Below are positions 1 through 64,000 of a DNA stretch of 64,000 bases, one piece after another. The DNA is from Roseibium sp. (GTDB taxonomy: Bacteria; Pseudomonadota; Alphaproteobacteria; Rhizobiales; Stappiaceae), in NCBI GenBank assembly GCA_017643925.1, contig JAEPML010000005.1:124001-188000 (forward strand), written 5' to 3'. Within the stretch, counting starts at the first letter, position 1. The number at the start of each line of letters is the position of its first letter. The notes under the pieces are model-generated. The model was not told where the DNA came from. It saw nothing but the letters and a program-made list of their open reading frames with translations, and did no database searches. Made by a program: the position numbers and the translations under genes.

Positions 1-167
1 GCATGACGATCCCCAGCAATGCCCTCAAAAGTGAGGTCCAGAGCATCGACCGGTTCCGTTCGGAAATCTGCACGAGAACTGGTCTTGTAGACACCTTCAA
101 CTCTTCCCGAGATTTTGAACTTCGGGGCAATGGAGAGGTCATCGGGAAAGAGTTCGGCCTGGCTCAT
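1..167 (-). CDS. MOSC-domain protein, N-terminal part (cut by window edge)
   Basis: The minus strand opens with ATG at 165-167 and stays open to the window edge, giving the first 55 or so residues (MSQAELFPDDLSIAPKFK onward, then a GRVEGVYKT segment and an FEGIAGDRH segment). The final G-D-R-H after a strand of this kind is typical of the beginning of MOSC domains, which bind or transfer sulfur and molybdenum-cofactor groups. A GGAG lies about 9 bases before the ATG, which supports this start over the out-of-frame ATG at 178-180. The catalytic cysteine region lies outside the window, so the exact role cannot be judged. Confidence 0.7.
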   Translation of the reverse strand, partial: MSQAELFPDDLSIAPKFKISGRVEGVYKTSSRADFRTEPVDALDLTFEGIAGDRH

Positions 168-398
168 CGTTCAACTCCATGTCGGTAGGTAGAACGACGA
201 TATGCGGTTGGGCGCATTGGAACCAGCCAATCTGTTTGATGTTATTGATCACAGAAATAGATGAACCAGGCTATGCAGCCCTGGATTTCAAAGCTTTTAT
301 TTGTGCAACTTGCACAGGATTTCAACTTTGCTGCAGCGCACCAATAACGCATAATTGCAACCACAGATGATTGTCCAAATGCTCCACAGTGTGACGAA
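168..398. other. Intergenic region with divergent promoters
   Basis: About 230 bases separate the divergent MOSC gene and the PilJ-like gene. It is AT-richer than its surroundings and must hold both promoters, but I could not pick a convincing -35/-10 pair or a palindrome. The short plus-strand frames in it have no ribosome binding site and no recognisable protein character. Confidence 0.4.
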
Positions 399-1085
399 AT
401 GGAACTCAGCGAAGACATCTACGGCAAACTCATCAACATTGCCGGACGCCAGCGGATGCTCTCCCAACGCATCGGTTTTTTGCTTTTGTCAGCCTCATCG
501 CAATCAACAGGTGGTCCCATGTCGCCTGCGCTTCTGCCGATGCTGGACCGAGCCCTTGAGGACTTCTGCACCGGGCACGGGCTTTTGCTCAACGGGGACG
601 AGGACGCGGGACTGCCCAAACTCGCCTATCAGCGCATCGACGCTGTGTTGAAGACCGCCGACACGGAGTGTGGCCAACACCTGATCGAGCGGTTTGTCCA
701 TGAAGCACGCGCGTTCATTCTGAATATCGAGAAAGGCGATCTTCCTGAGCCTAAGGAACTGGCGGCATTCAGCGATCTTGTGCTTGTCGATTTGCTGCAG
801 ACACTCCAGGCCGTCGTTTCCGCGCTGGAAGAGGATTTCGCTGAAGAAATGCAGCGGCGAAGGGACAGGCGCAACGAGGAAACGCGACGTGTCATGGACG
901 CAATCCAGGAGATCCAGAAGGCATCCAAGTTTTCGCGCATGATCGCGCTCAATGCCAAGATCTCCGCGGATCGCGCCGGGCCGTTCGGCAAGGAATTCGG
1001 TGCACTGACCGAAGAACTCAAGCAGATATCAGCCGCCATTACCGACAGTTCCGAAAACATCCTGAAACATCTGGAGCGGATTTGA
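399..1085 (+). CDS. Soluble PilJ/MCP-like signalling protein
   Basis: The first 30 residues (INIAGRQRMLSQRIGFLLL) carry the hallmark of the type IV pilus methyl-accepting transducer N-terminal (PilJ) domain. The middle is helical, with a long charged coiled coil around residues 125-170. The last 60 residues contain SRMIALNAKISADRAGPFGK followed by EFGALTEELKQIS, a clear relative of the signalling hairpin tip of chemoreceptors. There is no membrane segment and no HAMP domain, and at 228 residues the protein is far shorter than a receptor. It is probably a cytoplasmic accessory to a chemosensory or pilus-like pathway. The ribosome binding site is weak, so the start is moderately sure. Two solute-binding proteins follow it. 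Confidence 0.75.
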   Translation: MELSEDIYGKLINIAGRQRMLSQRIGFLLLSASSQSTGGPMSPALLPMLDRALEDFCTGHGLLLNGDEDAGLPKLAYQRIDAVLKTADTECGQHLIERFVHEARAFILNIEKGDLPEPKELAAFSDLVLVDLLQTLQAVVSALEEDFAEEMQRRRDRRNEETRRVMDAIQEIQKASKFSRMIALNAKISADRAGPFGKEFGALTEELKQISAAITDSSENILKHLERI

Positions 1086-1252
1086 GCCACATGCTTCTGG
1101 CAAGCCCTGAGGATGTGAAGGGGCAAAAACAACCACGTCAAGAAAACGCCTGACAGTTTTACCCACTTGCGGTTCAAAGACCGGGCAGGTTTGAATCGCG
1201 GTGAATTCAACCCGGACATCAATGATGCTCGGAACTGCTGAAGGGGCAAAAC

Positions 1253-2038
1253 TTGTACAAGCGGGTCACGATCAGGATTTGGGTCGCGGTTTTCTCGATT
1301 GTCTCGGCGTGGCACCTGGCGTCCGGTTCGCCAGCCGAAGCCTCGGACATCATCCTCGTTCAGGACAATGCCTACCCGCCCTACATGTCCCAAACCGATG
1401 GGCGACCAGACGGGATTTATGCGGTCATCATCAACGAGGCCCGGAAGCGCCTCGCCAATTCCAATCTCGTGCTCCAGGCGGCTCCCTGGACCCGGGCCAC
1501 GGTGCTCGTTGAAAACGGCCGTGCCATGGGGTTGATCGGAAGTTACTACAAGCCGCAGGACAGGCCCTGGATTCGGCACTGGTCGGTCCCTTTGTACGAC
1601 GAGGAAGTCAGCGTGTTCTGCAGGCAAGGAGTTGCCAGACGCGACTGGAAATATCCGGAAGACTACAAGGGTTTGCTGTTTGGCAATGTTGCCGGGTACC
1701 GGGCTCCCGGCCCCCGTTTTTTCGAGATGGTCGAGAAGGGAGAAATCAAGCTCGAAGAGGCGCAAACCACGGAACAGAACCTGAGCAAGCTCGTGCTCGG
1801 GCGTATCGACTGCTACGTGGTGGAAAGGCTTGCAACAGAAATGCTGATCCGTGAGAAAGGCTATGACAATGTCGATATCGTGGGCACCGCCTCGATCGAA
1901 CCAGCCTATGTCGGCTTTTCAGACAAGTGGACGGGACCAGATGCAGACGCGTTCATTCGTGACTTTGACCGGACCCTGAAGACCATGAAAGCAGATGGAA
2001 CAATCGACCGCATCGTCGCCTCCTTTACCGGAAGCTGA
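1253..2038 (+). CDS. Periplasmic solute-binding protein, family 3
   Basis: A signal peptide (hydrophobic stretch at about residues 8-24, Ala-rich cleavage region near EAS) leads into DIILVQDNAYPPYM and GRPDGIYAVIINEA. That is the start of the bacterial extracellular solute-binding protein 3 fold used for amino acids and related ligands. The downstream text (VLVENGRAMGLIGSYY, LVLGRIDCYVVERLATEML) fits the two-lobed fold. The 261-residue length is normal. The start is TTG at 1253, preceded by AAGGGG at 1241-1246. No permease or ATPase gene lies nearby, so it may serve as a sensor or work with transporter parts encoded elsewhere. The next gene, another binding-protein-like gene, is convergent. 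Confidence 0.8.
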   Translation: MYKRVTIRIWVAVFSIVSAWHLASGSPAEASDIILVQDNAYPPYMSQTDGRPDGIYAVIINEARKRLANSNLVLQAAPWTRATVLVENGRAMGLIGSYYKPQDRPWIRHWSVPLYDEEVSVFCRQGVARRDWKYPEDYKGLLFGNVAGYRAPGPRFFEMVEKGEIKLEEAQTTEQNLSKLVLGRIDCYVVERLATEMLIREKGYDNVDIVGTASIEPAYVGFSDKWTGPDADAFIRDFDRTLKTMKADGTIDRIVASFTGS

Positions 2039-2051
2039 CACTCTCGATCGG

Positions 2052-2921
2052 TCAGAACATATGCCAGAAACTGTCCGGTATGGCGCGCTGTCGCTCTGTC
2101 ATGAGTAGGTTGTCTATTTCGAATGTCATTCTGTCTCTGGGGTTGGCGTCCTCAATGACCGCGCGGATGGCCGGGTGGGCATTGAAATTGGCCATGAAAG
2201 CGCCGCTGTCATAAGCTTCTCTCAGCCCTGTCTCCAACAGATCCCCGAGTTTCTTGTCCTGCTTGCGGACGTAGAACAGGTAATCAAACCGGTAGCGAAC
2301 CATCACATGTGGGTCGACCTCCAGGTTCTCGTATTGCGGTTTTCGAATGCCGATTTCGACATAGGCTTCATGAATGCCACGATTGAACGTATTGATGCGC
2401 CCCTTTGACAACATGCGCCAAAGGTTTTCGTAGACTTCCTGTTGAACATTGAAGCCGGCTGCCTCGAAAATATCGGTGTCCGGCCAGCCGATCCCCGACC
2501 CAACGATAGCCTGGTCCTGAAGAGCCTTGAGCGACGTTATGCTCGCAAGATTTTCGGCAAAGTCGTTGTTGGTGATGAATATCCGGTGCCCGAGCAACCC
2601 GCGGGACAACGGGATATCGATCTGCCGGAAACGGGCCTCGCGCTCAGCCGAAAAGCCACTGAAAAAGACATTGAACTCAGCGCGTCCTGCCTCCAGTTCG
2701 AGAAAGGCCCTCTCCTGGGGCATGGTCAGCGGAACGATCTCGAGGGCAACCTTCTGCCCGCTATGAGCCAGGGCCAATCTCAATACCGATATTTCGTAGG
2801 CAAACACCTCGGGTCCAGCTCCCAAAAGGCCCAACTTCACTTTCACCGTTTCTTCCGCACGCACGGCTCCGTGGGCAAGAAGATGAACAAGCAAGAACAA
2901 CCAGACGAACGCGCCGCGCAT
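2052..2921 (-). CDS. Exported periplasmic binding-protein-like protein
   Basis: The protein starts with a signal peptide (MRGAFVWLFLLVHLLAHG, cleavage near VRA-EE). It continues as a two-lobed binding-protein-like sequence with MPQERAFLELEAGRAEFNVFF and a region (LSRGLLGHRIFITNNDFA) typical of this fold. It is 289 residues long. AGAGAGG about 6 bases before the ATG supports the start. It lies tail to tail with the family 3 binding protein and has no transporter partners here. The upstream region carries two perfect inverted repeats (see 2934 and 2963) that could be operators. The ligand is unknown. Confidence 0.7.
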   Translation of the reverse strand: MRGAFVWLFLLVHLLAHGAVRAEETVKVKLGLLGAGPEVFAYEISVLRLALAHSGQKVALEIVPLTMPQERAFLELEAGRAEFNVFFSGFSAEREARFRQIDIPLSRGLLGHRIFITNNDFAENLASITSLKALQDQAIVGSGIGWPDTDIFEAAGFNVQQEVYENLWRMLSKGRINTFNRGIHEAYVEIGIRKPQYENLEVDPHVMVRYRFDYLFYVRKQDKKLGDLLETGLREAYDSGAFMANFNAHPAIRAVIEDANPRDRMTFEIDNLLMTERQRAIPDSFWHMF

Positions 2922-2933
2922 TGCAGCCTCTCT

Positions 2934-2946
2934 ATTACCCGGTAAT
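2934..2946. promoter_or_regulatory. Inverted repeat ATTACC-C-GGTAAT upstream of binding-protein gene
   Basis: ATTACC and GGTAAT are perfect 6-base arms around one base, 13 bases before the ATG of the minus-strand binding-protein gene. The site overlaps the 5' leader, so it could be an operator. No regulator gene is adjacent. Confidence 0.35.
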
Positions 2947-2962
2947 GCGCACTTGGGAGCAA

Positions 2963-2981
2963 TACCAATTGTCGATTGGTA
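2963..2981. promoter_or_regulatory. Inverted repeat TACCAAT-n5-ATTGGTA
   Basis: Perfect 7-base arms with the 5-base spacer TGTCG, 42 bases upstream of the binding-protein ATG at 2921. The spacing and symmetry suit a dimeric repressor or activator site. Function is inferred only from symmetry and position. Confidence 0.4.
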
Positions 2982-3084
2982 CTAAGAGAGAAGCAGAGAT
3001 AGACGGTTTTTCCAATTGCGAGATTTAGCAAGCGATGCCCATGCAGGGGCTTTTCCTCTGATTTCTTGTATCAACCAGCCAAAC

Positions 3085-3114
3085 AAAAAAGCCCCGCAGC
3101 GACTGCGGGGCTTT
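3085..3114 (-). terminator. Rho-independent terminator of the Tyr/Pro-rich protein gene
   Basis: On the minus strand a perfect 12-base stem (CAAAG side at 3114, GCCCCGCAG/CTGCGGGGC core) with a 3-base loop is followed by a run of six T. It sits 18 bases after the stop of the gene at 3132. Confidence 0.9.
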
Positions 3115-3131
3115 GACGTTGATCATCCGGG

Positions 3132-3956
3132 TTACTGAAGTTTCACCGTGCACACCATCTGGGTATGTTGCGAGTTGATCCAGCAATTGGGCGGCAACGG
3201 GCCGGTCGGGATTGGGTAGTAGTAATAGACCGGTTGCTGGTTGGCATTTGCAATTGCCGCACCTGTTGCGACACCTGCCGCATAGGCCGCTCCCGGGTGG
3301 TAATAAGGTCCATAGGGCGGGTAAGGCGGATACGGACGATAAGGCGGATAGTAGGGGTGGTACGGGTGATGCCATGCCCGGCAGCGCGGATCCTGTGGCG
3401 AGTGGTAGCAATAGGGGCCGTAAGGCTCAAAGCCGACGGATCCAGGCGCTGTTGCCGTTTTTCCATGATGACGGTTATGCGGACGGGCGCTTCGGTCAAT
3501 GAACAGGGCAACTCCCTTGGCGCTGTCAGGCAGCTCGCCGCGCAACACCTTCACACCGTAAACAACCGACGATCCATCGGTTTTCGCGGAGGTCAATTCC
3601 ACCAAAGCAGGTGCCTTGTCAGTCTGACTGAGTATACTGACCACCGCATTGGGCGGATTGCCCTTGAAACCGTCATCCGTATCCCAGAAGCTCGAGAAAT
3701 CAGCGTTCGATATCTGTCCACCAACGCGGTAAGGCCGGTCACTGAAATAAAGAACGCCCGTATTGGCGTCGGTCAGCGTCAGTGACGTGCCGTCGAAGGA
3801 CATTTCACCGGCCTGTTGGACAAAGTCGTAGGTGGGCGGCGGGGTCGGATCCGCGTTCACGGGCTGAGCTTCCTGGGCCTGAGCTCCAACGGCTGTCAGC
3901 CCGGCAATCAATCCGGCGCTGACCAACATTCCTCGGGTCAATCTTAAACAGGTCAT
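3132..3956 (-). CDS. Exported hypothetical protein with Tyr/Pro-rich segment
   Basis: A signal peptide (MTCLRLTRGMLVSAGLIAGL, cleavage near AQA-QE) is followed by a globular region to about residue 165. Then comes a low-complexity stretch of about 35 residues built from PY, YPPY and HPYYP units, and a tail ending with two cysteines (PNCWINSQ, MVCTVKLQ). I do not recognise the globular part. The start at 3956 is chosen because AGGAGGT stands 9 bases before it; the reading frame extends 40 codons further upstream without a better signal. The gene has its own strong terminator. Surface or envelope location is likely; the role is unknown. Confidence 0.8.
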   Translation of the reverse strand: MTCLRLTRGMLVSAGLIAGLTAVGAQAQEAQPVNADPTPPPTYDFVQQAGEMSFDGTSLTLTDANTGVLYFSDRPYRVGGQISNADFSSFWDTDDGFKGNPPNAVVSILSQTDKAPALVELTSAKTDGSSVVYGVKVLRGELPDSAKGVALFIDRSARPHNRHHGKTATAPGSVGFEPYGPYCYHSPQDPRCRAWHHPYHPYYPPYRPYPPYPPYGPYYHPGAAYAAGVATGAAIANANQQPVYYYYPIPTGPLPPNCWINSQHTQMVCTVKLQ

Positions 3957-4179
3957 TCTTGAGTACCTCCTACCGGGCCAAGCGGGGTGCCCGGGTATTG
4001 ATGCCCCAAACTTGCATAGGCTTCCGTTTGCAATTGTGATGCACAACACATTCCTGCGGTTGCACATGGTCAACATCGCCTGAAATGTGGCGCTTCAATT
4101 GCAGCGGGAACAAGGCATTGCGATGAAACTTCTGTAAGGTGCTCCCGAGGAAGGTCCGACACCTGTGCCCTGAATAGCT

Positions 4180-6264
4180 TCAGGCCTTTACCGAAACGCC
4201 CCTGAAGGCTTCGGACCAGATTGCGTCCTGCCTCAGACGCTCAATGCAGCGAATGATCTTTCTTGCGTAGTAGAGCATGGCTACCCAGTCGGCCAGCAGG
4301 TCGGGATTGTCGAAAGCAGACACAGGAAGGGCAGCCATCCACTCGTCGCTCAAGCCGTCTGTTTTCCTGGCCTCTTCCCCCGCCAGCACGGACCTGAATT
4401 CTTCCTGGATACGGGCATCCAGCCTGACGATCAGTTTGGCAATCTCCGCAGCCGCCTCGTCCGCGGACGCTTCGGCAAGCACGGAGGCATGAACCTGACG
4501 ATAGAGAACGACATAATCCGCAAGCACGATCACCAGCACATCCAGGCCGTTGGCGCTGGAGGATACGGAAGACCAGGGTGCCTGTTCAATGCGATAGGTC
4601 TTTACGGTTGCCTTCAAGTTGGCCGCGTCCCGCCGCAAGTCGAGATAGGACGACCTGTTTTCCTCGCCATCCGTGCTCGCGACCTGAAGATATTCGGCAC
4701 ACGTGCGGAGAAACTTCCCGGACAATTCCTGGAGCCCGGCGCCGCTGCGCTTCGGAAAGAGTACCCACGCGGCCCCCAGACCGAGACACGCGCCGATCAC
4801 CGTGTCGTAGATCCTTGACCAAAGCTCCAGGATGGACACACCTTCAAGCGCCTGGAGACCGACGACGACAACGAAGCTGATGATCCCGGCAGCGACGGTA
4901 TAGCTGCGCTCGATGAAAACAAGGATCACCGGGATTGCGATGAGAACGAGCCCGGTGCGCATTTCCGGCAGTTTTGCCAGAAGCGGGGACAAGGACATTG
5001 CAACCAGCACCCCTATCGCCGTACCCGCCGTGCGCTGGAAGGTCTTTTGCGCGGTCGGGCCCAGGTTGCTGCACAGGATCACGATGACAGTCAAGGTGAT
5101 CCAGTAGGCGTGGCTTAGCTCAAACATCGTGCCTATGGCATAGGCCAGCGCGGCTGCCGCTCCCGCCTGAAGCGCGAGCCACCAGGACAATCGCTGCCAC
5201 CAGGGCAATCCCGCGCCGCCGGCAGCAGTGTCCGGCTTCACCGCCAGCGGATCCCTGGTTCTCACTGCAACGAGCAACCGCTTGTAGGCTTGCGCAATCC
5301 TGAGGGTATGAAACGCGTCCTTTCGTGAGCCTTCCCGGTCCGGGTGCGCCCAGGCAAGGTCAATCCCGACAGTATCAGCTGTCTTCTCCCCCCTGATGTT
5401 GCGCACCAGGTGCCGCGTTGCCTCTGCAAACCCCTTGCTGCCATCAAGAGAGCGCCGTGCCTCGACCGACAATCCGGACATGGCATCATGCACCACTTCC
5501 AGGGCCAACTGGGTCATCGCAGCGGTCTCCGGGGACATCCCTTTGACCGTTCCATCTCCTGTCATGAGATCGGAGCAAAGGCGCAGTTCCTTGCGAAGCT
5601 CGGTCATGCGTGCGGGTGAGAGCGGAGGTGTGGTGTTGCCCGATAGCGATCCTTGGCACGCCTCAATGTCATCGGCCGTCAGATTTCGAAGTCTTGTCTC
5701 TATCCGGCCGTATGTTGTCACCGGATCGGGGCGCCACAGGCCGATCCTGACTAGCAGGGCGACAGCAACACCCAGGATAGCCATGAGAGGCAGCCAAATC
5801 CCGGGTGAATGCGGCTGGCTTGACATGATCACGAACAACCATCCGATCGCGATCATCCGTCCGGCCCGTGCCCCAAAGGGCCCCAGACCATCCAGGGAGA
5901 AACCGAACGCGATAATCATGATCCATGTGATCTTAAGGACCTCAGGCGCCTGATCAGCGGCGATCGAACCAACCAGAGCCCCGATGCCAAACAACCCTGT
6001 CATGAGGCATCCAAGCCGCAGGATGTCGTGCGCCTCCTGCCGCCGAGTCGCAATGGGCGTGAAGAGTAGACAATGTGCACCGGATGCAGCCGCGAGCACG
6101 GACATTGAGAAAGCCGAGATGCTGGACTGCGACTGGGCCAGCAGGCTGGCAAGGTAGGCGGCAACCACTACCGTCAGCATCAGGTGAATGCCGCGCACGA
6201 GACGCAACGCGCCGGGGTCAAAACGCGAAAGGTGTTCAAACCACGCGGACATCAATCGAAGCAT
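4180..6264 (-). CDS. FUSC-family membrane protein (aromatic acid/fusaric acid type efflux)
   Basis: About 695 residues with two blocks of predicted membrane helices (roughly residues 20-170 and 365-510), separated by and followed by soluble regions. This is the layout of FUSC/YccS/AaeB-type inner membrane proteins linked to efflux of aromatic acids or toxic compounds. Phrases such as LSHAYWITLTVIVILCSNLG and QKTFQRTAGTAIGVLVAM are characteristic of the second FUSC block. The chosen start (MLRLMSAWFEHL) has GGAG about 11 bases upstream; ATG at 6252 is an alternative. No membrane-fusion partner gene is adjacent, so a role in efflux is not certain. Confidence 0.85.
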   Translation of the reverse strand: MLRLMSAWFEHLSRFDPGALRLVRGIHLMLTVVVAAYLASLLAQSQSSISAFSMSVLAAASGAHCLLFTPIATRRQEAHDILRLGCLMTGLFGIGALVGSIAADQAPEVLKITWIMIIAFGFSLDGLGPFGARAGRMIAIGWLFVIMSSQPHSPGIWLPLMAILGVAVALLVRIGLWRPDPVTTYGRIETRLRNLTADDIEACQGSLSGNTTPPLSPARMTELRKELRLCSDLMTGDGTVKGMSPETAAMTQLALEVVHDAMSGLSVEARRSLDGSKGFAEATRHLVRNIRGEKTADTVGIDLAWAHPDREGSRKDAFHTLRIAQAYKRLLVAVRTRDPLAVKPDTAAGGAGLPWWQRLSWWLALQAGAAAALAYAIGTMFELSHAYWITLTVIVILCSNLGPTAQKTFQRTAGTAIGVLVAMSLSPLLAKLPEMRTGLVLIAIPVILVFIERSYTVAAGIISFVVVVGLQALEGVSILELWSRIYDTVIGACLGLGAAWVLFPKRSGAGLQELSGKFLRTCAEYLQVASTDGEENRSSYLDLRRDAANLKATVKTYRIEQAPWSSVSSSANGLDVLVIVLADYVVLYRQVHASVLAEASADEAAAEIAKLIVRLDARIQEEFRSVLAGEEARKTDGLSDEWMAALPVSAFDNPDLLADWVAMLYYARKIIRCIERLRQDAIWSEAFRGVSVKA

Positions 6265-6575
6265 CGGGCGAACATCTCCACTCCCTCGGCAGGGTTCTTG
6301 CTCACCAGCTACATCAAACGGTCTTTCAGTCCCGCGCAAGTCCCTTGTCGCAAAACCCGATGAGTTCCACGCAATTCATCACGAAGCAGGGTAACGGTCC
6401 GGGTTCCCCCGGGGGTTTTGCCACACAATCATTGCGAAGTTTCAGAGCGTGCCTGTCGCCCCAGTCTCGTTTCGCGCCGATAATCGGTCCAAGAGACCTG
6501 CCATGCGCGATCGCCACCTCTTTGCGCTGGAACGGATACAATTCCCAAATCGGTCGCTTGATAGCGCGCCTTCAG
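6265..6575. other. Intergenic region, no gene seen
   Basis: About 310 bases between two minus-strand genes. It holds the leader of the FUSC gene and the 3' flank of the EEP gene. A C/G-run near 6397-6416 (GGTTCCCCCGGGGGTTTT) could fold weakly, but the pairing is too short for a confident terminator. The short frames here show no protein character. Confidence 0.4.
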
Positions 6576-7547
6576 TCAGAAATTCGAGGCACGTGCGTTT
6601 GCAGTCTCAAACTGAAAATCGGCGTAAAGTGGCCAGTGATCCGACCCCAGGTCTGCGCCTCGTTCACACTGGCTGGCTGTCAGCGCCCCTTTGATGAACA
6701 TGTGATCCAGCTCCAGCCCAAGGCCGGGGACCGGTATCAACCAGGTGGGCGTCCATCTGGTACCGCAGACAACCTTTTTCACCTGGGTCTTCTCCTGAAA
6801 GTTTCGCATTTGCGGCGCCCAGGAGACCGCGTTCATATCCCCCGCGACCAGCACGGGCCCTGAGGTTGATGCAACACGGTCGGCCAGGGTGTTCAATATT
6901 GCCATCTGCCTGAGATAGTAGTCATGCGTGATCGGGGGTGGCGTGTGCAACGCAAATGCCGTCAGGCAATTGAACTGCCCCTGAAGACAGTATCGCACCT
7001 GTATTATGGCTGCCGGATTGCGATTGACGGCAATTATTTGCAGAGCTTGCGGTGGTACGCGCGACAGGATGACTGCGCTTGGTTGACCAACGACGGCATG
7101 TTCCGGCCGGCCCGCAATCTGGCTCAGACCGGTGAAGCGGGATGCCAGCGTTTCAAGTGCCGAAGAGGGCAGCTCGGTCAATACGATCAGGTCAAAGGGG
7201 TTTTCCTGATGGATGTCGGCCAGTCGATCCAGTGCGTTTTTGTTGCCAAACACATTTGCGGTCGCGACACGTAACGATGTGCCCGGCATTTCGGCGGATT
7301 GCGCAAAACGGGTCCCGTTCAAGATGTCCATCTGCCACAGGGCGACCGACATACAAACAAGCGCAAGCAGGGCTGCACCATATCTTTTGAAAAAATCGAA
7401 GAACACCACGAGACAAAGGCCCGCCAGCACAAACTGTGCCTGGAACTGCCCCAACAGGTCCAGCGGCCAGCCGGCTGAGGCTGCAAAGGAAAGTGCCGTC
7501 GCAATGATCAGGCACACAAGCAAGAAGACAAGAATCCGGTAGATCAT
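6576..7547 (-). CDS. Membrane-anchored endonuclease/exonuclease/phosphatase-family protein
   Basis: Three hydrophobic segments at about residues 3-25, 36-53 and 58-76 anchor the protein. An EEP-fold domain runs from about residue 90 to the end. Visible motifs are VATANVFGNKNAL (strand with metal-site Asn), VLTELPS (Glu ligand), LVAGDMNAVSWAPQ (Asp/Asn catalytic pair) and GSDHWPLYADF (Asp-His pair at the C-terminus). Family members cut phosphodiester bonds in DNA, lipids or nucleotides; the substrate cannot be read from sequence. At 323 residues it matches the usual three-helix-plus-EEP form. It lies downstream of ettA but the ettA terminator separates them. Confidence 0.85.
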   Translation of the reverse strand: MIYRILVFLLVCLIIATALSFAASAGWPLDLLGQFQAQFVLAGLCLVVFFDFFKRYGAALLALVCMSVALWQMDILNGTRFAQSAEMPGTSLRVATANVFGNKNALDRLADIHQENPFDLIVLTELPSSALETLASRFTGLSQIAGRPEHAVVGQPSAVILSRVPPQALQIIAVNRNPAAIIQVRYCLQGQFNCLTAFALHTPPPITHDYYLRQMAILNTLADRVASTSGPVLVAGDMNAVSWAPQMRNFQEKTQVKKVVCGTRWTPTWLIPVPGLGLELDHMFIKGALTASQCERGADLGSDHWPLYADFQFETANARASNF

Positions 7548-7564
7548 GCTCAGACAATAGCAAC

Positions 7565-7592
7565 AAAAAAGGCGGTCTCATGGACCGCCTTT
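7565..7592 (-). terminator. Rho-independent terminator of ettA
   Basis: Minus-strand stem AAAGGCGGTC/GACCGCCTTT (10 base pairs, 5-base loop) followed by six T, 26 bases after the ettA stop. Confidence 0.9.
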
Positions 7593-7618
7593 CAGGAATT
7601 CCTGTGCAAATGAAGCCT

Positions 7619-9268
7619 TTACCGGGTCAACGGCTTGTACTTGATCCGGCGCGGGTCGGCAGCATGGGCACCGAGGCGGCGGACCTTGTCCTTTTCGTAG
7701 TCTTCGAAGTTGCCTTCGAACCATTCGACATGGCTGTCGCCTTCGAAGGCCAGCATATGCGTGGCAAGGCGGTCGAGGAACATACGATCGTGCGAGATGA
7801 CCACGGCGCAACCGGCGTAGTTTTCCAGTGCATCTTCAAGCGCGGCCAGCGTCTCGGTGTCGAGGTCGTTGGTCGGTTCATCGAGCAGGAGCACGTTGGC
7901 GCCCTTCTTCAGAACCTTCGCAAGATGCACGCGGTTGCGCTGACCACCGGAGAGGTCGCCAACCTTTGCCTGCTGAGCCGGGCCCTTGAAGTTGAAGGAC
8001 GAACAATAGGCGCGCGAGTTGATTTCCTTGTCGTCGAGGTAGATCACCTCGGCGCCGCCGGAAATCTCTTCCCAGACCGTCTTGTTCGGGTCGAGCGCAT
8101 CACGGGACTGGTCGACATAGCCAAGCTGGACACTGTCACCAATGGTGATCGAACCGTTGTCCGGCTTTTCCTGGCCGGTGAGCATCTTGAACAGCGTCGA
8201 TTTACCGGCGCCGTTCGGGCCGATGACGCCGACAATGCCACCGCGCGGCAGCTTGAAGGACAGGTCGTCAATCAGGAGCCGGTCTTCGAAGCCCTTGGAA
8301 ACGCCTTCCAGATCGATGACGTTGGCACCAAGGCGCTCGCCGACCGGAATAAGGATCTGTTCGATGGACGGCTGACGCTCTTCCTGCATCGCCAGAAGGT
8401 CGCCATAGGCCTTGATACGAGCCTTGGACTTCGTCTGACGGCCTTTCGGGCTCATGCCCATCCACTCGCGCTCACGGGCAATTGCCTTGGAGCGGGCCAT
8501 GTTCTCGCGGCCTTCCTGCTCCATGCGCTTGGTCTTCTTCTCCAAATAGACCGAGTAGTTGCCTTCGTAGGGAATGCCCTGCCCGCGGTCGAGTTCCAGG
8601 ATCCAGCCGGTGACATTGTCCAGGAAGTAGCGGTCGTGGGTGATGATCAGGACGGAGCCCTTGAATTCGCGCAGGTGACGCTCGAGCCAGTGGACGGTTT
8701 CGGCGTCCAGGTGGTTGGTCGGTTCGTCGAGCAGCAACAGGTCCGGTTCGGACAGGAGCAGCTTGCAGAGCGCCACACGGCGGCGCTCACCACCGGAAAG
8801 GTTTTCCACGCCGCTGTCGGAAGGCGGGCAGCGCAGGGCTTCCATCGCCATCTCCACCTGGCTTTCCAGGTTCCAAAGGTCCTGAGCGTCGATCTCGTCC
8901 TGAAGCTGTGCGGCCTCCTCGGCGGTTTCGTCCGAGTAGTTCATCATCAGTTCGTTGTAACGGTCGATCTTGGCCTGCTTGTGGGCAACGCCTTCCATGA
9001 CGTTTTCCATGACCGTCTTGGAGTTGTCCAGCTGCGGCTCCTGCGGCAGGTAGCCAACCTTGGCGCCCTCGGCCGCCCAGGCTTCCCCGGAATATTCCTT
9101 GTCGAGGCCGGCCATGATCTTGAGAAGCGTCGACTTACCGGCCCCGTTCGGACCCAGGATGCCGATCTTGGCGTCCGGGTAGAAGGACAGGTGGATGTTG
9201 TCGAGGACTTTCTTGTCGTTATAGGCCTTGGAGAGGCCGTGCATGTGATAAATGAACTGGCGCGCCAT
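7619..9268 (-). CDS. ettA: Energy-dependent translational throttle protein EttA (ABC-F)
   Basis: A 549-residue soluble ABC-F ATPase with two nucleotide-binding domains and no membrane helices. Each half has a Walker A (GPNGAGKSTLLK and GPNGAGKSTLFK), a signature (NLSGGERRRVA and DLSGGQRNRV) and a Walker B leading to DEPTNHLD and DEPTNDLD. The charged linker between the halves (RSKAIAREREWMGMSPKGRQ) is the P-site tRNA-interaction motif region, and the start MARQFIYHMHGLSKAY is characteristic of EttA. EttA binds the ribosomal E site and gates translation according to ATP/ADP. The ATG at 9268 has GGAG upstream; the frame runs 35 codons further without a better start. Confidence 0.95.
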   Translation of the reverse strand: MARQFIYHMHGLSKAYNDKKVLDNIHLSFYPDAKIGILGPNGAGKSTLLKIMAGLDKEYSGEAWAAEGAKVGYLPQEPQLDNSKTVMENVMEGVAHKQAKIDRYNELMMNYSDETAEEAAQLQDEIDAQDLWNLESQVEMAMEALRCPPSDSGVENLSGGERRRVALCKLLLSEPDLLLLDEPTNHLDAETVHWLERHLREFKGSVLIITHDRYFLDNVTGWILELDRGQGIPYEGNYSVYLEKKTKRMEQEGRENMARSKAIAREREWMGMSPKGRQTKSKARIKAYGDLLAMQEERQPSIEQILIPVGERLGANVIDLEGVSKGFEDRLLIDDLSFKLPRGGIVGVIGPNGAGKSTLFKMLTGQEKPDNGSITIGDSVQLGYVDQSRDALDPNKTVWEEISGGAEVIYLDDKEINSRAYCSSFNFKGPAQQAKVGDLSGGQRNRVHLAKVLKKGANVLLLDEPTNDLDTETLAALEDALENYAGCAVVISHDRMFLDRLATHMLAFEGDSHVEWFEGNFEDYEKDKVRRLGAHAADPRRIKYKPLTR

Positions 9269-9675
9269 GGGGCTCCGCTTCTCCACTTGAAAGCTGATGG
9301 GATTCTCAGGAATTCTGCGGCGTCTTTTAGGGGAAAGTGACGCCGGGGGCAATGGGGCCCGGCAACTCGGCAAACAAATTTAGGTTCTGAAGTATCGCGT
9401 CGGCAAATCGACGCGAGCGCGCGCCCAATCCAACGCCCAACGCTGCCGCCCCCAGGTGTCCTAAACAGCATTTGCCTTTGTGCGTCTCTAGTCCTCTAGA
9501 AATTCCATGTTTGGAAGACCCAAACCAACCTGCTTCAAAATTCATTTGATCCCTAGAAAAGTATTGTGCAATCCTCCGCCAATTGATCGGTAAAAAACAT
9601 ACTCCGAATAATTGACGACACCTACGGAAGACCAAAGCATCGATCAGACCAAATTTGTATTGGAGCATCTCTGAC
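9269..9675. other. Intergenic region with a small hairpin
   Basis: About 400 bases between divergent ettA and the unknown-family pseudogene. It contains a perfect 8-base inverted repeat (TCGCGTCG at 9395-9402, CGACGCGA at 9409-9416, loop GCAAAT) without a T run, so it is not a typical terminator. The stretch from 9480 to 9640 is AT-richer, as expected for promoters. No convincing small gene was found. Confidence 0.4.
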
Positions 9676-10785
9676 ATGGCAGAGGTTGATGAAGACGCGC
9701 TTCCAGAAGATGTAAAACTGATCGACTGCCTGCCAGATCTGCAAAACCTGCTCGATCACTATGTCCAGCGGGGACGAAACGACGGCCATGCCGGGAACGG
9801 CCTGGTGGATTACATCTATGAAAATTTCGGAGCCGCACAGAAAATCGATGCCCCGGTTGAAACCTGGATCAGGGATAAGCTGCCTCGGGCAAACAAAATC
9901 AAACCGGGCAAAAGTTATCTCGCGCCGCAAGCCTTTACCAAGTACCACAAGGTCAAGAGTGGCAGGCTCGCGCCCATTATCCTGTGCGGTGGCGTCAAAA
10001 TGGGCGGAGACAAGATCGGCCACTTCTTTCAGCTTGGCTATCGTATCTACTATCGCAAGATGGGTATGAACCCGCTTTTCGGCCGTGAGGTGTTGGAAGA
10101 CCACGGAGTGGCCGCACGCAAGGCCTACAATGAAAACAGCTTTTTCTCGATCCCCGATATTGCCGAACAGGGGGCATACCGTTTGCTCGAACGCAAGGCT
10201 GGGCTGTCCGCACCACCGAAATTCTCCCAGGCAGACTGGAACCACCAAAAGGAGATGAACACTTTCGGCATCGATTCGTCCGGGGTCTACTCGCCTGCCG
10301 ATATTCTCGCCAATGATGCCGGTGCTCTTTTCTATGCCGAACTTGCTAGTAGCAAAATCGGCACCCCAGACCTTGGTAAATACATAAAGAAGTCGTGGAA
10401 CGAGTCCGCTACGCTTAGCAAATACAAACCTGAAATCGGCACGTAGGTCTGGGAAAATATCCTGACAGTCCGCAATTGGTCCGTAAAGCTCACCGGAATT
10501 TCAGGCAAAACAGAACTCATCGGAGACTGCAGTTTTCAGAAAGCCGGTAACGCCTTTACCGCAACGGTGAAACGAGGTGGTCAGGAAATCGGACAGATGA
10601 CGCTCACAATGAAGACCCGCGAGGAAAGCGGGCTGACGGTTGGCGCGGTCCTTTCCGGCTCCTGGAAAAACGGAGAAAAAGCTGGCCAGCTCAACACAAC
10701 ATCCAAGCGTGAGTGTGAATTCGAAGGAAGCTGGGGCAATGGTCAATCGGACAAGGATGGTGGCAAGGTGCTCTTCCTGTGCTGA
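9676..10785 (+). pseudogene. Unknown-family protein interrupted by an in-frame amber codon
   Basis: The frame codes for 369 residues but has a single TAG at 10444-10446 (codon 257). Before and after the stop, the sequence parallels the intact paralogue at 12046-13170: MAEVDEDALP start, MGGDKIGHFFQLGYRIYYR, DWNHQKEMNTFGI, GVYSPADI, then after the stop VWEN and a Cys-containing tail (RECEFEGSWGNG). The paralogue has CAG (Gln) where this copy has TAG, so one C-to-T change explains it. No other damage is visible, which suggests a recent mutation, readthrough or a sequencing error. GGAG lies 11 bases before the ATG. No signal peptide or membrane segment. Function unknown. Confidence 0.75.
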
Positions 10786-10944
10786 AGGAAACAGGCGACG
10801 TCCAGAAAGGCCTCCAGGTGCTCGCTACTGCACCGCCGGCAGCGATTGATCGTTGGTGAAAATTGGTTGCTGACGAGAGCTCCCGAATTCCTGTAGGGTG
10901 CAGCCGTCAAACCTACCGTACACTCTCGTTTCTCCCGGATTCCC

Positions 10945-11898
10945 ATGTCATCCATCGATATTCTGATGCCACGCCCGATGCTGCCCATTGTCCAGGAACA
11001 GCTCGACGCCAAGTTCACCGTTCACAGACTGTATGAAGCGGAGAACCCGGAAACGCTCTTGCAGGAAGTCGGCGACAGGATCCGCGGTGTCGCGATGTCC
11101 TTTGCCCCCGTGAACAAGGCCCTTCTCGACAAGATCCCGAACGCCGAAATCGTGTCGAGTTTCGGTGTCGGGTACGACCACGTCAATGTCGATGATTGCA
11201 TTGCGGCCAACGTCATGGTGACCCACACGCCGGATGTGCTGACCGAGGAAGTCGCCGACACCGCCTTCGGGCTGTTGCTCATGACCGTTCGCGAGCTCGG
11301 CCAGGCCGAAACCTGGCTGCGGAGCGGCAATTGGGAAAACAAGGGTCCCTTCCCGCTCACGGGCGCAACGCTGCAGGGTCGCACGATGGGCATTTTCGGA
11401 TTGGGGCGCATCGGCAAGGCGATTGCAAGACGTGCAGAAGCCTTCGGTCTGGACATCCACTACCATGGGCGCAGCAGGCAGGACGGTGTCGATTACCCCT
11501 ATCACGCCTCCCTGAAAGACCTGGCGCATGCCTGCGACACCCTGATGATCGTGGCTCCGGGCGGAGTGGAAACGGAGCACAGCGTGAACACCGAGGTGCT
11601 GGAGGCCCTTGGCCCCAACGGCATCGTCATCAATATCGGGCGCGGATCGGTCATCGACGAAGCGGCTCTGATCGAGGCTCTTGAGCAGGGCACGATTTAT
11701 GGCGCTGGCCTCGACGTCTTTGAGCATGAACCGCGTGTGCCCGAGGCGCTGCTCAAGCTGGAACGGGTGACGGTTCTGCCGCATGTGGGCTCGGCATCCC
11801 AGGCCACCCGCAACGCGATGGGACAACGCGTCGTCGACAATCTGACAAGCTGGTTCGAGACCGGAAAAGCCGTGTCTCCTGTGCCGGAAATGGGGTGA
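10945..11898 (+). CDS. D-isomer-specific 2-hydroxyacid dehydrogenase
   Basis: A 317-residue NAD(P)-dependent dehydrogenase of the glyoxylate/hydroxypyruvate reductase type. The NAD fold motif is GIFGLGRIGKAIARR at about residues 150-164. The active site shows the Arg in INIGRGSVIDE, the Glu in FEHEPRVPE and the His in VLPHVGSAS. The substrate-binding Gly-Val-Gly-Tyr-Asp (SSFGVGYDHVNV) is also present. Such enzymes reduce glyoxylate, hydroxypyruvate or similar 2-oxoacids. It lies between the two paralogous unknown-family genes on the same strand, with clear gaps on both sides, so an operon is not obvious. The exact substrate cannot be told from sequence. Confidence 0.92.
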   Translation: MSSIDILMPRPMLPIVQEQLDAKFTVHRLYEAENPETLLQEVGDRIRGVAMSFAPVNKALLDKIPNAEIVSSFGVGYDHVNVDDCIAANVMVTHTPDVLTEEVADTAFGLLLMTVRELGQAETWLRSGNWENKGPFPLTGATLQGRTMGIFGLGRIGKAIARRAEAFGLDIHYHGRSRQDGVDYPYHASLKDLAHACDTLMIVAPGGVETEHSVNTEVLEALGPNGIVINIGRGSVIDEAALIEALEQGTIYGAGLDVFEHEPRVPEALLKLERVTVLPHVGSASQATRNAMGQRVVDNLTSWFETGKAVSPVPEMG

Positions 11899-12045
11899 CC
11901 TCCGATTCGGCAGATCGGGTCCGCCTTCGTGCAGTTCGCCGGCTCGGCAGACGTTGGTCCTTCCCTATGGTAATATGAGCCTCCAGGAAAATTCGAAATC
12001 AAACCTCTCCGGTTCCTGCCGGAAAGGTTTGGGTTGGATGATCAG

Positions 12046-13170
12046 ATGGCTGAAGTTGACGACGATGCCCTGCCGGACAATGTCACGTTGCTGGATTGCC
12101 TCCCGGAACTGGACAATCTGCTGAACTCGCACATTTCTCGCGCAAGATGGGATGGATACTCGGGTGACGACATGGTCGAGTACATCTTCGAGCGGTTCGG
12201 CAATGCGCCAGATATCGATGCCCCCATCGAGACCTGGATCAAGAAACAGTTGCCCAAGGCGTCGGTTGGCATACCGGGCAAACAGTTTCAGATAGATCCG
12301 CGAAAGACAAAGTACCGGAAAACGCAAAACGCGAGGTCAAGCAATTTCGCCTCTATCATCAGGTGCAATCGCGTGTTGATGGGAGGGGACAAGGTTGGAC
12401 ATTTCTTTCAGCTCGGCTACAGGATCTACCACCGCCTCAATGGCCGGAACCCTACATTTACGCGAGAGGTCATCGAGGACCACAGCATCGCAGCATGGCG
12501 TGCCTACAAGAATTACGACCTCCACCACATTCCGCTCATAGTCAATCTCGGCACCAACCGTATCATCAACCGGAAACTGGGCCTCACCTCTCCGCCCAAT
12601 TTCGTCCAGAAGGACTGGAACCACCAGAAGGAAATGGGGTCTTTCGGGATCAGGGTCACCGGGGTCTATTCGCCAGCCGACATTGCGGCCAACAATGCGG
12701 GCGCCAAATTCTACGCCGCGCTTGCCAAACTCAAGTCGGGCAAGATTTCGCTGGCAAGCTACATCGATCGAAGCTGGAATGAATCGGTCAACTGCAACAA
12801 GTATTCAGCACCGGTGGGCACCCAGGTATGGGAAAACCTTCTCCTGCACCGGAACTGGGTGCTTCAAATGCACACAAACTCCCATGACAAGAAGATCTTT
12901 GCCGATTGCAAGATGACCAAGAAATCCGGCACCTTTGACGTAGCCTTGAGCAGGCTGGGGAAACCGCCGGAGGGAACCCTGTCCCTCTCGCCCACGTTTC
13001 GCAAAACCAAACAGGGGCTGATCGAGGGCATCACTCTGAAAGGATCCTGGTCCTACAAGGGCGAGACCGGCCGGCTGTCGATCGATTCAACGCGCGAGTG
13101 CTACATCAAGGGAACCTGGGGCACAGGTTCCTCAGACAGGAATGGCGGCGGCTGCGTTCTTTTCATGTGA
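12046..13170 (+). CDS. Unknown-family protein, intact paralogue
   Basis: This 374-residue protein is not one I recognise. It is the full-length relative of the interrupted copy at 9676. Shared blocks are MAEVDDDALP at the start, the Asp-rich IDAPIETWIK, MGGDKVGHFFQLGYRIYHR near residue 110, DWNHQKEMGSFGI and GVYSPADIAANNAGAKFY in the middle, and a C-terminal domain with RECYIKGTWGTGSSD. The invariant D-K-x-G-H and W-N-H groups look like possible catalytic or metal ligands. No signal peptide or membrane helix is visible. The start is set by homology with the other copy; a TTG four codons earlier is possible. The beta-lactamase gene follows convergently. Confidence 0.75.
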   Translation: MAEVDDDALPDNVTLLDCLPELDNLLNSHISRARWDGYSGDDMVEYIFERFGNAPDIDAPIETWIKKQLPKASVGIPGKQFQIDPRKTKYRKTQNARSSNFASIIRCNRVLMGGDKVGHFFQLGYRIYHRLNGRNPTFTREVIEDHSIAAWRAYKNYDLHHIPLIVNLGTNRIINRKLGLTSPPNFVQKDWNHQKEMGSFGIRVTGVYSPADIAANNAGAKFYAALAKLKSGKISLASYIDRSWNESVNCNKYSAPVGTQVWENLLLHRNWVLQMHTNSHDKKIFADCKMTKKSGTFDVALSRLGKPPEGTLSLSPTFRKTKQGLIEGITLKGSWSYKGETGRLSIDSTRECYIKGTWGTGSSDRNGGGCVLFM

Positions 13171-13205
13171 TTGTTGCGATGTCCCGAAGAGCCCCCCAAT
13201 GCGCT

Positions 13206-14168
13206 TCATGGCTGCAGGCTCTCGGCAAGCGCACGGCCAATATTCGCAATTGCGCGGTTGCGTTCGGCAAAGGGCGCGGTCGTTTGTGTCACGTAAACCG
13301 CAATGACAACCGGCTCGCGACCGGCGGGCCACACAACGGCAATATTCGACCGGGACCCGAACCCGCCGGCACCGGTCTTGTCGGCAATCGCCCAACCATC
13401 CGGCAACCCGGCCCTGAGCGTCGCCTGCCCCACCTGGTTGCCGATCAGCCATTCGGTCAGCTGGTTCCTGCTCTCGTCGGCAAGCACGTCCCCAAGGACA
13501 AAATTCTGCAAGGACTTCGCCGCTGCCAGCGGTGTTGTCGTGTCCCGTTCATCTCCTGGCACAGCACTGTTCATTTCAGGCTCCCAACGGTCCAGCCGCG
13601 TTGTTTCATCGCCGTTCTCTCGCAGGAAACCCGTAACCGACGCCGGTCCGCCCAATGCCTTCATGACGAGGTTCGCCGCAGTGTTGTCACTCGTTGTCGC
13701 CGTCGCTTCGCACAAATTCGTCAGCGACAAGCCAGGCGCCCCGACCTGCTTTTCCGTCACCGGGGAATAGCTGACAAGGTCCCTTCCGCGAATGACAACG
13801 GTGCTGGAAGGCTCGAGTTCGCCTTTGTCTCCGGCATCGAGCAGAGCCGCACAGAGAAACGCCTTGAAGGTGCTGTTCAGCGGAAACCGTTCGTTTCCGC
13901 GATGCTGCCAGACTGTTCCCGACTGCGTGTCCATGACCGCGATCCCGACACGTGCGGACAGCCGTGCTTCTTCCTGAAGGGCAATCCGTTCGAGCGGGGC
14001 CGGGTCAAAGTCCAGGCTGTCAGCGAGTGCGGGTGAACCAACGATAATCAGGCACGCGACCAGCAATCCCTGCACCCATCGAAATGGCCGACCCTTCAAT
14101 TTGCCCGGTGCCGACTTCGCTTCGCGCTTAGTTTTTGCGCCCGACAACCATCTCTCTTTTTCCTGCAA
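13206..14168 (-). CDS. Class A (serine) beta-lactamase
   Basis: A signal peptide or anchor (GLLVACLIIVGSPALADS, about residues 34-51) precedes a complete class A catalytic set. The active Ser-Thr-Phe-Lys is at residues 99-102, Ser-Asp-Asn at 160-162, the deacylating Glu in RWEPEMN at 196 with Asn 200, and Lys-Thr-Gly at 264-266. This group hydrolyses penicillins and often cephalosporins in the periplasm. The first codon overlaps the end of mnmD by 41 bases; the long charged leader (KTKREAKSAPGKLKG) suggests that a later TTG may be the true start. No mobile-element signature flanks it, so it is probably a resident chromosomal enzyme. Confidence 0.92.
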   Translation of the reverse strand: MQEKERWLSGAKTKREAKSAPGKLKGRPFRWVQGLLVACLIIVGSPALADSLDFDPAPLERIALQEEARLSARVGIAVMDTQSGTVWQHRGNERFPLNSTFKAFLCAALLDAGDKGELEPSSTVVIRGRDLVSYSPVTEKQVGAPGLSLTNLCEATATTSDNTAANLVMKALGGPASVTGFLRENGDETTRLDRWEPEMNSAVPGDERDTTTPLAAAKSLQNFVLGDVLADESRNQLTEWLIGNQVGQATLRAGLPDGWAIADKTGAGGFGSRSNIAVVWPAGREPVVIAVYVTQTTAPFAERNRAIANIGRALAESLQP

Positions 14169-14889
14169 AACCGGCCACCTTCTCGATCGTGAATCCGGCG
14201 CTCTGGAGGTTTCGTCTCACCCAGCCAGCCGCCGTGTAGGTCGCCAACGTGCCGCCGGATCTTGTTAATTCTGCGGCTGATTTGAGGAGATTTTCATCCC
14301 AGAGTTCGGGATTTCTGGCCGGGCTGAAACCGTCAAGAAACCAGGCGTCAATCGACGAAATTCGAAGCCTTTCGGCCTTGGCAGTGTCTTCTTCCAGCGA
14401 CAATTGACGGATCAGCTGTCGCGCGTCACCGACACCGAGCATCAGGATCGCGCCTTCTATCTCAAACCGGTTCCAACCGGGTTCTGGAGCCCAGGATTCA
14501 ACAAGGGATGCAGCAAGGTCTGCAAGCTCGGGAAAGGCACGCAAGGCGCGTTCCAGCTGGTCCCGGGACATCGGGTAGAGTTCGAAAGAAAGAAAGGTCA
14601 GTGCGGGCGGAACAGGAACGGTTTTCAGAGACGCCAGGGTGGCCAGGAAGTTGAGACCTGTTCCGAACCCGAATTCCGCGATTGTGAAGGTCTGGCGGTT
14701 CGAGAATCCTTCGGGCAGACCGTTTCCCTTCAAGAAGACATGACGCGTTTCTTCCAGTCCGCCGGCTTTTGAAAAGTAGGTATCACTGAACGCCTGGGCA
14801 CGCGGCACATCGCCTTCCAGCCACTCCAGGTCCGGAGCCGCCGCTGTGTCCGTCGTATCATCGCCGCTTCGCCCCTGCTCCATGGCCAT
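14128..14889 (-). CDS. mnmD: tRNA 5-methylaminomethyl-2-thiouridine methyltransferase (MnmD)
   Basis: The SAM-binding motif IAEFGFGTGLNFLATL and the family-specific DAWFLDGFSPARNPELW identify the methyltransferase half of MnmC. It makes the last step of mnm5s2U34 modification in tRNAs for Lys, Glu and Gln. Here it is a stand-alone protein of about 253 residues. The start at 14889 is chosen because TTGGAG lies 10 bases upstream; a frame extends to 14982 and would overlap the divergent gene. The divergent neighbour is an FAD oxidoreductase that could be the other half of MnmC. The beta-lactamase start overlaps its end. Confidence 0.9.
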   Translation of the reverse strand: MAMEQGRSGDDTTDTAAAPDLEWLEGDVPRAQAFSDTYFSKAGGLEETRHVFLKGNGLPEGFSNRQTFTIAEFGFGTGLNFLATLASLKTVPVPPALTFLSFELYPMSRDQLERALRAFPELADLAASLVESWAPEPGWNRFEIEGAILMLGVGDARQLIRQLSLEEDTAKAERLRISSIDAWFLDGFSPARNPELWDENLLKSAAELTRSGGTLATYTAAGWVRRNLQSAGFTIEKVAGFAGKREMVVGRKN

Positions 14890-14975
14890 GCCCTGCGTCT
14901 CCAATTTCTTTGCCTTCACATCTGCAATCTCATAAGAGAGCCCTGAAGCGCAATCAACACACGGCCACCCGACAC

Positions 14976-16133
14976 ATGGCAAACCCTAAAGACCAACCTT
15001 ACGACCTTGCAATTGCCGGCGCCGGTATCTTCGGCCTGTCGATCGCTCATGCCGCCATCAAGGCGGGCATGCGGGTCGTGGTCCTGGAAGCACGCCATGT
15101 GGGTGCTGGTTCAAGCGGAGGCTTGCTGGGAGCGTTGATGCCCCACATGCCGGCCCGCTGGAACCCCAAAAAGGAATTCCAGTATCAGGCGCTTGCCGGT
15201 TTGGCAGATCACATCAGGCAGCTTGAAAAAGAAACGGGGCAGACTTGCGGTTATGCCCGTTGCGGCCGCATCCTGCCGCTGACAACCACGGACAAGCTGG
15301 AACACCACCTTGAGCGCGCCGAGGAAAGCAAGCTGCGATGGCATCCCGAGGCTACCGGGTTCTCGTATACCGTCGAACCGGCTGGCAGTCGCTCTGACTG
15401 GCTGGACGCCAGATCAGCTCCCTTCGGTATCGTCTATGAAACGCTTGCGGCCCGCGCGGCTCCGCGCCGCTATGTTGGAGCCCTGAGGAGCTTCGTTCAG
15501 GCAAATGGCGCACTGAGAGAAAACGCACAGGTTGTCGGTTTCGACGAGCACGCAGGTCTGGTTCAGATCGAAGACGAATTGGAGCCGGTTGCGGCAAGGC
15601 AGCTGGTATTGTCCGGCGGCTTTTCGGCTTTCGACCTGATTTCAGAGTTCACAGGCGAACGGATCGGGCGCGGTGAAAAGGGCCAGGCACTCCTTCTTGA
15701 CGGTACCGGACTGGAAGACAGGCCAGCGATTTATTGCGACGGCCTCTATGTCGTGCCCCACGAAGACGGGACCGTGGCCATCGGCAGCACCTCGGACCGG
15801 GAGTTCGACGACAACCTGCCCAACCCGGAGCGGACACTGGAGTTGTTGAACCGGGCGACGGCCTTCTGCCCGGGGCTCAAGGACCGGGAGGTCCTGACGG
15901 AATGGGCAGGCATTCGCCCGCGTTGCAACAAGCGTGATCCGCTGATTGGGAAGCTACCGGGTCATAACCACGTTTACGCGGCCACCGGTGGTTTCAAGAT
16001 CTCTTTCGGCATAGCCCACCTGGTGGCGGATTGCCTGATCTCTGAAATCCTGCAACGAGAGCCGCGCCATCCCCTGCCGGACACTTTCCGACCGGACCAC
16101 CACTTTGGCAAAAACCGCCTCGACGCGGATTGA
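14976..16133 (+). CDS. FAD-dependent oxidoreductase, DadA/ThiO/MnmC-oxidase type
   Basis: The 385-residue protein opens with a dinucleotide fold (LAIAGAGIFGLSIAHAAIKAG) and an adenine-binding Glu (VVLEARHVGAGSS), followed by GGLLGALMPHMP. The C-terminus has ATGGFKISFGIAHLVAD, the usual FAD-contacting end of the D-amino-acid-oxidase/glycine-oxidase family. Because it is divergent from mnmD with only 86 bases between starts, it may be the separate oxidase half of MnmC, which removes the carboxymethyl group from cmnm5U in tRNA. A free amine oxidase is the alternative. The start follows the first ATG after the intergenic gap. Confidence 0.8.
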   Translation: MANPKDQPYDLAIAGAGIFGLSIAHAAIKAGMRVVVLEARHVGAGSSGGLLGALMPHMPARWNPKKEFQYQALAGLADHIRQLEKETGQTCGYARCGRILPLTTTDKLEHHLERAEESKLRWHPEATGFSYTVEPAGSRSDWLDARSAPFGIVYETLAARAAPRRYVGALRSFVQANGALRENAQVVGFDEHAGLVQIEDELEPVAARQLVLSGGFSAFDLISEFTGERIGRGEKGQALLLDGTGLEDRPAIYCDGLYVVPHEDGTVAIGSTSDREFDDNLPNPERTLELLNRATAFCPGLKDREVLTEWAGIRPRCNKRDPLIGKLPGHNHVYAATGGFKISFGIAHLVADCLISEILQREPRHPLPDTFRPDHHFGKNRLDAD

Positions 16134-16239
16134 TGATCTGAGTCCGCTCCAGATGATCCTGGTGCCGAGTGTTGATCTTGAGTGTTGATTGGTGACACCG
16201 ACCAGCCTTAGGCTTCGGGCGGCCTTCCGGTCGCCGTTC

Positions 16240-16428
16240 CTAAAGCGCTGCCACGAGCGTATAAAGGACATAGAGGCTCAGTGAGACAGAGCCCCAGAAC
16301 AGAAGGTTCTTTGCAAGCAAGAACGGCATGTTCATTGTCCCACCCCGGCGCGTCGCCAGAACAGCCCGATCATGCCCCTCCACCCGGGGGTCGCGCAATT
16401 CGCGAGCAGCTGTCATGGCTTTGGCCAT
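16240..16428 (-). CDS. Small single-pass membrane protein, hypothetical
   Basis: A 62-residue protein (MAKAMTAARELRDPRVEGHD start) with a charged N-terminal half and one membrane segment (LLFWGSVSLSLYVLYTLVAAL) at the very C-terminus. It would be tail-anchored. GAGGAC lies 8 bases before the ATG, which supports the short form; a longer frame begins with TTG at 16488 without a binding site. It lies between two plus-strand genes. Function unknown. Confidence 0.6.
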   Translation of the reverse strand: MAKAMTAARELRDPRVEGHDRAVLATRRGGTMNMPFLLAKNLLFWGSVSLSLYVLYTLVAAL

Positions 16429-16660
16429 TTCGGTTGTCCTCAAAGGTACCTTCAGCGGAACAAGAAGGGCACCATGCCCTTTCGCCAAGTGTAACTCGTA
16501 GGAGATCCCTGGTTAAAACCTGATTAATATTACTATGAATACATTCTTAATTTACACCATGGCCATTCTGGCTATATGCACAATTTGATACCGGATGTTC
16601 GCTCTCCTTGAGCATCCGACTGACATTCGCGCCACCGACCCACTGCAAAATGGAAATCAC

Positions 16661-17137
16661 ATGAGCCTGGAAAGTGTTCGAGATCATCTGGCCGCAGCCG
16701 CGCCTGACCTTGAAGTCATTGTCACTGAAGACAGCAGCGCGACTGTCGATCTGGCAGCAAAGGCACATGGTGTTGCACCGGGCCAGATCGCCAAGACATT
16801 GTCCTTCCAGGTGAAGGACCGGATCTTCCTCGTCGTCACCCGGGGTGACGCACGCATGGACAACAAGAAAGCCAAGGCCGCTTTTGGCGGCAAGGTGAAG
16901 ATGCTGGGGCTCGACGTGGTTGAGGAATTGACGGGGCATCCCGTAGGTGGCGTCTGCCCCTTCGGCCTCGCCCAACCCCTGTCCGTTTACTGCGATATCT
17001 CCCTGAAGGATTTCGACATCGTCATTCCGGCAGCAGGCGCAACAAACGCCGCAGTGAAGGTCTCGCCTGACCTGATGGCGGATATCACCGGTGCCGAATG
17101 GGTGGATGTATGCCAGGCCCCACCGGAAAGCGCCTAG
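16661..17137 (+). CDS. YbaK/EbsC-family aminoacyl-tRNA deacylase
   Basis: A 158-residue protein with the YbaK/ProX fold: the start MSLESVRDHLAAAAPDLEVI, the conserved Lys in APGQIAKTLSF and the Gly-Gly-Val-Cys-Pro turn in HPVGGVCPFGL. Members hydrolyse mischarged tRNAs such as Cys-tRNA(Pro). The substrate cannot be set by sequence alone, and YeaK/ProXp-type paralogues differ in specificity. ATG at 16661 with GGAA upstream is preferred over a TTG-type start 22 codons earlier. Confidence 0.85.
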   Translation: MSLESVRDHLAAAAPDLEVIVTEDSSATVDLAAKAHGVAPGQIAKTLSFQVKDRIFLVVTRGDARMDNKKAKAAFGGKVKMLGLDVVEELTGHPVGGVCPFGLAQPLSVYCDISLKDFDIVIPAAGATNAAVKVSPDLMADITGAEWVDVCQAPPESA

Positions 17138-17185
17138 GATTCAGAGCCTTCAGCGTCTGACTAATACTGACCGGCCGTGCTTCAG

Positions 17186-18199
17186 TCAGACGCGGTAATA
17201 GTCGCGATACCAGTCGACAAAATTGGCGACGCCTTCCTGAACGGTCGTCTTCGGACGATAGCCCGTCAGGGTCTGCAGGAGATCAGCGTTCGCCCAGGTC
17301 GCCGGCACATCGCCGGGCTGGATCGGCATCAGGTTGCGCTCTGCAGTCCGGCCTGTCGCCGCTTCGATGGCTTCAATGAATTCCGTCAGCTGAACGCAGG
17401 TCGAGTTGCCGATATTGACGACGCGCCAGGGTGCAACCGGTGAGAGACTGTCCCCGTCCGGCACATCCTCGGCTTCCTCGGGCCGCACAGGCACCGCATC
17501 GAGAAGCAAGCGAATGCCTTCCACGAGATCTTCAACATAGGTGAAATCGCGCTTCATGTTGCCGAAATTGTAAACGTCGATCGGCTTGCCTTCGAGGATC
17601 GCCTTGGTGAATTTGAAGAGCGCCATGTCTGGCCGTCCCCACGGTCCGTAGACCGTGAAGAAGCGGAACATGGTGACCGGCAGGTGATAGAGATGGGCAT
17701 AAGAATGCGCCATCGATTCAGTCGCCTTCTTGGTCGCCGCGTAGAAGGACATCTGGTGATCGGCCTTGTCCGTCTCCGTGTAGGGCATTTCGGTGTTGGC
17801 ACCGTAGGCCGAAGACGTCGAGGCAAGCAGCATGTGTTGAGGAGGATGGGCGCGGGCCGCCTCCAGCAGCTCAAACGTGCCGCAAATATTGCTTTCCAGA
17901 TAAGACCGGGGTGCTTCAATCGAATACCGGACACCCGCCTGAGCGGCGAGATGAATGACGTAATCCGGCTTTTCAGATTTGAACAGGGACATCAGCAGGT
18001 CCGGGGCTTCAACCCGGTCATTGATGGCCCGGAAATGCTCATGCTGCAGCAGCATCTGCTGCCGTCTTTCCTTCAGCTTGACGTCATAATAGTCGGTCAT
18101 GGCGTCCAGGCCGATGACACGAAAGCCGTCCGCAAGAAGGCGTGTGCAAAGAAAATAGCCGATAAATCCGGCAGAGCCGGTCACCAAGACGGTTTTCAT
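17186..18199 (-). CDS. NAD-dependent UDP-glucuronate 4-epimerase-like enzyme
   Basis: An extended short-chain dehydrogenase of 337 residues. The NAD motif is MKTVLVTGSAGFIGYFL at the start, and the catalytic Ser-Tyr-Lys set is seen in STSSAYG and FYAATKKATE. MFRFFTVYGPWGRPDMALF and NFGNMKRDFTYVEDLVEGI are characteristic of UDP-glucuronate 4-epimerases, which make UDP-galacturonate for surface polysaccharide. It lies next to the sulfate activation genes on the same strand, 170 bases apart, so a sulfated polysaccharide is a speculative link. ATG at 18199 is preferred; TTG at 18220 is in frame. Confidence 0.88.
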   Translation of the reverse strand: MKTVLVTGSAGFIGYFLCTRLLADGFRVIGLDAMTDYYDVKLKERRQQMLLQHEHFRAINDRVEAPDLLMSLFKSEKPDYVIHLAAQAGVRYSIEAPRSYLESNICGTFELLEAARAHPPQHMLLASTSSAYGANTEMPYTETDKADHQMSFYAATKKATESMAHSYAHLYHLPVTMFRFFTVYGPWGRPDMALFKFTKAILEGKPIDVYNFGNMKRDFTYVEDLVEGIRLLLDAVPVRPEEAEDVPDGDSLSPVAPWRVVNIGNSTCVQLTEFIEAIEAATGRTAERNLMPIQPGDVPATWANADLLQTLTGYRPKTTVQEGVANFVDWYRDYYRV

Positions 18200-18368
18200 G
18201 ATGGTGGCGAAGCCTCTCAAACCCTCAAACGAAACTCCGACCGGTCATAGAAGGGTTCGCTTCGACGGGCAATCACAAAGTCCCCTTGCAGACAATGGAA
18301 ATTGCCGCCGGGAGCATCGGTGCGGCGACCAGGCAAAACCGCCGCTCCAATTCTTCAAGTCGAGAGCC

Positions 18369-20303
18369 CTAGATGCCCTCGCCGTCCGAGGCATAGCTGC
18401 TCAGGAAGCCCCGGTCTCGCAGGTAACGAATGATGTCTTCTGCGACGTCCTCCGGATCCCGGTCGACGTTGCGAATATGGATCTCCGGATTCTCCGGTGC
18501 CTCGTAGGGGCTGTCGATTCCGGTGAAATTCTTGATCTCACCGCGATCCGCCTTGGCGTAAAGTCCTTTCGGATCGCGTTTGCGGCATTCCTCGATCGGC
18601 GTGTCGACAAAGACCTCGATGAACTCCCCTTCACCCATCAGGTCGCGCGCCAATTGACGCTCGGACTGGAAGGGCGAGATGAAGGACACCAGCGTGATCA
18701 TGCCGGCATCGGTGAACAGCTTGGCAACCTCACCGACGCGGCGGATGTTCTCCACCCGGTCGGCATCCGTAAAGCCAAGGTCCTTGTTGAGACCGTGACG
18801 GACATTGTCGCCGTCGAGCGTGTAGGTGTGACGCCCGTCGATATGGAGTTTCTTCTCCACGATCGAGGCAATGGTCGACTTGCCCGATCCGGACAGGCCG
18901 GTGAACCAGAGCACCGCCGGTTTCTGGCCGAGTTTTTCCGAACGTGCCTGACGATCGACGTCGAGCGCCTGCCAGTGAATGTTGCTTGCGCGGCGCAGGG
19001 CAAACCAGATCATGCCCGCGCCAACGGTCGCGTTGGACATGCGGTCGATCAGGATGAAGGAACCGGTGGTGCGATTGGCTTCATACGGATCAAAGGGAAC
19101 GGAAGACGACAAGGCGAAATTGCAAAAGGCAATTTCGTTGAGTTCCAGCGTCTTGCCGGCCACGTGCTCAAACGTGTTGACGTTGATCTTGTGCTTGATC
19201 TCCGAAACGGTCGCGGTCACGGTGCGCGTTCCGATCTTCAGAAGATACGGGCGTCCAGGCAGAAGCGGCTCGTCCGACATCCAGATGACATGGGCCGCGA
19301 ACTGGTCGGCGACATCCGGCCGGTGTGCGGTGGAAGACAGCAGATCCCCGCGGGAAATGTCGATTTCATCTTCCAGCGTGATGGTGACTGCCTCGCCTGC
19401 GCTTGCGGACTGCACTTCACCGCCGGCGCCGATGATCTTTTCTACCTTCGACTGCTTTGCCGGGCCGGCAACCACGAGCTCTTCTCCGACTGCCACGCGG
19501 CCACTGGCGATCGTGCCGGAATACCCCCGGAAGTCGAGGTTTGGACGATTGACCCACTGGACCGGGAAGCGGAACGGTGCCTCGAGGGCATGCTCGCCGA
19601 CTTCCACCGTCTCAAGGTGTTCCAGCAGTGTCGGGCCTGAATACCAGTCCATCTTGTCACCGCTGGAGGTGACATTGTCCCCATAGCGGGCGGACATCGG
19701 AATGGCCTGAAGGGTTTCGAAATCAAAGCCGTTGGCAAAGGTTTCGAACTCCTTGCGGATTTCCTCGAACCGTTCCTGCGAATAGCCGACCAGATCAATC
19801 TTGTTGATGGCCAGCACCACGTGGCGGATGCCCAGGAGAGAAGCGATGAACGCATGCCTGCGGGTCTGGACCATCAGGCCGTTGCGAGCGTCGACAAGCA
19901 GCACGGCAAGGTCCGCCGTCGAGGCGCCGGTTGCCATGTTACGGGTATATTGTTCGTGGCCCGGCGTGTCGGCCACGATGAATTTGCGCTTTTCGGTCGC
20001 GAAGAAGCGGTAGGCCACATCGATGGTGATGCCCTGTTCGCGCTCGGCCTCAAGCCCGTCCACCAGCAGGGCGAGGTCGATCTCTTCACCCACAGTGCCA
20101 TGCTTCTTGGAGTCGCGTTCCAGCGCGGCCAGCTGGTCCTCGAAGATCAGCTTGGTGTCGTAGAGCAGGCGCCCGATCAGGGTCGACTTGCCGTCGTCAA
20201 CGGAGCCGCAGGTCAGGAAGCGCAGCTGGTCCTTGCTTTCCTGGGCGAGAATATAGTCGGTAACAGCGGTTTCGGCCGCTTCCTGGACGTTGGTGATCGT
20301 CAT
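18369..20303 (-). CDS. cysNC: Bifunctional sulfate adenylyltransferase subunit 1 / APS kinase (CysNC)
   Basis: A 644-residue fusion. The N-terminal GTPase (CysN) shows GSVDDGKST at residues 33-41, [12 protein letters not shown] near 111 and NKIDL near 167. An elongation-factor-like middle region follows, then an APS kinase domain with GLSGSGKST at 469-477 and [10 protein letters not shown] near 497. CysN uses GTP hydrolysis to drive formation of APS from sulfate and ATP by CysD; the kinase half makes PAPS. The fused form is common in alphaproteobacteria (NodQ-like). One base separates it from cysD upstream, so the two are co-translated. Confidence 0.96.
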
Positions 20304-20304
20304 T

Positions 20305-21234
20305 TTAGAAGTACCCTTCCCGCTTTTTCTTCTCCATTGACGCGCTCTCGTCCTTGTCGATCAGGCGGCCCTGACGCTCGGATGTGCGGGCAATCAGCAT
20401 TTCGCGGACAATGGCGGGCAGTGTGTCTGCGTCCGATTCAATCGCTCCGGTCAGCGGATAGCAGCCGAGCGTCCGGAACCGGACAGTCTTTTCTTCGATG
20501 ACTTCGCCGGGTTGGAGTTTCATGCGGTCGTCGTCGACCATGATGAGCATGCCGTCGCGCTGAACCACGGGGCGCTTGGCGGCGAAATAGAGCGGCACCA
20601 TCGGGATGTTTTCCGTCAGAATGTATTGCCAGATGTCCAGCTCGGTCCAGTTGGACAGCGGAAACGCGCGGATGCTCTCGCCCTTTGCCACGCGGGCGTT
20701 GTAAAGGTTCCACAGTTCCGGACGCTGGTTCTTCGGGTCCCAGCCATGATTGGCGTTACGGAACGAGAAAACACGTTCCTTGGCGCGGGACTTTTCCTCG
20801 TCCCGGCGCGCGCCACCGAATGCGGCGTCAAAACCGTATTTGTCGAGCGCCTGCTTCAGTGCCTCGGTCTTCATCACATGGGTATGAACAGATGAGCCGT
20901 GATCGAACGGATTGACGTTTTTCTGCAGGCCTTCCGGGTTGGTATAGACCAGCAGATCAAGACCAAGGCGCTTGGCCGTTTCGTCGCGGAACTGGATCAT
21001 GTCCCGGAACTTCCACGTGGTATCCACGTGCAACAGCGGGAATGGCGGCTTGGACGGGTAGAACGCCTTCATCGCCAGATGCAGCATGACGCCGGAATCC
21101 TTGCCGATGGAATAGAGCATCACCGGATTGGAGAACTCAGCCGCCACTTCGCGGATGATATGGATGCTTTCCGCTTCAAGACGCTTCAGATTGCTGAGGC
21201 GCTCGGGCGTGATCCCGTGAGATTGCATGTTCAT
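20305..21234 (-). CDS. cysD: Sulfate adenylyltransferase subunit 2 (CysD)
   Basis: The PP-loop [13 protein letters not shown] near residue 43 and the C-terminal [14 protein letters not shown], which is near-invariant in CysD, identify the catalytic subunit that adenylates sulfate. At 309 residues it has the usual length. GGAAAAGCGAA before the ATG gives the start. It is the first gene of a cysD-cysNC operon; cysQ lies 69 bases upstream on the same strand and probably belongs to the same transcript. Confidence 0.96.
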
Positions 21235-21303
21235 TTCGCTTTTCCGTTAGACCGGCAACCGGCCATTTTCGATTTCATCAGCTCGTATTTGGGAGCCGCA
21301 GTT

Positions 21304-22134
21304 TCAGGCGGCAGGTGCCAGGTCCGGGAGAAGAGACCGGCAACTGACCGCGATAAAGTGAGGATTTCTCAGATCGTCCTTGGTGGCGTTTTCCGGCACG
21401 CGGTAGACAAAGTCCTCGCCGCTTTCTGCCAGGACCACACTGCCCCCTGCCGCGCGCACGACAGCATCTCCTGCAGCAATATCCCACTGCATGGTCGGCG
21501 CCAGTCTCGGGTAGAGATCGGCCTTGCCGGAGGCCACCCAGCACAGTTTAAGCGACGAGCCGACCGACAGCTGCTCAGTCACATTCAGCCGCGCAATCAG
21601 CGCAGCAGTTTCTTCCGAAAGATGGGAGCGGCTGGCCAGCACACTCAAGCCATTGGCGGGAACCGCGCGGACAGCTATGGGCTGAACATCTTTCACCGCG
21701 CCTTCGGAAATGCTGCCCCGAAAGGCCTTTGAACCAGTCGACGAAATGCCACCCCAGTAAATCTCGCCCAGCGCGGGTGCGGCCACGACACCGAAAGTCG
21801 GATTGCCGTCTTCCACAAGGGCAATATTGACCGTGAACTCCCCGTTTTTCTTCAGAAATTCCTTTGTTCCGTCGAGCGGATCGACCAGGAAATATTTTGG
21901 GCCTGCTTCAGGCAGGTCTCCGGCCTCGACAGACTCCTCCGCAACAACGGGCACATCCGGAAACCGTTCGCGAAGCCCCGCCAGGATAACCTTTTCGGCG
22001 GCGGCATCGGCCTTGGTCACCGGCGAGCCGTCTGCCTTGTTCTCAACCTCGAAAGGTTCAGAATAGATTTTCAAGATCTCCTCGCCAGCGCGGATCGCAA
22101 GCCGGGTCAAAAAGGATATCTGTTCTTCCGTCAT
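21304..22134 (-). CDS. cysQ: 3'(2'),5'-bisphosphate nucleotidase CysQ
   Basis: A 276-residue inositol-monophosphatase-family enzyme. Metal-binding motifs are the Glu pair in VVAEES, DPLDGTKEF near residue 86 and WDIAAGDAVVRAAGG near the C-terminus. CysQ removes the 3'-phosphate from PAP (and PAPS), recycling the by-product of sulfate reduction or sulfotransfer. Its place just ahead of cysD-cysNC fits. The ATG at 22134 has GAGG upstream; a frame reaches 22170 without a better site. Confidence 0.93.
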   Translation of the reverse strand: MTEEQISFLTRLAIRAGEEILKIYSEPFEVENKADGSPVTKADAAAEKVILAGLRERFPDVPVVAEESVEAGDLPEAGPKYFLVDPLDGTKEFLKKNGEFTVNIALVEDGNPTFGVVAAPALGEIYWGGISSTGSKAFRGSISEGAVKDVQPIAVRAVPANGLSVLASRSHLSEETAALIARLNVTEQLSVGSSLKLCWVASGKADLYPRLAPTMQWDIAAGDAVVRAAGGSVVLAESGEDFVYRVPENATKDDLRNPHFIAVSCRSLLPDLAPAA

Positions 22135-22439
22135 CAACGCCTCGATTTGCACGCTTCCATGGGAAACCATGCGTGATTTTCGTGTCTGGCTTGCCCGTAA
22201 ATAAACGAAAGAATGTGTATCAATTCAAGGAATGGCGTTCCACGAAAACTCGCGAAAAGAAAACGGTCAATTTCATATGCCCCCGCATAAGGGGTTTTGT
22301 TTCGCATCACAAGCGAGGCAGACTCCGTAAAACTACGCGAGTCTGCGTACAGATTCACGGATTGGCAACGTCTTTGCTGCTAATTTGCAGGTGAAGGGCA
22401 CCCTTGCCCGCGAACAAATGAGTAGATGTGAGACTGAAA
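22135..22439. other. Intergenic region with a hairpin
   Basis: About 300 bases between divergent cysQ and the PilZ gene. A strong stem-loop lies at 22318-22346 (GCAGACTCCGTA paired with TACG-C-GAGTCTGC, one bulge). It has no following T run, so it may be a leader structure of the PilZ mRNA rather than a terminator. A short CCCC/GGGG-TTTTG hairpin lies at 22281-22299. Confidence 0.4.
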
Positions 22440-22943
22440 ATGTCTGAGGCACTCCCAGAGCCGCAGAACCCTGCATCAGCTGATGTGACGGAGTTTCCGG
22501 ATCGTCAGAAACGCGCCCGCGTGTTCAAGAAAGGCAAAATGGTTTTTCAGAATGGCCTGAGATCCATTCCCTGCATGGTGCGCAATATCTCCGACGGCGG
22601 AGCGATGCTGGAGTTTGAAACCGCCTTTATTCTGCCCAAGGAATTCGACCTCCACATCGATCTTGAAGATTTTGAGGTGACCTGCGAGCGGCGCTGGGAA
22701 AAAGGCCTGCGCTGCGGCGTTATGTTTATCGGCGAAAAGCGCTATAGCAGTGCCCAGAGGGCGCAGGTTCTGAAAACCTCGGAAGAGGCGCTCAAACAGG
22801 AAGTTGACGATCGCCAGGAAACGGTCGACGGCTTCTTCTCGCGCCGGCGCTCCGGTGACACGCGGCGGACCGTGGAGTATCCGCAGCCGGCCCGCCCGGC
22901 GCGCCCGTCCGGTGGCAAACCCGGTTTTGGCAAGCGCCGCTAG
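22440..22943 (+). CDS. PilZ-domain protein (putative c-di-GMP binder)
   Basis: A 167-residue protein with a central PilZ-like region (FKKGKMVFQNGLRSIPCMV, then NISDGGAMLEFE, then GLRCGVMFIGE). The D/N-x-S-x-x-G part is clear (NISDGG). The upstream arginines that contact c-di-GMP would be in DRQKRARVF, so binding is plausible but not certain. The C-terminal 45 residues are rich in Pro, Arg and Gly and look disordered. The start could be ATG 22440 or GTG 22428; neither has a strong binding site. Confidence 0.75.
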   Translation: MSEALPEPQNPASADVTEFPDRQKRARVFKKGKMVFQNGLRSIPCMVRNISDGGAMLEFETAFILPKEFDLHIDLEDFEVTCERRWEKGLRCGVMFIGEKRYSSAQRAQVLKTSEEALKQEVDDRQETVDGFFSRRRSGDTRRTVEYPQPARPARPSGGKPGFGKRR

Positions 22944-23066
22944 TCCAGCGCTCAAGACTTCCGACTTCTCCAGAAGCAAACAGTCCCGTCCCGGCCTAGA
23001 GCCGGGACTATACGTTGCCGTTCATTTTTTCGGTTACTTTCGCGCTGTCAGGCGATCCGACACACC

Positions 23067-23663
23067 TCAGGCCGCGACATTCTCCCGTTCAGCCGTTCGC
23101 GTAGCCGCAGGACGATCCTTGCACCGCATGACCCAATCCCGGATGGCCTGATTGTCCGGTATGAATTCTGGCATCCACATGAAAGGACTGCTGCAGAGCA
23201 GATCTGCGGCTGAGTAACGGTCCCCCAGAAGGTAGGGCTGTTTCTCAAGGCATTCCGCCAAGCGTGCAACCATGGCATCGTAGTCGCGAAAAGTCGCCTC
23301 GAAGGCAGGGTGGGACAGTTTCGTCCAGTGCAGCACGAGCACGGGCTCCATCACACCCTGATAGTAGAAGAGCCAAGACAGATAGTCACCCCGCCCCGGT
23401 TCTCCCTCGATCGGACCAAGTCCGGCTTCAGGGAACTTGTCGGTGAGATAGAGCGCAATGGCACCGCGCTCGCGGACCTTTTCATCCCCGTCAACGAGAT
23501 AAGGCACCTTCTTTTCCGGATGTGGATTGTCCGGGTCCGGGCCGCCTGTGCCGTCGTGGCGCGGGATCGAGACTTCCCGGATTTCAACGTCGGCACCGAG
23601 TTCGTCGACCAGCGTTGTGATGGAAGAGGAACGGCTGTTCGGGGAATGGTACAAAGTTATCAT
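23067..23663 (-). CDS. Glutathione S-transferase family protein
   Basis: A 198-residue GST-like protein. The thioredoxin-fold half begins MITLYHSPNSRSSSITTLVDE and has the cis-proline in KKVPYLVDGDEKV. The helical half contains YLLGDRYSAADLLCSSPFMWM, the conserved N-capping Asp motif. The substrate is not known, and it is not of the maleylacetoacetate isomerase type. AGGAG 8 bases upstream of the ATG fixes the start. It is divergent from a WYL regulator 69 bases away, which probably controls it. Confidence 0.85.
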   Translation of the reverse strand: MITLYHSPNSRSSSITTLVDELGADVEIREVSIPRHDGTGGPDPDNPHPEKKVPYLVDGDEKVRERGAIALYLTDKFPEAGLGPIEGEPGRGDYLSWLFYYQGVMEPVLVLHWTKLSHPAFEATFRDYDAMVARLAECLEKQPYLLGDRYSAADLLCSSPFMWMPEFIPDNQAIRDWVMRCKDRPAATRTAERENVAA

Positions 23664-23732
23664 GGCAATTCTCCTTTCGGTCTGTCCTCGATGGGTATAG
23701 CCTGCCCCTACTGACAATTTACGGCAGGATCC

Positions 23733-24446
23733 ATGGCTCGTACCGACCGACTGATGCGCCTGATGGACACGATCAGACGCCTTCCCCAACCCGTGACCGC
23801 AGAGCGCCTAGCCTCGGAATCCGGTGTTTCTCGGCGACAGCTCTATCGGGACATTGCAACGCTGCGTGCCGGAGGCGCGCTCATCGACGGGGCTGCAGGC
23901 GTCGGATACACGCTGACGGAAGACCCCGCCCTACCGCCTCACAGCTTCACGCGCCTGGAGATCGAAGCCCTCGCCCTGGCCGTCAGCAGCCTGGAGCAGA
24001 TCTCGGATGAGGTTCTGGCCGACGCTGCCGCCAATGCGATGGCCCGGATCATCGCGACCCTGCCCGATCGACAGGCGCGACAGGCCATGCATACCGTCAT
24101 GCGGACCTGGCGACGAAAGGACGAGCGACCACCCGTCCGCATTGACATGGACCTGCTCAGGGAAGCCATGTGGGAAGAATTCAGCCTTCTCATCACCTAT
24201 CGGGACCTGCACGGCAATCTGACCAGCCGCGTTATCTGGCCGCTTGGCATGTCCTATGGAGAAGAGACAATTTTGCTGCTGGCGCATTGCCGGTTACGCG
24301 GAGATTTCCGGCACTTTCACGTGAGCCGCATCGAAACCATGCATCGTCATTCGGAAAACTTCCGACCGAAGCGCGTGGGACTGTTGAGGGACTATGTCGC
24401 GATGCGCCGGGCAGAGCTCTCCAACACAAGCGAAGCCGCAGGCTAA
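23733..24446 (+). CDS. YafY-type HTH/WYL transcriptional regulator
   Basis: The 237-residue protein has an N-terminal helix-turn-helix of the DeoR/HTH_11 type (RLASESGVSRRQLYRDIATL, residues 25-44) and a WYL-like domain from about residue 130 (LLITYRDLHGNLTSRVIWPL, then ILLLAHCRLRGDFRHFHVSRI). Such YafY-type regulators respond to unknown small ligands. The divergent GST gene shares its promoter region and is the likely target. Confidence 0.88.
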   Translation: MARTDRLMRLMDTIRRLPQPVTAERLASESGVSRRQLYRDIATLRAGGALIDGAAGVGYTLTEDPALPPHSFTRLEIEALALAVSSLEQISDEVLADAAANAMARIIATLPDRQARQAMHTVMRTWRRKDERPPVRIDMDLLREAMWEEFSLLITYRDLHGNLTSRVIWPLGMSYGEETILLLAHCRLRGDFRHFHVSRIETMHRHSENFRPKRVGLLRDYVAMRRAELSNTSEAAG

Positions 24447-24489
24447 AGCCCTGGCAACGGAGGATGGCAGGACCGGCAAGAAGCCCGTG

Positions 24490-26412
24490 TTATCCCCGAT
24501 CGTCCAGATAGGACTGCGCAGCCGCCCTGGTTTCGTAGATATGCGCCGGTCCCCTCAGGGTCTCGCCAAGTTTCAGCCTCATGAATGCCGACCCCGAATA
24601 CCGGGTCACCGTTCCATAGAAGCGCTCCTGCAGACCTGCAACCATCTCGGCATAGGCGTTTGCAACATCGTCATCCAGGTGAAAACCGTCATAGTTGACG
24701 ATGACATCCACACGGTTCGCCAGCGGACCGCATACCTTTTCGACCTGGTCCCGGACCTGGATGACCTCTTCCTCGGACCGGATGCGCATCTTCTCGAAGT
24801 TGATGAACAACCGCCCGGTCGGCTCGTCCAGCGCGATCCGCTCGGGCATATCCAAATGCAGGAGCTCACGCCGAAGATCCATCGAACCATCGGCAAACAA
24901 ACGGGCATCCATCTCCTGGATTTCACCCATGACCGGCGTGAAGCCCATATGAGCCAGGATGTCCCGCTCCAGATCGACCCCCGGAGCCACTTCGGTCAGC
25001 ACCAGCCCATCCTTTTCCAGACGGAATACGCAACGCTCGGTGACGTAAAGCACCGGTTGTCCAAGACGGGCTGCCCGCTTGCCGGCGAAAGTGATCTGTT
25101 CAACGTTGGACAGGAACTTGTGCGCTTCGCCCTCCTGCTTGATCTCGAGTTTCCCGCCCTCGAAACTGACATGCAGCCCCTTGGCGGTGAATGTGCCGGC
25201 AAAGACCAATGACTTGGCATTCTGGCTGATGTTGATGAAACCGCCGGCCCCGGCGAGCCTTGGGCCGAAGCGTGAGACATTGACGTTCCCGTGCGCATCG
25301 GCCTGCGCCAGCCCCAGGCACGCCATGTCGAGCCCGCCCCCGTCATAGAAATCGAACTGGGAATTCTGGGGAATGACCGCGTCGACATCAACTGCAGCAC
25401 CAAAGTCGAGGCCGGACGCGGGCTGGCCGCCGATCACGCCGGGTTCCGCCGTCAGGGTGACATGATCGAGAATGCCTTCCTCGGCCGCAACCGCCGCCAC
25501 CCCTTCCGGCATGCCGATGCCCAGATTGATGACACCGTTTACCGGCAATTCGAACGCGCAGCGCCGGGCAATCACCTTGCGCGGCCCAAGCGTCATGGCC
25601 GGGATTTCGCCGGATGGCGGACGAATGCGGTTGGTGAAGGCATGCGAAAAGGCGGTCTTGTAAGTCTGCATGTGGTTTTCGGGCCGGGCCACGACCACTG
25701 CATCCACCAGGATGCCCGGGATATGGACGTCACGTGCTGCCAGGCTGCGGCCGCGGGCGAGGCGTTCCACCTGGACAATCACGACCCCGCCGGCATTTTT
25801 CACGGCCATTGCCTGGGCAAGATTGTCGATCACGAGGGCTTCGCGTTCCATGGTGATGTTGCCGGCTTCGTCGGCCGTCGTCCCGCGCAGCAGGGCAACC
25901 GTCAGTTTGGGCGCGGGGTAAAACAGCACCTCCTCGCCATTCAGCTCCTTCAGTTCAACCTGCGCCTCTGTCGAGATGTCGTTGACGGCACCGCCGCCCT
26001 GGCGCGGGTCGACAAATGTCTCCAGGCCGACCTTCGACAGCATCCCCGGCTTGCCGGCTGCGGCGTCCCGGTAAAGCTGGCTGATGCAGCCCTGCGGCAG
26101 GTTCCAGCCCTTGATATGACCGTCCACAGCAAGTTTCGCGACCTGCGGGATCAGCCCCCAATGTCCACCGACCACCTGTTTCAGCAATCCCTTGTGTCCC
26201 AGGCGGTTGAGGCCCCGGTCCTTGCCGTCCCCCTGCCCGGCTGCAAAGACAAGAGAAAGATCCCTGGGTGTGCCATGTGCCAGGAAGCGCGCTTCGACGG
26301 CCGCCAGCAATTCATCCGGCACCCCGATACCGACAAAACCGGATGTGGTGACAGTATCACCATCCTTGATCAAAGCCGCCGCATCTGCCGCCGAGACCAC
26401 TTTGCGCCGCAT
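24490..26412 (-). CDS. Fused acyl-CoA:acetate/3-ketoacid CoA-transferase
   Basis: A 640-residue protein with the alpha and beta CoA-transferase domains in one chain. The start MRRKVVSAADAAALIKDGDTV and GFVGIGVPDELL are typical of the alpha half; the second half has GVINLGIGMPEGVA and TAEPGVIGGQPASG with the probable catalytic Glu. Family members (propionate CoA-transferase type) move CoA between short-chain or oxo acids. The last 100 residues form an extra domain (FINFEKMRIRSEEEV onward) usual for this long group. GGGAGGAG 8 bases before ATG 26412 sets the start. Confidence 0.9.
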   Translation of the reverse strand: MRRKVVSAADAAALIKDGDTVTTSGFVGIGVPDELLAAVEARFLAHGTPRDLSLVFAAGQGDGKDRGLNRLGHKGLLKQVVGGHWGLIPQVAKLAVDGHIKGWNLPQGCISQLYRDAAAGKPGMLSKVGLETFVDPRQGGGAVNDISTEAQVELKELNGEEVLFYPAPKLTVALLRGTTADEAGNITMEREALVIDNLAQAMAVKNAGGVVIVQVERLARGRSLAARDVHIPGILVDAVVVARPENHMQTYKTAFSHAFTNRIRPPSGEIPAMTLGPRKVIARRCAFELPVNGVINLGIGMPEGVAAVAAEEGILDHVTLTAEPGVIGGQPASGLDFGAAVDVDAVIPQNSQFDFYDGGGLDMACLGLAQADAHGNVNVSRFGPRLAGAGGFINISQNAKSLVFAGTFTAKGLHVSFEGGKLEIKQEGEAHKFLSNVEQITFAGKRAARLGQPVLYVTERCVFRLEKDGLVLTEVAPGVDLERDILAHMGFTPVMGEIQEMDARLFADGSMDLRRELLHLDMPERIALDEPTGRLFINFEKMRIRSEEEVIQVRDQVEKVCGPLANRVDVIVNYDGFHLDDDVANAYAEMVAGLQERFYGTVTRYSGSAFMRLKLGETLRGPAHIYETRAAAQSYLDDRG

Positions 26413-26552
26413 GTAGACCACTCCTCCCGATGTTTTTTCACATCTTGGAACGGATTGGGTTGAAACGTCTAGGGGAGGTCCTGCGAACAGGATCGTCAAA
26501 AGGGACTATGGCCGACGATCACGGCGCGGCGTCATGCGGCCCCGGCACAAAC

Positions 26553-26581
26553 AAAAAGGGTGCCGGTTTTCACCAGCACCC
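26553..26581 (-). terminator. Rho-independent terminator of an unannotated minus-strand transcript
   Basis: Minus-strand stem GGGTGCTGGT/ACCGGCACCC (10 positions, one mismatch) with loop GAAA, followed by five T. It is not downstream of any long gene: the nearest upstream minus-strand gene ends 560 bases away at 27145. It therefore points to a short transcript in 26.55-26.95 kb. Confidence 0.75.
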
Positions 26582-26586
26582 CCCTG

Positions 26587-26673
26587 TTACAGAGTTAAGA
26601 CACTTGTTTTTGCGGAACTGCCCAAGAGCCGGACTGCAAAATCGATCTTGATCTCCGTGACCGCCAGCCCCAT
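26587..26673 (-). CDS. Candidate 28-residue micro-ORF B
   Basis: ATG at 26673 is preceded by AAAGG at the right distance (8 bases). The frame gives MGLAVTEIKIDFAVRLLG and ten more residues, and stops 5 bases before the terminator stem. The tight fit of binding site, frame and terminator is the evidence; I do not recognise the peptide. It could equally be chance within a structured RNA. Confidence 0.4.
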   Translation of the reverse strand: MGLAVTEIKIDFAVRLLGSSAKTSVLTL

Positions 26674-26696
26674 TTCTGGAACCTTTGGCCGTGGCG

Positions 26697-26822
26697 TCAG
26701 ACCGTGAAGATCTTCCACACACGCCGATCACACGGATAACCCGCCGTATATCGGTTCACCGGAGCGCCATCAGTGTCACGTGGCCGCTGAAAGCGCATTC
26801 CATGTGGTCCCCCCCAATCCAA
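26697..26822 (-). CDS. Candidate 41-residue micro-ORF A
   Basis: TTG at 26822 has AGGAG 6 bases upstream; an in-frame ATG follows at 26798. The peptide begins MDWGGPHGMRFQRPR and is rich in Arg, Asp and aromatic residues (ending RRVWKIFTV). It stops 23 bases before micro-ORF B. A second frame (ATG 26863, stop 26756, 35 residues) overlaps it and also looks open, so the coding assignment is uncertain. Not a family I recognise. Confidence 0.35.
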   Translation of the reverse strand: MDWGGPHGMRFQRPRDTDGAPVNRYTAGYPCDRRVWKIFTV

Positions 26823-27144
26823 GACCTGCTCCTGTAAACAAGAACCGGCTCCAACCGGGGCATGGACTACCGAGAACTCCAGTTTAGCAACCCGCTTACC
26901 AGGGCGGAACCTGTCTGGCTCAGTAGTTGATATGATATTCCCTGGATATTTACTTGCCGTCTACTGGGCATTTTACTTTTCAACATCTGCGGAATCTATG
27001 TTGAAAAGCTGTGAATAAACAGCTAAGTATCTGATTTTAGAGATTTCATCCCTTCAACCGCATCGATTTATTGCATTGCAATACTTAATTTACATGACTC
27101 TCGAAAGAAAATGGAGTAATGCGCAATCCGCCGGAAAACGGACC
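26823..27144. other. Leader of the micro-ORF transcript and AT-rich promoter region
   Basis: Between the 27145 gene and micro-ORF A there is no long frame. The first part (about 26930-27115) is AT-rich and probably holds a minus-strand promoter. The part nearer the micro-ORFs can form several helices on the minus strand, for instance CCGG-TTGGAG-CCGG near 26844-26857. Confidence 0.35.
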
Positions 27145-27438
27145 TCAATTCATCCCAGCCGGCAATGACGCTGTCGTCACAGCCGCAAAGAGCTCACGCA
27201 CCCGTGCCAGGATCGCGTCGCGGGCCTCTGCGCTCATGTCCGGATTGGACGCAAAAATCAGTTCCACATCCGCCTCGCAGGCATTCAACCCTTCTGCAAG
27301 GAAACCTTGAGGATCTGGTGTTGATTGTGCCGCGAGCAGCACCACGCGCCCCAGAATGACATCTGTTGCATGCGACTGCGCCTGCAGTTGGCGAAACAGG
27401 TTGGACTGGGAGAGCTGTTTGTCAAATTCGCTGGTCAT
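27145..27438 (-). CDS. Small hypothetical protein
   Basis: A 97-residue, mostly helical, acidic protein (MTSEFDKQLSQSNLFRQLQA start; EGLNACEADVELIFASN and AEARDAILARVRELF in the second half). No signal peptide, membrane helix or known motif is seen. ATG 27438 has only a distant AGGAA; a TTG 13 codons earlier is possible. Function unknown. Confidence 0.55.
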   Translation of the reverse strand: MTSEFDKQLSQSNLFRQLQAQSHATDVILGRVVLLAAQSTPDPQGFLAEGLNACEADVELIFASNPDMSAEARDAILARVRELFAAVTTASLPAGMN

Positions 27439-27726
27439 TGGGTCTCGTGCGTTCCTGAAGGGGCTGTTAAGTTCCAAGCATTGCGGTGCTTAGTTGGGGA
27501 GCTGTCAAGAAAACGCAACCATCAAGTGAAGAATAGCAATTCGAAACAGCTGATTTTCAGTCCTTGAGCCAAATACCCAATCTGCCAATTTACCAATCCG
27601 GCTGTCTCAAGTACTGTATATCAATGGTGAACCATTCCAGGATCGCCGAACTGCCAAGACGTGTTTCTGACATCTGCAACCAGACGTATTAATCGGGAGG
27701 TTCCCGGTCAACCGCAGGCATGAGCA

Positions 27727-28461
27727 ATGCGAAATAGTCCAGCTTCCGTGGCCTTTTACCAACGCCTCGCGCCCGGTTTTGTCAGGGGCTGGATCGCTGC
27801 GTTCGTGCTGCTGCAGTTTTCAACGGCCTCCGCACAGTCAACGCGGGGCCTGACTTTTTCAACCCTTGAGGCGATCGAGAGTTCACAGCTGGGCATTGCC
27901 CCGCTGACACGCGCCTATGAAACACTTGGAATGCAGTTCAACGTCGAATTCAACAACAGCAAGAGATCGCTGATCCTGTCATCGAGTGGCGTGACCGATG
28001 GCGAACTGGTCAGAATTCAAGGATTGGAAGCGCGCTACCCCTCGCTCATCCGGATCGATGTTCCGATTGCCTATCTGAATGCGGCCATCTTCGTAAGGTC
28101 GGACGCGGATCCGGAGATGACACCGGAAACACTCTCCACCCGGCAGGTCGGACGTATGACCGGTGTTGTTTTCACGGAAAAATTCACCCGGGATTTCGAC
28201 AATGTCTGGGTCGCTGACAACCACGAGGAATTGTTCAGTCTCCTGGCACAGGGCAAGCTTGATGCCGTCGTCGCCAGTGTCTTTGCGGGTGAAAGAACAA
28301 CCAGGAAACTGGCGCTCGACAATATAAGGACACTCGGCGACGCGTTTCGGGCCGAGCCCCTCTATCATTACCTTCATGAGAAGAACAGGGACCTTGCCCC
28401 CGAAATCGAGGCGGTCCTGAGGGAAATGAAGCTGCGGGGCGAACTTGACGATTTGATGTGA
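27727..28461 (+). CDS. Exported solute-binding-protein-like protein
   Basis: The N-terminal hydrophobic segment (GWIAAFVLLQFSTASAQS, residues 21-38) looks like a signal peptide with cleavage after Ala-Ser-Ala. The rest resembles a reduced family 3 solute-binding fold: EAIESSQLGIAPLTRAYETL, DVPIAYLNAAIFVRSD and LFSLLAQGKLDAVVASVFAG. At 244 residues it is short but within range. No transporter genes are adjacent. Ligand unknown; it may serve in sensing. Confidence 0.7.
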   Translation: MRNSPASVAFYQRLAPGFVRGWIAAFVLLQFSTASAQSTRGLTFSTLEAIESSQLGIAPLTRAYETLGMQFNVEFNNSKRSLILSSSGVTDGELVRIQGLEARYPSLIRIDVPIAYLNAAIFVRSDADPEMTPETLSTRQVGRMTGVVFTEKFTRDFDNVWVADNHEELFSLLAQGKLDAVVASVFAGERTTRKLALDNIRTLGDAFRAEPLYHYLHEKNRDLAPEIEAVLREMKLRGELDDLM

Positions 28462-28644
28462 GGTCTGGCTGGCAGGATCATCAGCCGTCAATGCCCGCCT
28501 TGCCCCCTCGCCGACATCGCAACTCTCCGCCAGTCTCCGGACAATCCATGAAAGCGCGCGCCTGACGCGCCCGGTCCTTTGACGGCTGAAGGTGTTTTCG
28601 CAAAAGGCCTTTCCAGAGACCACTTTTGCCGTCAAGGTGTCGCC

Positions 28645-29364
28645 ATGAGTGCCATGTTTGAAGAATTGGACTACGCCCCGACACCGATCGGTGCGATTTC
28701 CCTGCGCCGGCGACACATTCTTGCGCTGAAGACCGATGTGATCGAAATCCTGCTTGGTGAAGAACACCTGATGTCGAGCCTGTTCACCGCATCTGAAGTT
28801 GCGCTTGCAGATGCAGGTCTTCGTGCCCTGGAAGGCGAAAACCTCGAGATCCTGATCGGAGGCCTCGGCCTTGGCTACACCGCACAGGCCGCCTTGGCCC
28901 ATGAAGCCGTCTCAAGGCTTACGGTCGTGGACCTCCTGGAACCTGTCATCCGCTGGCACCGGGAAGGCCTGGTGCCGATGAAAACCGAGCTCGCCGACGA
29001 TCCGCGCTGCCAACTCGTTCAGGGTGATTTCTTTGGCCTGGCCGCGTCCGAAGACGGCTTTGATTCAACTCACCCGGCCCGGCAGTATGACGCCATCCTG
29101 ATCGACATTGACCATACGCCGGACCGCCTGCTGCATGGTGGTTCGAAAGGGTTTTACACAACGGAAGGCTTCCACAAATTGCAACGCTTCCTGAAACCGG
29201 GCGGTGTCATGGGCCTGTGGTCCGATGAAGCGCCGGATGCGGCGATCACCGCACGGCTCGCGACGGCCTTCAAGGAGGCCTGGGCTGAACCGGTCGTCTT
29301 CCCCAATCCCCTGCAGGACGGGCGCGAGGTCACGCAGGCCGTCTATCTCGGCAGGAAGGGGTGA
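28645..29364 (+). CDS. Spermidine-synthase-like methyltransferase-fold protein
   Basis: A 239-residue Rossmann-fold protein. ILIGGLGLGYTAQAAL near residue 70 is the glycine-rich cofactor loop, TVVDLLEPVIRWH carries the acidic residue after strand 2, and AILIDIDHTPDRLL follows. These are features of the spermidine synthase superfamily, but the aminopropyl-transfer signature is not complete, so it may be a different methyltransferase or aminopropyltransferase. AAGGTG just upstream of the ATG sets the start. Confidence 0.75.
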   Translation: MSAMFEELDYAPTPIGAISLRRRHILALKTDVIEILLGEEHLMSSLFTASEVALADAGLRALEGENLEILIGGLGLGYTAQAALAHEAVSRLTVVDLLEPVIRWHREGLVPMKTELADDPRCQLVQGDFFGLAASEDGFDSTHPARQYDAILIDIDHTPDRLLHGGSKGFYTTEGFHKLQRFLKPGGVMGLWSDEAPDAAITARLATAFKEAWAEPVVFPNPLQDGREVTQAVYLGRKG

Positions 29365-29492
29365 TCGTCTCGCGCGCTGTATATTGCGATGCCCGAATTT
29401 CGGAACCTGGCCACCCCGAGACAATAAAACACGATGATCGAGACCGGCTGCGGCTCTGCCGCAAGTGCCAGACCTGTCCAAGTACGCGCCAG

Positions 29493-29822
29493 CTAGGACG
29501 CGAGTGAACGGGCAAGGCTGGAAGGTCCGCAGCGCTCACCTTCCTTTATGAGTGCGTTCAGGTTTGACAGCGCAGCCTGCCTGAGCTTTTCGGCCTCCTT
29601 TAGGCCATATCCGGATACAGAAATCTCGTCCGTAAGTGCAGCCAGCTGTTCGCAGTCGGCAAGCAGCTTCTTGGACATAGTCAGATAGGCACCATCAACA
29701 TTTATCCAGCGATGGGTATTTTGAATGTGTGTTCTGGCGTTCCTTGCCAACTGTCTCCCTGAAGAGGAATTCACATCCCGGATCTCGTCGCGCAGCCACT
29801 CCAGATACGTCGTATTGATCAC
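29493..29822 (-). CDS. Small hypothetical protein
   Basis: A 109-residue helical protein (MINTTYLEWLRDEIRDVNSS start, LLADCEQLAALTDEI in the middle). The GTG start at 29822 has AGGAG 8 bases upstream, a good binding site. No recognised domain or membrane segment. Function unknown. Confidence 0.6.
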   Translation of the reverse strand: MINTTYLEWLRDEIRDVNSSSGRQLARNARTHIQNTHRWINVDGAYLTMSKKLLADCEQLAALTDEISVSGYGLKEAEKLRQAALSNLNALIKEGERCGPSSLARSLAS

Positions 29823-30045
29823 TTGTTCGTCTCCTTGGCCAGACGCCCTTCCGCCCGCAAACGGAAGCTACAAAGCGGTAGGGATATGATCGTGAAATCG
29901 CGCCTCGAGCGTCTTGGAGGAGGCATCACGCGAGAATGTCTGCCAGGACGCCCAGTGAAGTTGCGCGCTACGCAACAACGCACGCATATCACTTCGCCGG
30001 ATCAAAAATCCGCTGCTGCGAAGACCATCATTTTTGGGAAGAAAC

Positions 30046-30120
30046 TGGCTGGGGTGGCAGGATTCGAACCTGCGCATGGCGGTACCAAAAACCGCTGCCT
30101 TACCGCTTGGCTACACCCCA
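30046..30120 (-). tRNA. tRNA-Gln (anticodon TTG)
   Basis: The minus strand folds as a tRNA: acceptor TGGGGTG/CACCCCA, anticodon stem GCGGT/ACCGC with loop TTTTGGT, and T arm CAGGTTCGAATCCTG. The discriminator is G and the CCA end is encoded. Confidence 0.95.
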
Positions 30121-30457
30121 AGGCCGTGGGAACGCTGTATAGCGATGTCGTTTCAGAAGCGCAAGCCTCCCACCCCCCAAAGTTTTTGTCATCTCGGGCG
30201 GTTTTCCCCAGAAGCGTTTTATCTGCCGTGGCTGGGCTCCGATTTCGTGAAATCGCCGGCTGTCCGGACGTGAGATTTCCACGCATCGCCGTGGGTGTGC
30301 GGGCCTTATCTTCCTGATGTTGTTCACAGTTTCAAAAAAACATACGGTCGCCGAGCAAATTGCTTGCGGGATCAGGCCTGCTTTGCTAAATGACCCTCCA
30401 CACAGCGCGGCCTTGCCACGCTGTTCCCGATGGGTTTAGCTTGAACCCAACAAGTGT
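30121..30457. other. Intergenic region between the two tRNA genes
   Basis: About 340 bases with no convincing gene. It must hold promoters for both divergent tRNAs. A perfect repeat GATTTC-GT-GAAATC lies at 30240-30253. I found no copy of either tRNA 3' end that would mark an integration site. Confidence 0.4.
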
Positions 30458-30534
30458 CGGAGTGTAGCGCAGCCTGGTAGCGCACCTCGTTCGGGACGAG
30501 GGGGTCGGAGGTTCGAATCCTCTCACTCCGACCA
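30458..30534 (+). tRNA. tRNA-Pro (anticodon CGG)
   Basis: Acceptor CGGAGTG/CACTCCG, anticodon stem CCTCG/CGAGG with loop TTCGGGA, and T arm GGAGGTTCGAATCCTCT. Discriminator A and encoded CCA. A T-rich stretch (ATTTTCTTCTTTT) follows immediately and may end the transcript. Confidence 0.95.
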
Positions 30535-30792
30535 TTTTCTTCTTTTGCCTCAGCATTGATTAAAAACGGTTTTCGCGCCGCACAGTTTCGCGTCGAGTCT
30601 TTATTGCGAGACCAGTGATTGGCCAATGTTTGAGCTCCATTGCATTGGCCACTGCACGTCCCGAACTCAAAACTTCCAGTCTCTTGACAGCATTGCGCCT
30701 CCCTTTCCGATGCGCGACTGGTCGGAGATGGGATCCAGTGGTTGACCTTCGTGATTGGTCCCGAGTTCGTGCACTCCCTGCTTGAGCCGGGG

Positions 30793-31446
30793 CTACACAA
30801 TCGACTGCCCTGTGTCCTGCCAGTCGGACAGGAACTGTGCGAGCCCGTTCTGCGTCAGTGGGTGCTCGGCAAGCTTTCGGATCACGCCGGGCGGAACCGT
30901 CGCCACATCCGCACCTGCCAGGGCGGCCTGGGTCACGTGGTTTGCGCTGCGTATGGAGGCGGCGAGTATCCTGGTTTCAAAGTCGTAGTTGTTGTAGATC
31001 GTTCGAATATCACCCAGAAGATGGGACCCTTCCAGATTGATATCGTCGAGCCGACCGATGAAGGGGGAGACATAGGTTGCCCCAGCCTTTGCCGCCAACA
31101 AGGCCTGGTTGGCTGAAAAGCAGAGGGTAACGTTCGTCCTGATGCCCTTTTGCCTGAAGTGCCTGCAGGCCCGAAGTCCATCAAGGGTCAGCGGCAGCTT
31201 TACCACCACGTTTTCCGCAATGCCGGCAAGGCGCTCACCTTCCAAGATCATCCCTTCAGTGTCGACAGCAGAGACCTCCGCCGATACAGGCATATCGGTC
31301 AGGCCACAAATCTCGGTAATCACTTCAAGAAAATCCCGTCCGGATTTTGCAACAAGGCTCGGGTTGGTGGTGACGCCGTCCAGAAAACCGGTATCGAGCA
31401 GGTCTTTGATGTCACCAACGTCGGCCGTATCTACAAAAAATTTCAT
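30793..31446 (-). CDS. Transaldolase / fructose-6-phosphate aldolase-like (TalC/Fsa) protein
   Basis: A 217-residue TIM-barrel aldolase of the small transaldolase group. [20 protein letters not shown] and [13 protein letters not shown] are diagnostic; the Schiff-base Lys is K83 in VVKLPLT, and [20 protein letters not shown] follows. It either moves dihydroxyacetone units or reversibly cleaves fructose 6-phosphate. It lies 83 bases downstream of frcK on the same strand and is probably the last gene of the fructose-type operon, which fits fructose use. AGGGAAG precedes the ATG. Confidence 0.92.
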
Positions 31447-31529
31447 GTTGCTTCCCTGTTGTCAGCAGTTATCTGGCCCAACGGACACCTAAGCCCGCGG
31501 ACCGGTTTCCAGTTCAGTTAAAGGTGTAT

Positions 31530-32213
31530 TCAGAAGGCGTAGCGAACCCCGAACTCCGTGTAGTTCTGGGTCAGCAGCAAATCGGCCTTGTGGCTTTCCC
31601 GCGCGACCAAGACTGCGTTTGGCAGATCATTCTCTGTTACCTTGCGCAAGGCGGTATCCGGCTCCAGCCCATGCTTGCTCCAGCGCTGCAGCAACCTGCT
31701 TCGAAGCGCGCTCATGGACGGGCATACAAAAACGGTCACGGCAAAAAGTTCGCGCAGCGACGTCCACGGATTCCGGTCGAGAAGAAGATAGTTGCCTTCA
31801 ACGACAATGACTGACGTCTCCGGATGAATGGCAATTGCATTGGCAATCGCCAGGTCCAGGTGACGGTCGAAACTGGGGTGGAACGTTTCCCGCGTTGCCG
31901 TCGCAAGTCGTCTGACAGCATCGCAGAAACCCGCAGCATTGAAGCTTTCCGGCGCTCCCTTTCGGGCAAGCAGGCCACGCGATTCCAGAATACGGTTGTC
32001 GAGGTGGTATCCATCCATGGGAAGCAGGGCGGCTCTGGCAACAGTGTGGCGAGAGCCGCGGTTGAGGTTTTGAACCACGGCTTCCGCGAGGGTCGACTTG
32101 CCCGAAGCCGGTGGTCCTGCGACGCCGACGATCGTGCGTGCGCCATCACGCATCCGGCTTTCAACCAGGTCACTCACAAGGTCGACATCCCGCTCCATGG
32201 AAGACGTGATCAT
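31530..32213 (-). CDS. frcK: Sugar/nucleoside kinase-like P-loop protein, FrcK-like
   Basis: A 227-residue P-loop kinase of the uridine kinase/phosphoribulokinase group: GVAGPPASGKSTLAEAV near residue 29, PMDGYHLDN as the substrate Asp motif and VIVVEGNYLLLDRNPW. In rhizobial frc loci a kinase of this group follows the ABC genes. Its ATG overlaps the frcA stop by 4 bases (ATGA), so the two are translationally coupled. Likely role is phosphorylation of the imported sugar; this is inferred from gene order. Confidence 0.82.
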   Translation of the reverse strand: MITSSMERDVDLVSDLVESRMRDGARTIVGVAGPPASGKSTLAEAVVQNLNRGSRHTVARAALLPMDGYHLDNRILESRGLLARKGAPESFNAAGFCDAVRRLATATRETFHPSFDRHLDLAIANAIAIHPETSVIVVEGNYLLLDRNPWTSLRELFAVTVFVCPSMSALRSRLLQRWSKHGLEPDTALRKVTENDLPNAVLVARESHKADLLLTQNYTEFGVRYAF

Positions 32214-32998
32214 GCGGCAACACCCAGGTCAGCCGGTTTCATCGCCCCCGTCATGAGTGCAACGGCATCAGACATTGAACAGTCATCCGGCTTGACCGTG
32301 CAGAGCCGTTTCCCCAGACGATGAATATGGATGCGGTCGGCGACCTCGAAAACATGCGGCATGTTGTGACTGATCAGGATGATCGGGATGCCACGCGCTT
32401 TCACATCCTGAATGAGTTCCAGAACCCGGCGACTTTCCTTGACGCCAAGCGCGGCGGTCGGTTCGTCCATGATGATGAATTTCGACGCGAAGGCCGCCGC
32501 TCTGGCAACAGCCACCCCCTGTCTTTGACCGCCCGAGAGAGTTTCGACCGTCTGGTTGATCGACTGCACGGTCATCAGCCCGAGTTCGGTGAGCTTGTCT
32601 CGCGCAAACTTTTCCATCGCGGGTCGATCGAGTTGACGAAGAAACCTGCCCATGAAACCGGGCTTTCTGATTTCCCGGCCCATGAACATGTTGTCGGTGA
32701 TCGACAAGGCGGGAGACATGGCCAACGTCTGATAGACGATTTCGATGCCCATGCCACGTGCCTGTATCGGCGACGTGAACCTGACCGGTTTGCCGTCGAT
32801 CAGAATCTCGCCCTCATCCGGGACCGTGGCACCGCAAATCGCTTTCACGATTGACGACTTTCCGGCGCCATTGTCCCCGATTACAGCCAGGATCTCCCCC
32901 TGTCGAAGTTCGAAATCCGAGTGATCAATCGCCGTGACGTGGCCATAGCGTTTGACAATGCCGCGACCTTGCACGACTGGAACATTGCTGGACATCAT
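32210..32998 (-). CDS. frcA: Sugar ABC transporter ATP-binding protein, FrcA-like
   Basis: A single ABC domain of 262 residues: Walker A GDNGAGKSS, signature TLSGGQRQGVAVAR and Walker B KFIIMDEPTAALG. Most CUT2 family ATPases are doubled (about 500 residues); the single-domain form is typical of FrcA. The ATG overlaps the permease stop in ATGA, and its own stop overlaps frcK in the same way. The same frame runs far upstream through frcC out of phase, which is not coding. Confidence 0.93.
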   Translation of the reverse strand: MMSSNVPVVQGRGIVKRYGHVTAIDHSDFELRQGEILAVIGDNGAGKSSIVKAICGATVPDEGEILIDGKPVRFTSPIQARGMGIEIVYQTLAMSPALSITDNMFMGREIRKPGFMGRFLRQLDRPAMEKFARDKLTELGLMTVQSINQTVETLSGGQRQGVAVARAAAFASKFIIMDEPTAALGVKESRRVLELIQDVKARGIPIILISHNMPHVFEVADRIHIHRLGKRLCTVKPDDCSMSDAVALMTGAMKPADLGVAA

Positions 32999-34065
32999 GC
33001 CGATACCTTTCTGATCCACTGGTCGGCCGCCACAGCGGCGATGATGAGAAGTCCGATGAGAAGAAACGTCCATTGCGCGTCGGCGCCCATGAGCCTGAGT
33101 CCCAGGGTAAAGACCCCGACAATGAGCGCACCGAAGAGCGATCCGAGGATCGACCCGCGCCCACCAAAGAGCGAGATGCCGCCAATCACCACGGCGGTGA
33201 TGCTTTCTATGTTGGCAAGCTGGCCGGACGTCGGCGACACGGAGCCGATGCGTCCGATCAGAGCCCAGCCGGCAAAGGCGCAGATGAGTCCAGACAGCAT
33301 GTAGACGGACATCAGGGTCTTGTGGACATCGACTCCCGACAGGTCCGCGGCTTCCGGGTCGTCGCCAACCGCGTAGACATGCCGCCCCCATGCCGTGTGC
33401 CGAAGGGCATAGGCAAGCACAAGGATCAGGGCCAGCATGAACACAACGCCGACCGTGAAGACTGCACCTCCGACGACAAACTTGGATCCGAAAAACTGTA
33501 GGAAAGGTGCGTTGGCCTCGATGTCCTGAGACCGGATGGTCTCGTTCGCGGAATAGAGAAAGTTCGTCGCCAGAACGATCTGCCACATGCCGAGCGTCAC
33601 GATAAAGGGCGGCAGTTTCACCCTGCTGACCAACCATCCGTTCAATGCACCGATCAGGGTGCCACAGACCAGACCACAGGCGACTGACACAGGTGCCGGT
33701 ATGCCGTATCGAAACGTGAACTGCCCCATGATCACGGAGGAAAACACCATGATGGCGCCGACGCTGAGATCAATCCCGGCGGTCAGGATGATCAGGCTCT
33801 GGGCTGCCGCAACGATGCCCACGATCTGAACCTGCTGCAGGATCAGCGTCATGGCGAATGGCGAGAAGAATTTGGAACCGAGCAGCACACCGAATATTCC
33901 GATCGCGAGGACCAGGACAATCAGCGGCACAAGTGATGGATTGGCGTGCAGAAGATGCTGCACCTTGCCAAGGCCTCCGCGCCGATGATCCACGAACTCA
34001 GCAACCTCCTCCGAACGACTTGCCGCGGCCTCGAAATTGTCTGCCCCCTGGTTAGCTTCTGACAT
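32995..34065 (-). CDS. frcC: Sugar ABC transporter permease, FrcC-like (CUT2)
   Basis: A 356-residue inner membrane protein with about ten helices and the BPD_transp_2 character: AAAQSLIILTAGIDLSVGAI, INGWLVSRVKL-type loop and GISLFGGRGSILGSLFGALI, the last being the conserved C-terminal loop of ribose/fructose permeases. A charged N-terminal extension of about 40 residues is cytoplasmic. GGAGGGGGA precedes the ATG. It works with the FrcB binding protein and FrcA ATPase to import a sugar, probably fructose or a related monosaccharide. Confidence 0.93.
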   Translation of the reverse strand: MSEANQGADNFEAAASRSEEVAEFVDHRRGGLGKVQHLLHANPSLVPLIVLVLAIGIFGVLLGSKFFSPFAMTLILQQVQIVGIVAAAQSLIILTAGIDLSVGAIMVFSSVIMGQFTFRYGIPAPVSVACGLVCGTLIGALNGWLVSRVKLPPFIVTLGMWQIVLATNFLYSANETIRSQDIEANAPFLQFFGSKFVVGGAVFTVGVVFMLALILVLAYALRHTAWGRHVYAVGDDPEAADLSGVDVHKTLMSVYMLSGLICAFAGWALIGRIGSVSPTSGQLANIESITAVVIGGISLFGGRGSILGSLFGALIVGVFTLGLRLMGADAQWTFLLIGLLIIAAVAADQWIRKVSA

Positions 34066-34144
34066 GTCTCCCCCTCCGGCCGCCGGTCAAATTGACCTGG
34101 CACCGTGCGTCTCTCTGATGTTGATCTGGAATTGGGAATGGGGT

Positions 34145-34169
34145 GGGGAGGCGTTTGGCACGCCTCCCC
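34145..34169 (-). promoter_or_regulatory. Intercistronic mRNA hairpin between frcB and frcC
   Basis: Perfect 9-base stem GGGGAGGCG/CGCCTCCCC with a 7-base loop, 17 bases after the frcB stop. No T run follows. Hairpins here usually protect the binding-protein part of the mRNA and lower downstream expression. Confidence 0.7.
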
Positions 34170-34185
34170 GGGAAAGCGCATGAGG

Positions 34186-35202
34186 TCAGCCCCAGCAGAG
34201 CTCCAGCCCTTTTTCCACCGAGATCGACTCAACGCCGTCGACCGGCTTGTCGGTGATGAGGCCAACACCTGTGTCGAAGAAGTCCTTCCCTGGTGTTGTC
34301 TCCGGCTTCACGCCCGCATCCGCCCATTTCTTGACGGCTTCAACACCCAAGGATGCCATGAGCAAGGGATATTGCTGACTGGTGGCACCAATGACACCGG
34401 ACTTGACGTTCTGAACGCCCGGGCAACCGCCATCGACGGAAACCACGAGAACATCGTTCTCGCGGCCAATGGCCTTCAGGGCTTCATACGCACCTGCAGC
34501 CGCGGGTTCATTGATCGTGTAGACGACATTGATGTCTGCGTCCGTGGCCAGAAGGTTTTCCATGCCCTTGCGGCCACCTTCTTCGGAACCGTCCGACACG
34601 TCATGCCCAACGATGCGCGGGTCGGTCTCGTCTCCCCATTTGCCCGGGTCTCCCAGATCGATGCCAAAGCCGTCCAGGAAACCCTGGTTGCGAAGGACGC
34701 CGACTGTCGGCTGGGAGATATTGATGTTCAGCAGACCGATTTTGGCGTCTGCTGCGGCGTCACCCATCTTGCCCTTTGCCCATTGGCCGATGAGTTTGCC
34801 TGCAAGGTAGTTGTCCGTTGCAAATGTTGCGTCTGCCGTTTCGGCAGGATCGAGCGGAGTGTCGAGCGCGATTACCAGAAGTCCGGCATCGCGTGCCTGT
34901 TTGACAGCACCTCCGATGGAAGACGTGTCGGAGGCCGTCAGCAAGATGCCTTTGGCACCGTCAAGAATGCAGGTCTCGATCGCCTGCACCTGCGATTCAT
35001 GATCGCCGTCAAATTTGCCGGCAAAGGCTTTCAGGGTCAGCCCCATCTCTTCAGCCTTCGCTGTTGCCCCTTCCCTCATCTTTACAAAGAAAGGGTTGGT
35101 ATCGGTCTTGGTGATGAGACAGACGGTCGTATCCGCTGCGGCTGTGCCTCCAAGGCAGATCGAGGCCACGATCGCCGCGAGGCTGGTTTTCAGATAGTTC
35201 AT
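34186..35202 (-). CDS. frcB: Sugar ABC transporter substrate-binding protein, FrcB-like
   Basis: A 338-residue periplasmic protein with a signal peptide ([19 protein letters not shown], cleavage near AAA-DT). It belongs to the ribose/fructose-binding (peripla_BP_4) group: [46 protein letters not shown] and [21 protein letters not shown] just before ATG 35202 fixes the start; the frame is open 55 codons upstream. It is the first gene of frcBCAK and is divergent from a ROK regulator. Confidence 0.93.
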
Positions 35203-35521
35203 GGGTTCCTCCCAATTGCAAAAAGCAAGGGTTATCCGTTCGCTGTGCAGGACCTGCACACCGTCGGGACACTTGTGAAAAGGATTTGAGTTTCGGCTGT
35301 CGGCGCATTGCGCGGACAGCGTTGTTCTCCTGCTTTTCCTTTCGACGACCACGAAGCCGTCTGACAATTGAATAACTTCAATCGCGATCTGGAGTCAATA
35401 ATTAATTCGTTATGAATTAAGAATAGGTATCAGGGATACGGTATTGTGCTGTCGTGGCAACCAGTTCCTGTGCCAACAAAAAGCTTGCATTGTCGTCGTG
35501 ACCAGATGCACACACTATGGG
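35203..35521. other. Divergent promoter region of frcB and the ROK regulator
   Basis: About 320 bases without a gene, AT-rich around 35370-35430, containing the perfect palindrome at 35402-35420. It must hold the frcB promoter on the minus strand and the regulator promoter on the plus strand. Confidence 0.6.
35402..35420. promoter_or_regulatory. Candidate operator TTAATTC-n5-GAATTAA
   Basis: Perfect 7-base inverted repeat around GTTAT in the shared promoter region of frcB and the ROK regulator. Position and symmetry suit a dimeric repressor, most likely the adjacent ROK protein. No second copy was seen. Confidence 0.6.
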
Positions 35522-36724
35522 ATGACCAAGCGAGACAAAGACCTGCTGTTGAAGAATAATCTCAAGAAGGGAACCAATCTGGTTGCCGTCCGAAGCCACA
35601 ATGAGCGGCTTGTTTTGCAACTGGTTCGGGAGCAAGGCGCGCTTACGAAAGCCGATGCCACACGGGCAACCGGATTGTCCGCGAATGCGATTTCCGTGCT
35701 TTTTCGTGCGCTGGAGGAAGACGGCCTCCTTCTGCGCGACAAGCCGATCCGGGGAAAGATCGGCCAGCCTTCAACACCGCTCCGCATCAATCCAGAAGCC
35801 CGCCATTATGCAACGTTGAAAATCGGTCGCCGCAGTCTCGAACTCGCCGTGGTGAACTTTGCCGGCGAGATCGTCTCGCTTGCTCACCAGCCCCAGCCCT
35901 TCCCCACCCCGGACAAGACGCTGGCGTTTGTGAGAAACGAATTGAGCAACGTTCTGCGGGCCGCTCGAAAGAGCCGCAAGTCGATTTCGGCAATGGCGAT
36001 TGCAAGTCCGAACGAACTGTGGAGTTGGACAGAGGAATTTGGTGCCCCCAGGGAAGAAATGGAAGCCTGGCGCACCTTTGATCTGGTCCGGGCGCTGGAA
36101 GATATCGTTCCGTGGGAGGTCCTTGTCGAAAACGACGCGACCGCTGCCTGCCGCGCAGAGCTTCTCTTTGGCACGCACGCGGACAAGCAGAATTGGATCT
36201 ATTTCTACGTCGGAACGTTTATCGGCGGCGGCGTTGTCCTGAACGGCAACATTTATACCGGCAGCCGGGGTAACGCTGGCGGTTTCGGACCAATGCGTGT
36301 TCCGGACCAGGCCGGCGGCAACCGTCTTGTGGACCACGCATCCCTCGTCGTACTTGAGCGCATGATCTCAGCTCAGGGCGGCCAACCCTTTGATATTTAT
36401 GACGAGACCCAGGACTGGCAGCCCTACGAAACCCTCGTCGGACCCTGGATTTCGGACGCCGGACGCAATCTGGCACATGCGACCGTTTCAGCGCTTTCGG
36501 TTCTGGATTTTGAATCCGTTGTCATCGACGGCGCTCTGCCTGCTCAGGTGAAAGACCGCCTGGTGGCAGAGGTGCGAGAACAGCTGGAAGAAACGGATCT
36601 GCAAGGGGTTCACATGCCGGAAATCGAAGCCGGCACTCTGGGGCACCGTGCTCGAACACTTGGTGCAGCTGCCACTTTGATCAGCGCAGAATACGTGAAC
36701 GAGCTCAACTCGATCGGGGCGTGA
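35522..36724 (+). CDS. ROK-family transcriptional regulator (FrcR-like)
   Basis: A 400-residue protein with an N-terminal winged helix (ADATRATGLSANAISVLFRAL, about residues 40-60) and a sugar-kinase-like ROK domain (VENDATAACRAELLFG, FYVGTFIGGGVVLNG). The usual zinc motif C-x-C-G-x-x-G-C of ROK proteins is not visible; that segment reads GSRGNAGGFGPMRVPD. It is therefore probably a non-catalytic sugar sensor. It is divergent from frcB, and in other species the frc operon has a ROK regulator in this place. ATG 35522 has a poor binding site, so the start is less certain. Confidence 0.88.
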   Translation: MTKRDKDLLLKNNLKKGTNLVAVRSHNERLVLQLVREQGALTKADATRATGLSANAISVLFRALEEDGLLLRDKPIRGKIGQPSTPLRINPEARHYATLKIGRRSLELAVVNFAGEIVSLAHQPQPFPTPDKTLAFVRNELSNVLRAARKSRKSISAMAIASPNELWSWTEEFGAPREEMEAWRTFDLVRALEDIVPWEVLVENDATAACRAELLFGTHADKQNWIYFYVGTFIGGGVVLNGNIYTGSRGNAGGFGPMRVPDQAGGNRLVDHASLVVLERMISAQGGQPFDIYDETQDWQPYETLVGPWISDAGRNLAHATVSALSVLDFESVVIDGALPAQVKDRLVAEVREQLEETDLQGVHMPEIEAGTLGHRARTLGAAATLISAEYVNELNSIGA

Positions 36725-36763
36725 CTGGGTGAGAATGCGAGACGTGGTTTGTGTGACAGATCC

Positions 36764-36799
36764 AGAGAGAGCCGAACCAGTTTTCAAGTTCGTCTCTCT
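36764..36799. terminator. Hairpin between convergent genes (possible bidirectional terminator)
   Basis: AGAGAGA and CGAAC pair with GTTCG and TCTCTCT (12 pairs, a 2-base bulge, 10-base loop) between the ROK stop and the stop of the TPP-enzyme gene. There is no long T run, so termination is a guess from position. Confidence 0.4.
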
Positions 36800-36815
36800 C
36801 CAGGCAGGACACGGA

Positions 36816-38597
36816 TCACGTGGCAACGTGGCTGACTTCCCTGTCCGGTGAGTAGATGTCCAGGATGTTCCAATGGCCCGTGGTGGGGGTTGGATTATTG
36901 ATCATGGGCACGTCCAGCACCGTCGGCTTTCCACTTTCAATGGCGGCATGGAGTGCCGGAAGCAGGTCGTCGGCACTGCCAACCTTTATTCCAACTGCAC
37001 CGTAAGCGCGCGCGATCTGCGCATAGTCCGGACCATTTTCGGGCGCTGCAGCAGTGCCCGGGAACGTCGTGCCGTAGGTCAGTCCGTAATGGGCTTTCTG
37101 AAGTCCGGCAATCGTTCCGAAAGCATTGTTGTTCATCACAAGCCAGATGATGCCGAGTTCGAGTTCAACGGCCGTTGCCAACATTGCCGGGTTCTGCCCG
37201 AAGCCACCGTCGCCGACAAGACTGAGGACCACGCGGTCCGGAGCCGCCAGCTTGGCACCAATCGCACCCGGAGGGCCGAACCCCATCGTCGCAAATCCAC
37301 CCGGTGTCAAGATCGAACCCGGCGTCAGGATGTCGAATTGCTGCCCGACCCCGTTCTTGTTCCAACCCACATCCGTAGTGATGATCGCATCTTCAGGCAG
37401 CGCCTTGCGGGTATCGGCAAGAATGCGCTCCGGCATCATCGGAAAGGCAGACGATGTTGCCATTTCAGTATTGGACGCTTTGAAATTCTTCCGGAAGTCG
37501 GAGATCTTCGAAACGAGACCCGGACGCCTTACGCCATCGGGATACAATTCCCTCGCAACGCGTGTCAGGACGCGCAGAGAAGCCTTTGCATCGGCAACGA
37601 CACCGATTTCGGTCGGGTAGTTACGACCGATTTCAGAGGGTTCAATGTCTATGTGTATGACCTTGGAGCCGGGAATATTGAACGTGTATCCCGGATACCA
37701 GCTGGAGCAATCGGCTTCCTTGAACCTGGTCCCCACGGCGAAGACATAGTCTGCATCGAGACACGTCTGGTTGACCAGACTGGTTCCCCAGAACCCGGTC
37801 ATGCCAAGCACTTGCGGATGATCGTCGCGCAAGGCGCCCTTGCCCATGAGAGAATGGGCAACAGGCAAACCCATGTGTTCGACAAATTCGCGCAGTTCCT
37901 CACTCGCCTTGGCAAGCAGGATACCGCCCCCGACATAGGCGACCGGCTTGTCGGCCTCCGCCAGCCTGGTAACGATCTGCCGGGCCGTTTCATCATCCAG
38001 GGAAGGTTTGACCAGCGCACGCGTGTTCGACGCGATCCGATCGAAACCATCGGAGGTGATGCGCTCGCTGAATATGTCCATGGGAACGTTGACCAGCACA
38101 GGACCGGGCTGACCGCTTTCAGCCAGATGAAAGGCCTTTTCAAGGATCTCGGCCATCAGGTCGGCGCGATCGACCCGCCAGGCTCTCTTGACGAAGGGAC
38201 GATAGATTTCCCACTGCGCAGCGTCAGCGTGAAGGTTCACTTCCTGATGCGGATGCTTGCCGTAATAATGGGTTGGAATATCACCGGCGATGACCACCAT
38301 CGGGATGCAGTCGAGCGCGGCATTGGCGACGCCCGTGGCACAATTGGTGAGCCCCGGTGACAGGTGCGACAGGACAACGGATGCCTTCCCTGTCACACGC
38401 GCATAGGCATCGGCCGCATGGCTGGCTATCTGCTCGTGGCGCACGGTGACAAAGTCGATCGGGCTGTCCGCCAGCGCTGCCAGCACGGCAATGTTGGTGT
38501 GACCGCAAAGACCGAAGACATGCTTTACGTCGCGCCTTTCAAGGTAGTCGACGATGTGCTCTGCAACGGTTTTGGGCTTCTTCAGGATGGCGTCCAT
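36816..38597 (-). CDS. Thiamine pyrophosphate enzyme (acetolactate synthase-like superfamily)
   Basis: A 593-residue three-domain TPP enzyme. The cofactor-activating Glu is E55 in FVTVRHEQIASH, and the TPP-binding GDG...NN motif is VGDGGFGQNP to WLVMNNNAFGT near residues 460-495. Members decarboxylate 2-oxoacids, condense aldehydes or hydrolyse cyclic diketones (IolD). Its order after a TIM-barrel enzyme and an acylating aldehyde dehydrogenase suggests it makes or releases an aldehyde, or opens a carbocyclic dione. It overlaps the upstream aldehyde dehydrogenase stop (TGATG), with GGGAGGTT as binding site. Not a true acetolactate synthase: no small subunit and a catabolic context. Confidence 0.85.
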   Translation of the reverse strand: MDAILKKPKTVAEHIVDYLERRDVKHVFGLCGHTNIAVLAALADSPIDFVTVRHEQIASHAADAYARVTGKASVVLSHLSPGLTNCATGVANAALDCIPMVVIAGDIPTHYYGKHPHQEVNLHADAAQWEIYRPFVKRAWRVDRADLMAEILEKAFHLAESGQPGPVLVNVPMDIFSERITSDGFDRIASNTRALVKPSLDDETARQIVTRLAEADKPVAYVGGGILLAKASEELREFVEHMGLPVAHSLMGKGALRDDHPQVLGMTGFWGTSLVNQTCLDADYVFAVGTRFKEADCSSWYPGYTFNIPGSKVIHIDIEPSEIGRNYPTEIGVVADAKASLRVLTRVARELYPDGVRRPGLVSKISDFRKNFKASNTEMATSSAFPMMPERILADTRKALPEDAIITTDVGWNKNGVGQQFDILTPGSILTPGGFATMGFGPPGAIGAKLAAPDRVVLSLVGDGGFGQNPAMLATAVELELGIIWLVMNNNAFGTIAGLQKAHYGLTYGTTFPGTAAAPENGPDYAQIARAYGAVGIKVGSADDLLPALHAAIESGKPTVLDVPMINNPTPTTGHWNILDIYSPDREVSHVAT

Positions 38598-40006
38598 CAC
38601 GCAACCTCCCGACCGAAAAACTCACCGAACAGCTCCTCGTCAGACGGCTTGTCCTCCGGGATCGGACGGCTGACCCAGGTGTAGTTCATCATGTGTTTGA
38701 GAGTGACATTCTCATTCGTGATGTTGCCGCCCCAGATACCGCAACCCAATGAACTGGTCATCGGCATACCGTTGGTGAAGCTGCCCGCATTGGCCTTCGA
38801 CTGGGGCTGGCGAACCATCATGCGGCTAACCGGCGCAAGACGCGCAAGTCGATCGATATGATCATCATTGTGGCTATAGATGCCACAGGAATGCCCCTTG
38901 CCCCCAACCTCGTAGATCTTGCCCACGGTGTTCAGCGCATCATCGAAATCCTCGAAGTGATACAGCGCCATCAAGGTGGTGAGCTTCTCCTTGGAGAATT
39001 TGTGCTCCGGTCCGATGCACCCCTGGTTTTCAACCATCAGGAACTTGCGATCTTCCGGAATTGCAAACCCGGCGACCTCTGCCGTCTGTTGCGGCTTGCA
39101 GGCAATTGTCGGGAACGTCCGGTTGCCCTTCTCGTCCCACATTGCCTTTTCCAGCAGTGCCTTTTCCTCCTCGTTGCAAAGGTATCCACCTTCGGCTTCG
39201 AGCGCTTTCACCATCTCCCGGTAGATCGAATCCTGGATGATTATGTTGCCGTCTGCCGAACACCCGGACCCGAAATCACTGGTCTTGGACATGCGCGTGT
39301 TTCTTGCAGCGATCTCGATATCGGCGGTCTCGTCGATCACGATGGAGGAGTTGCCCGCCCCCACGCCGAAGGCCGGTTTGCCACTGGAATAAGCTGCCTT
39401 GACCATTGGCTTGCCGCCTGTCGCCAGCGTGAGATCGCAAATTTCCATCAGATGCTGGGTCAGCGGGATCGAAGGATGGGTTACGCACTGGAAGAGGTCT
39501 TCCGGCGCGCCGACATCCCGACAGGCCTGTCTCAGCACATCGGTCATCTGGGAGGTCGTTATCCGGGTTCGCGGATGCGGGGAGAAGATCACCGCGTTCC
39601 GCGCCTTGGCAGCGTAGATGCCGGTCACCGGAGGTGTCAGCGCCGGATTGGTCATCGGAATGAGCGAGGCGATCACACCGGCGGGCTTGGCGTATTTTAC
39701 CAGGCCCCTGGCCTCGTCCACTTCAACGATCCCGGTCGATTTCTGGCGCAATGCATCGCGCAAAACGCCATAGATCTTGAAACGCTTGCCGGGACGCCCT
39801 TCCCTGTCGCCAATGCCGCTTTCGTCGACGCCCTGCTGCGCCAGCCGCGTGAAGGTCTTTTCATTGCCCGCATACCAGCCGATGGCCTGCGCAAGGCGGT
39901 CCAGGTCCTCCTGACTCCAGTCTTCGATCTCGGCCATGGCGGCGCGTGCACGCGCCAGCATTTCATTTGCCAATACGCGGTCTTCTTCAGTGAGCTCTTT
40001 GCCCAT
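38597..40006 (-). CDS. CoA-acylating aldehyde dehydrogenase (sulfoacetaldehyde dehydrogenase/SauS-like)
   Basis: A 469-residue aldehyde dehydrogenase of the acylating branch. PAGVIASLIPMTNPALTPP and the nucleophile region SKTSDFGSGCSADGN (C249) resemble the SauS/AdhE group, which turns an aldehyde into an acyl-CoA with NAD(P)+. GVGAGNSSIVIDETADI is the family Gly-rich loop. The real aldehyde is unknown; the name SauS only reflects resemblance. GAGGA is 7 bases before ATG 40006. Its start overlaps the end of the TIM-barrel gene by 20 bases and its stop overlaps the TPP gene, so the three are co-translated. Confidence 0.85.
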   Translation of the reverse strand: MGKELTEEDRVLANEMLARARAAMAEIEDWSQEDLDRLAQAIGWYAGNEKTFTRLAQQGVDESGIGDREGRPGKRFKIYGVLRDALRQKSTGIVEVDEARGLVKYAKPAGVIASLIPMTNPALTPPVTGIYAAKARNAVIFSPHPRTRITTSQMTDVLRQACRDVGAPEDLFQCVTHPSIPLTQHLMEICDLTLATGGKPMVKAAYSSGKPAFGVGAGNSSIVIDETADIEIAARNTRMSKTSDFGSGCSADGNIIIQDSIYREMVKALEAEGGYLCNEEEKALLEKAMWDEKGNRTFPTIACKPQQTAEVAGFAIPEDRKFLMVENQGCIGPEHKFSKEKLTTLMALYHFEDFDDALNTVGKIYEVGGKGHSCGIYSHNDDHIDRLARLAPVSRMMVRQPQSKANAGSFTNGMPMTSSLGCGIWGGNITNENVTLKHMMNYTWVSRPIPEDKPSDEELFGEFFGREVA

Positions 40007-40901
40007 AACTGTCCTCTTTGGTCTGAAGGGGAACGAGGTCGATCGCGCGGCGCTGTGACCGGGCGGCCCCGAATTTCTGTTTGGCGTGGTGCAGGCAGCG
40101 GCGAGCATGTTCTTCATATCCAAGCTCGGCGATACGTGCGGTGTTGGGAAGTTCAATGGAGTAGTCGACCGGTGGCATGCGCTCGATAATGCCGGCAAAG
40201 TCAATCCAGCCTTCGCCCGGATAAAGCCGTGCATCGCGGGCCAACTGGATCATGCCTTCGCGCGTGTCCGCGATCCCCGGCAGGCAGTCTGAAATGTGAA
40301 GGAAGTGCAGAAGATCGGATGGGACGTGGAGCAACTCGCCTATGTCCACCCGGCTCAGATGCAAATAAAGGGTATCGACGAGGATGCCGCCATTTGTCCT
40401 GTCCGCGGCGCGCACGATATCGAGAGCCTCGTCCAGCGAGCGCAGCCTGGAAAACGAAGGAAACTCGAGGTCGACGGTCAATCCGTAGGGCTCTGCAAGG
40501 TCGCAGGTTTCGCCATAGGTATCGATCAGGAAATTCCGGTCGTCGCGCGTCTGCGTCCAGGCACTCATGATCATGCGCTTGGCGCCCAGTTCGCCGCCAA
40601 GCTCCAACGCGCGTTCGAAACCGCGTGGATCGCAATCTTCCGTGATCCTTGCAAGCTCAATATCAAGGACTTTCAGTCCTGTCGTGGCGAGCGCCGTTTT
40701 CGTCGCCTGGACCTGGGTCTTGCTGATCGGCGACTGGGTAAACTCGCCCGGAATATGCATGGGAAGAAAGCGCGGTGAAACCGCATCATAACCTGCGCGC
40801 GCAGCAACGTAGATCAACTCCGGCACCGTCGCGTTGATCAGCGTCAGATGAGCGAGGGAATAGAGTGGCTGTTCCGGGTCTGCCTGATTTTTCGCGGGCA
40901 T
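39987..40901 (-). CDS. TIM-barrel sugar phosphate isomerase/epimerase or dehydratase-like protein
   Basis: A 304-residue xylose-isomerase-like barrel (AP endonuclease 2 family). All four expected metal ligands are present: E146 in LTVDLEFPSF, D176 in GILVDTLYL, H202 in FLHISDCLPG and E250 in DYSIELPNTA. Relatives include inosose dehydratase (IolE), hydroxypyruvate isomerase and 3-dehydroshikimate dehydratase. It is first in its operon, 44 bases after a copy of the 19-bp palindrome. ACGGAG before ATG 40901 sets the start. In this locus a dehydration or isomerisation of a keto-cyclitol is plausible. Confidence 0.85.
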   Translation of the reverse strand: MPAKNQADPEQPLYSLAHLTLINATVPELIYVAARAGYDAVSPRFLPMHIPGEFTQSPISKTQVQATKTALATTGLKVLDIELARITEDCDPRGFERALELGGELGAKRMIMSAWTQTRDDRNFLIDTYGETCDLAEPYGLTVDLEFPSFSRLRSLDEALDIVRAADRTNGGILVDTLYLHLSRVDIGELLHVPSDLLHFLHISDCLPGIADTREGMIQLARDARLYPGEGWIDFAGIIERMPPVDYSIELPNTARIAELGYEEHARRCLHHAKQKFGAARSQRRAIDLVPLQTKEDSYGQRAH

Positions 40902-40944
40902 GCGCGGGCTCCGTAAGGCGTGACACAATTTATCCTGTGTTTTT

Positions 40945-40963
40945 AAAAATATCTGATATTTTT
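40945..40963. promoter_or_regulatory. 19-bp palindromic operator, copy a
   Basis: AAAAATATCTGATATTTTT, a perfect inverted repeat with 9-base arms. On the minus strand a -35-like TTGATA (40969-40974) and, 17 bases later, a -10-like TATTTT (40946-40951) place the site over the -10 element of the isomerase operon. An identical copy lies at 50639 and a near copy at 51839. Confidence 0.8.
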
Positions 40964-41084
40964 GTATTTATCAAATATTTTATACCTGCTCTTCCGAAGA
41001 CTTGAAAAACGAAGAAAACCTATCCTTTTCATGCAATTACCGCTCAGCTAGCGGTATCTGCCAACTGAGGGGTCGAGTTTTTTG

Positions 41085-42272
41085 TCAGATTTTTTGCCAG
41101 CTGGATTCTGTTTCCGCCGAGTTTGCGGAGGCCTCCACGAAGTGAACGCCCTTAGCCCCCTGAGCGACGGTCGGGTAATCAAGCCAGTCCTCGGGAGGCA
41201 TCACGCCGTCTCTGCGTGCCGCGACCGCCATGGCAAATTCCGTATAGAGGTTCGCCCAGGCTTCGATGATCCCTTCCGGGAAGCCCCGTGCCGCACGTAC
41301 GAAACGTTCCGTTCTGGCACTGACACCGTGGCCATGCCCGCGGCTGATGACACGATCCGGCTCGCCAAAGCAATTGAACTTCAGCTGCTCCGACTTTTCC
41401 AGATCCCACTCCAGCCCCCCTTCGCTGCCAAAGACACGCAGACGCAGGCCGCCTCGATTTCCGGGCGCGAGCCGCGTTGCCATCAATGTCCCGGGCACAT
41501 CGTTTTCGAACCGGGTAAACATGAAGACCGTATCTTCAAGAGGTTTTGGAGCACCGCAAACATGCATTTCCGCACGCAGATGGGTCATCTCCAACCCTGA
41601 AACGAAACTGGCGAGGTGCGCCGCATGCGTACCGATGTCACCTGTACAGCTGGTTCTTCCGGACTTGGCCGGGTCCAGACGCCATTTGACATGATCGGCT
41701 TCGGCAACGGCCTCTGGTGTCATCCAGTCCTGCATGAACTCGACATGGATCTGATTGATCCTTCCAATGCCGCCCTGTTTTACAATTTCCCGAGCCTGAC
41801 GGATCATGGGAAAACAGGACATGGTGTACCCGACCGCGAAGACGAGGCCCGTTTCCCTGGCAATCGAGACGAGTTCGTCCGCCTCACCGGGATCATTGGT
41901 CAGCGGCTTGTCACACAACACGTCAATGCCCTTGTCCAGAAAGGCCTTGGCAGCATCGAAATGAACGTGATTGGGCGTCGTGATCATGACTGCATCGACA
42001 CCATCCGGTCGACCGGCTTCGACAGATGCCATCTCGTTGAAGGATGCGTAGCTTCGATCCGGCTGTATGAACCACTCTTCGGCTCGCTGACGTGCCTTTG
42101 TCGGGTCTGAGCTGAGCGCTCCGGCAACGACCTCCCAGCGGTCGGTCAATCGGGCGGCGGTTGCCTGCGTAACAGAGATGCGCCCTCCCCCGACAACCCC
42201 CAACCTCAGCCGACGGCTCTGACGGGGGAACGGTCCGTCGAAGTCCAAACTCTTGGGTAAAATTTTGCTCAT
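41085..42272 (-). CDS. Gfo/Idh/MocA-family oxidoreductase (1)
   Basis: A 395-residue NAD(P)-dependent dehydrogenase. The cofactor loop is LRLGVVGGGRISVTQA, the catalytic Lys is in VLCDKPLTNDPGEAD, and the TCTGDIGTHAAHLASFV stretch carries the active-site Asp and His. Relatives oxidise inositols and sugars. It is the last gene of the long TRAP-led operon. ATG 42272 with GAGGTG upstream is preferred to GTG 42278. Substrate unknown. Confidence 0.9.
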   Translation of the reverse strand: MSKILPKSLDFDGPFPRQSRRLRLGVVGGGRISVTQATAARLTDRWEVVAGALSSDPTKARQRAEEWFIQPDRSYASFNEMASVEAGRPDGVDAVMITTPNHVHFDAAKAFLDKGIDVLCDKPLTNDPGEADELVSIARETGLVFAVGYTMSCFPMIRQAREIVKQGGIGRINQIHVEFMQDWMTPEAVAEADHVKWRLDPAKSGRTSCTGDIGTHAAHLASFVSGLEMTHLRAEMHVCGAPKPLEDTVFMFTRFENDVPGTLMATRLAPGNRGGLRLRVFGSEGGLEWDLEKSEQLKFNCFGEPDRVISRGHGHGVSARTERFVRAARGFPEGIIEAWANLYTEFAMAVAARRDGVMPPEDWLDYPTVAQGAKGVHFVEASANSAETESSWQKI

Positions 42273-42281
42273 GGCCACACC

Positions 42282-42938
42282 TCAAACTGGCACCTGCGCG
42301 CCTTCCGGCAGCATTTCCACTGCCATGAACACACTCGGCGTGATTGTTTCAAACTGGTGCCAGGGGTAGTTGCCGTCCGCATCAAACATGGGCCGGTGCG
42401 TGTGACCTGGGGCCATCACCTCTTCCAGGTAAAGGGTGGAGAGGTCTTTCTCCCGGCACTGTTGCATCTTGCCGAAACCGACGATCTGAGTGTGCACTTC
42501 CCGGAAGCCTGGAACGGGACAAAACGGATGCTCCTTGTGCAAACCGACATTGAGTGGAATGGAGGCAGAGTGGTAAATGGTGAAGCCGATCCTATCCACC
42601 CAGGTCTTTGGCGACATGTAATGTTCGACACCGCGCAATCGCTCTTCACCGCGCACTTCGAAGGCTGAGGGCCATTTGTCCCGGATGCGTGTCATGAGTT
42701 CCACATCGTCATCGTGAGCATCGAACCGGTCGATAATGATCAGCTTCTCGATCTCCGAAATCATGCAACTCTCGAGAATGGTCGACTGCAGGGGCGCAAG
42801 CCTCTGGTCCTCGACAAATACGCAGTCGGTACCGAGATTGAGAACAATTGCGCGCCCTTCAAGCTGAAAGGCCGCCTCGTCGGTCACGTGGCGTAGACCA
42901 AAAAACGGTTCGCCAATTTCAAGGTATTCAACAGGCAT
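42282..42938 (-). CDS. Uncharacterised protein, possibly cupin-like
   Basis: A 218-residue protein I cannot place with confidence. The second half (GLHKEHPFCPVPGFREVHTQ, then EEVMAPGHTHRPMFD, then YPWHQFETITPSVFMAVEM) has His/Glu spacing reminiscent of a cupin metal site (P-G-x-T-H-R). No signal peptide or membrane helix. Its start overlaps the previous gene end by 11 bases, and it sits between two Gfo/Idh dehydrogenase genes. In the myo-inositol pathway the isomerase IolB has a cupin fold, so a ring-opened-sugar isomerase is one idea, unproven. Confidence 0.6.
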   Translation of the reverse strand: MPVEYLEIGEPFFGLRHVTDEAAFQLEGRAIVLNLGTDCVFVEDQRLAPLQSTILESCMISEIEKLIIIDRFDAHDDDVELMTRIRDKWPSAFEVRGEERLRGVEHYMSPKTWVDRIGFTIYHSASIPLNVGLHKEHPFCPVPGFREVHTQIVGFGKMQQCREKDLSTLYLEEVMAPGHTHRPMFDADGNYPWHQFETITPSVFMAVEMLPEGAQVPV

Positions 42939-44127
42939 GGGAGGCCTCGGTCAGATCTGTCTTGAAATTCAGGGGCAAGGGCTCCGGGCGTTCACAGCGG
43001 CTCGTGATCGATTGATAAACGCCTTCCCTCGGCGCCCTTTCGATTGCGGCCATCACCTCGAAGACGTGATAGGCGAGCGCTCCACTGGCCCGCGGCTCAC
43101 GCCCCTCGGAAACGGCAAGAGCCAGATCAAGCAAGCCCAGCCCCCGGCTGTCCTCGTTAAAGCCGTGCCGATTGACCGCCACCTGCCAGGCGTCGCGTCC
43201 GGCCGGCCGGGGCTGGTGTGACCAGCGGGCTGTTTCCCTGGTCCTGAAGAGAACGTCCCCTTGAAAGATGTTCGCGCCATGAACCGGGTCGGGATCCGAA
43301 ATGCAGATGGTCCCGTCCTCGCCATAGATCTCGAAACGCGGCGTCTCACTGTCCCAGATGTCGAAGCTCATGGTCATGTCGCCGACAGCGCCGCTTTCGA
43401 ACTCCAGCAGGCTGAGCGAATGCGTATCCACCTCGACGGGCATCCATTGCCCGTTGCGCGGTCCGTTTTCGATCATGCGCCTGTCAAATGTTCGGCGAGA
43501 CATTCCGGCGACACGCGTGATCGGTCCGAGGCAGAAGATCATGGCTGTCAGATAATATGGCCCCAGATCCAGGAGCGGCCCCCCGCCTCTTGCATAGTAG
43601 AAGTCAGGATTGGGATGATGCCGCTCGGTCCCGTGCGTTCCGACATGCGCAAAGACACCGGTCGGTTTTCCGATCACACCCTCATCGATGAGCGACCGGA
43701 CAGTCTGCCAACGGCCACCGAGGAATGTGTCGGGTGCGTTCCCCACAAGCAGTCCCTTCGAAGCCGCCACGTCCAGAATTCGGGTTCCGTCCGCGAAATC
43801 CGTCACAAAGGGCTTTTCGGAATAGACATGTTTGCCCGCCTCCAGCGCGCGCAAGGAAACGTCCGCGTGCGCAGCTGGAATCGTCAGATTCAACACGCAA
43901 TCGATCTCCGGGTCTGCAAGGATGTCCTGCGGCAGGCAGGCCTGTGGGATCCCGTGCTGCGCCGCCTTTGCGCGGCTTTCCTCAATATCGAGACTCGCAC
44001 AGGCAACCACATCAATTTCATGAAATTTTGCAAGCGTTTTCAGATAGATGTCACTTATTCGGCCACATCCGATCAGGCCGACCCGGAAGGATTTCGCTCT
44101 TTCATCCAGCATTGTCTTCAGGTTCAT
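42928..44127 (-). CDS. Gfo/Idh/MocA-family oxidoreductase (2)
   Basis: A 399-residue dehydrogenase with FRVGLIGCGRISDIYLKTLA as the NAD fold and the catalytic Lys in VYSEKPFVTDFADG. The C-terminal half has GGGPLLDLGPYYLTAM, the active-site region of the family. The start overlaps the citryl-CoA lyase-like gene by 26 bases; ATG 44127 has a poor binding site and ATG 44112 is the alternative. Substrate unknown; likely a step on a polyol or cyclitol. Confidence 0.88.
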   Translation of the reverse strand: MNLKTMLDERAKSFRVGLIGCGRISDIYLKTLAKFHEIDVVACASLDIEESRAKAAQHGIPQACLPQDILADPEIDCVLNLTIPAAHADVSLRALEAGKHVYSEKPFVTDFADGTRILDVAASKGLLVGNAPDTFLGGRWQTVRSLIDEGVIGKPTGVFAHVGTHGTERHHPNPDFYYARGGGPLLDLGPYYLTAMIFCLGPITRVAGMSRRTFDRRMIENGPRNGQWMPVEVDTHSLSLLEFESGAVGDMTMSFDIWDSETPRFEIYGEDGTICISDPDPVHGANIFQGDVLFRTRETARWSHQPRPAGRDAWQVAVNRHGFNEDSRGLGLLDLALAVSEGREPRASGALAYHVFEVMAAIERAPREGVYQSITSRCERPEPLPLNFKTDLTEASHAC

Positions 44128-44914
44128 ATTGGGGGAGGAAACGAGGCGGCATAGGCCCCTTGTTGCGCCCGCCCTGGCCCATTTGTTCCCAGGCATGGGC
44201 GAGAATCCCGACAGAGCGCGACAGGCAGAACAATCCTCTGGAAAGCGGGGCGGGAAATCCCAGTTCGCAGAAGATTACAGCCGTTGCACCGTCAATGTTC
44301 ATTGCAATCGGTACGCCGCGCGACCGTCCCAGTTCAGCCTGTACCGCTACTCCTATGTCGGCGAAGCGTCCAGAGACGGTTCCTTCAATTGCCGCGTCGC
44401 GGACGAGTTTCATCAACCGGGGGGCACGAGGATCGGTCGGCTTGTGAAACCGATGACCAAAACCGGAGACGATCTTGCCGTATTCAGAGCGCCACTGAAC
44501 CAGGCCGTCAACAACTGCCTCCTCAAGCGGCGCACCGGCGTCCATCCGATCTGCGATATCGTAGTAGAGCTCGGCGCATTGTTCGCCGGCTCCCCCGTGA
44601 ACGTCGCCAAGCATGTTGATACCTGTCGCCATTACATTGTTGAGGCCAAGCCCACAGGTAGCCGCCATTCTGCCGGCAGCAATCGAGGGGGCCTGGGGTC
44701 CATGATCGACGCCCGCCACTAGGGCCGCTTCGAAGAGCCTCGCTTCCTCTTCGCTGGGCGTGCCTCCACGAACCATGAGCCAGATCATCTGCGGAAAGCT
44801 GACTGTCCCGATCAGCTCCTCGATCGGTGTTCCGCGGAAAACGATCTTCCCGGGCTCCATATCGATGATGGAGGTTCGCCACCAGTGCCGGATTGCCTCG
44901 CCGTCCGTGCTCAT
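44102..44914 (-). CDS. Short citrate-synthase-fold protein (citryl-CoA lyase-like)
   Basis: At 270 residues this is much shorter than citrate synthase (370-430), but it keeps the whole catalytic set: H106 in GDVHGGAGE, H154 in GFGHRFHKP and D208 in AMNIDGATA. That matches the small citryl-CoA lyase or CCL-domain type. Such proteins cleave or form C-C bonds next to CoA thioesters. The ATG overlaps the AroE-like stop (ATGA). In the pathway it may make the final retro-Claisen-type cut; the substrate is inferred, not seen. Confidence 0.82.
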   Translation of the reverse strand: MSTDGEAIRHWWRTSIIDMEPGKIVFRGTPIEELIGTVSFPQMIWLMVRGGTPSEEEARLFEAALVAGVDHGPQAPSIAAGRMAATCGLGLNNVMATGINMLGDVHGGAGEQCAELYYDIADRMDAGAPLEEAVVDGLVQWRSEYGKIVSGFGHRFHKPTDPRAPRLMKLVRDAAIEGTVSGRFADIGVAVQAELGRSRGVPIAMNIDGATAVIFCELGFPAPLSRGLFCLSRSVGILAHAWEQMGQGGRNKGPMPPRFLPQYEPEDNAG

Positions 44915-45783
44915 GCAGCTGTCTCCTTGTTCTCGTTGCGATCCTGCTGCAAGAGACCTTCGAGAGTGGCCTTCATGCGGTCCACGTCCGGTTCATGACC
45001 GGTCAGGAGCCGAAAGGCTTCCACCGCCTGCCAAAGTGCCATTTTCGTGCCGTCCATGACACGGCAGCCATGGGCTTCTGCAAGCTTCAAAAAAGCCGTT
45101 TTGCGCGGGAAATAGACAATATCGGCGACCCAGGTCGCGCGGCTCAAAAGCCAGGGGTCGAAGGCCATGCCCGGATGCGATGCCATACCAAGCGGCGTGC
45201 AATTTACCGCCCCGGAGACCTGGTCGAAGGGAACACCGTCAATGCTTTCGGCTGCAAGGGTTTGAAGCCAGGGACGCAGCATGTTCAATCTTGTTTTCAG
45301 ACCCTTGGCACGCTCCAAGACAGGATCGATGATGAACAGTGTGTCGACTCCCAGGTCTGCGAGTGCGAGCGCAACGGAAGCACCTGCGCCGCCTGCACCA
45401 CACAAAACGACCGTGTTCCCTGCAATCGAGGCAATTTCACTTTGTATTGCTCTGCGAAAACCACCGTAATCCGTGTTGAAGCCAATACGCTCACCGGCCT
45501 GCAAAACCACGGTATTTGCCGTCAGGAGCTCATTGGCAGGTCCCTCAAGCCGATGAAGAAGTTCGACAACAGTGGACTTGTGAGGATGCGTTACATTCAA
45601 GCCCACAAGACCATCCGCTTCAGCATCGGAAAGGATCTGTGCGAGATCAGCCCGTGACAGTTTCCTTCCTCCGGTGTCGATCCGCCCGTACCGGTAGTCA
45701 AGCCCGAGCGCTGCTCCTTCGAGTTCGTGCTGCGCCGGTGTCAGGGAGGGACCTATATGATCTCCAACAAGAGCAGCTTTCAT
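44911..45783 (-). CDS. Shikimate/quinate dehydrogenase-like protein (AroE/YdiB family)
   Basis: A 290-residue dehydrogenase with the complete family motif set: GPSLTPAQHE (substrate hydroxyls), GLNVTHPHKS with catalytic K69, GFNTDYGGF with D105, GAGGAGASVALAL for NAD(P), NCTPLGMAS and the C-terminal MALWQAVEAF. Biosynthetic AroE is normally elsewhere; its place between a QsuB-like gene and a citryl-CoA lyase in a TRAP operon points to a catabolic quinate- or shikimate-type dehydrogenase. The start overlaps the previous stop in ATGA. Confidence 0.9.
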   Translation of the reverse strand: MKAALVGDHIGPSLTPAQHELEGAALGLDYRYGRIDTGGRKLSRADLAQILSDAEADGLVGLNVTHPHKSTVVELLHRLEGPANELLTANTVVLQAGERIGFNTDYGGFRRAIQSEIASIAGNTVVLCGAGGAGASVALALADLGVDTLFIIDPVLERAKGLKTRLNMLRPWLQTLAAESIDGVPFDQVSGAVNCTPLGMASHPGMAFDPWLLSRATWVADIVYFPRKTAFLKLAEAHGCRVMDGTKMALWQAVEAFRLLTGHEPDVDRMKATLEGLLQQDRNENKETAA

Positions 45784-47666
45784 CGCAGTGGCATCCCTTC
45801 GGCACGTTGAAGGCGCATCTGGGCAGCCAGGCGGATCGGCGCGTTCGACGCGCCATATCCCTGATACCCGGAGCGTCTTTCAACGATCTCAAAGAAGAAG
45901 CCGTTGAAGATCGGTTGGCTGTAAATCTGGAAATACTCCGTACCGCCTTCGCGGTCGTAGAGGATATTGGCCGAACGCATGGTCTCGACAAGTTCCATGT
46001 CCAGACCAAAACGAACCCTGAGGTCGTCATAGTAGTTTGCGGGCATTTCCAACCTTGGGAACCCGGCTGCATCCAGGATGTTCGACGTTTCGAAAATATC
46101 GTCAGTTAGAAAAGCAATATGCTGAACCCCGGCGCCGAACTGATCAGCAAGAAACGAGCCGGCAAAAGTCCTGTGCCCCGCCGCTCCGTTCAGGTTCAGA
46201 CGCATTTCCCCTTCCGGGGTTTCCAGCGCTTGCGAGCGAACGACGCCGGCCGGGTCGGCGACATCGACGATCTCGCTTTTCCGCATGTCGAAAGTCGTCA
46301 TGTAGTAAAGCGCCCAGCTGCGCATTTCGTTGCTCGCCATGGTCTGGGCAACATGGTCGACCCGGCGCAGTCCGGCCGGGCGAGTTGCAGCTGTTTTCTT
46401 CACGGGTTCGAACTCGATGTCCCAGACCCGGTGAAGATCGGATTTCTCGTCAATGAAATGAACCACGGATCCCCCCACGCCACGAATGGCGGGAATTTCG
46501 AGTTCACCAGACCCTACCGCCTGCGAGAAGGGTTCGGTGCCGAGTTCGGTCGCTCTCGCGACGGTCTGACTGGCATCGTCAACGCGCATGCCCATGTCGC
46601 AGACGCAGGGGCCATGACTGAGAAAAGCGGAATGAGCAAAGCCCGTCTGGTCGGAATTGATGACGATGTTGATCGCCCCCTGGCGCCACAGTTCCACAGA
46701 CTTGGAAACATGTCGCCGCTCCATCCTGAAGCATAGCGATTGCAGGATGTCAGCAAGTTGCCGATGGGTCCTTTCATCCGTGGCAAATTCGATGAATTCA
46801 AAGCCTCGAACATGCCCGCGATCAGGCAAGGCCGGAGACCCAAGGCCAAGGCCGGGTTCGGTGCCCGAAACATCGTCCAGCAGCGAAGCCAGCGCGCGAT
46901 AGCCGTCGCGTGTGATCTGCCCTGCCCTGACCTCCAGATCCTGTTCGTTCAAACGCGCGATGGACCAGGGGCCGCGGTACCCGCTGCGCGCGAGAACTTT
47001 CACGAAGCCGGAAAGGTTCAACCGACCGAGTCCCGGAAGAAGTCCGAAATGACGTTTCAGCATCCGGATATCGGTGTCCAGCCGGGGGGCGTCGGACAGC
47101 TGCACATGAAAGAGTGCGGACAGGTCCAGATCACGCAAATCCGCAGGTCGACGACCGCCGGCAAGCGAAAAGAAACTGTTGAGCGCGAGGCCGAAACTGT
47201 CGCACCCGACCGCCTCGACCAGAGCACTGGCCTGAAGGTCATGTGTCGTAGCCTGCGCCCAGGGAAGCGCGAGATAGGCAATCTTCAATCCACGCCTTTG
47301 TGCCCGGTCGGCCGCGTTGCTGAGGTCTTCAACGATCCTGTCCTGCTCGATCCCTGTCTGCATGGTTCTGGCGGAACCGACCAGAAGCATTTTCGTTCCC
47401 AGGGCTTCCATGAGATCGAACTTGGCTTCCAGCCGGTCGAAGGCGACTTGCTGGTCAAGCTGGCCCTCCAGGTCATGGAACGGTTTGAGCAACGCAACCT
47501 TCAAGCCGAGCCCGGAAACAATATCCCGGATTTCCCTGGCAGTTCCGTGAAAGCCGGTGAAATCCGGATCATGGAGTTCCACACTTTCGAAACCGGCCGC
47601 CGCGATCGCCTTCAGTTTGGCCGGCAAATCGCCCGGAATGGATGTTGTCGAGATGCAAAGGGACAT
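45780..47666 (-). CDS. QsuB-like fusion: TIM-barrel dehydratase domain plus HPPD-like dioxygenase domain
   Basis: A 628-residue two-domain protein in the layout of QsuB/QuiC1 (3-dehydroshikimate dehydratase). The N-terminal barrel (1-275) has family phrases such as PGDLPAKLKAIAAAGFESVE and FHVQLSDAP. However, where I recall Glu, Asp, Gln and Glu as metal ligands of QuiC1, this protein shows L132 (YLALPW), N163 (LNSFF), Q189 and A237 (SIARLNE). The C-terminal 4-hydroxyphenylpyruvate-dioxygenase-like domain keeps its metal triad: H438 in RVDHVAQ, H516 in VQHIAF and E593 in FFEIVER. So the dehydratase half may be dead and the dioxygenase half active. It overlaps dctM by one base. Confidence 0.85.
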   Translation of the reverse strand: MSLCISTTSIPGDLPAKLKAIAAAGFESVELHDPDFTGFHGTAREIRDIVSGLGLKVALLKPFHDLEGQLDQQVAFDRLEAKFDLMEALGTKMLLVGSARTMQTGIEQDRIVEDLSNAADRAQRRGLKIAYLALPWAQATTHDLQASALVEAVGCDSFGLALNSFFSLAGGRRPADLRDLDLSALFHVQLSDAPRLDTDIRMLKRHFGLLPGLGRLNLSGFVKVLARSGYRGPWSIARLNEQDLEVRAGQITRDGYRALASLLDDVSGTEPGLGLGSPALPDRGHVRGFEFIEFATDERTHRQLADILQSLCFRMERRHVSKSVELWRQGAINIVINSDQTGFAHSAFLSHGPCVCDMGMRVDDASQTVARATELGTEPFSQAVGSGELEIPAIRGVGGSVVHFIDEKSDLHRVWDIEFEPVKKTAATRPAGLRRVDHVAQTMASNEMRSWALYYMTTFDMRKSEIVDVADPAGVVRSQALETPEGEMRLNLNGAAGHRTFAGSFLADQFGAGVQHIAFLTDDIFETSNILDAAGFPRLEMPANYYDDLRVRFGLDMELVETMRSANILYDREGGTEYFQIYSQPIFNGFFFEIVERRSGYQGYGASNAPIRLAAQMRLQRAEGMPLR

Positions 47667-48961
47667 CAGCCTACATATCCAAGCAGCCTGGGCAGAAAGA
47701 GCACGATTTCCGGGAAAAGGATCATCAGGATCAAGGCTCCGATGAGTACCGCCAGGAATGCCCAGACCTCCGAGATGATCTCGCGCAGCGGAATGCCGGT
47801 AACAGCATTGATGACGAAGAGCAGGATGCCATAGGGCGGCGTGATCAGACCGATCATCGAATTGACAACAACAAGCACGCCGAAGTGAACCAGGTCGATG
47901 CCAAGATCCTTACAGGTCGGGATGAACAGTGGAACGATGACCAGAATGATCGTGGTCGCGTCGAGCACGCATCCCAGCAGCAGAACAAGAATGTTCACAC
48001 CGATCAGAAACACCAGCGGATGAACGTCGATACCTTGAAGGAACTCCGACATCAGGCCCGGGATGTTTTCCGAAATGACCACGAAGTTGAGGATCAATGC
48101 ACCCCCGATGACGACACCGACAGCTGCCGACGAGCGCGCGCTTTCAACAAAGATCCGGTAAAGGCCGTGCAGGGACAGGGCTCTATAGAAGAGTCCGGCT
48201 AGCAACAGGGCGTAAAGCGCGGCAACCGCGGCGGCTTCTGTCGGGGTCGTAACACCGCCGTAAATGCCGAAGAGCAGGATCACGGGCATCAGAAGCGCCG
48301 GAAACGCATTGGCAGTGTAACGGGGCAATTCACGCAGCGGCACAGGTTCTTCAAGTGCAAAGCCGCGTTTGGTCGCCAGATAATAATTCATCGCCATGAG
48401 CACGGCGCCCATAACCAGCCCGGGCAGGATGCCTGCCAGGAACAACGCCCCGATCGAGGCATTGGACACGAGCGCGTAAAGGACCATCGGAATGGAGGGC
48501 GGAATGATGGGGCCGATCGTGGCTGAAGCCGCCGTGATGGCTGCCGCATACCCTCTCGAGTACCGGCCATCCTTTGTCATCATTCCAATGATGATCTTGC
48601 CGATCCCGGCCGCATCGGCGACCGCAGATCCGGACATGCCGGAGAAAATGAGAGAGGCAACCACGTTCACATGACCGAGACCGCCCTTGAACCGGCCAAC
48701 TGCGGCAACGCAGAAACTGAGCAGACGCTCGGAGATGGTGCCTGCGTTCATGATGTTGGCGGCTGCAATGAACAGCGGCACTGCAAGCAGGACAAAACTC
48801 TTGTAAAGACCCTGCAGGATCTTCTCGCCTGTCAGGGCGAGATCAAGACCGGCAGCCCCCAGATACACCAGCGATGCCAGGATGATGGAGTATCCGATCG
48901 GCGTTCCGATCCCGGCCAGTCCGAAAAGGGTGATCAGGCAAAGGGCAAATTCCATGCTCAT
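47666..48961 (-). CDS. TRAP transporter large permease subunit (DctM type)
   Basis: A 431-residue membrane protein with about 12 helices. LFGLAGIGTPIGYSIILAS near the start and GMSGSAVADAAGIGKIIIGMM are typical of the ion-transport subunit of TRAP transporters, as is LGCVLDATTIILVIVPLF. It drives uptake of an organic acid with a sodium gradient. Its ATG overlaps the dctQ-type stop (ATGA). Confidence 0.95.
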   Translation of the reverse strand: MSMEFALCLITLFGLAGIGTPIGYSIILASLVYLGAAGLDLALTGEKILQGLYKSFVLLAVPLFIAAANIMNAGTISERLLSFCVAAVGRFKGGLGHVNVVASLIFSGMSGSAVADAAGIGKIIIGMMTKDGRYSRGYAAAITAASATIGPIIPPSIPMVLYALVSNASIGALFLAGILPGLVMGAVLMAMNYYLATKRGFALEEPVPLRELPRYTANAFPALLMPVILLFGIYGGVTTPTEAAAVAALYALLLAGLFYRALSLHGLYRIFVESARSSAAVGVVIGGALILNFVVISENIPGLMSEFLQGIDVHPLVFLIGVNILVLLLGCVLDATTIILVIVPLFIPTCKDLGIDLVHFGVLVVVNSMIGLITPPYGILLFVINAVTGIPLREIISEVWAFLAVLIGALILMILFPEIVLFLPRLLGYVG

Positions 48962-49518
48962 ACCGCTTCATCTCCCTGCTGAATGGAGGGCGGTTCGTGC
49001 TCGTGCCCGGGAATGTCGTGTTCGCCACTTGGGGGGCCATGGCGCAGAATGTCGATGAAGCGCCAGGAATACCGAATGATGATTGCGATCATGAAGATGA
49101 GGTAGATCGAGAAAATCGTGCGCAATGGGATCTTCTTGCCGGTCAGCGGGTTTTCCACCGTGGTGGTCTTCCGGATTTTCATCCAGTCGATGTAGTCCCA
49201 TGTCGGCAGGAAGGACCAGATCATTCCGGCGACGATGGACGCCGCAGCGATCAGAGCCAGAACTTTCTGGCCTCGACGTGGAACCGACAGGTAGAGAATA
49301 TCGAAGGTGACGTGGTCCTTCTCATGCACGATGAAGGCGTTGCCGAAAAACACGATCCAGACCCACAGGATGAGGCAGAGCTCCAGCGTCCAACCAAAAG
49401 GTGTCACCAGGACATATCTGGAGAATATCTGAAGCAGGAAGGTGAAGAACATCGCCGCCAACATGGCGGCGGCGATGCCTTCGGCCCCGCAGGCGAACCA
49501 GGTAGAAATGCGTTTCAT
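48958..49518 (-). CDS. TRAP transporter small permease subunit (DctQ type)
   Basis: A 186-residue protein with four membrane helices (for example AAMLAAMFFTFLLQIFSRYV and LELCLILWVWIVFFGNAFIV). The VHEKDHVTFDILY region is typical of DctQ. The cytoplasmic tail is charged and His-rich (GEHDIPGHEHEPPS). It pairs with the DctM-type subunit. AGGAG lies before the start, 30 bases after the binding-protein gene. Confidence 0.92.
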   Translation of the reverse strand: MKRISTWFACGAEGIAAAMLAAMFFTFLLQIFSRYVLVTPFGWTLELCLILWVWIVFFGNAFIVHEKDHVTFDILYLSVPRRGQKVLALIAAASIVAGMIWSFLPTWDYIDWMKIRKTTTVENPLTGKKIPLRTIFSIYLIFMIAIIIRYSWRFIDILRHGPPSGEHDIPGHEHEPPSIQQGDEAV

Positions 49519-49548
49519 ATCAGCTCTCCTGCGGGGGTGCTTGCCGGA

Positions 49549-50559
49549 TTATTTGCCGAGCGCGTTGATCTTATCCAGAACACCCTCCGGCCATGTCGCT
49601 GCGAATTCGCTTTCAAGATACATGGACTGAACCTGATTGCGGAATGCGTCCAGGTCCGGCTCGTAGATCGACATGCCCTGCTCTTCGAGGAAGGCGACGA
49701 GCTCCTGTTCTTTTTGCAATTGCGCCTTGCGGCCGGCCTCTGCAGCCGCGTCTGCCGCCTTTTGAACAGTCGCCTGTTGTTCCGGTGTCAGGTTGTTGAA
49801 GACCTCGGCATTCATGGCGATGTAATTCAGGTCAACGAGGTGAGATGTCAGGACGATCTGGTTGGTGACCTCGTAGAATTTCGCGTCGACCACGGTCGGC
49901 AGCGGGTTGTCCTGGCCATCTACAGCCCCTGCTGAAAGAGCGGTGTAAACTTCAGCGAACGCCATTGGCGTGGGGGATGCGCCCAGCGCCTTGCCAAGGA
50001 ACTGCCAGGCGTCTGTGCCGGGCATGCGCAGGTTCACGCCGGCAAGGTCAGCCGGTGTTTTCACGGTCAGTTCGTCCTTTGACTGGCGCAAATTGACCTG
50101 ACGGCGGCCGAGATACATGACCGACAGGAGCTTGACGCCCAGCTCTTCCTCAGCCTTTTGCTTGAACGGGTCCATCAGCGAGTCGTTGAAGACGGCCACC
50201 TGATGATCGGCGTCCTGGTGGACGTAGCCGGCCGTGAAGATGGAGAATTCGGGGAAGAACTGTGCGAGTTCCTGTGCGGAGGCAATGGACATTTCCAAGT
50301 TGCCACGGCTGATCGCGTCCAGCTCCGTGCCCTGCGCGAATATGGTGCCGTTATAGCTCGGAACATAGTCGGCGAATTCGGCCACCATGGGTGCAAAGAC
50401 ATCGCGCATGGCGACGGAACGCTGGTCCGTTTCCGAGCCGGACGTGGCCAGGCGCAGCTGCACCTTGTCGTCTGCCAGACCTGCGACCGAACTTCCTGCC
50501 AGAACACCGGCGGCGACAAATGCCGAAAGCGCTGCACGGCGTGTGAATTTAGTCATCAT
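49549..50559 (-). CDS. TRAP transporter substrate-binding protein (DctP type)
   Basis: A 336-residue periplasmic protein. The signal peptide (RRAALSAFVAAGVLAGSSVAG) starts with paired Arg. DctP signatures include YVPSYNGTIFAQGTELDAIS, NLRMPGTDAWQFLGKALGASPTP and the binding Arg in GVNLRMPG; MAFAEVYTALSAGAVDGQDN is the most typical stretch. Family members bind C4-dicarboxylates, uronates, quinate-like and other organic acids. It heads a nine-gene operon and has the palindrome 80 bases upstream. AGGAGGAAGAG precedes ATG-ATG. Confidence 0.95.
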   Translation of the reverse strand: MMTKFTRRAALSAFVAAGVLAGSSVAGLADDKVQLRLATSGSETDQRSVAMRDVFAPMVAEFADYVPSYNGTIFAQGTELDAISRGNLEMSIASAQELAQFFPEFSIFTAGYVHQDADHQVAVFNDSLMDPFKQKAEEELGVKLLSVMYLGRRQVNLRQSKDELTVKTPADLAGVNLRMPGTDAWQFLGKALGASPTPMAFAEVYTALSAGAVDGQDNPLPTVVDAKFYEVTNQIVLTSHLVDLNYIAMNAEVFNNLTPEQQATVQKAADAAAEAGRKAQLQKEQELVAFLEEQGMSIYEPDLDAFRNQVQSMYLESEFAATWPEGVLDKINALGK

Positions 50560-50638
50560 CTCTTCCTCCTTGAGACTTTCATCTTATCTGTTCGATTTTT
50601 AAGCATGACCGATTATTTTTGTTTTGCAAGATTTTTTT

Positions 50639-50657
50639 AAAAATATCTGATATTTTT
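50639..50657. promoter_or_regulatory. 19-bp palindromic operator, copy b
   Basis: Identical to copy a: AAAAATATCTGATATTTTT. It begins directly next to the stop of Gfo/Idh (3) and lies 80 bases before dctP, in an AT-rich promoter stretch, so it should control the TRAP-led operon. Confidence 0.8.
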
Positions 50658-51743
50658 CTAGACCACGGTCCTGTAGGTCCCAAGAGCCGAAGCCGTGATG
50701 TCCTGGATCTCCAGACGTACACGCTGTTGCGCGGAAACCTGTATGGCCTCGATCACCTGCAGTGTTCTCAGGCCTTCCGATCCCGAAACAAGCGGCGGTG
50801 CCTTACGAAGGATCACGTCCCTGAAGTGGGCAACCTGATTGACAAGTGGGTCCGAGGCGTCGCGCGTCAGGGTCGTCGCTGACAGTGGCGTCCACCAGTC
50901 CTGCTGCCTGTCCTGATGGGTCCAGACGCGAAGATCAGGCACAGAAAGTGAGCCTTCCGATCCTCCAATCAGGTAGCAACTCTCCGGTATCGGGGGATAA
51001 TTCGGGTTTTCACGGGACGTGAATTCCCAACTCCAAGGCGCAACCACACTGTCCGAAACCGAAATGGTACCGATCGCTCCATTCTTGAACTCGAGGAGTG
51101 CACTGGCGACGTCCTCGTTCTCGAACCCCCTGGCCGAGGGCGCTGCGACTGCCTGAACGGCTGAAACCTCTCCGCATAAGTACCGGATCAGGTCTATGTC
51201 ATGGACCAGGTTCACGGAGACTGGCCCGGCGCCTTCACGTTTGCGCCAGGAAGCTGCGTCAAAGTAGTGGTCCGGCTTGTAAAACCAGCACGTTCCCTGA
51301 ACCGCACGAACGTCTCCGATCAGGCCGTCATCTATCGCCTGCCTTGCCTTGCGGATCAGGGGATTGTGACGACGATGGTGACCCACGAGCAGAGGGATGT
51401 CCCGGTTGTTCGCCATCTGGACAAGGGCGTGGGCTTCGAGTGCGGAAACGCCAATGGGCTTTTCGACGAGAACGGGGCATTTGTGCTCGATGCAGGTCAT
51501 GGCCTGCTCGACATGCAACAGGGTCGGAGTTGCCAGGATCACACCGTCAGGGCCGACGCTTTCCAACATGGCGCCAATTGTCTCGAAGCACGGCACGCCC
51601 ATGCCGATTGCGGCGTCCTGGCCGCTTTCGTTGGGATCAACGACCGCAACCAGCTCCACATCGGGAACAAGAGCGACCGCTTCCGCATGTCGTTTCCCCA
51701 CCAGTCCAAGACCGACAATGGCGAGTCGTAGTTTTGAATGCAC
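50658..51743 (-). CDS. Gfo/Idh/MocA-family oxidoreductase (3)
   Basis: A 361-residue dehydrogenase: LRLAIVGLGLVGKRHAEAVA as NAD loop, catalytic Lys in VLVEKPIGVSALEAH, active-site GPVSVNLVHDIDLIRYLCG. Relatives act on inositols, quinate-like rings or sugars. It is divergent from the GntR regulator, with copy c of the palindrome between. The transcript could read through into dctP, but copy b provides a separate promoter. Confidence 0.9.
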   Translation of the reverse strand: MHSKLRLAIVGLGLVGKRHAEAVALVPDVELVAVVDPNESGQDAAIGMGVPCFETIGAMLESVGPDGVILATPTLLHVEQAMTCIEHKCPVLVEKPIGVSALEAHALVQMANNRDIPLLVGHHRRHNPLIRKARQAIDDGLIGDVRAVQGTCWFYKPDHYFDAASWRKREGAGPVSVNLVHDIDLIRYLCGEVSAVQAVAAPSARGFENEDVASALLEFKNGAIGTISVSDSVVAPWSWEFTSRENPNYPPIPESCYLIGGSEGSLSVPDLRVWTHQDRQQDWWTPLSATTLTRDASDPLVNQVAHFRDVILRKAPPLVSGSEGLRTLQVIEAIQVSAQQRVRLEIQDITASALGTYRTVV

Positions 51744-51838
51744 AAAAGGCTCCTATGCAACTGGACACTTCACTGCGGCCCGTTACCAGCCGTCGATTGG
51801 TGCTTTCGGCGATGTTAGGAGCAATCCACAAGATTTGC

Positions 51839-51857
51839 AATAATATCTGATATTTTT
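51839..51857. promoter_or_regulatory. Palindromic operator, copy c (one mismatch)
   Basis: AATAATATCTGATATTTTT; the right arm and the core are identical to copies a and b, and the left arm has one change. A -35-like TTGACA at 51862-51867 follows 4 bases later on the plus strand, so binding would affect the GntR promoter (autoregulation) as well as the divergent Gfo/Idh gene. Confidence 0.75.
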
Positions 51858-51942
51858 ATTTTTGACATAAATTATGGAAAATTGCCCTACAAATTCAAAT
51901 GTGATAAATGCATGATAATTTCCATTTCATCGGCCAAAAGTG

Positions 51943-52599
51943 ATGCAGCAGACACCAGCGACAATCGGATCCAGCACGTACCAGAAGATCAAGCGCGATA
52001 TCATTTTCGGCGAGCTGGAACCCGGTTCGAAGCTGAAGCTGGAAGGGCTCAAGCAGCGTTATTCCACGAGCCCGTCCACCTTGCGCGAAACCCTCAGTCG
52101 TCTGGCAAGCGAAGGTTTCGTGGAAGCACCGGAGCAACGCGGCTTTCGGGTCACTCCTGTCTCGAAGGAAGATCTGATCGAAATTGGCGGCCTTCGGGTT
52201 CTGCTGGAATGTCACGCCCTGAAACTGTCTGTCGAGAACGGGGACACGGACTGGGAAGGCAACCTCGTTGCCGCACATCACAAGCTGCATCTCATGGAGC
52301 AGAAGATGCTGACCGGTGACGAGAGCGAAAAGGAAACCTGGAAACGCTACGACTGGGAGTTTCACCTCGCCATGATCCAGGCCTGCAACAATACCAACCT
52401 GCTCTCGCTGCACGCCATCATGTACGACAAATATCTGCGCTATCAGATGCTCGTCCTGACCTACCGGGGAGAAGTTGCGGTCAAGGAACACCAGGACATG
52501 TTCGAAGCTGCCCTGGCCCGCGACACCAAGGCCGCCTGTAAAATGCTCGAAAGCCACATCAACAACGGCGTCGAACACACGCTTGCCGCGATGGCGTGA
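51943..52599 (+). CDS. GntR-family regulator with FCD domain
   Basis: A 218-residue regulator. The winged helix is STYQKIKRDIIFGELEPGSK to LKQRYSTSPSTLRETLSRLA with EAPEQRGFRVTPV at the wing. The helical FCD domain occupies the rest, with WEFHLAMIQACNN and an Arg/His set that often binds a metal and an organic acid. FCD regulators control catabolism of acids such as uronates, lactate or inositol-derived acids. It is probably the repressor that binds the three palindromes. GTG 51940 is an alternative start. Confidence 0.92.
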   Translation: MQQTPATIGSSTYQKIKRDIIFGELEPGSKLKLEGLKQRYSTSPSTLRETLSRLASEGFVEAPEQRGFRVTPVSKEDLIEIGGLRVLLECHALKLSVENGDTDWEGNLVAAHHKLHLMEQKMLTGDESEKETWKRYDWEFHLAMIQACNNTNLLSLHAIMYDKYLRYQMLVLTYRGEVAVKEHQDMFEAALARDTKAACKMLESHINNGVEHTLAAMA

Positions 52600-52626
52600 G
52601 ATGTTTTTGTTCACGTGTAAAGCCGG

Positions 52627-52645
52627 GGTGGAAAAGGCTTCCACC
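52627..52645 (+). terminator. Hairpin after the GntR gene (possible terminator)
   Basis: GGTGGAA/TTCCACC with a 5-base loop, 27 bases after the GntR stop, followed only by ATTTAC. The weak T run keeps confidence low. Confidence 0.4.
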
Positions 52646-52827
52646 ATTTACAGTGGTCAAGCAGAGCTTTGCGCCGATTTAGCGGCCTGCCGAGTCCCCT
52701 GATGCGCTGACCGTGTTCACTCAGCACAAACGTTCACAATGAGCGACAAGGTTACATTCTTGTTGATGAGGTGGTGTATCAGGACGCCAGGTATAAGATG
52801 GCGCTAAACCCGCCTCGACAAGGTGCC

Positions 52828-53733
52828 TCAGTTCGATCGCAGAAAGGGCGGCAGCAGCGCTTTTTCCGAAACCATCACAAGAAGCAGGGCCTTGCAGACG
52901 GCCTTGTCCTGAAAATAGGCCGTTTCCATTCGCGCTGGAACATTCGGCTGCTGACCTTCCTGTATCTGTTTATCCAGGGTGAAGATTATCTCCAGGAAAG
53001 ACGACAAGGAGGAGGAACACGACGAATAGGGATAGTTCGCTTCCGGCCTTTCCATGTTTGCCTTGCCAACATAGGCGATCATCGACTGCGGCCCACCGGC
53101 GATCTCGGCATTCAAGTGCCAGTCAATTGCCACACGTTCCGCTAGATCGGCTTCAATGGCCGGCAGGGTCTCCAGATCGAACAGTCTCGTCAGTTTTCCC
53201 TCTGCGATTTCCAGCTGCTCGACAACTTCATAATAGAGACCGGTCAGCGACTGCAGGTTCTCCGGCACCGGGCTCTCTCCAGTTTCAAGCCCACACTCGA
53301 TGTCGTTCATCAGGTAATTGCGATACGTAAAGCCGAGGTACCGCAATTCTGCTGGCAACTCTGCTGCATCGGGAATTTCAGTCGAATGGCCCTCAATCAC
53401 GTGACTGAGCATTTGCCCACCGGTGCCGCAAGACCCGAACCTGTTGTATTTGGTGCTGAAACCGAGCCCGTTCACGGCAGAAACCTGTTCGTCCTGCTTT
53501 TTCAGTTCGTCGTAACGCGCAACGGCCGTTTCGAGCGGTCCCAGCAGGGACTTGAAGGCTTCCGACCCGAATTCCGCTCCGTTGTCCACTTGTACCCTGA
53601 AGCCGGCATGGGCTTTCGCAATGGCTTCGGCAAGCACCAGCGCCTCCTTCCGTGCTGTTTCCACGCTGGCAGGCTCCTTTGCCGCTGCTAGGACAGGGAA
53701 CAATGCAAGCGTCACGCTGATCAATAGTCTCAT
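52828..53733 (-). CDS. Exported hypothetical protein
   Basis: A 301-residue protein with a short signal peptide (MRLLISVTLALFPVLAAAKE). The mature part is acidic and helical with several cysteines (FGSCGTGGQML, MNDIECGLETG, SSCSSSLSSFLEI) that may form disulfides. I do not recognise the family. The start at 53733 is chosen for its signal peptide and AAGAGAT upstream; the frame extends 52 codons further. It is the last gene before the chemoreceptor and is transcribed in the same direction, beyond that gene's terminator. Confidence 0.65.
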   Translation of the reverse strand: MRLLISVTLALFPVLAAAKEPASVETARKEALVLAEAIAKAHAGFRVQVDNGAEFGSEAFKSLLGPLETAVARYDELKKQDEQVSAVNGLGFSTKYNRFGSCGTGGQMLSHVIEGHSTEIPDAAELPAELRYLGFTYRNYLMNDIECGLETGESPVPENLQSLTGLYYEVVEQLEIAEGKLTRLFDLETLPAIEADLAERVAIDWHLNAEIAGGPQSMIAYVGKANMERPEANYPYSSCSSSLSSFLEIIFTLDKQIQEGQQPNVPARMETAYFQDKAVCKALLLVMVSEKALLPPFLRSN

Positions 53734-53889
53734 CTGGAAATCTCTTGAAACAAAAACAACTGGGGCGGGGTCGACCCTCACACTAGTTGAAAAAATCCGT
53801 GCCGCAACCATTGGCGACAACGAGGTGCCAGACAGGGTTTTGGCGACAACGAACGAATAGTCTTTCCTGGCCAGAGAGCGTCGGCGCAC

Positions 53890-53920
53890 AAAAAAGCCGC
53901 CGGAGACTTCTCCCCGGCGG
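53890..53920 (-). terminator. Rho-independent terminator of the chemoreceptor gene
   Basis: Minus-strand stem CCGCCGG/CCGGCGG followed by six T, 24 bases after the stop of the methyl-accepting protein. Confidence 0.9.
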
Positions 53921-53943
53921 TATTCTTTCGGTCGCAGATTTTC

Positions 53944-56388
53944 CTAGGCTGCAGACACCCGGCTGAGGAAGGTTTCAATCCCCTGCTTCAGCGCCGCGCT
54001 GCGGTTGCTGAGGTCGTCCGAGGCAGCCAGAACATTGCCCGACGCGTCCTTGGTCTCGTCGACAGCCTGGGCAAGCTCCGACATGTTGGACTTCACGGCC
54101 ATGGTGCTTTGAGCTGCCCGCTGGACGTTGCCCGAGATCTCGTTGGTGGCTGCGCCCTGCTGGGTCACGGCTGCCGAGATGCCCTGCGTATAGCCGTTGA
54201 CCTCTTCCATCGTATCTGAAATCGCGCCGATGGCGGAGACCGCATCGGTGGTGGATTCCTGGATGGTGTGGATCTGGGACGAGATCTCTTCCGTCGCCTT
54301 GGACGTCTGGTTGGCCAGTTCCTTGACCTCGGCAGCGACAACCGCGAAGCCCTTTCCGGCCTCTCCGGCACGGGCCGCCTCGATGGTGGCGTTCAGGGCA
54401 AGAAGGTTGGTCTGTTCGGCAATGGCCTGGATCAGGCTTACCACCTCCCCGATTTTCGTGGCCGCTTCCGCGAGACCCTGGACCTTGCCGTTGGTTTCGT
54501 GAACAGCCCCGGTTGCCGTGGTGACGATGTCCGAGGAGCGACGCACCTGCTCACCGATCTCGGCGATGGAAGCCGACAATTCCTCGGCAGCGCCGGCCAC
54601 GTTTTCAACGCTCATGCTGGCATCTTCACTGACGCGGGACGTGTCGCCGGCCTGTTCGGCACTGTTTTCAGCAATGCTGCCAAGCGACTTGGCGGTGCCG
54701 GTCATGCCAGCCGCGGTTTCGTCCAGTGCGCTCAGCAGGCCCTGGATTTCCTCGCGGAAACCATGGATCAGGTGTTCGACCTCTTCCTGACGGGCATTCT
54801 GGGCTTCCTGGGACTGGCGCGCCTCGCCTTCAAGGCGCACGCGTTCCCGGGCATTTTCCTGGAACACCTGCACGGTTCGGCTCATGTCGCCGATCTCGTC
54901 CCGCTGTTCGGTGGAGGGGATGACAACATCAGTGTCGCCCTCTGCCAGGCGTCCCATGGCCTCGGTCAATGCGCGGGTCGGTCTGGTGATGACCAGCGAC
55001 ACCACGAAGGCCAGCAGCCCTCCGACAACAACCGCCGTCACAAGCGCAGCCGCGATCAGAACCAGGGCGGTATCGGCCCTGGAATAGGCACTGGCGGATT
55101 GCTCTTCGGTGAGCGCCGTGATCACGCTGCGAACCTTGTCGGAGATCGCGATCAGGGACGCCCGCTTGGCGACAAAAACCTCCTTGGCCAGAACCATTTC
55201 AGAGAACTCGGCTTCGTAGGTCGCAACCTCGGCCTCGATCGCAGCGACAGTATCGGTAATCTCCGGAAACGCCGCACTGTCGGCTTTCAGGGTGTTTGCA
55301 AGATTTTGCAGGATCCCGAGACGCGTGGTGACCTCATCTGCGCCGACGGATTCAAATCCGGCAAAGAACTCCATCGTAACGGACCGGATTTCAAGGGAGG
55401 CGCGCAGGAACTTGGTTGCGTTGACATTGACCAGGTCGACAATGCCGAGCTTGGATTGCGCCGTTTTGGCAACTTTCTTGGCTTCGTCTGTCGCCTTGTA
55501 GACCACTTTGCGCAACGCCGACGCCTGGTCATGAACCTTCATCAGTTCAGTTGCGGCCTCAGCTGCGACAGCAGCGGGAATCGGGCCGCTTTTGGCGTCC
55601 TTTTCGGCCGGTTTCGGCAATTTGTCTGAAAGCGCCTTGGTCAGTGCAGCAAGCTCTTTCATCTTGGCCGGGTCGACACCGTCGACCTTGAGCTTGGCCG
55701 CCTTCTTGGCAGCCTTTGCAATCGACGACGTTCCGTCCAGCAAGGCCTGTGATGCCTCAGGTGAAAGGTCGACCCCCTCGCCTGTGTCCACGATCATGAC
55801 ATTGAGGTCGGCGGAAGCATCTTCCATGTCCGACAGCATGCGTCCGACCTTGTCCGCGCGGTTCCGGGTTCCGGACGCCTTCTTGGCGGCGCCGCCGGCA
55901 TCACGCTGGATCTTGGTCATCTTGTCGGTAATGCCGGTTGCCAGTGTTTCCAGACCGACCGCGGAGCGGAGCAGCTTGTCGACCTGCGCCTGTCTGTTTT
56001 CAACAGCAGCCACGACACCGCCGAATTCGCTGTTCAGCTGACCGACAAGCGCAATCGCTTCTGCGGTTGCCTCGTGGCCGGCACCTTCTCCCGAAACGCC
56101 GTCCAAAGAGATTAGCGACGTTTCAAGCTGACTGATCTGTGTGCTGGCAGCTTCGGCAAGTTCCGGACTTCGTCCCGACAGGTAGGCCTCCTGGGCCTGG
56201 GCGACCTGTTGCAGGTTCGCCATCGAGGTCGTTGCCTTGGCGCTGACATCGGATTGAGCACGAAGACCGAGGATCGCAACAGTGCCCACGGCGCCAACGG
56301 CGGCCGCCACCAGGATCATCGTAACAAAGCCACCCCCGACTTTCGCCGAGAAGCGTGCATTCTTCAATGGTGTAAGTAACTTGGACAT
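53944..56388 (-). CDS. Methyl-accepting chemotaxis protein
   Basis: An 814-residue chemoreceptor. TM1 is about residues 17-42 and TM2 about 425-450, giving an unusually large periplasmic sensor of about 380 mostly helical residues. A HAMP domain ([20 protein letters not shown]) follows. The signalling domain has the near-invariant hairpin tip [21 protein letters not shown] with [20 protein letters not shown]. The sensor is rich in Ala, Lys and Asp and may be a helical bimodular domain; its ligand is unknown. No C-terminal receptor pentapeptide is seen. GGGGGA precedes the ATG. Confidence 0.93.
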
Positions 56389-56712
56389 GTTCCCCCAACA
56401 CTTTCTTCAATTGAAGAGGAAACCGGTTAAACAATTGGTGAATGCTTTTCCTGGTGCATTTGCCTTTGCAAGGGCGAATTAAATCGAAACTTGTTTTTGC
56501 TTTAAGCGCAAAGACATATACCTAGAATTTAACCCAATTTTTTTTGACCAAATTAATTCATTGCCGCCAAACAGCGGTAGAGCAGACCTATAAATACTAC
56601 CTATGGCTGAAAATACGGTCCTTCACGGCCTTCAGCAGTTTCCGCAATGGCCGTTAATACGCGCAGGACTGGTAGCGAGTCGTGCTTGCCCGCACCGAAC
56701 ACCGCGCAGCAT
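56389..56712. other. Intergenic region, AT-rich chemoreceptor promoter
   Basis: About 320 bases containing the chemoreceptor leader and the 3' flank of the DUF2783 gene. The 56490-56580 part is markedly AT-rich, as expected for a promoter. No gene, palindrome or convincing terminator was identified. Confidence 0.45.
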
Positions 56713-56904
56713 CTATCGCGCCCTGGCTGCTTCCAGAAGGTCGCACAGTTTGCCGTGATCTCCGATCTGATTTGCCATCAGCAGGATGAGACGAGCATTG
56801 AATGCGTCGCTCTCCGCCTTGCTCAGGCCCTCATGGGCAGCCAGGAGATCTGCATAAAAGGCATCCGGCTGATCCAGATTTGGCTTGGTCTCAACAGTCG
56901 ACAT
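56713..56904 (-). CDS. DUF2783-family small protein
   Basis: A 63-residue acidic helical protein (LDQPDAFYADLLAAHEGLSK and AFNARLILLMANQIGDH). This matches what I recall of DUF2783, small proteins that accompany an FAD monooxygenase and a metallo-beta-lactamase in alphaproteobacterial homogentisate clusters. Its start overlaps the monooxygenase stop by one base (TGATG), so it is co-translated. Role unknown, perhaps a partner or stabiliser of the monooxygenase. Confidence 0.75.
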   Translation of the reverse strand: MSTVETKPNLDQPDAFYADLLAAHEGLSKAESDAFNARLILLMANQIGDHGKLCDLLEAARAR

Positions 56905-58520
56905 CAGATGGTGTCTCCCTTCGCCAGCGCGGTTAGTAGTGCTTTTTCGATCCGGCTTTCATCAAAAGACGTCCAGCGGGCCGTCACGTGCTGATCCGGG
57001 CGAATGAGGTAAAACGCCTGTTCGGCATCACCGAGGTAACGCTTGCGCAATGCATCCTCAATTTCCGGTTTGGGAATGCTCAAACCCCGGATCGAGATGC
57101 CGGCAGCTTCAATGAAGTCGGGTGCTTTCGTGCCCAAGGCAAGCAAAACGAATTCTTCACCGAGCTGGTCCAGCAGCCAGGAATGTCCAAGAGGTGCATC
57201 AACCACAGGACTGCCCGGGCGGGTACGAGCGGGCAAACCGTCCGCATCATCGCCATTCAGAGGCGAGTCGTCATAAACGCAAGGCACGGACAGCCGCCCC
57301 GAGTTGACAAGAGGCCGCGCGAAGGCGTGATGCTCGGAAAGGTCCAGAACCGCGTCCCGGAAAATCCGGCTCATCTCCGATTTCGGTGTGATGAAATCCG
57401 TCGAACGAGAACTTTGCAGGATGTTTTCGTCAGCGCCGTGTTCCCGTTCGAGGGCGTAAGTGTCCAAGAGTGCCGCTGGTGCCTTTCCGTCAATGACAAG
57501 TTTCAGCTTCCAGCCGAGATTGTCGATATCCTGGAACCCGGAATTCGCGCCCCTTGCCCCGAATGGCGAGACCTGGTGTGCGCTGTCGCCGGCAAAGATC
57601 ACGTGGCGGTGGCGGAACTGTTCCATCCTGCGGCACTGGAAGGTGTAGATCGAAACCCATTCCAGGTCGAACTCGACGTCATCGCCGAGCATTTGCTTGA
57701 GCCTCGGAATGACGTTTTCAGGTTTCTTTTCTTCTTCCTTGTCGATGTCCCAGCCGAGCTGCAGGTCGATCCGCCAGACACCGTCAGGCTGCTTGTGCAG
57801 AAGGGCCGACTGGTCCTTGTTGAAAGGCGGATCGAACCAGAACCAGCGTTCGGTCGGAAAGTCCGCCTTCATGATCACGTCCGCGATCAGGAAATTGTCT
57901 TCAAAGACGCGACCGACAAAGTCGAGCCCCAGCATGCTGCGTGTGGGCGAACCAGCCCCATCGCAGGCGATCAGCCAGTCGGCCTCAAGAGTGTAACTGC
58001 CATCTTCGGTTTCGACCGTCAGCAACGCGCCATCGTCCAGATGCGCGACATTCGACACCCGGTTGCCGCCACGGATCTCCACCGGCTTGCCTTCCGCCTG
58101 CAGCACACGGATGCGTTCGACGAGATAGAGTTCGCAATAATATTGCTGGAGATTGATGAAGGCGGGGCACTTGTGACCCTCCTCCGGCAACAGGTTGAAA
58201 TCGTAGACCTGACGGTCGCCGAAGAAGACCTTGCCGACATTCCAGACGACACCCTTGTGGACCATCTCCTCGCCGCAGCCGAGACGGTCCAGAATTTCCA
58301 GCGACCGCTTCGAAAAACAGATTGCCCGGGATCCGACACTCACCTTGTCATTGTCATCCAGAACGACGACCGGAACGTCGGCCTGGGCAAGATCGATCGC
58401 CATGGCCAGACCGACCGGCCCGGCCCCGATGATCACCACCGGATGACGCACCGGCGCCGCTGCGTCCTGGTCAGGCGAGCGCCGGTAGGGATAAAGCGGT
58501 GCTTCAAACAGTTTGGTCAC
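56904..58520 (-). CDS. FAD-dependent aromatic monooxygenase (PHBH/MhpA type)
   Basis: A 538-residue group A flavin monooxygenase: FAD loop VVIIGAGPVGLAMAIDLAQ near residue 28, the Arg of VSVGSRAICFSKR, the D-G motif WLIACDGAGSPTRSMLG and the G-D motif VIFAGDSAHQVSPFGARGAN. A C-terminal thioredoxin-like region follows. Such enzymes hydroxylate phenolic acids. In this cluster it may feed homogentisate, for instance from a hydroxyphenylacetate (as MhaA does), but this is inferred from context. GTG 58520 with GGAG 7 bases upstream is preferred to GTG 58541. Confidence 0.88.
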   Translation of the reverse strand: MTKLFEAPLYPYRRSPDQDAAAPVRHPVVIIGAGPVGLAMAIDLAQADVPVVVLDDNDKVSVGSRAICFSKRSLEILDRLGCGEEMVHKGVVWNVGKVFFGDRQVYDFNLLPEEGHKCPAFINLQQYYCELYLVERIRVLQAEGKPVEIRGGNRVSNVAHLDDGALLTVETEDGSYTLEADWLIACDGAGSPTRSMLGLDFVGRVFEDNFLIADVIMKADFPTERWFWFDPPFNKDQSALLHKQPDGVWRIDLQLGWDIDKEEEKKPENVIPRLKQMLGDDVEFDLEWVSIYTFQCRRMEQFRHRHVIFAGDSAHQVSPFGARGANSGFQDIDNLGWKLKLVIDGKAPAALLDTYALEREHGADENILQSSRSTDFITPKSEMSRIFRDAVLDLSEHHAFARPLVNSGRLSVPCVYDDSPLNGDDADGLPARTRPGSPVVDAPLGHSWLLDQLGEEFVLLALGTKAPDFIEAAGISIRGLSIPKPEIEDALRKRYLGDAEQAFYLIRPDQHVTARWTSFDESRIEKALLTALAKGDTI

Positions 58521-58551
58521 GGTGGGTCTCCATGCGTGCACTCAAGACAGC

Positions 58552-59502
58552 TTAGCCCTGCAGGTCCGCCCACATTCTTGCATCACGCTCCGCCGTCCAG
58601 ATGCGCGGCGTATCGATGTCCTGGGCTTCGTCATAGGCGCGGGCGACATTGAAGGGCAGGCAATGCTCGTAGATGGCATAGTCCTTGAACTTCGCATCGC
58701 AGGCGGCCCGGCAGGCGTCCCAGGCTTCCTTCAGCGAACCACCGCGCTTGGCGACCTTGGCCACCGGCTCATAGGTGGAGCGAACGAAGTCGGCGGTCGA
58801 ATCGAGCGCGGCATTGACCATCTCGGACCCGACCAGGGCATCACCACGTCCCGGAGCAATCGCATCCAGATTGAAGCTGCGGATGGCTTCGAGCGTGCCC
58901 GGCCAGTCATTGAAATGGCCGTCGCCGCAATAACAGGCAGAATGGTATTCGACGATGTCACCGGTGAACATGACGTTCTCATCCGGCACGTAGGCCACGA
59001 TGTCACCGGCGGTGTGCGCGCGGCCAAGGAACATCAGATCAACGCGGCGCTTGCCGAGATAGACGGTCATGCGGTCGTTGAAGGTGGTGGTCGGCCAGGT
59101 CAGCCCCGGAATGCTCTCATGCCCCTGGAAAAGGCGGGGAAAGCGCTCGAATTCACTCGCCCAGTCCTCGGCGCCGCGCTCGGCAACCATGGAGCGCGCC
59201 TTTTCGCTCATGATGATGTTCTGGGCGTTATAGGCTGATGCGCCGAGCACTCGCACGGCATGATAATGGGTCAGCACGAGATGCGAGATCGGCTTGTCCG
59301 TAACCGACCGCACTTTCTCGATGACTTTCTGAGCCAGACGCGGTGTTGCCTGTGCCTCTATGATCATGACGCTGTCATCGCCAATGATGACACCGGAATT
59401 CGGATCGCCTTCTGCGGTAAAGGCCCACAAGTCCCGGCCGATCTCGGTGAAGGAGATTTCCTTTTCCGTCATGTCGCCGGCGGACGCGAATTGTTTGGTC
59501 AT
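58552..59502 (-). CDS. MBL-fold metallo-hydrolase with a variant metal motif
   Basis: A 316-residue metallo-beta-lactamase-fold protein. The usual H-x-H-x-D-H reads H79-Y-H81-A-V83-R84, so the Asp and the last His are replaced, although later motifs (GRAHTAGDIVAYVPDENVMF, TGDIVEYHS) are kept. It may therefore bind one metal or none at the second site. It is co-transcribed with the FAD monooxygenase and downstream of fahA. GGAGGAAAA precedes the ATG. Its reaction is not known to me. Confidence 0.82.
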   Translation of the reverse strand: MTKQFASAGDMTEKEISFTEIGRDLWAFTAEGDPNSGVIIGDDSVMIIEAQATPRLAQKVIEKVRSVTDKPISHLVLTHYHAVRVLGASAYNAQNIIMSEKARSMVAERGAEDWASEFERFPRLFQGHESIPGLTWPTTTFNDRMTVYLGKRRVDLMFLGRAHTAGDIVAYVPDENVMFTGDIVEYHSACYCGDGHFNDWPGTLEAIRSFNLDAIAPGRGDALVGSEMVNAALDSTADFVRSTYEPVAKVAKRGGSLKEAWDACRAACDAKFKDYAIYEHCLPFNVARAYDEAQDIDTPRIWTAERDARMWADLQG

Positions 59503-59664
59503 TTTTCCTCCAAAGGTATCTAACCTTCCAGATCATTGCCGAACCTGATCCGGCAATCCATTCCGTGACAATTGCCCCGGCAAGCGCGTCTCAAATGGCC
59601 TGGATGCCATGGTCAGGCCTTGGCATGGCTCATTCGGTTCGTCGGGGCGGCTAGTGCAGTTTCC

Positions 59665-60672
59665 TCAGGCCTTTTCGACGGTCTGCTCGATCGCACCAAA
59701 GATCGAATGACCGTCGCCATCCAGCATCTCGATGCGAACCGTGTCGCCGAATTTCAGGAACGGGGTCCTGGCCTCTCCGTCGTTGATCGTCTCGATCATC
59801 CGGATTTCGGCAATGCAGGAATAGCCTGCGCCCCCATCCGTCAGCGCCTTGCCGGGCCCGCCCTCAAGCTTGTTGGAAACCGTGCCCGAACCGACGATCG
59901 TGCCTGCCGCCAGGTTTCTGGTCTTGGCCGCATGGGCGATCAGCTGACCAAAATCGAACGTCATGTCGATACCCGCATTGGCCCGCCCGAACGGTTCGCC
60001 GTTCAGGTCAACGCTCAGCGGCAGGTGCAGCTTGCCGTCCTTCCAGGTATCGCCCAGGACAGCCGGTGTCACGGCAACCGGCGAGAACGCACTCGACGGC
60101 TTGGACTGGAAGAAGCCGAACCCCTTGCCAAGCTCTCCCGGGATCAGACCACGCAGGGAAACGTCATTGACCAGCATGACAAGACGAATGGTATCGCGCG
60201 CAGCTTCGGCGCTGATGCCCATAGGAACATCGCCGGTGACAACGGCCACCTCGCCTTCCATATCGATGCCATAGGCTTCGTCGCGCATGCGGATTGGATC
60301 ACGCGGGGCCAGGAAGGTGTCGGAGCCACCCTGATACATAAGCGGATCGGTCCAGAAGCTCTCCGGCATCTTGGCACCGCGTGCCTTGCGCACCAGTTCG
60401 ACGTGATTGACATAGGCCGATCCGTCGGCCCACTGGTAGGCCCTGGGCAGCGGCGACAGGGCATCGTGCTCGTGAAAGCGGATGGTCGGCACGGCCTGGT
60501 GCAGCAGGCTCTCGGCCAGCAGCTCCAGTTTCGGTGCGACTTGATCCCAGTCATCAAGCGCGGCCTGCAATGTCGGCGCGATGTGGGTTGCCTCGGTGCA
60601 ATAGGTCAGCTGGTCGTTGACGACCACCAGTTTTCCGTCGCGGCTGCCGTCCTTCAGCGTTGCCAGTTTCAT
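59665..60672 (-). CDS. fahA: Fumarylacetoacetate hydrolase (FahA-like)
   Basis: A 335-residue FAH-superfamily enzyme: metal-binding IDMEGEVAVVTGDVPMG, LVNDVSLRGLIPGELGKGFG and SKPSSAFSPVAVTP are typical of the bacterial fumarylacetoacetase group. The C-terminus holds GTIVGSGTVSN. It splits fumarylacetoacetate into fumarate and acetoacetate, the last step of homogentisate breakdown. Its binding site overlaps the stop of the upstream MBL gene, so it is part of the hmgA operon. Confidence 0.9.
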   Translation of the reverse strand: MKLATLKDGSRDGKLVVVNDQLTYCTEATHIAPTLQAALDDWDQVAPKLELLAESLLHQAVPTIRFHEHDALSPLPRAYQWADGSAYVNHVELVRKARGAKMPESFWTDPLMYQGGSDTFLAPRDPIRMRDEAYGIDMEGEVAVVTGDVPMGISAEAARDTIRLVMLVNDVSLRGLIPGELGKGFGFFQSKPSSAFSPVAVTPAVLGDTWKDGKLHLPLSVDLNGEPFGRANAGIDMTFDFGQLIAHAAKTRNLAAGTIVGSGTVSNKLEGGPGKALTDGGAGYSCIAEIRMIETINDGEARTPFLKFGDTVRIEMLDGDGHSIFGAIEQTVEKA

Positions 60673-60678
60673 AGAGGT

Positions 60679-61557
60679 CTAGCTCCTTTTGATTTCCAGC
60701 CCGTCATGGCTGACGGTGGTTTTGCCGGAATAGTCTTTTGTCGCGTCGTGCCATTCGGCTTCCTTGAAGCCCGGCAGATCCGCAGGGATCAGATGATGAA
60801 GCACAAGATGTCTTGCACCGGCCGCCTCGGCAATCCGGGCCGCATCCGGCGCCATCGTATGGCTGGCGAGAAGGTGTTCGCGCAGGCGCTCGCCATTGCC
60901 CGTGATTTCAACGATCCTGTCGACACCACGAGCCAGCATGGCCTCATGCACCAGCAGGTCACATCCCCTGGCAAAATCCGCGAGCGGCGGGAAGTAGGCC
61001 GTGTCAGCCGAGAAGACGACCGACCAGCCGTTGGCCTCAAAACGCAGCGCAAAACAGTCAACGACCGGAGGATGGTCAACGCGCAAAGCGCTGATCGACA
61101 ACACGTCGTCCTCGAGCGGTACATCACCTTCCTGGAGAAGGTGAATTTCCACCAGCTCGCGCAGGTCCGGTCGTCCCTCGTCCTCAATCCTCAGATCGAT
61201 GTCGTAGCGCATGGAGCCCAGGAAACCGTCCCAGTATTCGATCAGGTCCGCAGGTCCGTAAACACGAACCGGTGTTGCAAGGCCGGTGGTCCAGGCCGTG
61301 TGCAGCAGTGGCCCCAGTTCCAGCACATGATCGGAATGCATGTGCGTGATGAAAATCAGGTCGAGGTCCTTCAGAACCACACCCGCTTCAACGAGACCTC
61401 GGGTCACGCCAAGACCGCAATCGACGACGCAACGCCGGCCGCCGATCTCGATCAGCGAACTGGTGGGCGAAGGGCCGCCGGGACGAATGGCCGGACCTCC
61501 CTTCGAACCCAGGATCACAAGCCGTTCTTTGGTCACCGGGACGTTGCTTGCACTCAT
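60679..61557 (-). CDS. MBL-fold hydrolase (RNase Z/arylsulfatase-like group)
   Basis: A 292-residue metallo-beta-lactamase-fold protein with an intact metal site: H72-M-H74-S-D76-H77, then [11 protein letters not shown] and [11 protein letters not shown], and a C-terminal [18 protein letters not shown]. It may act on a thioester, lactone or other ester. It starts in an ATGA overlap with the hmgA stop, so it is co-translated with hmgA. Function in homogentisate breakdown unknown. Confidence 0.85.
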
Positions 61558-62927
61558 TTCTTGTTCCACGTTCCTTCAGGGGTACCGTCGAACTTTTTCT
61601 CAAGGGAGTCCCAGCAGTCAATATAATCGTCCTGCAAAGGAGCTTCTTTGGCCGCAAATTCCGTCAGATGTTGCGGGAAGCGGGTTTCGAACATGAAGGA
61701 CATGGTCCGGTCGAGTTTTTCAGCCTTCAGGTCGGCGTTGGACGCACCTTCGAAAGCGTTGTTGTCCGGCCCATGCGGCAGCATCATGTTGTGGAGGCTC
61801 ATGCCGCCAGGCACGAAGCCTTGGGGCTTGGCGTCATACTGACCGTAAATGTTGCCCATCAGTTCCGACATGATGTTCTTGTGGTACCAGGGCGGCCTGA
61901 AGGTGTTTTCAGCCACCATCCAGCGTTCACGGAACAGGACGAAATCGATATTGGCCGTGCCCGGAACACCCGAGGGTGCCGTCAGAACCGTGAAGATTGA
62001 CGGATCGGGATGGTCGAACAGGATTGCGCCAACCGGGCAATAGGTGCGCAGGTCGTATTTGCACGGAGCGTAGTTCCCGTGCCAGGCGACCACATCCAGC
62101 GGGGAATGACCGATCCTGGTCTCGTGAAACTGGCCACACCATTTCACGGTTACGGTCGAAGGCGTTTCACGGTCCTCGAAATGCGCGACCGGGGTCTTGA
62201 AGTCGCGGCGGTTGGCCATGCAGTTCGCCCCGATCGGTCCCCTGCCCGGCAATTCGAATTTCTGGCCATAGTTTTCGCAGACAAAACCGCGCGCCGGGCC
62301 CTCGATCACCTCGACACGGTAAACCAGACCACGCGGAAGAATCGCGATTTCCTTGGGCTCAAGTTCGATCACACCCAGTTCCGTGCAAAAACGCAGGACA
62401 CCTTCCTGGGGCACAACAAGCAACTCGCTGTCAGCCGAGAAGAAATAGGCGTCTTCCATCGACTGCGTGACCAGGTAGATGTGACTGGCCATGCCGACCT
62501 GCGTGTTGACGTCGCCCGCGGTCGTCATGGTGCGCATGCCCGTCAGCCATGTCAGGTCTTCATCGGAATGAGGCACCGGGTCCCAGCGATACTGGCCGAG
62601 GGAGACGACGTCGTCGCACACATTCGGCGCGCTTTTCCAGTGCGGCAGTTCAATCTTGTTGAAGCGGCTCGTGTGCTTGACCGACGGACGAATGCGATAA
62701 CACCACGTGCGCTCGTTCTGATGGCTCGGGGCCGTGAAGGCCGTTCCCGACAACTGCTCCCCATAAAGGCCATAGGCACATTTTTGAGGGCTGTTCATTC
62801 CCTGCGGCAACGATCCGGGCAACGCCTCGGTTTCAAAGTCGTTGCCGAAGCCCGGCATGTATTCAAGCTCGGAGGAATTCCGGCCGCCACCCGCCAGGTC
62901 CTGATCGGTATCGGTCATCTGGTCCAT
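61554..62927 (-). CDS. hmgA: Homogentisate 1,2-dioxygenase (HmgA)
   Basis: A 457-residue iron dioxygenase that opens the ring of homogentisate to maleylacetoacetate. Diagnostic text includes [20 protein letters not shown] at the start, [30 protein letters not shown] and the iron-site stretch [20 protein letters not shown]. Length is normal. GAGAGGAC before the ATG supports the start. It heads the operon hmgA-MBL-fahA and has an operator-like palindrome 30 bases upstream. The isomerase gene (maiA) is not in this window. Confidence 0.97.
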
Positions 62928-62956
62928 AACAGTCCTCTCGCTTCGGAGATGAAATT

Positions 62957-62972
62957 AGTTGCATATGTAACT
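62957..62972. promoter_or_regulatory. Near-palindrome AGTTGCATATGTAACT upstream of hmgA
   Basis: AGTT-x-CATATG-x-AACT is symmetric except for one pair. It lies 30 bases before the hmgA ATG, where a MarR- or IclR-type repressor of aromatic catabolism would bind. No regulator gene is adjacent. Confidence 0.5.
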
Positions 62973-63199
62973 TTTTGCCTCTGGAGCGTCAAGACGCTGA
63001 TTTGATCCTTTCGTCCCAAAGTCCGGAATTCGGTACTAACACTTTGAAAGACGGGGCATAGAGACCTCAGGAAAATGGTTTCCCGACGTCGATCCAACCC
63101 TCCAACGTGTTCTCGCCTGCGCGCGAGCGGGATTCGATCTTGCCAGAAAATCCAACAGCTGCTACAAATAGAACATAACGTGAACATTTGAGGTGAGAG

Positions 63200-63517
63200 A
63201 TGCTGTTGACCAATTCTGCCTTTGAGCAATCTTCCGTCACGCGCACGTCTGCAGCGCCGCAAATGAGCGCCCAACAGACCCTGGATGTAACGGCAGATGA
63301 TGTGCGCACGATGATACAGTATCTGCGCAAGGCGAAAGCCCGCGCGGTTGAAATCCGGGATCGTTCGCCGGCTGGCAGTTACATGGAAAGCGTTCTCGCC
63401 CGCACGATTGACAGTATCACGCTCGAACTCTCCCAGCTGGACTACCTGCTGGCGCGCAAACCGGTGGACGCGGACGCGCTCCCAAATCAGCAACGCCGGA
63501 TGCGTCCTGCAATCTAG
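63200..63517 (+). CDS. Small hypothetical protein
   Basis: A 105-residue protein with an unstructured Ser/Thr/Ala-rich start and a helical middle (TADDVRTMIQYLRKAKARAV, then SVLARTIDSITLELSQLDYL). GAGGTGAGAG directly before the ATG is a good binding site. No signal peptide, membrane helix or known family. Confidence 0.65.
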   Translation: MLLTNSAFEQSSVTRTSAAPQMSAQQTLDVTADDVRTMIQYLRKAKARAVEIRDRSPAGSYMESVLARTIDSITLELSQLDYLLARKPVDADALPNQQRRMRPAI

Positions 63518-63544
63518 AAGATCGGAAATTACGCGGACATTGGA

Positions 63545-64000
63545 TCAGGCGGCAGCTTCATCGCCCGGTTCGGTCCGCCATCCGAGATCTGTCAGCGTGA
63601 CGATTCGATTGCCGCGCAGGTCCGTCGCACAGACGAGAAAACCCCGTTCTTCCATGTGACTGAGCAGCCAGCGCGCTCGACCGGGTGAACGGGTTCCATA
63701 GGCGGTGGCAATTTCAATGTTTCCAGGGCACGGCGCCTTGGCGAGAGCCGCCCTGGCCAGAAGCAGATAGACCCCGCGCATATCCTCCGGCAATTCGGCT
63801 GCGATCAGTTCGGCCTGTTGCCAGGCATTGTCGTCCAGTTCGCCCTTCTCGACACCTGCCCGCGCGACTGACAGCTTCTCCCGGAATGTCTGCAGATCGG
63901 GAGCACCGCCTGCAAGTTTGGCAATCCGGCACCGGACCTGGAAATCCTGGTAGAGCGTTGCAATCGGCTGGAATGCGGCTTCGTCCTCGCTGAGGATCTC
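63545..64000 (-). CDS. Putative winged-helix protein, C-terminal part (runs off the window)
   Basis: The minus-strand frame is open from 64000 to a stop at 63545, giving the last 151 residues. The final 60 residues (IATAYGTRSPGRARWLLSHM, then GFLVCATDLRGNRIVTLTDL) look like a recognition helix followed by a two-stranded wing, as in winged-helix DNA-binding domains. The part before it is helical and acidic. The N-terminus lies outside the window, so the family cannot be fixed. Confidence 0.6.
   Translation of the reverse strand, partial: EILSEDEAAFQPIATLYQDFQVRCRIAKLAGGAPDLQTFREKLSVARAGVEKGELDDNAWQQAELIAAELPEDMRGVYLLLARAALAKAPCPGNIEIATAYGTRSPGRARWLLSHMEERGFLVCATDLRGNRIVTLTDLGWRTEPGDEAAA

Follow-up and report, generated by a model that had tools for sequence, protein, structure and literature searches.

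A conserved Roseibium gene cluster that may open the ring of a quinate-type acid without aromatisation

Between nt 36,816 and 52,599 of the window (a 64,000 nt stretch of contig JAEPML010000005.1 from Roseibium sp.), genes for a TRAP importer lie together with those for several dehydrogenases, a TIM barrel, a TPP enzyme and a citryl-CoA-lyase-like protein, raising the question of what compound is broken down here, and by what route. A sequence-only reading of this DNA had proposed a cyclitol-acid pathway built like that of myo-inositol. Thirteen co-directional genes run along the minus strand from 51743 to 36816, and a GntR gene diverges from them on the plus strand; its orthologues adjoin the operon in many loci of other genomes (Table 1). 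All of the enzyme classes named by the earlier reading were found where it had placed them, in open frames, and the acylating aldehyde dehydrogenase, the citryl-CoA-lyase-like gene, the AroE-like gene and the TRAP DctPQM genes stand as it described them.

Table 1. Genes of the cluster, with positions in the window.
Gene or product	Position	Strand	Basis and remarks
GntR-family regulator	51940..52599	+	Family by inspection of sequence; divergent from operon
IDH1, Gfo/Idh oxidoreductase	50658..51743	-	Pfam GFO_IDH_MocA
DctP, TRAP solute-binding protein	49549..50559	-	Nearest solved structure 4pf6
DctQ, TRAP small permease	48958..49518	-	Named by position and appearance; orthologues in same order
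DctM, TRAP large permease	47666..48961	-	Named by position and appearance; orthologues in same order
QsuB/QuiC-like fusion	45780..47666	-	Dead dehydratase barrel and retained HPPD-like metal triad
AroE-like quinate/shikimate dehydrogenase	44911..45783	-	NF009201; 3jyo
CCL, citryl-CoA-lyase-like	44102..44914	-	NF004864; proposed homocitryl-CoA lyase
IDH2, Gfo/Idh oxidoreductase (trio)	42928..44127	-	Start codon chosen; longest frame starts at 44196
Cupin (trio)	42282..42938	-	Predicted fold resembles cupin part of fungal aldos-2-ulose dehydratase/isomerase
IDH3, Gfo/Idh oxidoreductase (trio)	41085..42278	-	Pfam scan and orthologues
TIM barrel	39987..40901	-	AP_endonuc_2; E/D/H/E site intact; proposed dehydratase
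ALDH, CoA-acylating aldehyde dehydrogenase, SauS-like	38597..40006	-	NF047625, below cut-off
TPP enzyme	36816..38600	-	Three TPP-enzyme domains (Pfam); proposed ring-opening hydrolase

The operon may degrade a quinate-type acid without aromatising it, an answer to which we give slightly less than an even chance; each reaction, the substrate and the products are predicted from the observed genes, their neighbourhoods, residue losses and an exchange of lyases. The TRAP importer would take up the acid, and IDH1 (or the AroE-like enzyme) would oxidise it to 3-dehydroquinate. The TIM barrel would eliminate the 5-hydroxyl to give a 3,4-dione, much as IolE and dehydroshikimate dehydratase act on alpha,beta-dihydroxyketones, and because C1 still carries OH and COOH this dione would be barred from aromatising. 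By a hydrolysis like those of IolD and cyclohexane-1,2-dione hydrolase, the TPP enzyme would break the C3-C4 bond of the dione and yield homocitrate semialdehyde; ALDH would convert the semialdehyde to homocitryl-CoA, and CCL would split this into acetyl-CoA and 2-oxoglutarate. The likely order is then TIM barrel, TPP enzyme, ALDH and CCL-type cleavage, with CoA capture ahead of C-C cleavage and not behind it, as had been suggested. To our knowledge, all known quinate routes lead via protocatechuate and depend on a ring dioxygenase that requires oxygen; the cluster predicts an oxygen-independent ring opening. Breakdown of mycosporine or gadusol was considered and is not favoured, since the AroE-like enzyme, dehydroquinase and dehydroshikimate dehydratase indicate a ring carboxylate.

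The iol pathway (IolG, IolE, IolD, IolJ, IolA) shares with the route proposed for the operon a Gfo/Idh oxidation, a TIM-barrel step, a TPP-dependent ring opening and an acyl-CoA-forming aldehyde dehydrogenase. It differs in that the proposed substrate of the operon is a carboxylated ring, the last step a citryl-CoA-type lyase, and no IolB, IolC or IolJ is found among the matches listed for the operon. Three Gfo/Idh dehydrogenases are present as claimed, but their assignment to the IolG class falls, IDH1, IDH2 and IDH3 scoring 143.4, 74.4 and 66.1 bits with TIGR04380 (cut-off 355). The TPP enzyme is likewise real and not of the IolD class, an identity rejected at 230.5 bits against a TIGR04377 cut-off of 715; two other genes of the genome pass that model (876.3 and 810.7 bits).

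The E/D/H/E site reported for the TIM barrel was confirmed as E146, D176, H202 and E250, and is identical in six other aligned orthologues. Of the NCBIfam models, from a library that may lack one for IolE, it matched none but those of QuiC, at 32.1 bits, and IolO, at 27.9 bits; the nearest known relatives are IolI, which is also the best PDB match, and QuiC1. Relatives of the TPP enzyme include cyclohexane-1,2-dione hydrolase (2pgn, 178.4 bits), with acetolactate synthases scoring higher (up to 255.7 bits). A hydrolytic 1,2-dione opening is proposed for this member of the same superfamily, although its dione would bear OH and COOH. ALDH reaches 439.5 bits with the SauS model NF047625 (cut-off 600) and the TPP enzyme 286.3 bits with that for sulfoacetaldehyde acetyltransferase (cut-off 620), and a sulfonate pathway was rejected on these scores; the shortfall of ALDH, whose role in the quinate route is only predicted, counts against that route as well. 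CCL passes the citryl-CoA lyase model NF004864 (430.3 bits, cut-off 261), and its H106, H154 and D208 align with 6hxp and with citrate synthase 1o7x, at what we take to be the catalytic His, His and Asp of the citrate-synthase site. Citryl-CoA lyase and HMG-CoA lyase both release acetyl-CoA from a beta-hydroxyacyl-CoA; the substrate proposed for CCL, in contrast to theirs, is homocitryl-CoA. The two plasmid-borne CCL relatives inspected, out of 278 records with a match, each have a CoA-transferase for company; a tricarboxylate importer is annotated beside one and an anion symporter lies beside the other, settings that speak for the quinate route. In the open-licence literature nothing was found linking quinate to homocitryl-CoA or to citryl-CoA lyase, a weak absence, and no title or opening of an abstract among those listed appeared relevant to quinate catabolism in marine Roseobacter. 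A new role is likely for these Gfo/Idh, TIM-barrel, TPP and citryl-CoA-lyase-like proteins, which carry generic annotations.

Synteny in other genomes, the check that the sequence-only reading had proposed, bears the module out. Among 51 loci from other genomes, 22 carry a CCL gene; 15 of these also have the TIM barrel, ALDH and TPP genes, six are truncated at the locus end and one (L049) is a true exception, so that the full module is found in all but one of the 16 CCL loci that are not truncated and in none of the 29 loci without CCL. All six TPP-positive genomes in a class sample of 385 have the four genes together, although in one (G252) they are split over two contigs. Such co-occurrence indicates that the gene set is not due to chance. 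In two further genomes an HMG-CoA lyase (NF004283, 305.8 and 303.1 bits, cut-off 246) adjoins the TIM barrel, ALDH and TPP genes, and a search for CCL at E up to 1e-40 found none in these two, suggesting that one lyase stands in for the other. The exceptional locus L049 has CCL and the trio, and no TPP match at E up to 1e-100 in its 2.2 Mb genome bin, which counts against the quinate route. Overall, these neighbourhoods favour the outline first proposed (an iol-like plan for a quinate- or shikimate-type carboxylated carbocycle, with TPP opening, CoA capture and C-C cleavage), the substrate being probably a quinate-like acid.

The first oxidation is best judged from Grimontia indica and Enterovibrio, where the operon order is GntR, an IDH1 relative, a type II dehydroquinase (in Grimontia NF003806, 218.7 bits, cut-off 171) and a QsuB with all four ligands. 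In the Enterovibrio contig, protocatechuate 4,5-cleavage genes begin about 4.6 kb further along, and three genes of this set score above their cut-offs in another locus (L053). An IDH1 relative followed by dehydroquinase and an intact dehydroshikimate dehydratase suggests that the product of IDH1 is very probably 3-dehydroquinate, making it a putative quinate-type 3-dehydrogenase. The AroE-like protein passes NF009201 (298.6 bits, cut-off 235) and falls short of the quinate/shikimate equivalog NF010631 (216.7 bits, cut-off 515), its closest solved structure being quinate/shikimate dehydrogenase 3jyo.

DctP is 74% identical over 282 aligned residues to 4pf6 (Roseobacter denitrificans RD1_0742), after which many of its best solved relatives are sialic-acid-binding SiaP proteins; its structure model was moderate (mean pLDDT 70.3) and served only for finding relatives. 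The ligand of 4pf6, which we take to be KDO and not quinate, counts against a quinate reading of DctP. Searches of the open-licence literature found no publication on RD1_0742 (a weak absence), only unrelated chemistry and materials papers among the matches listed for 4pf6, nothing on KDO with a TRAP transporter in R. denitrificans, and nothing on a TRAP solute-binding protein for quinate or shikimate.

The AroE-like enzyme, the QsuB-like protein and 3-dehydroquinate as likely intermediate are shared with the qsu/qui/qut protocatechuate pathway. The operon differs in its proposed Gfo/Idh first dehydrogenase, in having no dehydroquinase among its genes, in the proposed opening of a still alicyclic ring, and in the loss of the dehydratase site. 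The QsuB-like gene noted earlier is present (NF042435, 490.6 bits against a cut-off of 1200, which three intact-site relatives also miss) and keeps H438, H516 and E593, presumably the metal site of HPPD. In its barrel, L132, N163, Q189 and A237 occupy the positions of the QuiC residues E, D, Q and E (as in the active-site residue list of PMC7442255); with metal ligands lost, the idea that the window encodes an active dehydroshikimate dehydratase was rejected. These ligands are lost in all 23 assessed CCL-bearing copies, the window included, and all four are retained in all 17 copies without CCL in the stretch read, counts that are not independent since the ligand-loss copies may form one lineage. 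Both HMG-CoA-lyase clusters also carry an intact QsuB, so the two routes are not mutually exclusive, and the loss of ligands tracks CCL and not the module. The dead-barrel protein, absent from L027, is retained in most copies without an obvious reason, and this retention counts against the quinate route. With such exchanges provided by nature, of CCL for HMG-CoA lyase or of a live for a dead dehydratase in CCL clusters, the enzymes of the scheme can be tested one at a time in Roseibium and the marine roseobacters.

Three other explanations were weighed. In one, which we regard as unlikely, the route is the same but the 5-hydroxyl is kept: a second oxidation would form the dione, the TIM barrel would be an IolI-like isomerase, in line with its best PDB match, and the lyase product would be 4-hydroxy-2-oxoglutarate, split by an HpcH/HpaI aldolase into pyruvate and glyoxylate. 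An aldolase of this type stands directly behind the TPP gene in four loci (L010, L022, L128, L129); it would suit such a product and is superfluous to the quinate scheme, against which it counts, and the window has several dehydrogenases that could serve. However, the aldolase was seen in just seven distinct loci of those examined, of which L023 and L047 lack the CCL module, and is absent from the window. Locus L131, moreover, has TRAP, IDH1, QsuB-like, CCL, TIM barrel, ALDH and TPP genes with neither AroE nor the trio in the stretch read, leaving no obvious second dehydrogenase.

Less likely again is a pyranose acid (KDO or a related 3-deoxy-ulosonic acid) as natural substrate, with sugar-ring enzymes resembling those of quinate by ancestry only. 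The relatives of DctP, the cupin fold (which matches a ketopyranose dehydratase/isomerase) and a LacI-type regulator adjoining the trio in L053 favour it; the AroE-like score above its model cut-off and the Vibrionaceae genomes with dehydroquinase, intact dehydroshikimate dehydratase and protocatechuate genes do not, and KDO may be a stand-in ligand, as it has the C(OH)(COOH)-CH2 ring motif in common with quinate. The least probable of the three is an ordinary quinate/shikimate-to-protocatechuate operon, in which the TIM barrel, a distant relative of QuiC, takes over dehydroshikimate dehydration from the dead barrel while the remaining genes have other tasks. The genome does have protocatechuate 3,4-dioxygenase genes and, outside the operon, one type II dehydroquinase gene, a point against the ring-opening route. 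Yet TIM barrel, ALDH and TPP genes occur together, always with CCL, in all 15 module-uncut loci of the 51, module genomes outside these loci carry CCL or HMG-CoA lyase, and the HMG-CoA-lyase clusters combine the TIM barrel with a QsuB whose site is intact.

The IDH2-cupin-IDH3 trio was rejected as an essential part of the quinate route. In the class sample the TPP enzyme was found in six genomes and the cupin in three, the module occurring without a cupin match in the other three (G154, G252, G346); in G310 cupin and TPP enzyme are on separate contigs. The trio is thus a separable add-on unit, and may act as an auxiliary set that raises a further ring acid to the level of the quinate route, oxidising it, dehydrating or isomerising it, and reducing it. 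The cupin gene is present as first described, but it has no Pfam or NCBIfam match up to E 0.001, so the IolB class given to it is not established and was rejected as unsupported. Its profile found no PDB sequence match at E up to 10. The Foldseek list was left aside for its low TM-scores, and the VIA-align result was taken, in which the predicted fold matches residues 457-734 of the 881-residue chain of 4a7z, the aldos-2-ulose dehydratase/isomerase of Phanerochaete, at 15% identity. It is a long shot that the trio forms the carbocycle itself, turning a phosphate-free 3-deoxy-ulosonic acid (a C7 homologue of the KDO type) into 3-dehydroquinate, IDH2 and IDH3 oxidising and re-reducing while the cupin removes water. 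If so, three proteins would share the chemistry of dehydroquinate synthase and put it to catabolic use, supplying the ring-opening steps that lead to acetyl-CoA and 2-oxoglutarate.

The operon reads away from a divergent GntR gene; some of its adjacent genes touch or overlap, and the widest internal gap is 183 bases, between the third Gfo/Idh oxidoreductase gene (IDH3) and the gene of the TIM-barrel enzyme (TIM). The genome is 5.8 Mb, and its nearest named relatives among the searches are Roseibium/Labrenzia. An orthologue of the CoA-acylating aldehyde dehydrogenase (ALDH; E up to 1e-100) occurs in seven of the 87 genomes of a family sample, all seven of the window's own genus, so the operon is an accessory trait. 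Convergent with it is a sugar importer set, apparently of the fructose type by eye, and a large protein resembling a methyl-accepting chemotaxis protein is encoded nearby. Gene orders are compared in the table, where CCL is the citryl-CoA-lyase-like enzyme, TPP the TPP enzyme, and L and G denote loci and genomes outside the window.

Features of the window and gene orders in related loci and genomes
Feature	Position	Strand	Genes in order, or content
Operon, 13 genes	51743 to 36816	minus	IDH1, DctP, DctQ, DctM, QsuB-like, AroE-like, CCL, IDH2, cupin, IDH3, TIM, ALDH, TPP
Regulator, divergent from operon	51940-52599	+	GntR
Sugar importer set	32210-36724		sugar ABC importer genes, ROK regulator
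Chemotaxis-like gene	53944-56388		
L131 (G346)			IDH1, TRAP, QsuB-like, CCL, TIM, ALDH, TPP
L129 (G154)			IDH1, TRAP, QsuB-like, AroE, CCL, one extra frame, TIM, ALDH, TPP
G252, contig 1			GntR, IDH1, TRAP, QsuB-like, CCL
G252, contig 2			TIM, ALDH, TPP, HpcH-type aldolase
L117			TRAP, HMG-CoA lyase, TIM, ALDH, TPP, QsuB
L114			AroE, HMG-CoA lyase, TIM, ALDH, TPP, QsuB
L016, around IDH2-cupin-IDH3	7071-14132		hydroxyisobutyrate-dehydrogenase-like, another TIM barrel, fatty-acid-desaturase-like, PanB-like
L026	3322-4179		PanB-like frame

A cupin-based scan of 84,980 species genomes gave 51 loci, mostly from marine taxa as judged from record titles. IDH3 accompanies the cupin in all of them (50 on a stricter recount, L013 being truncated by a contig end) and IDH2 in 50 (L058 is cut). 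CCL is present in 22. TIM, ALDH and TPP were found together in 15 of these 22, while six are cut by the locus end and one (L049) lacks the module, its genome bin having no TPP match. None of the 29 cupin loci without CCL carries the module; a relative of the TPP enzyme is present in one of them, L042, but at 27% identity and from a different subfamily. In a class sample of 385 genomes, the TPP enzyme (78-100% identity) was found in six, among them G154, G252, G310 and G346, with CCL in all six and the cupin in just three. The sequence-only reading had suggested checking the synteny of the gene set in other genomes; CCL, TIM, ALDH and TPP occur together there, and the IDH2-cupin-IDH3 trio is separable from this module. 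The trio lies on a different contig in G310 and away from an HMG-CoA-lyase version of the module in Tropicimonas and Aliiruegeria genomes.

In these Tropicimonas and Aliiruegeria genomes (reached via their trio loci, L043 and L032), a gene for HMG-CoA lyase adjoins TIM (clusters L117 and L114 of the table), and CCL was not found in them at E values up to 1e-40. Citryl-CoA lyase and HMG-CoA lyase have unrelated folds, and both act on a branched beta-hydroxyacyl-CoA, releasing acetyl-CoA. That one takes the place of the other beside TIM, ALDH and TPP is the strongest pointer to the chemistry of the module, arguing that the ALDH product should be a tertiary beta-hydroxyacyl-CoA. Quinate C1, with its OH, COOH and two CH2 neighbours, fits this requirement exactly.

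The product of IDH1 is placed by operons of Grimontia indica (L120) and Enterovibrio (L121), ordered GntR, IDH1, type II dehydroquinase and QsuB, with DctQ and DctM divergent. Their IDH1 is 44-45% identical to that of the window, and the L120 dehydroquinase exceeds its model cut-off (218.7 bits versus 171). A dehydroquinase relative adjoins QsuB in all five Vibrionaceae genomes, the QsuB-like and dehydroquinase matches of Enterovibrio coralii (G474; L106, L108) each being split in two pieces. Protocatechuate 4,5-cleavage genes start about 4.6 kb past QsuB on the Enterovibrio contig; in Grimontia indica they lie on a separate contig (L053), where they are transcribed away from DctP and the trio. 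Three of the L053 proteins pass their models: oxalomesaconate tautomerase (516.5, cut-off 440), 4-carboxy-4-hydroxy-2-oxoadipate aldolase (379.7, cut-off 179) and the beta chain of the extradiol dioxygenase (417.9, cut-off 317). LigA is putative, and for the putative LigC, LigJ and LigI, named partly by a reading of the sequence, model matches are weaker, to other families or absent. Since dehydroquinase and dehydroshikimate dehydratase come after IDH1, the product of this type of dehydrogenase should be 3-dehydroquinate.

The proposed starting intermediate, 3-dehydroquinate, is an alpha,beta-dihydroxyketone, from which TIM would strip the 5-OH to give a 3,4-dione. TIM has its E/D/H/E residues intact, its closest known relatives are IolI and QuiC1, and dehydration of this kind is established for IolE and dehydroshikimate dehydratase. 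The 3,4-dione is unable to aromatise, and the TPP enzyme would hydrolyse it in the manner of IolD and cyclohexane-1,2-dione hydrolase (the latter a relative at 178.4 bits), yielding homocitrate semialdehyde. Conversion to homocitryl-CoA and cleavage to acetyl-CoA and 2-oxoglutarate would follow. The scheme employs every enzyme gene of L131 once, except the QsuB-like gene.

Glu134, Asp165, Gln191 and Glu239 of QuiC1/QsuB are the four metal-binding residues. All four are included in the active-site list of a published account (PMC7442255). At the aligned positions, the QsuB-like protein of the window has L132, N163, Q189 and A237. Forty-four QsuB-like frames were aligned, with the site falling outside four of them (L025, L035, L039 and the second frame of L015). 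All 23 frames from CCL clusters, including that of the window, miss at least two of the ligands they cover (L013 and L015 extend over three of the four positions) and all 17 from stretches without CCL retain all four, although these are not 40 independent events, given that several rows hardly differ from one another and that some of the stretches are short. For L129 and L130 the residue read varies by alignment, with Glu at neither the first nor the last position either way. Because the site is intact in the HMG-CoA-lyase clusters, ligand loss tracks CCL and not the module itself. The HPPD-like triad (H438, H516, E593) is retained in every covering frame but one (L035). For C. glutamicum QsuB, no activity towards protocatechuate was detected (PMC7442255).

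The main loose end of the scheme is an HpcH/HpaI-type aldolase, encoded immediately downstream of TPP in L010, L022, L128 and L129 and near the cluster also in L023, L047 and L051. Two of these aldolases were scanned, with best-model scores of 291.0 and 299.3 of 368.8 bits. The presence of the aldolase hints that one product is a 4-hydroxy-2-oxo acid, and 4-hydroxy-2-oxoglutarate would suit such an enzyme.

Nothing was found in open-licence papers linking quinate with homocitryl-CoA or citryl-CoA lyase. The proposal is that known enzyme families in an iol-like order would serve a new use.

The trio has varied neighbours. In L046 it adjoins an importer and regulator like the sugar importer set of the window, and a second IDH3-like gene (48% to that of the window) lies downstream of it in L034 and L032. 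The surroundings in L016, and in L026 where the PanB-like frame resembles that of L016, perhaps reflect a different pathway employing the trio. A distant cupin relative was seen in other iol-like sets on plasmids of Shinella, Thalassospira, Paracoccus and Rhizobium etli (L079, L080, L063 and L078), which may represent a second pathway, also undescribed, for a ring acid or cyclitol. These sets combine, in varying selections, a TPP enzyme (in L063 33% to that of the window), a HisD-like enzyme, Gfo/Idh, a TIM barrel and a sugar ABC importer.
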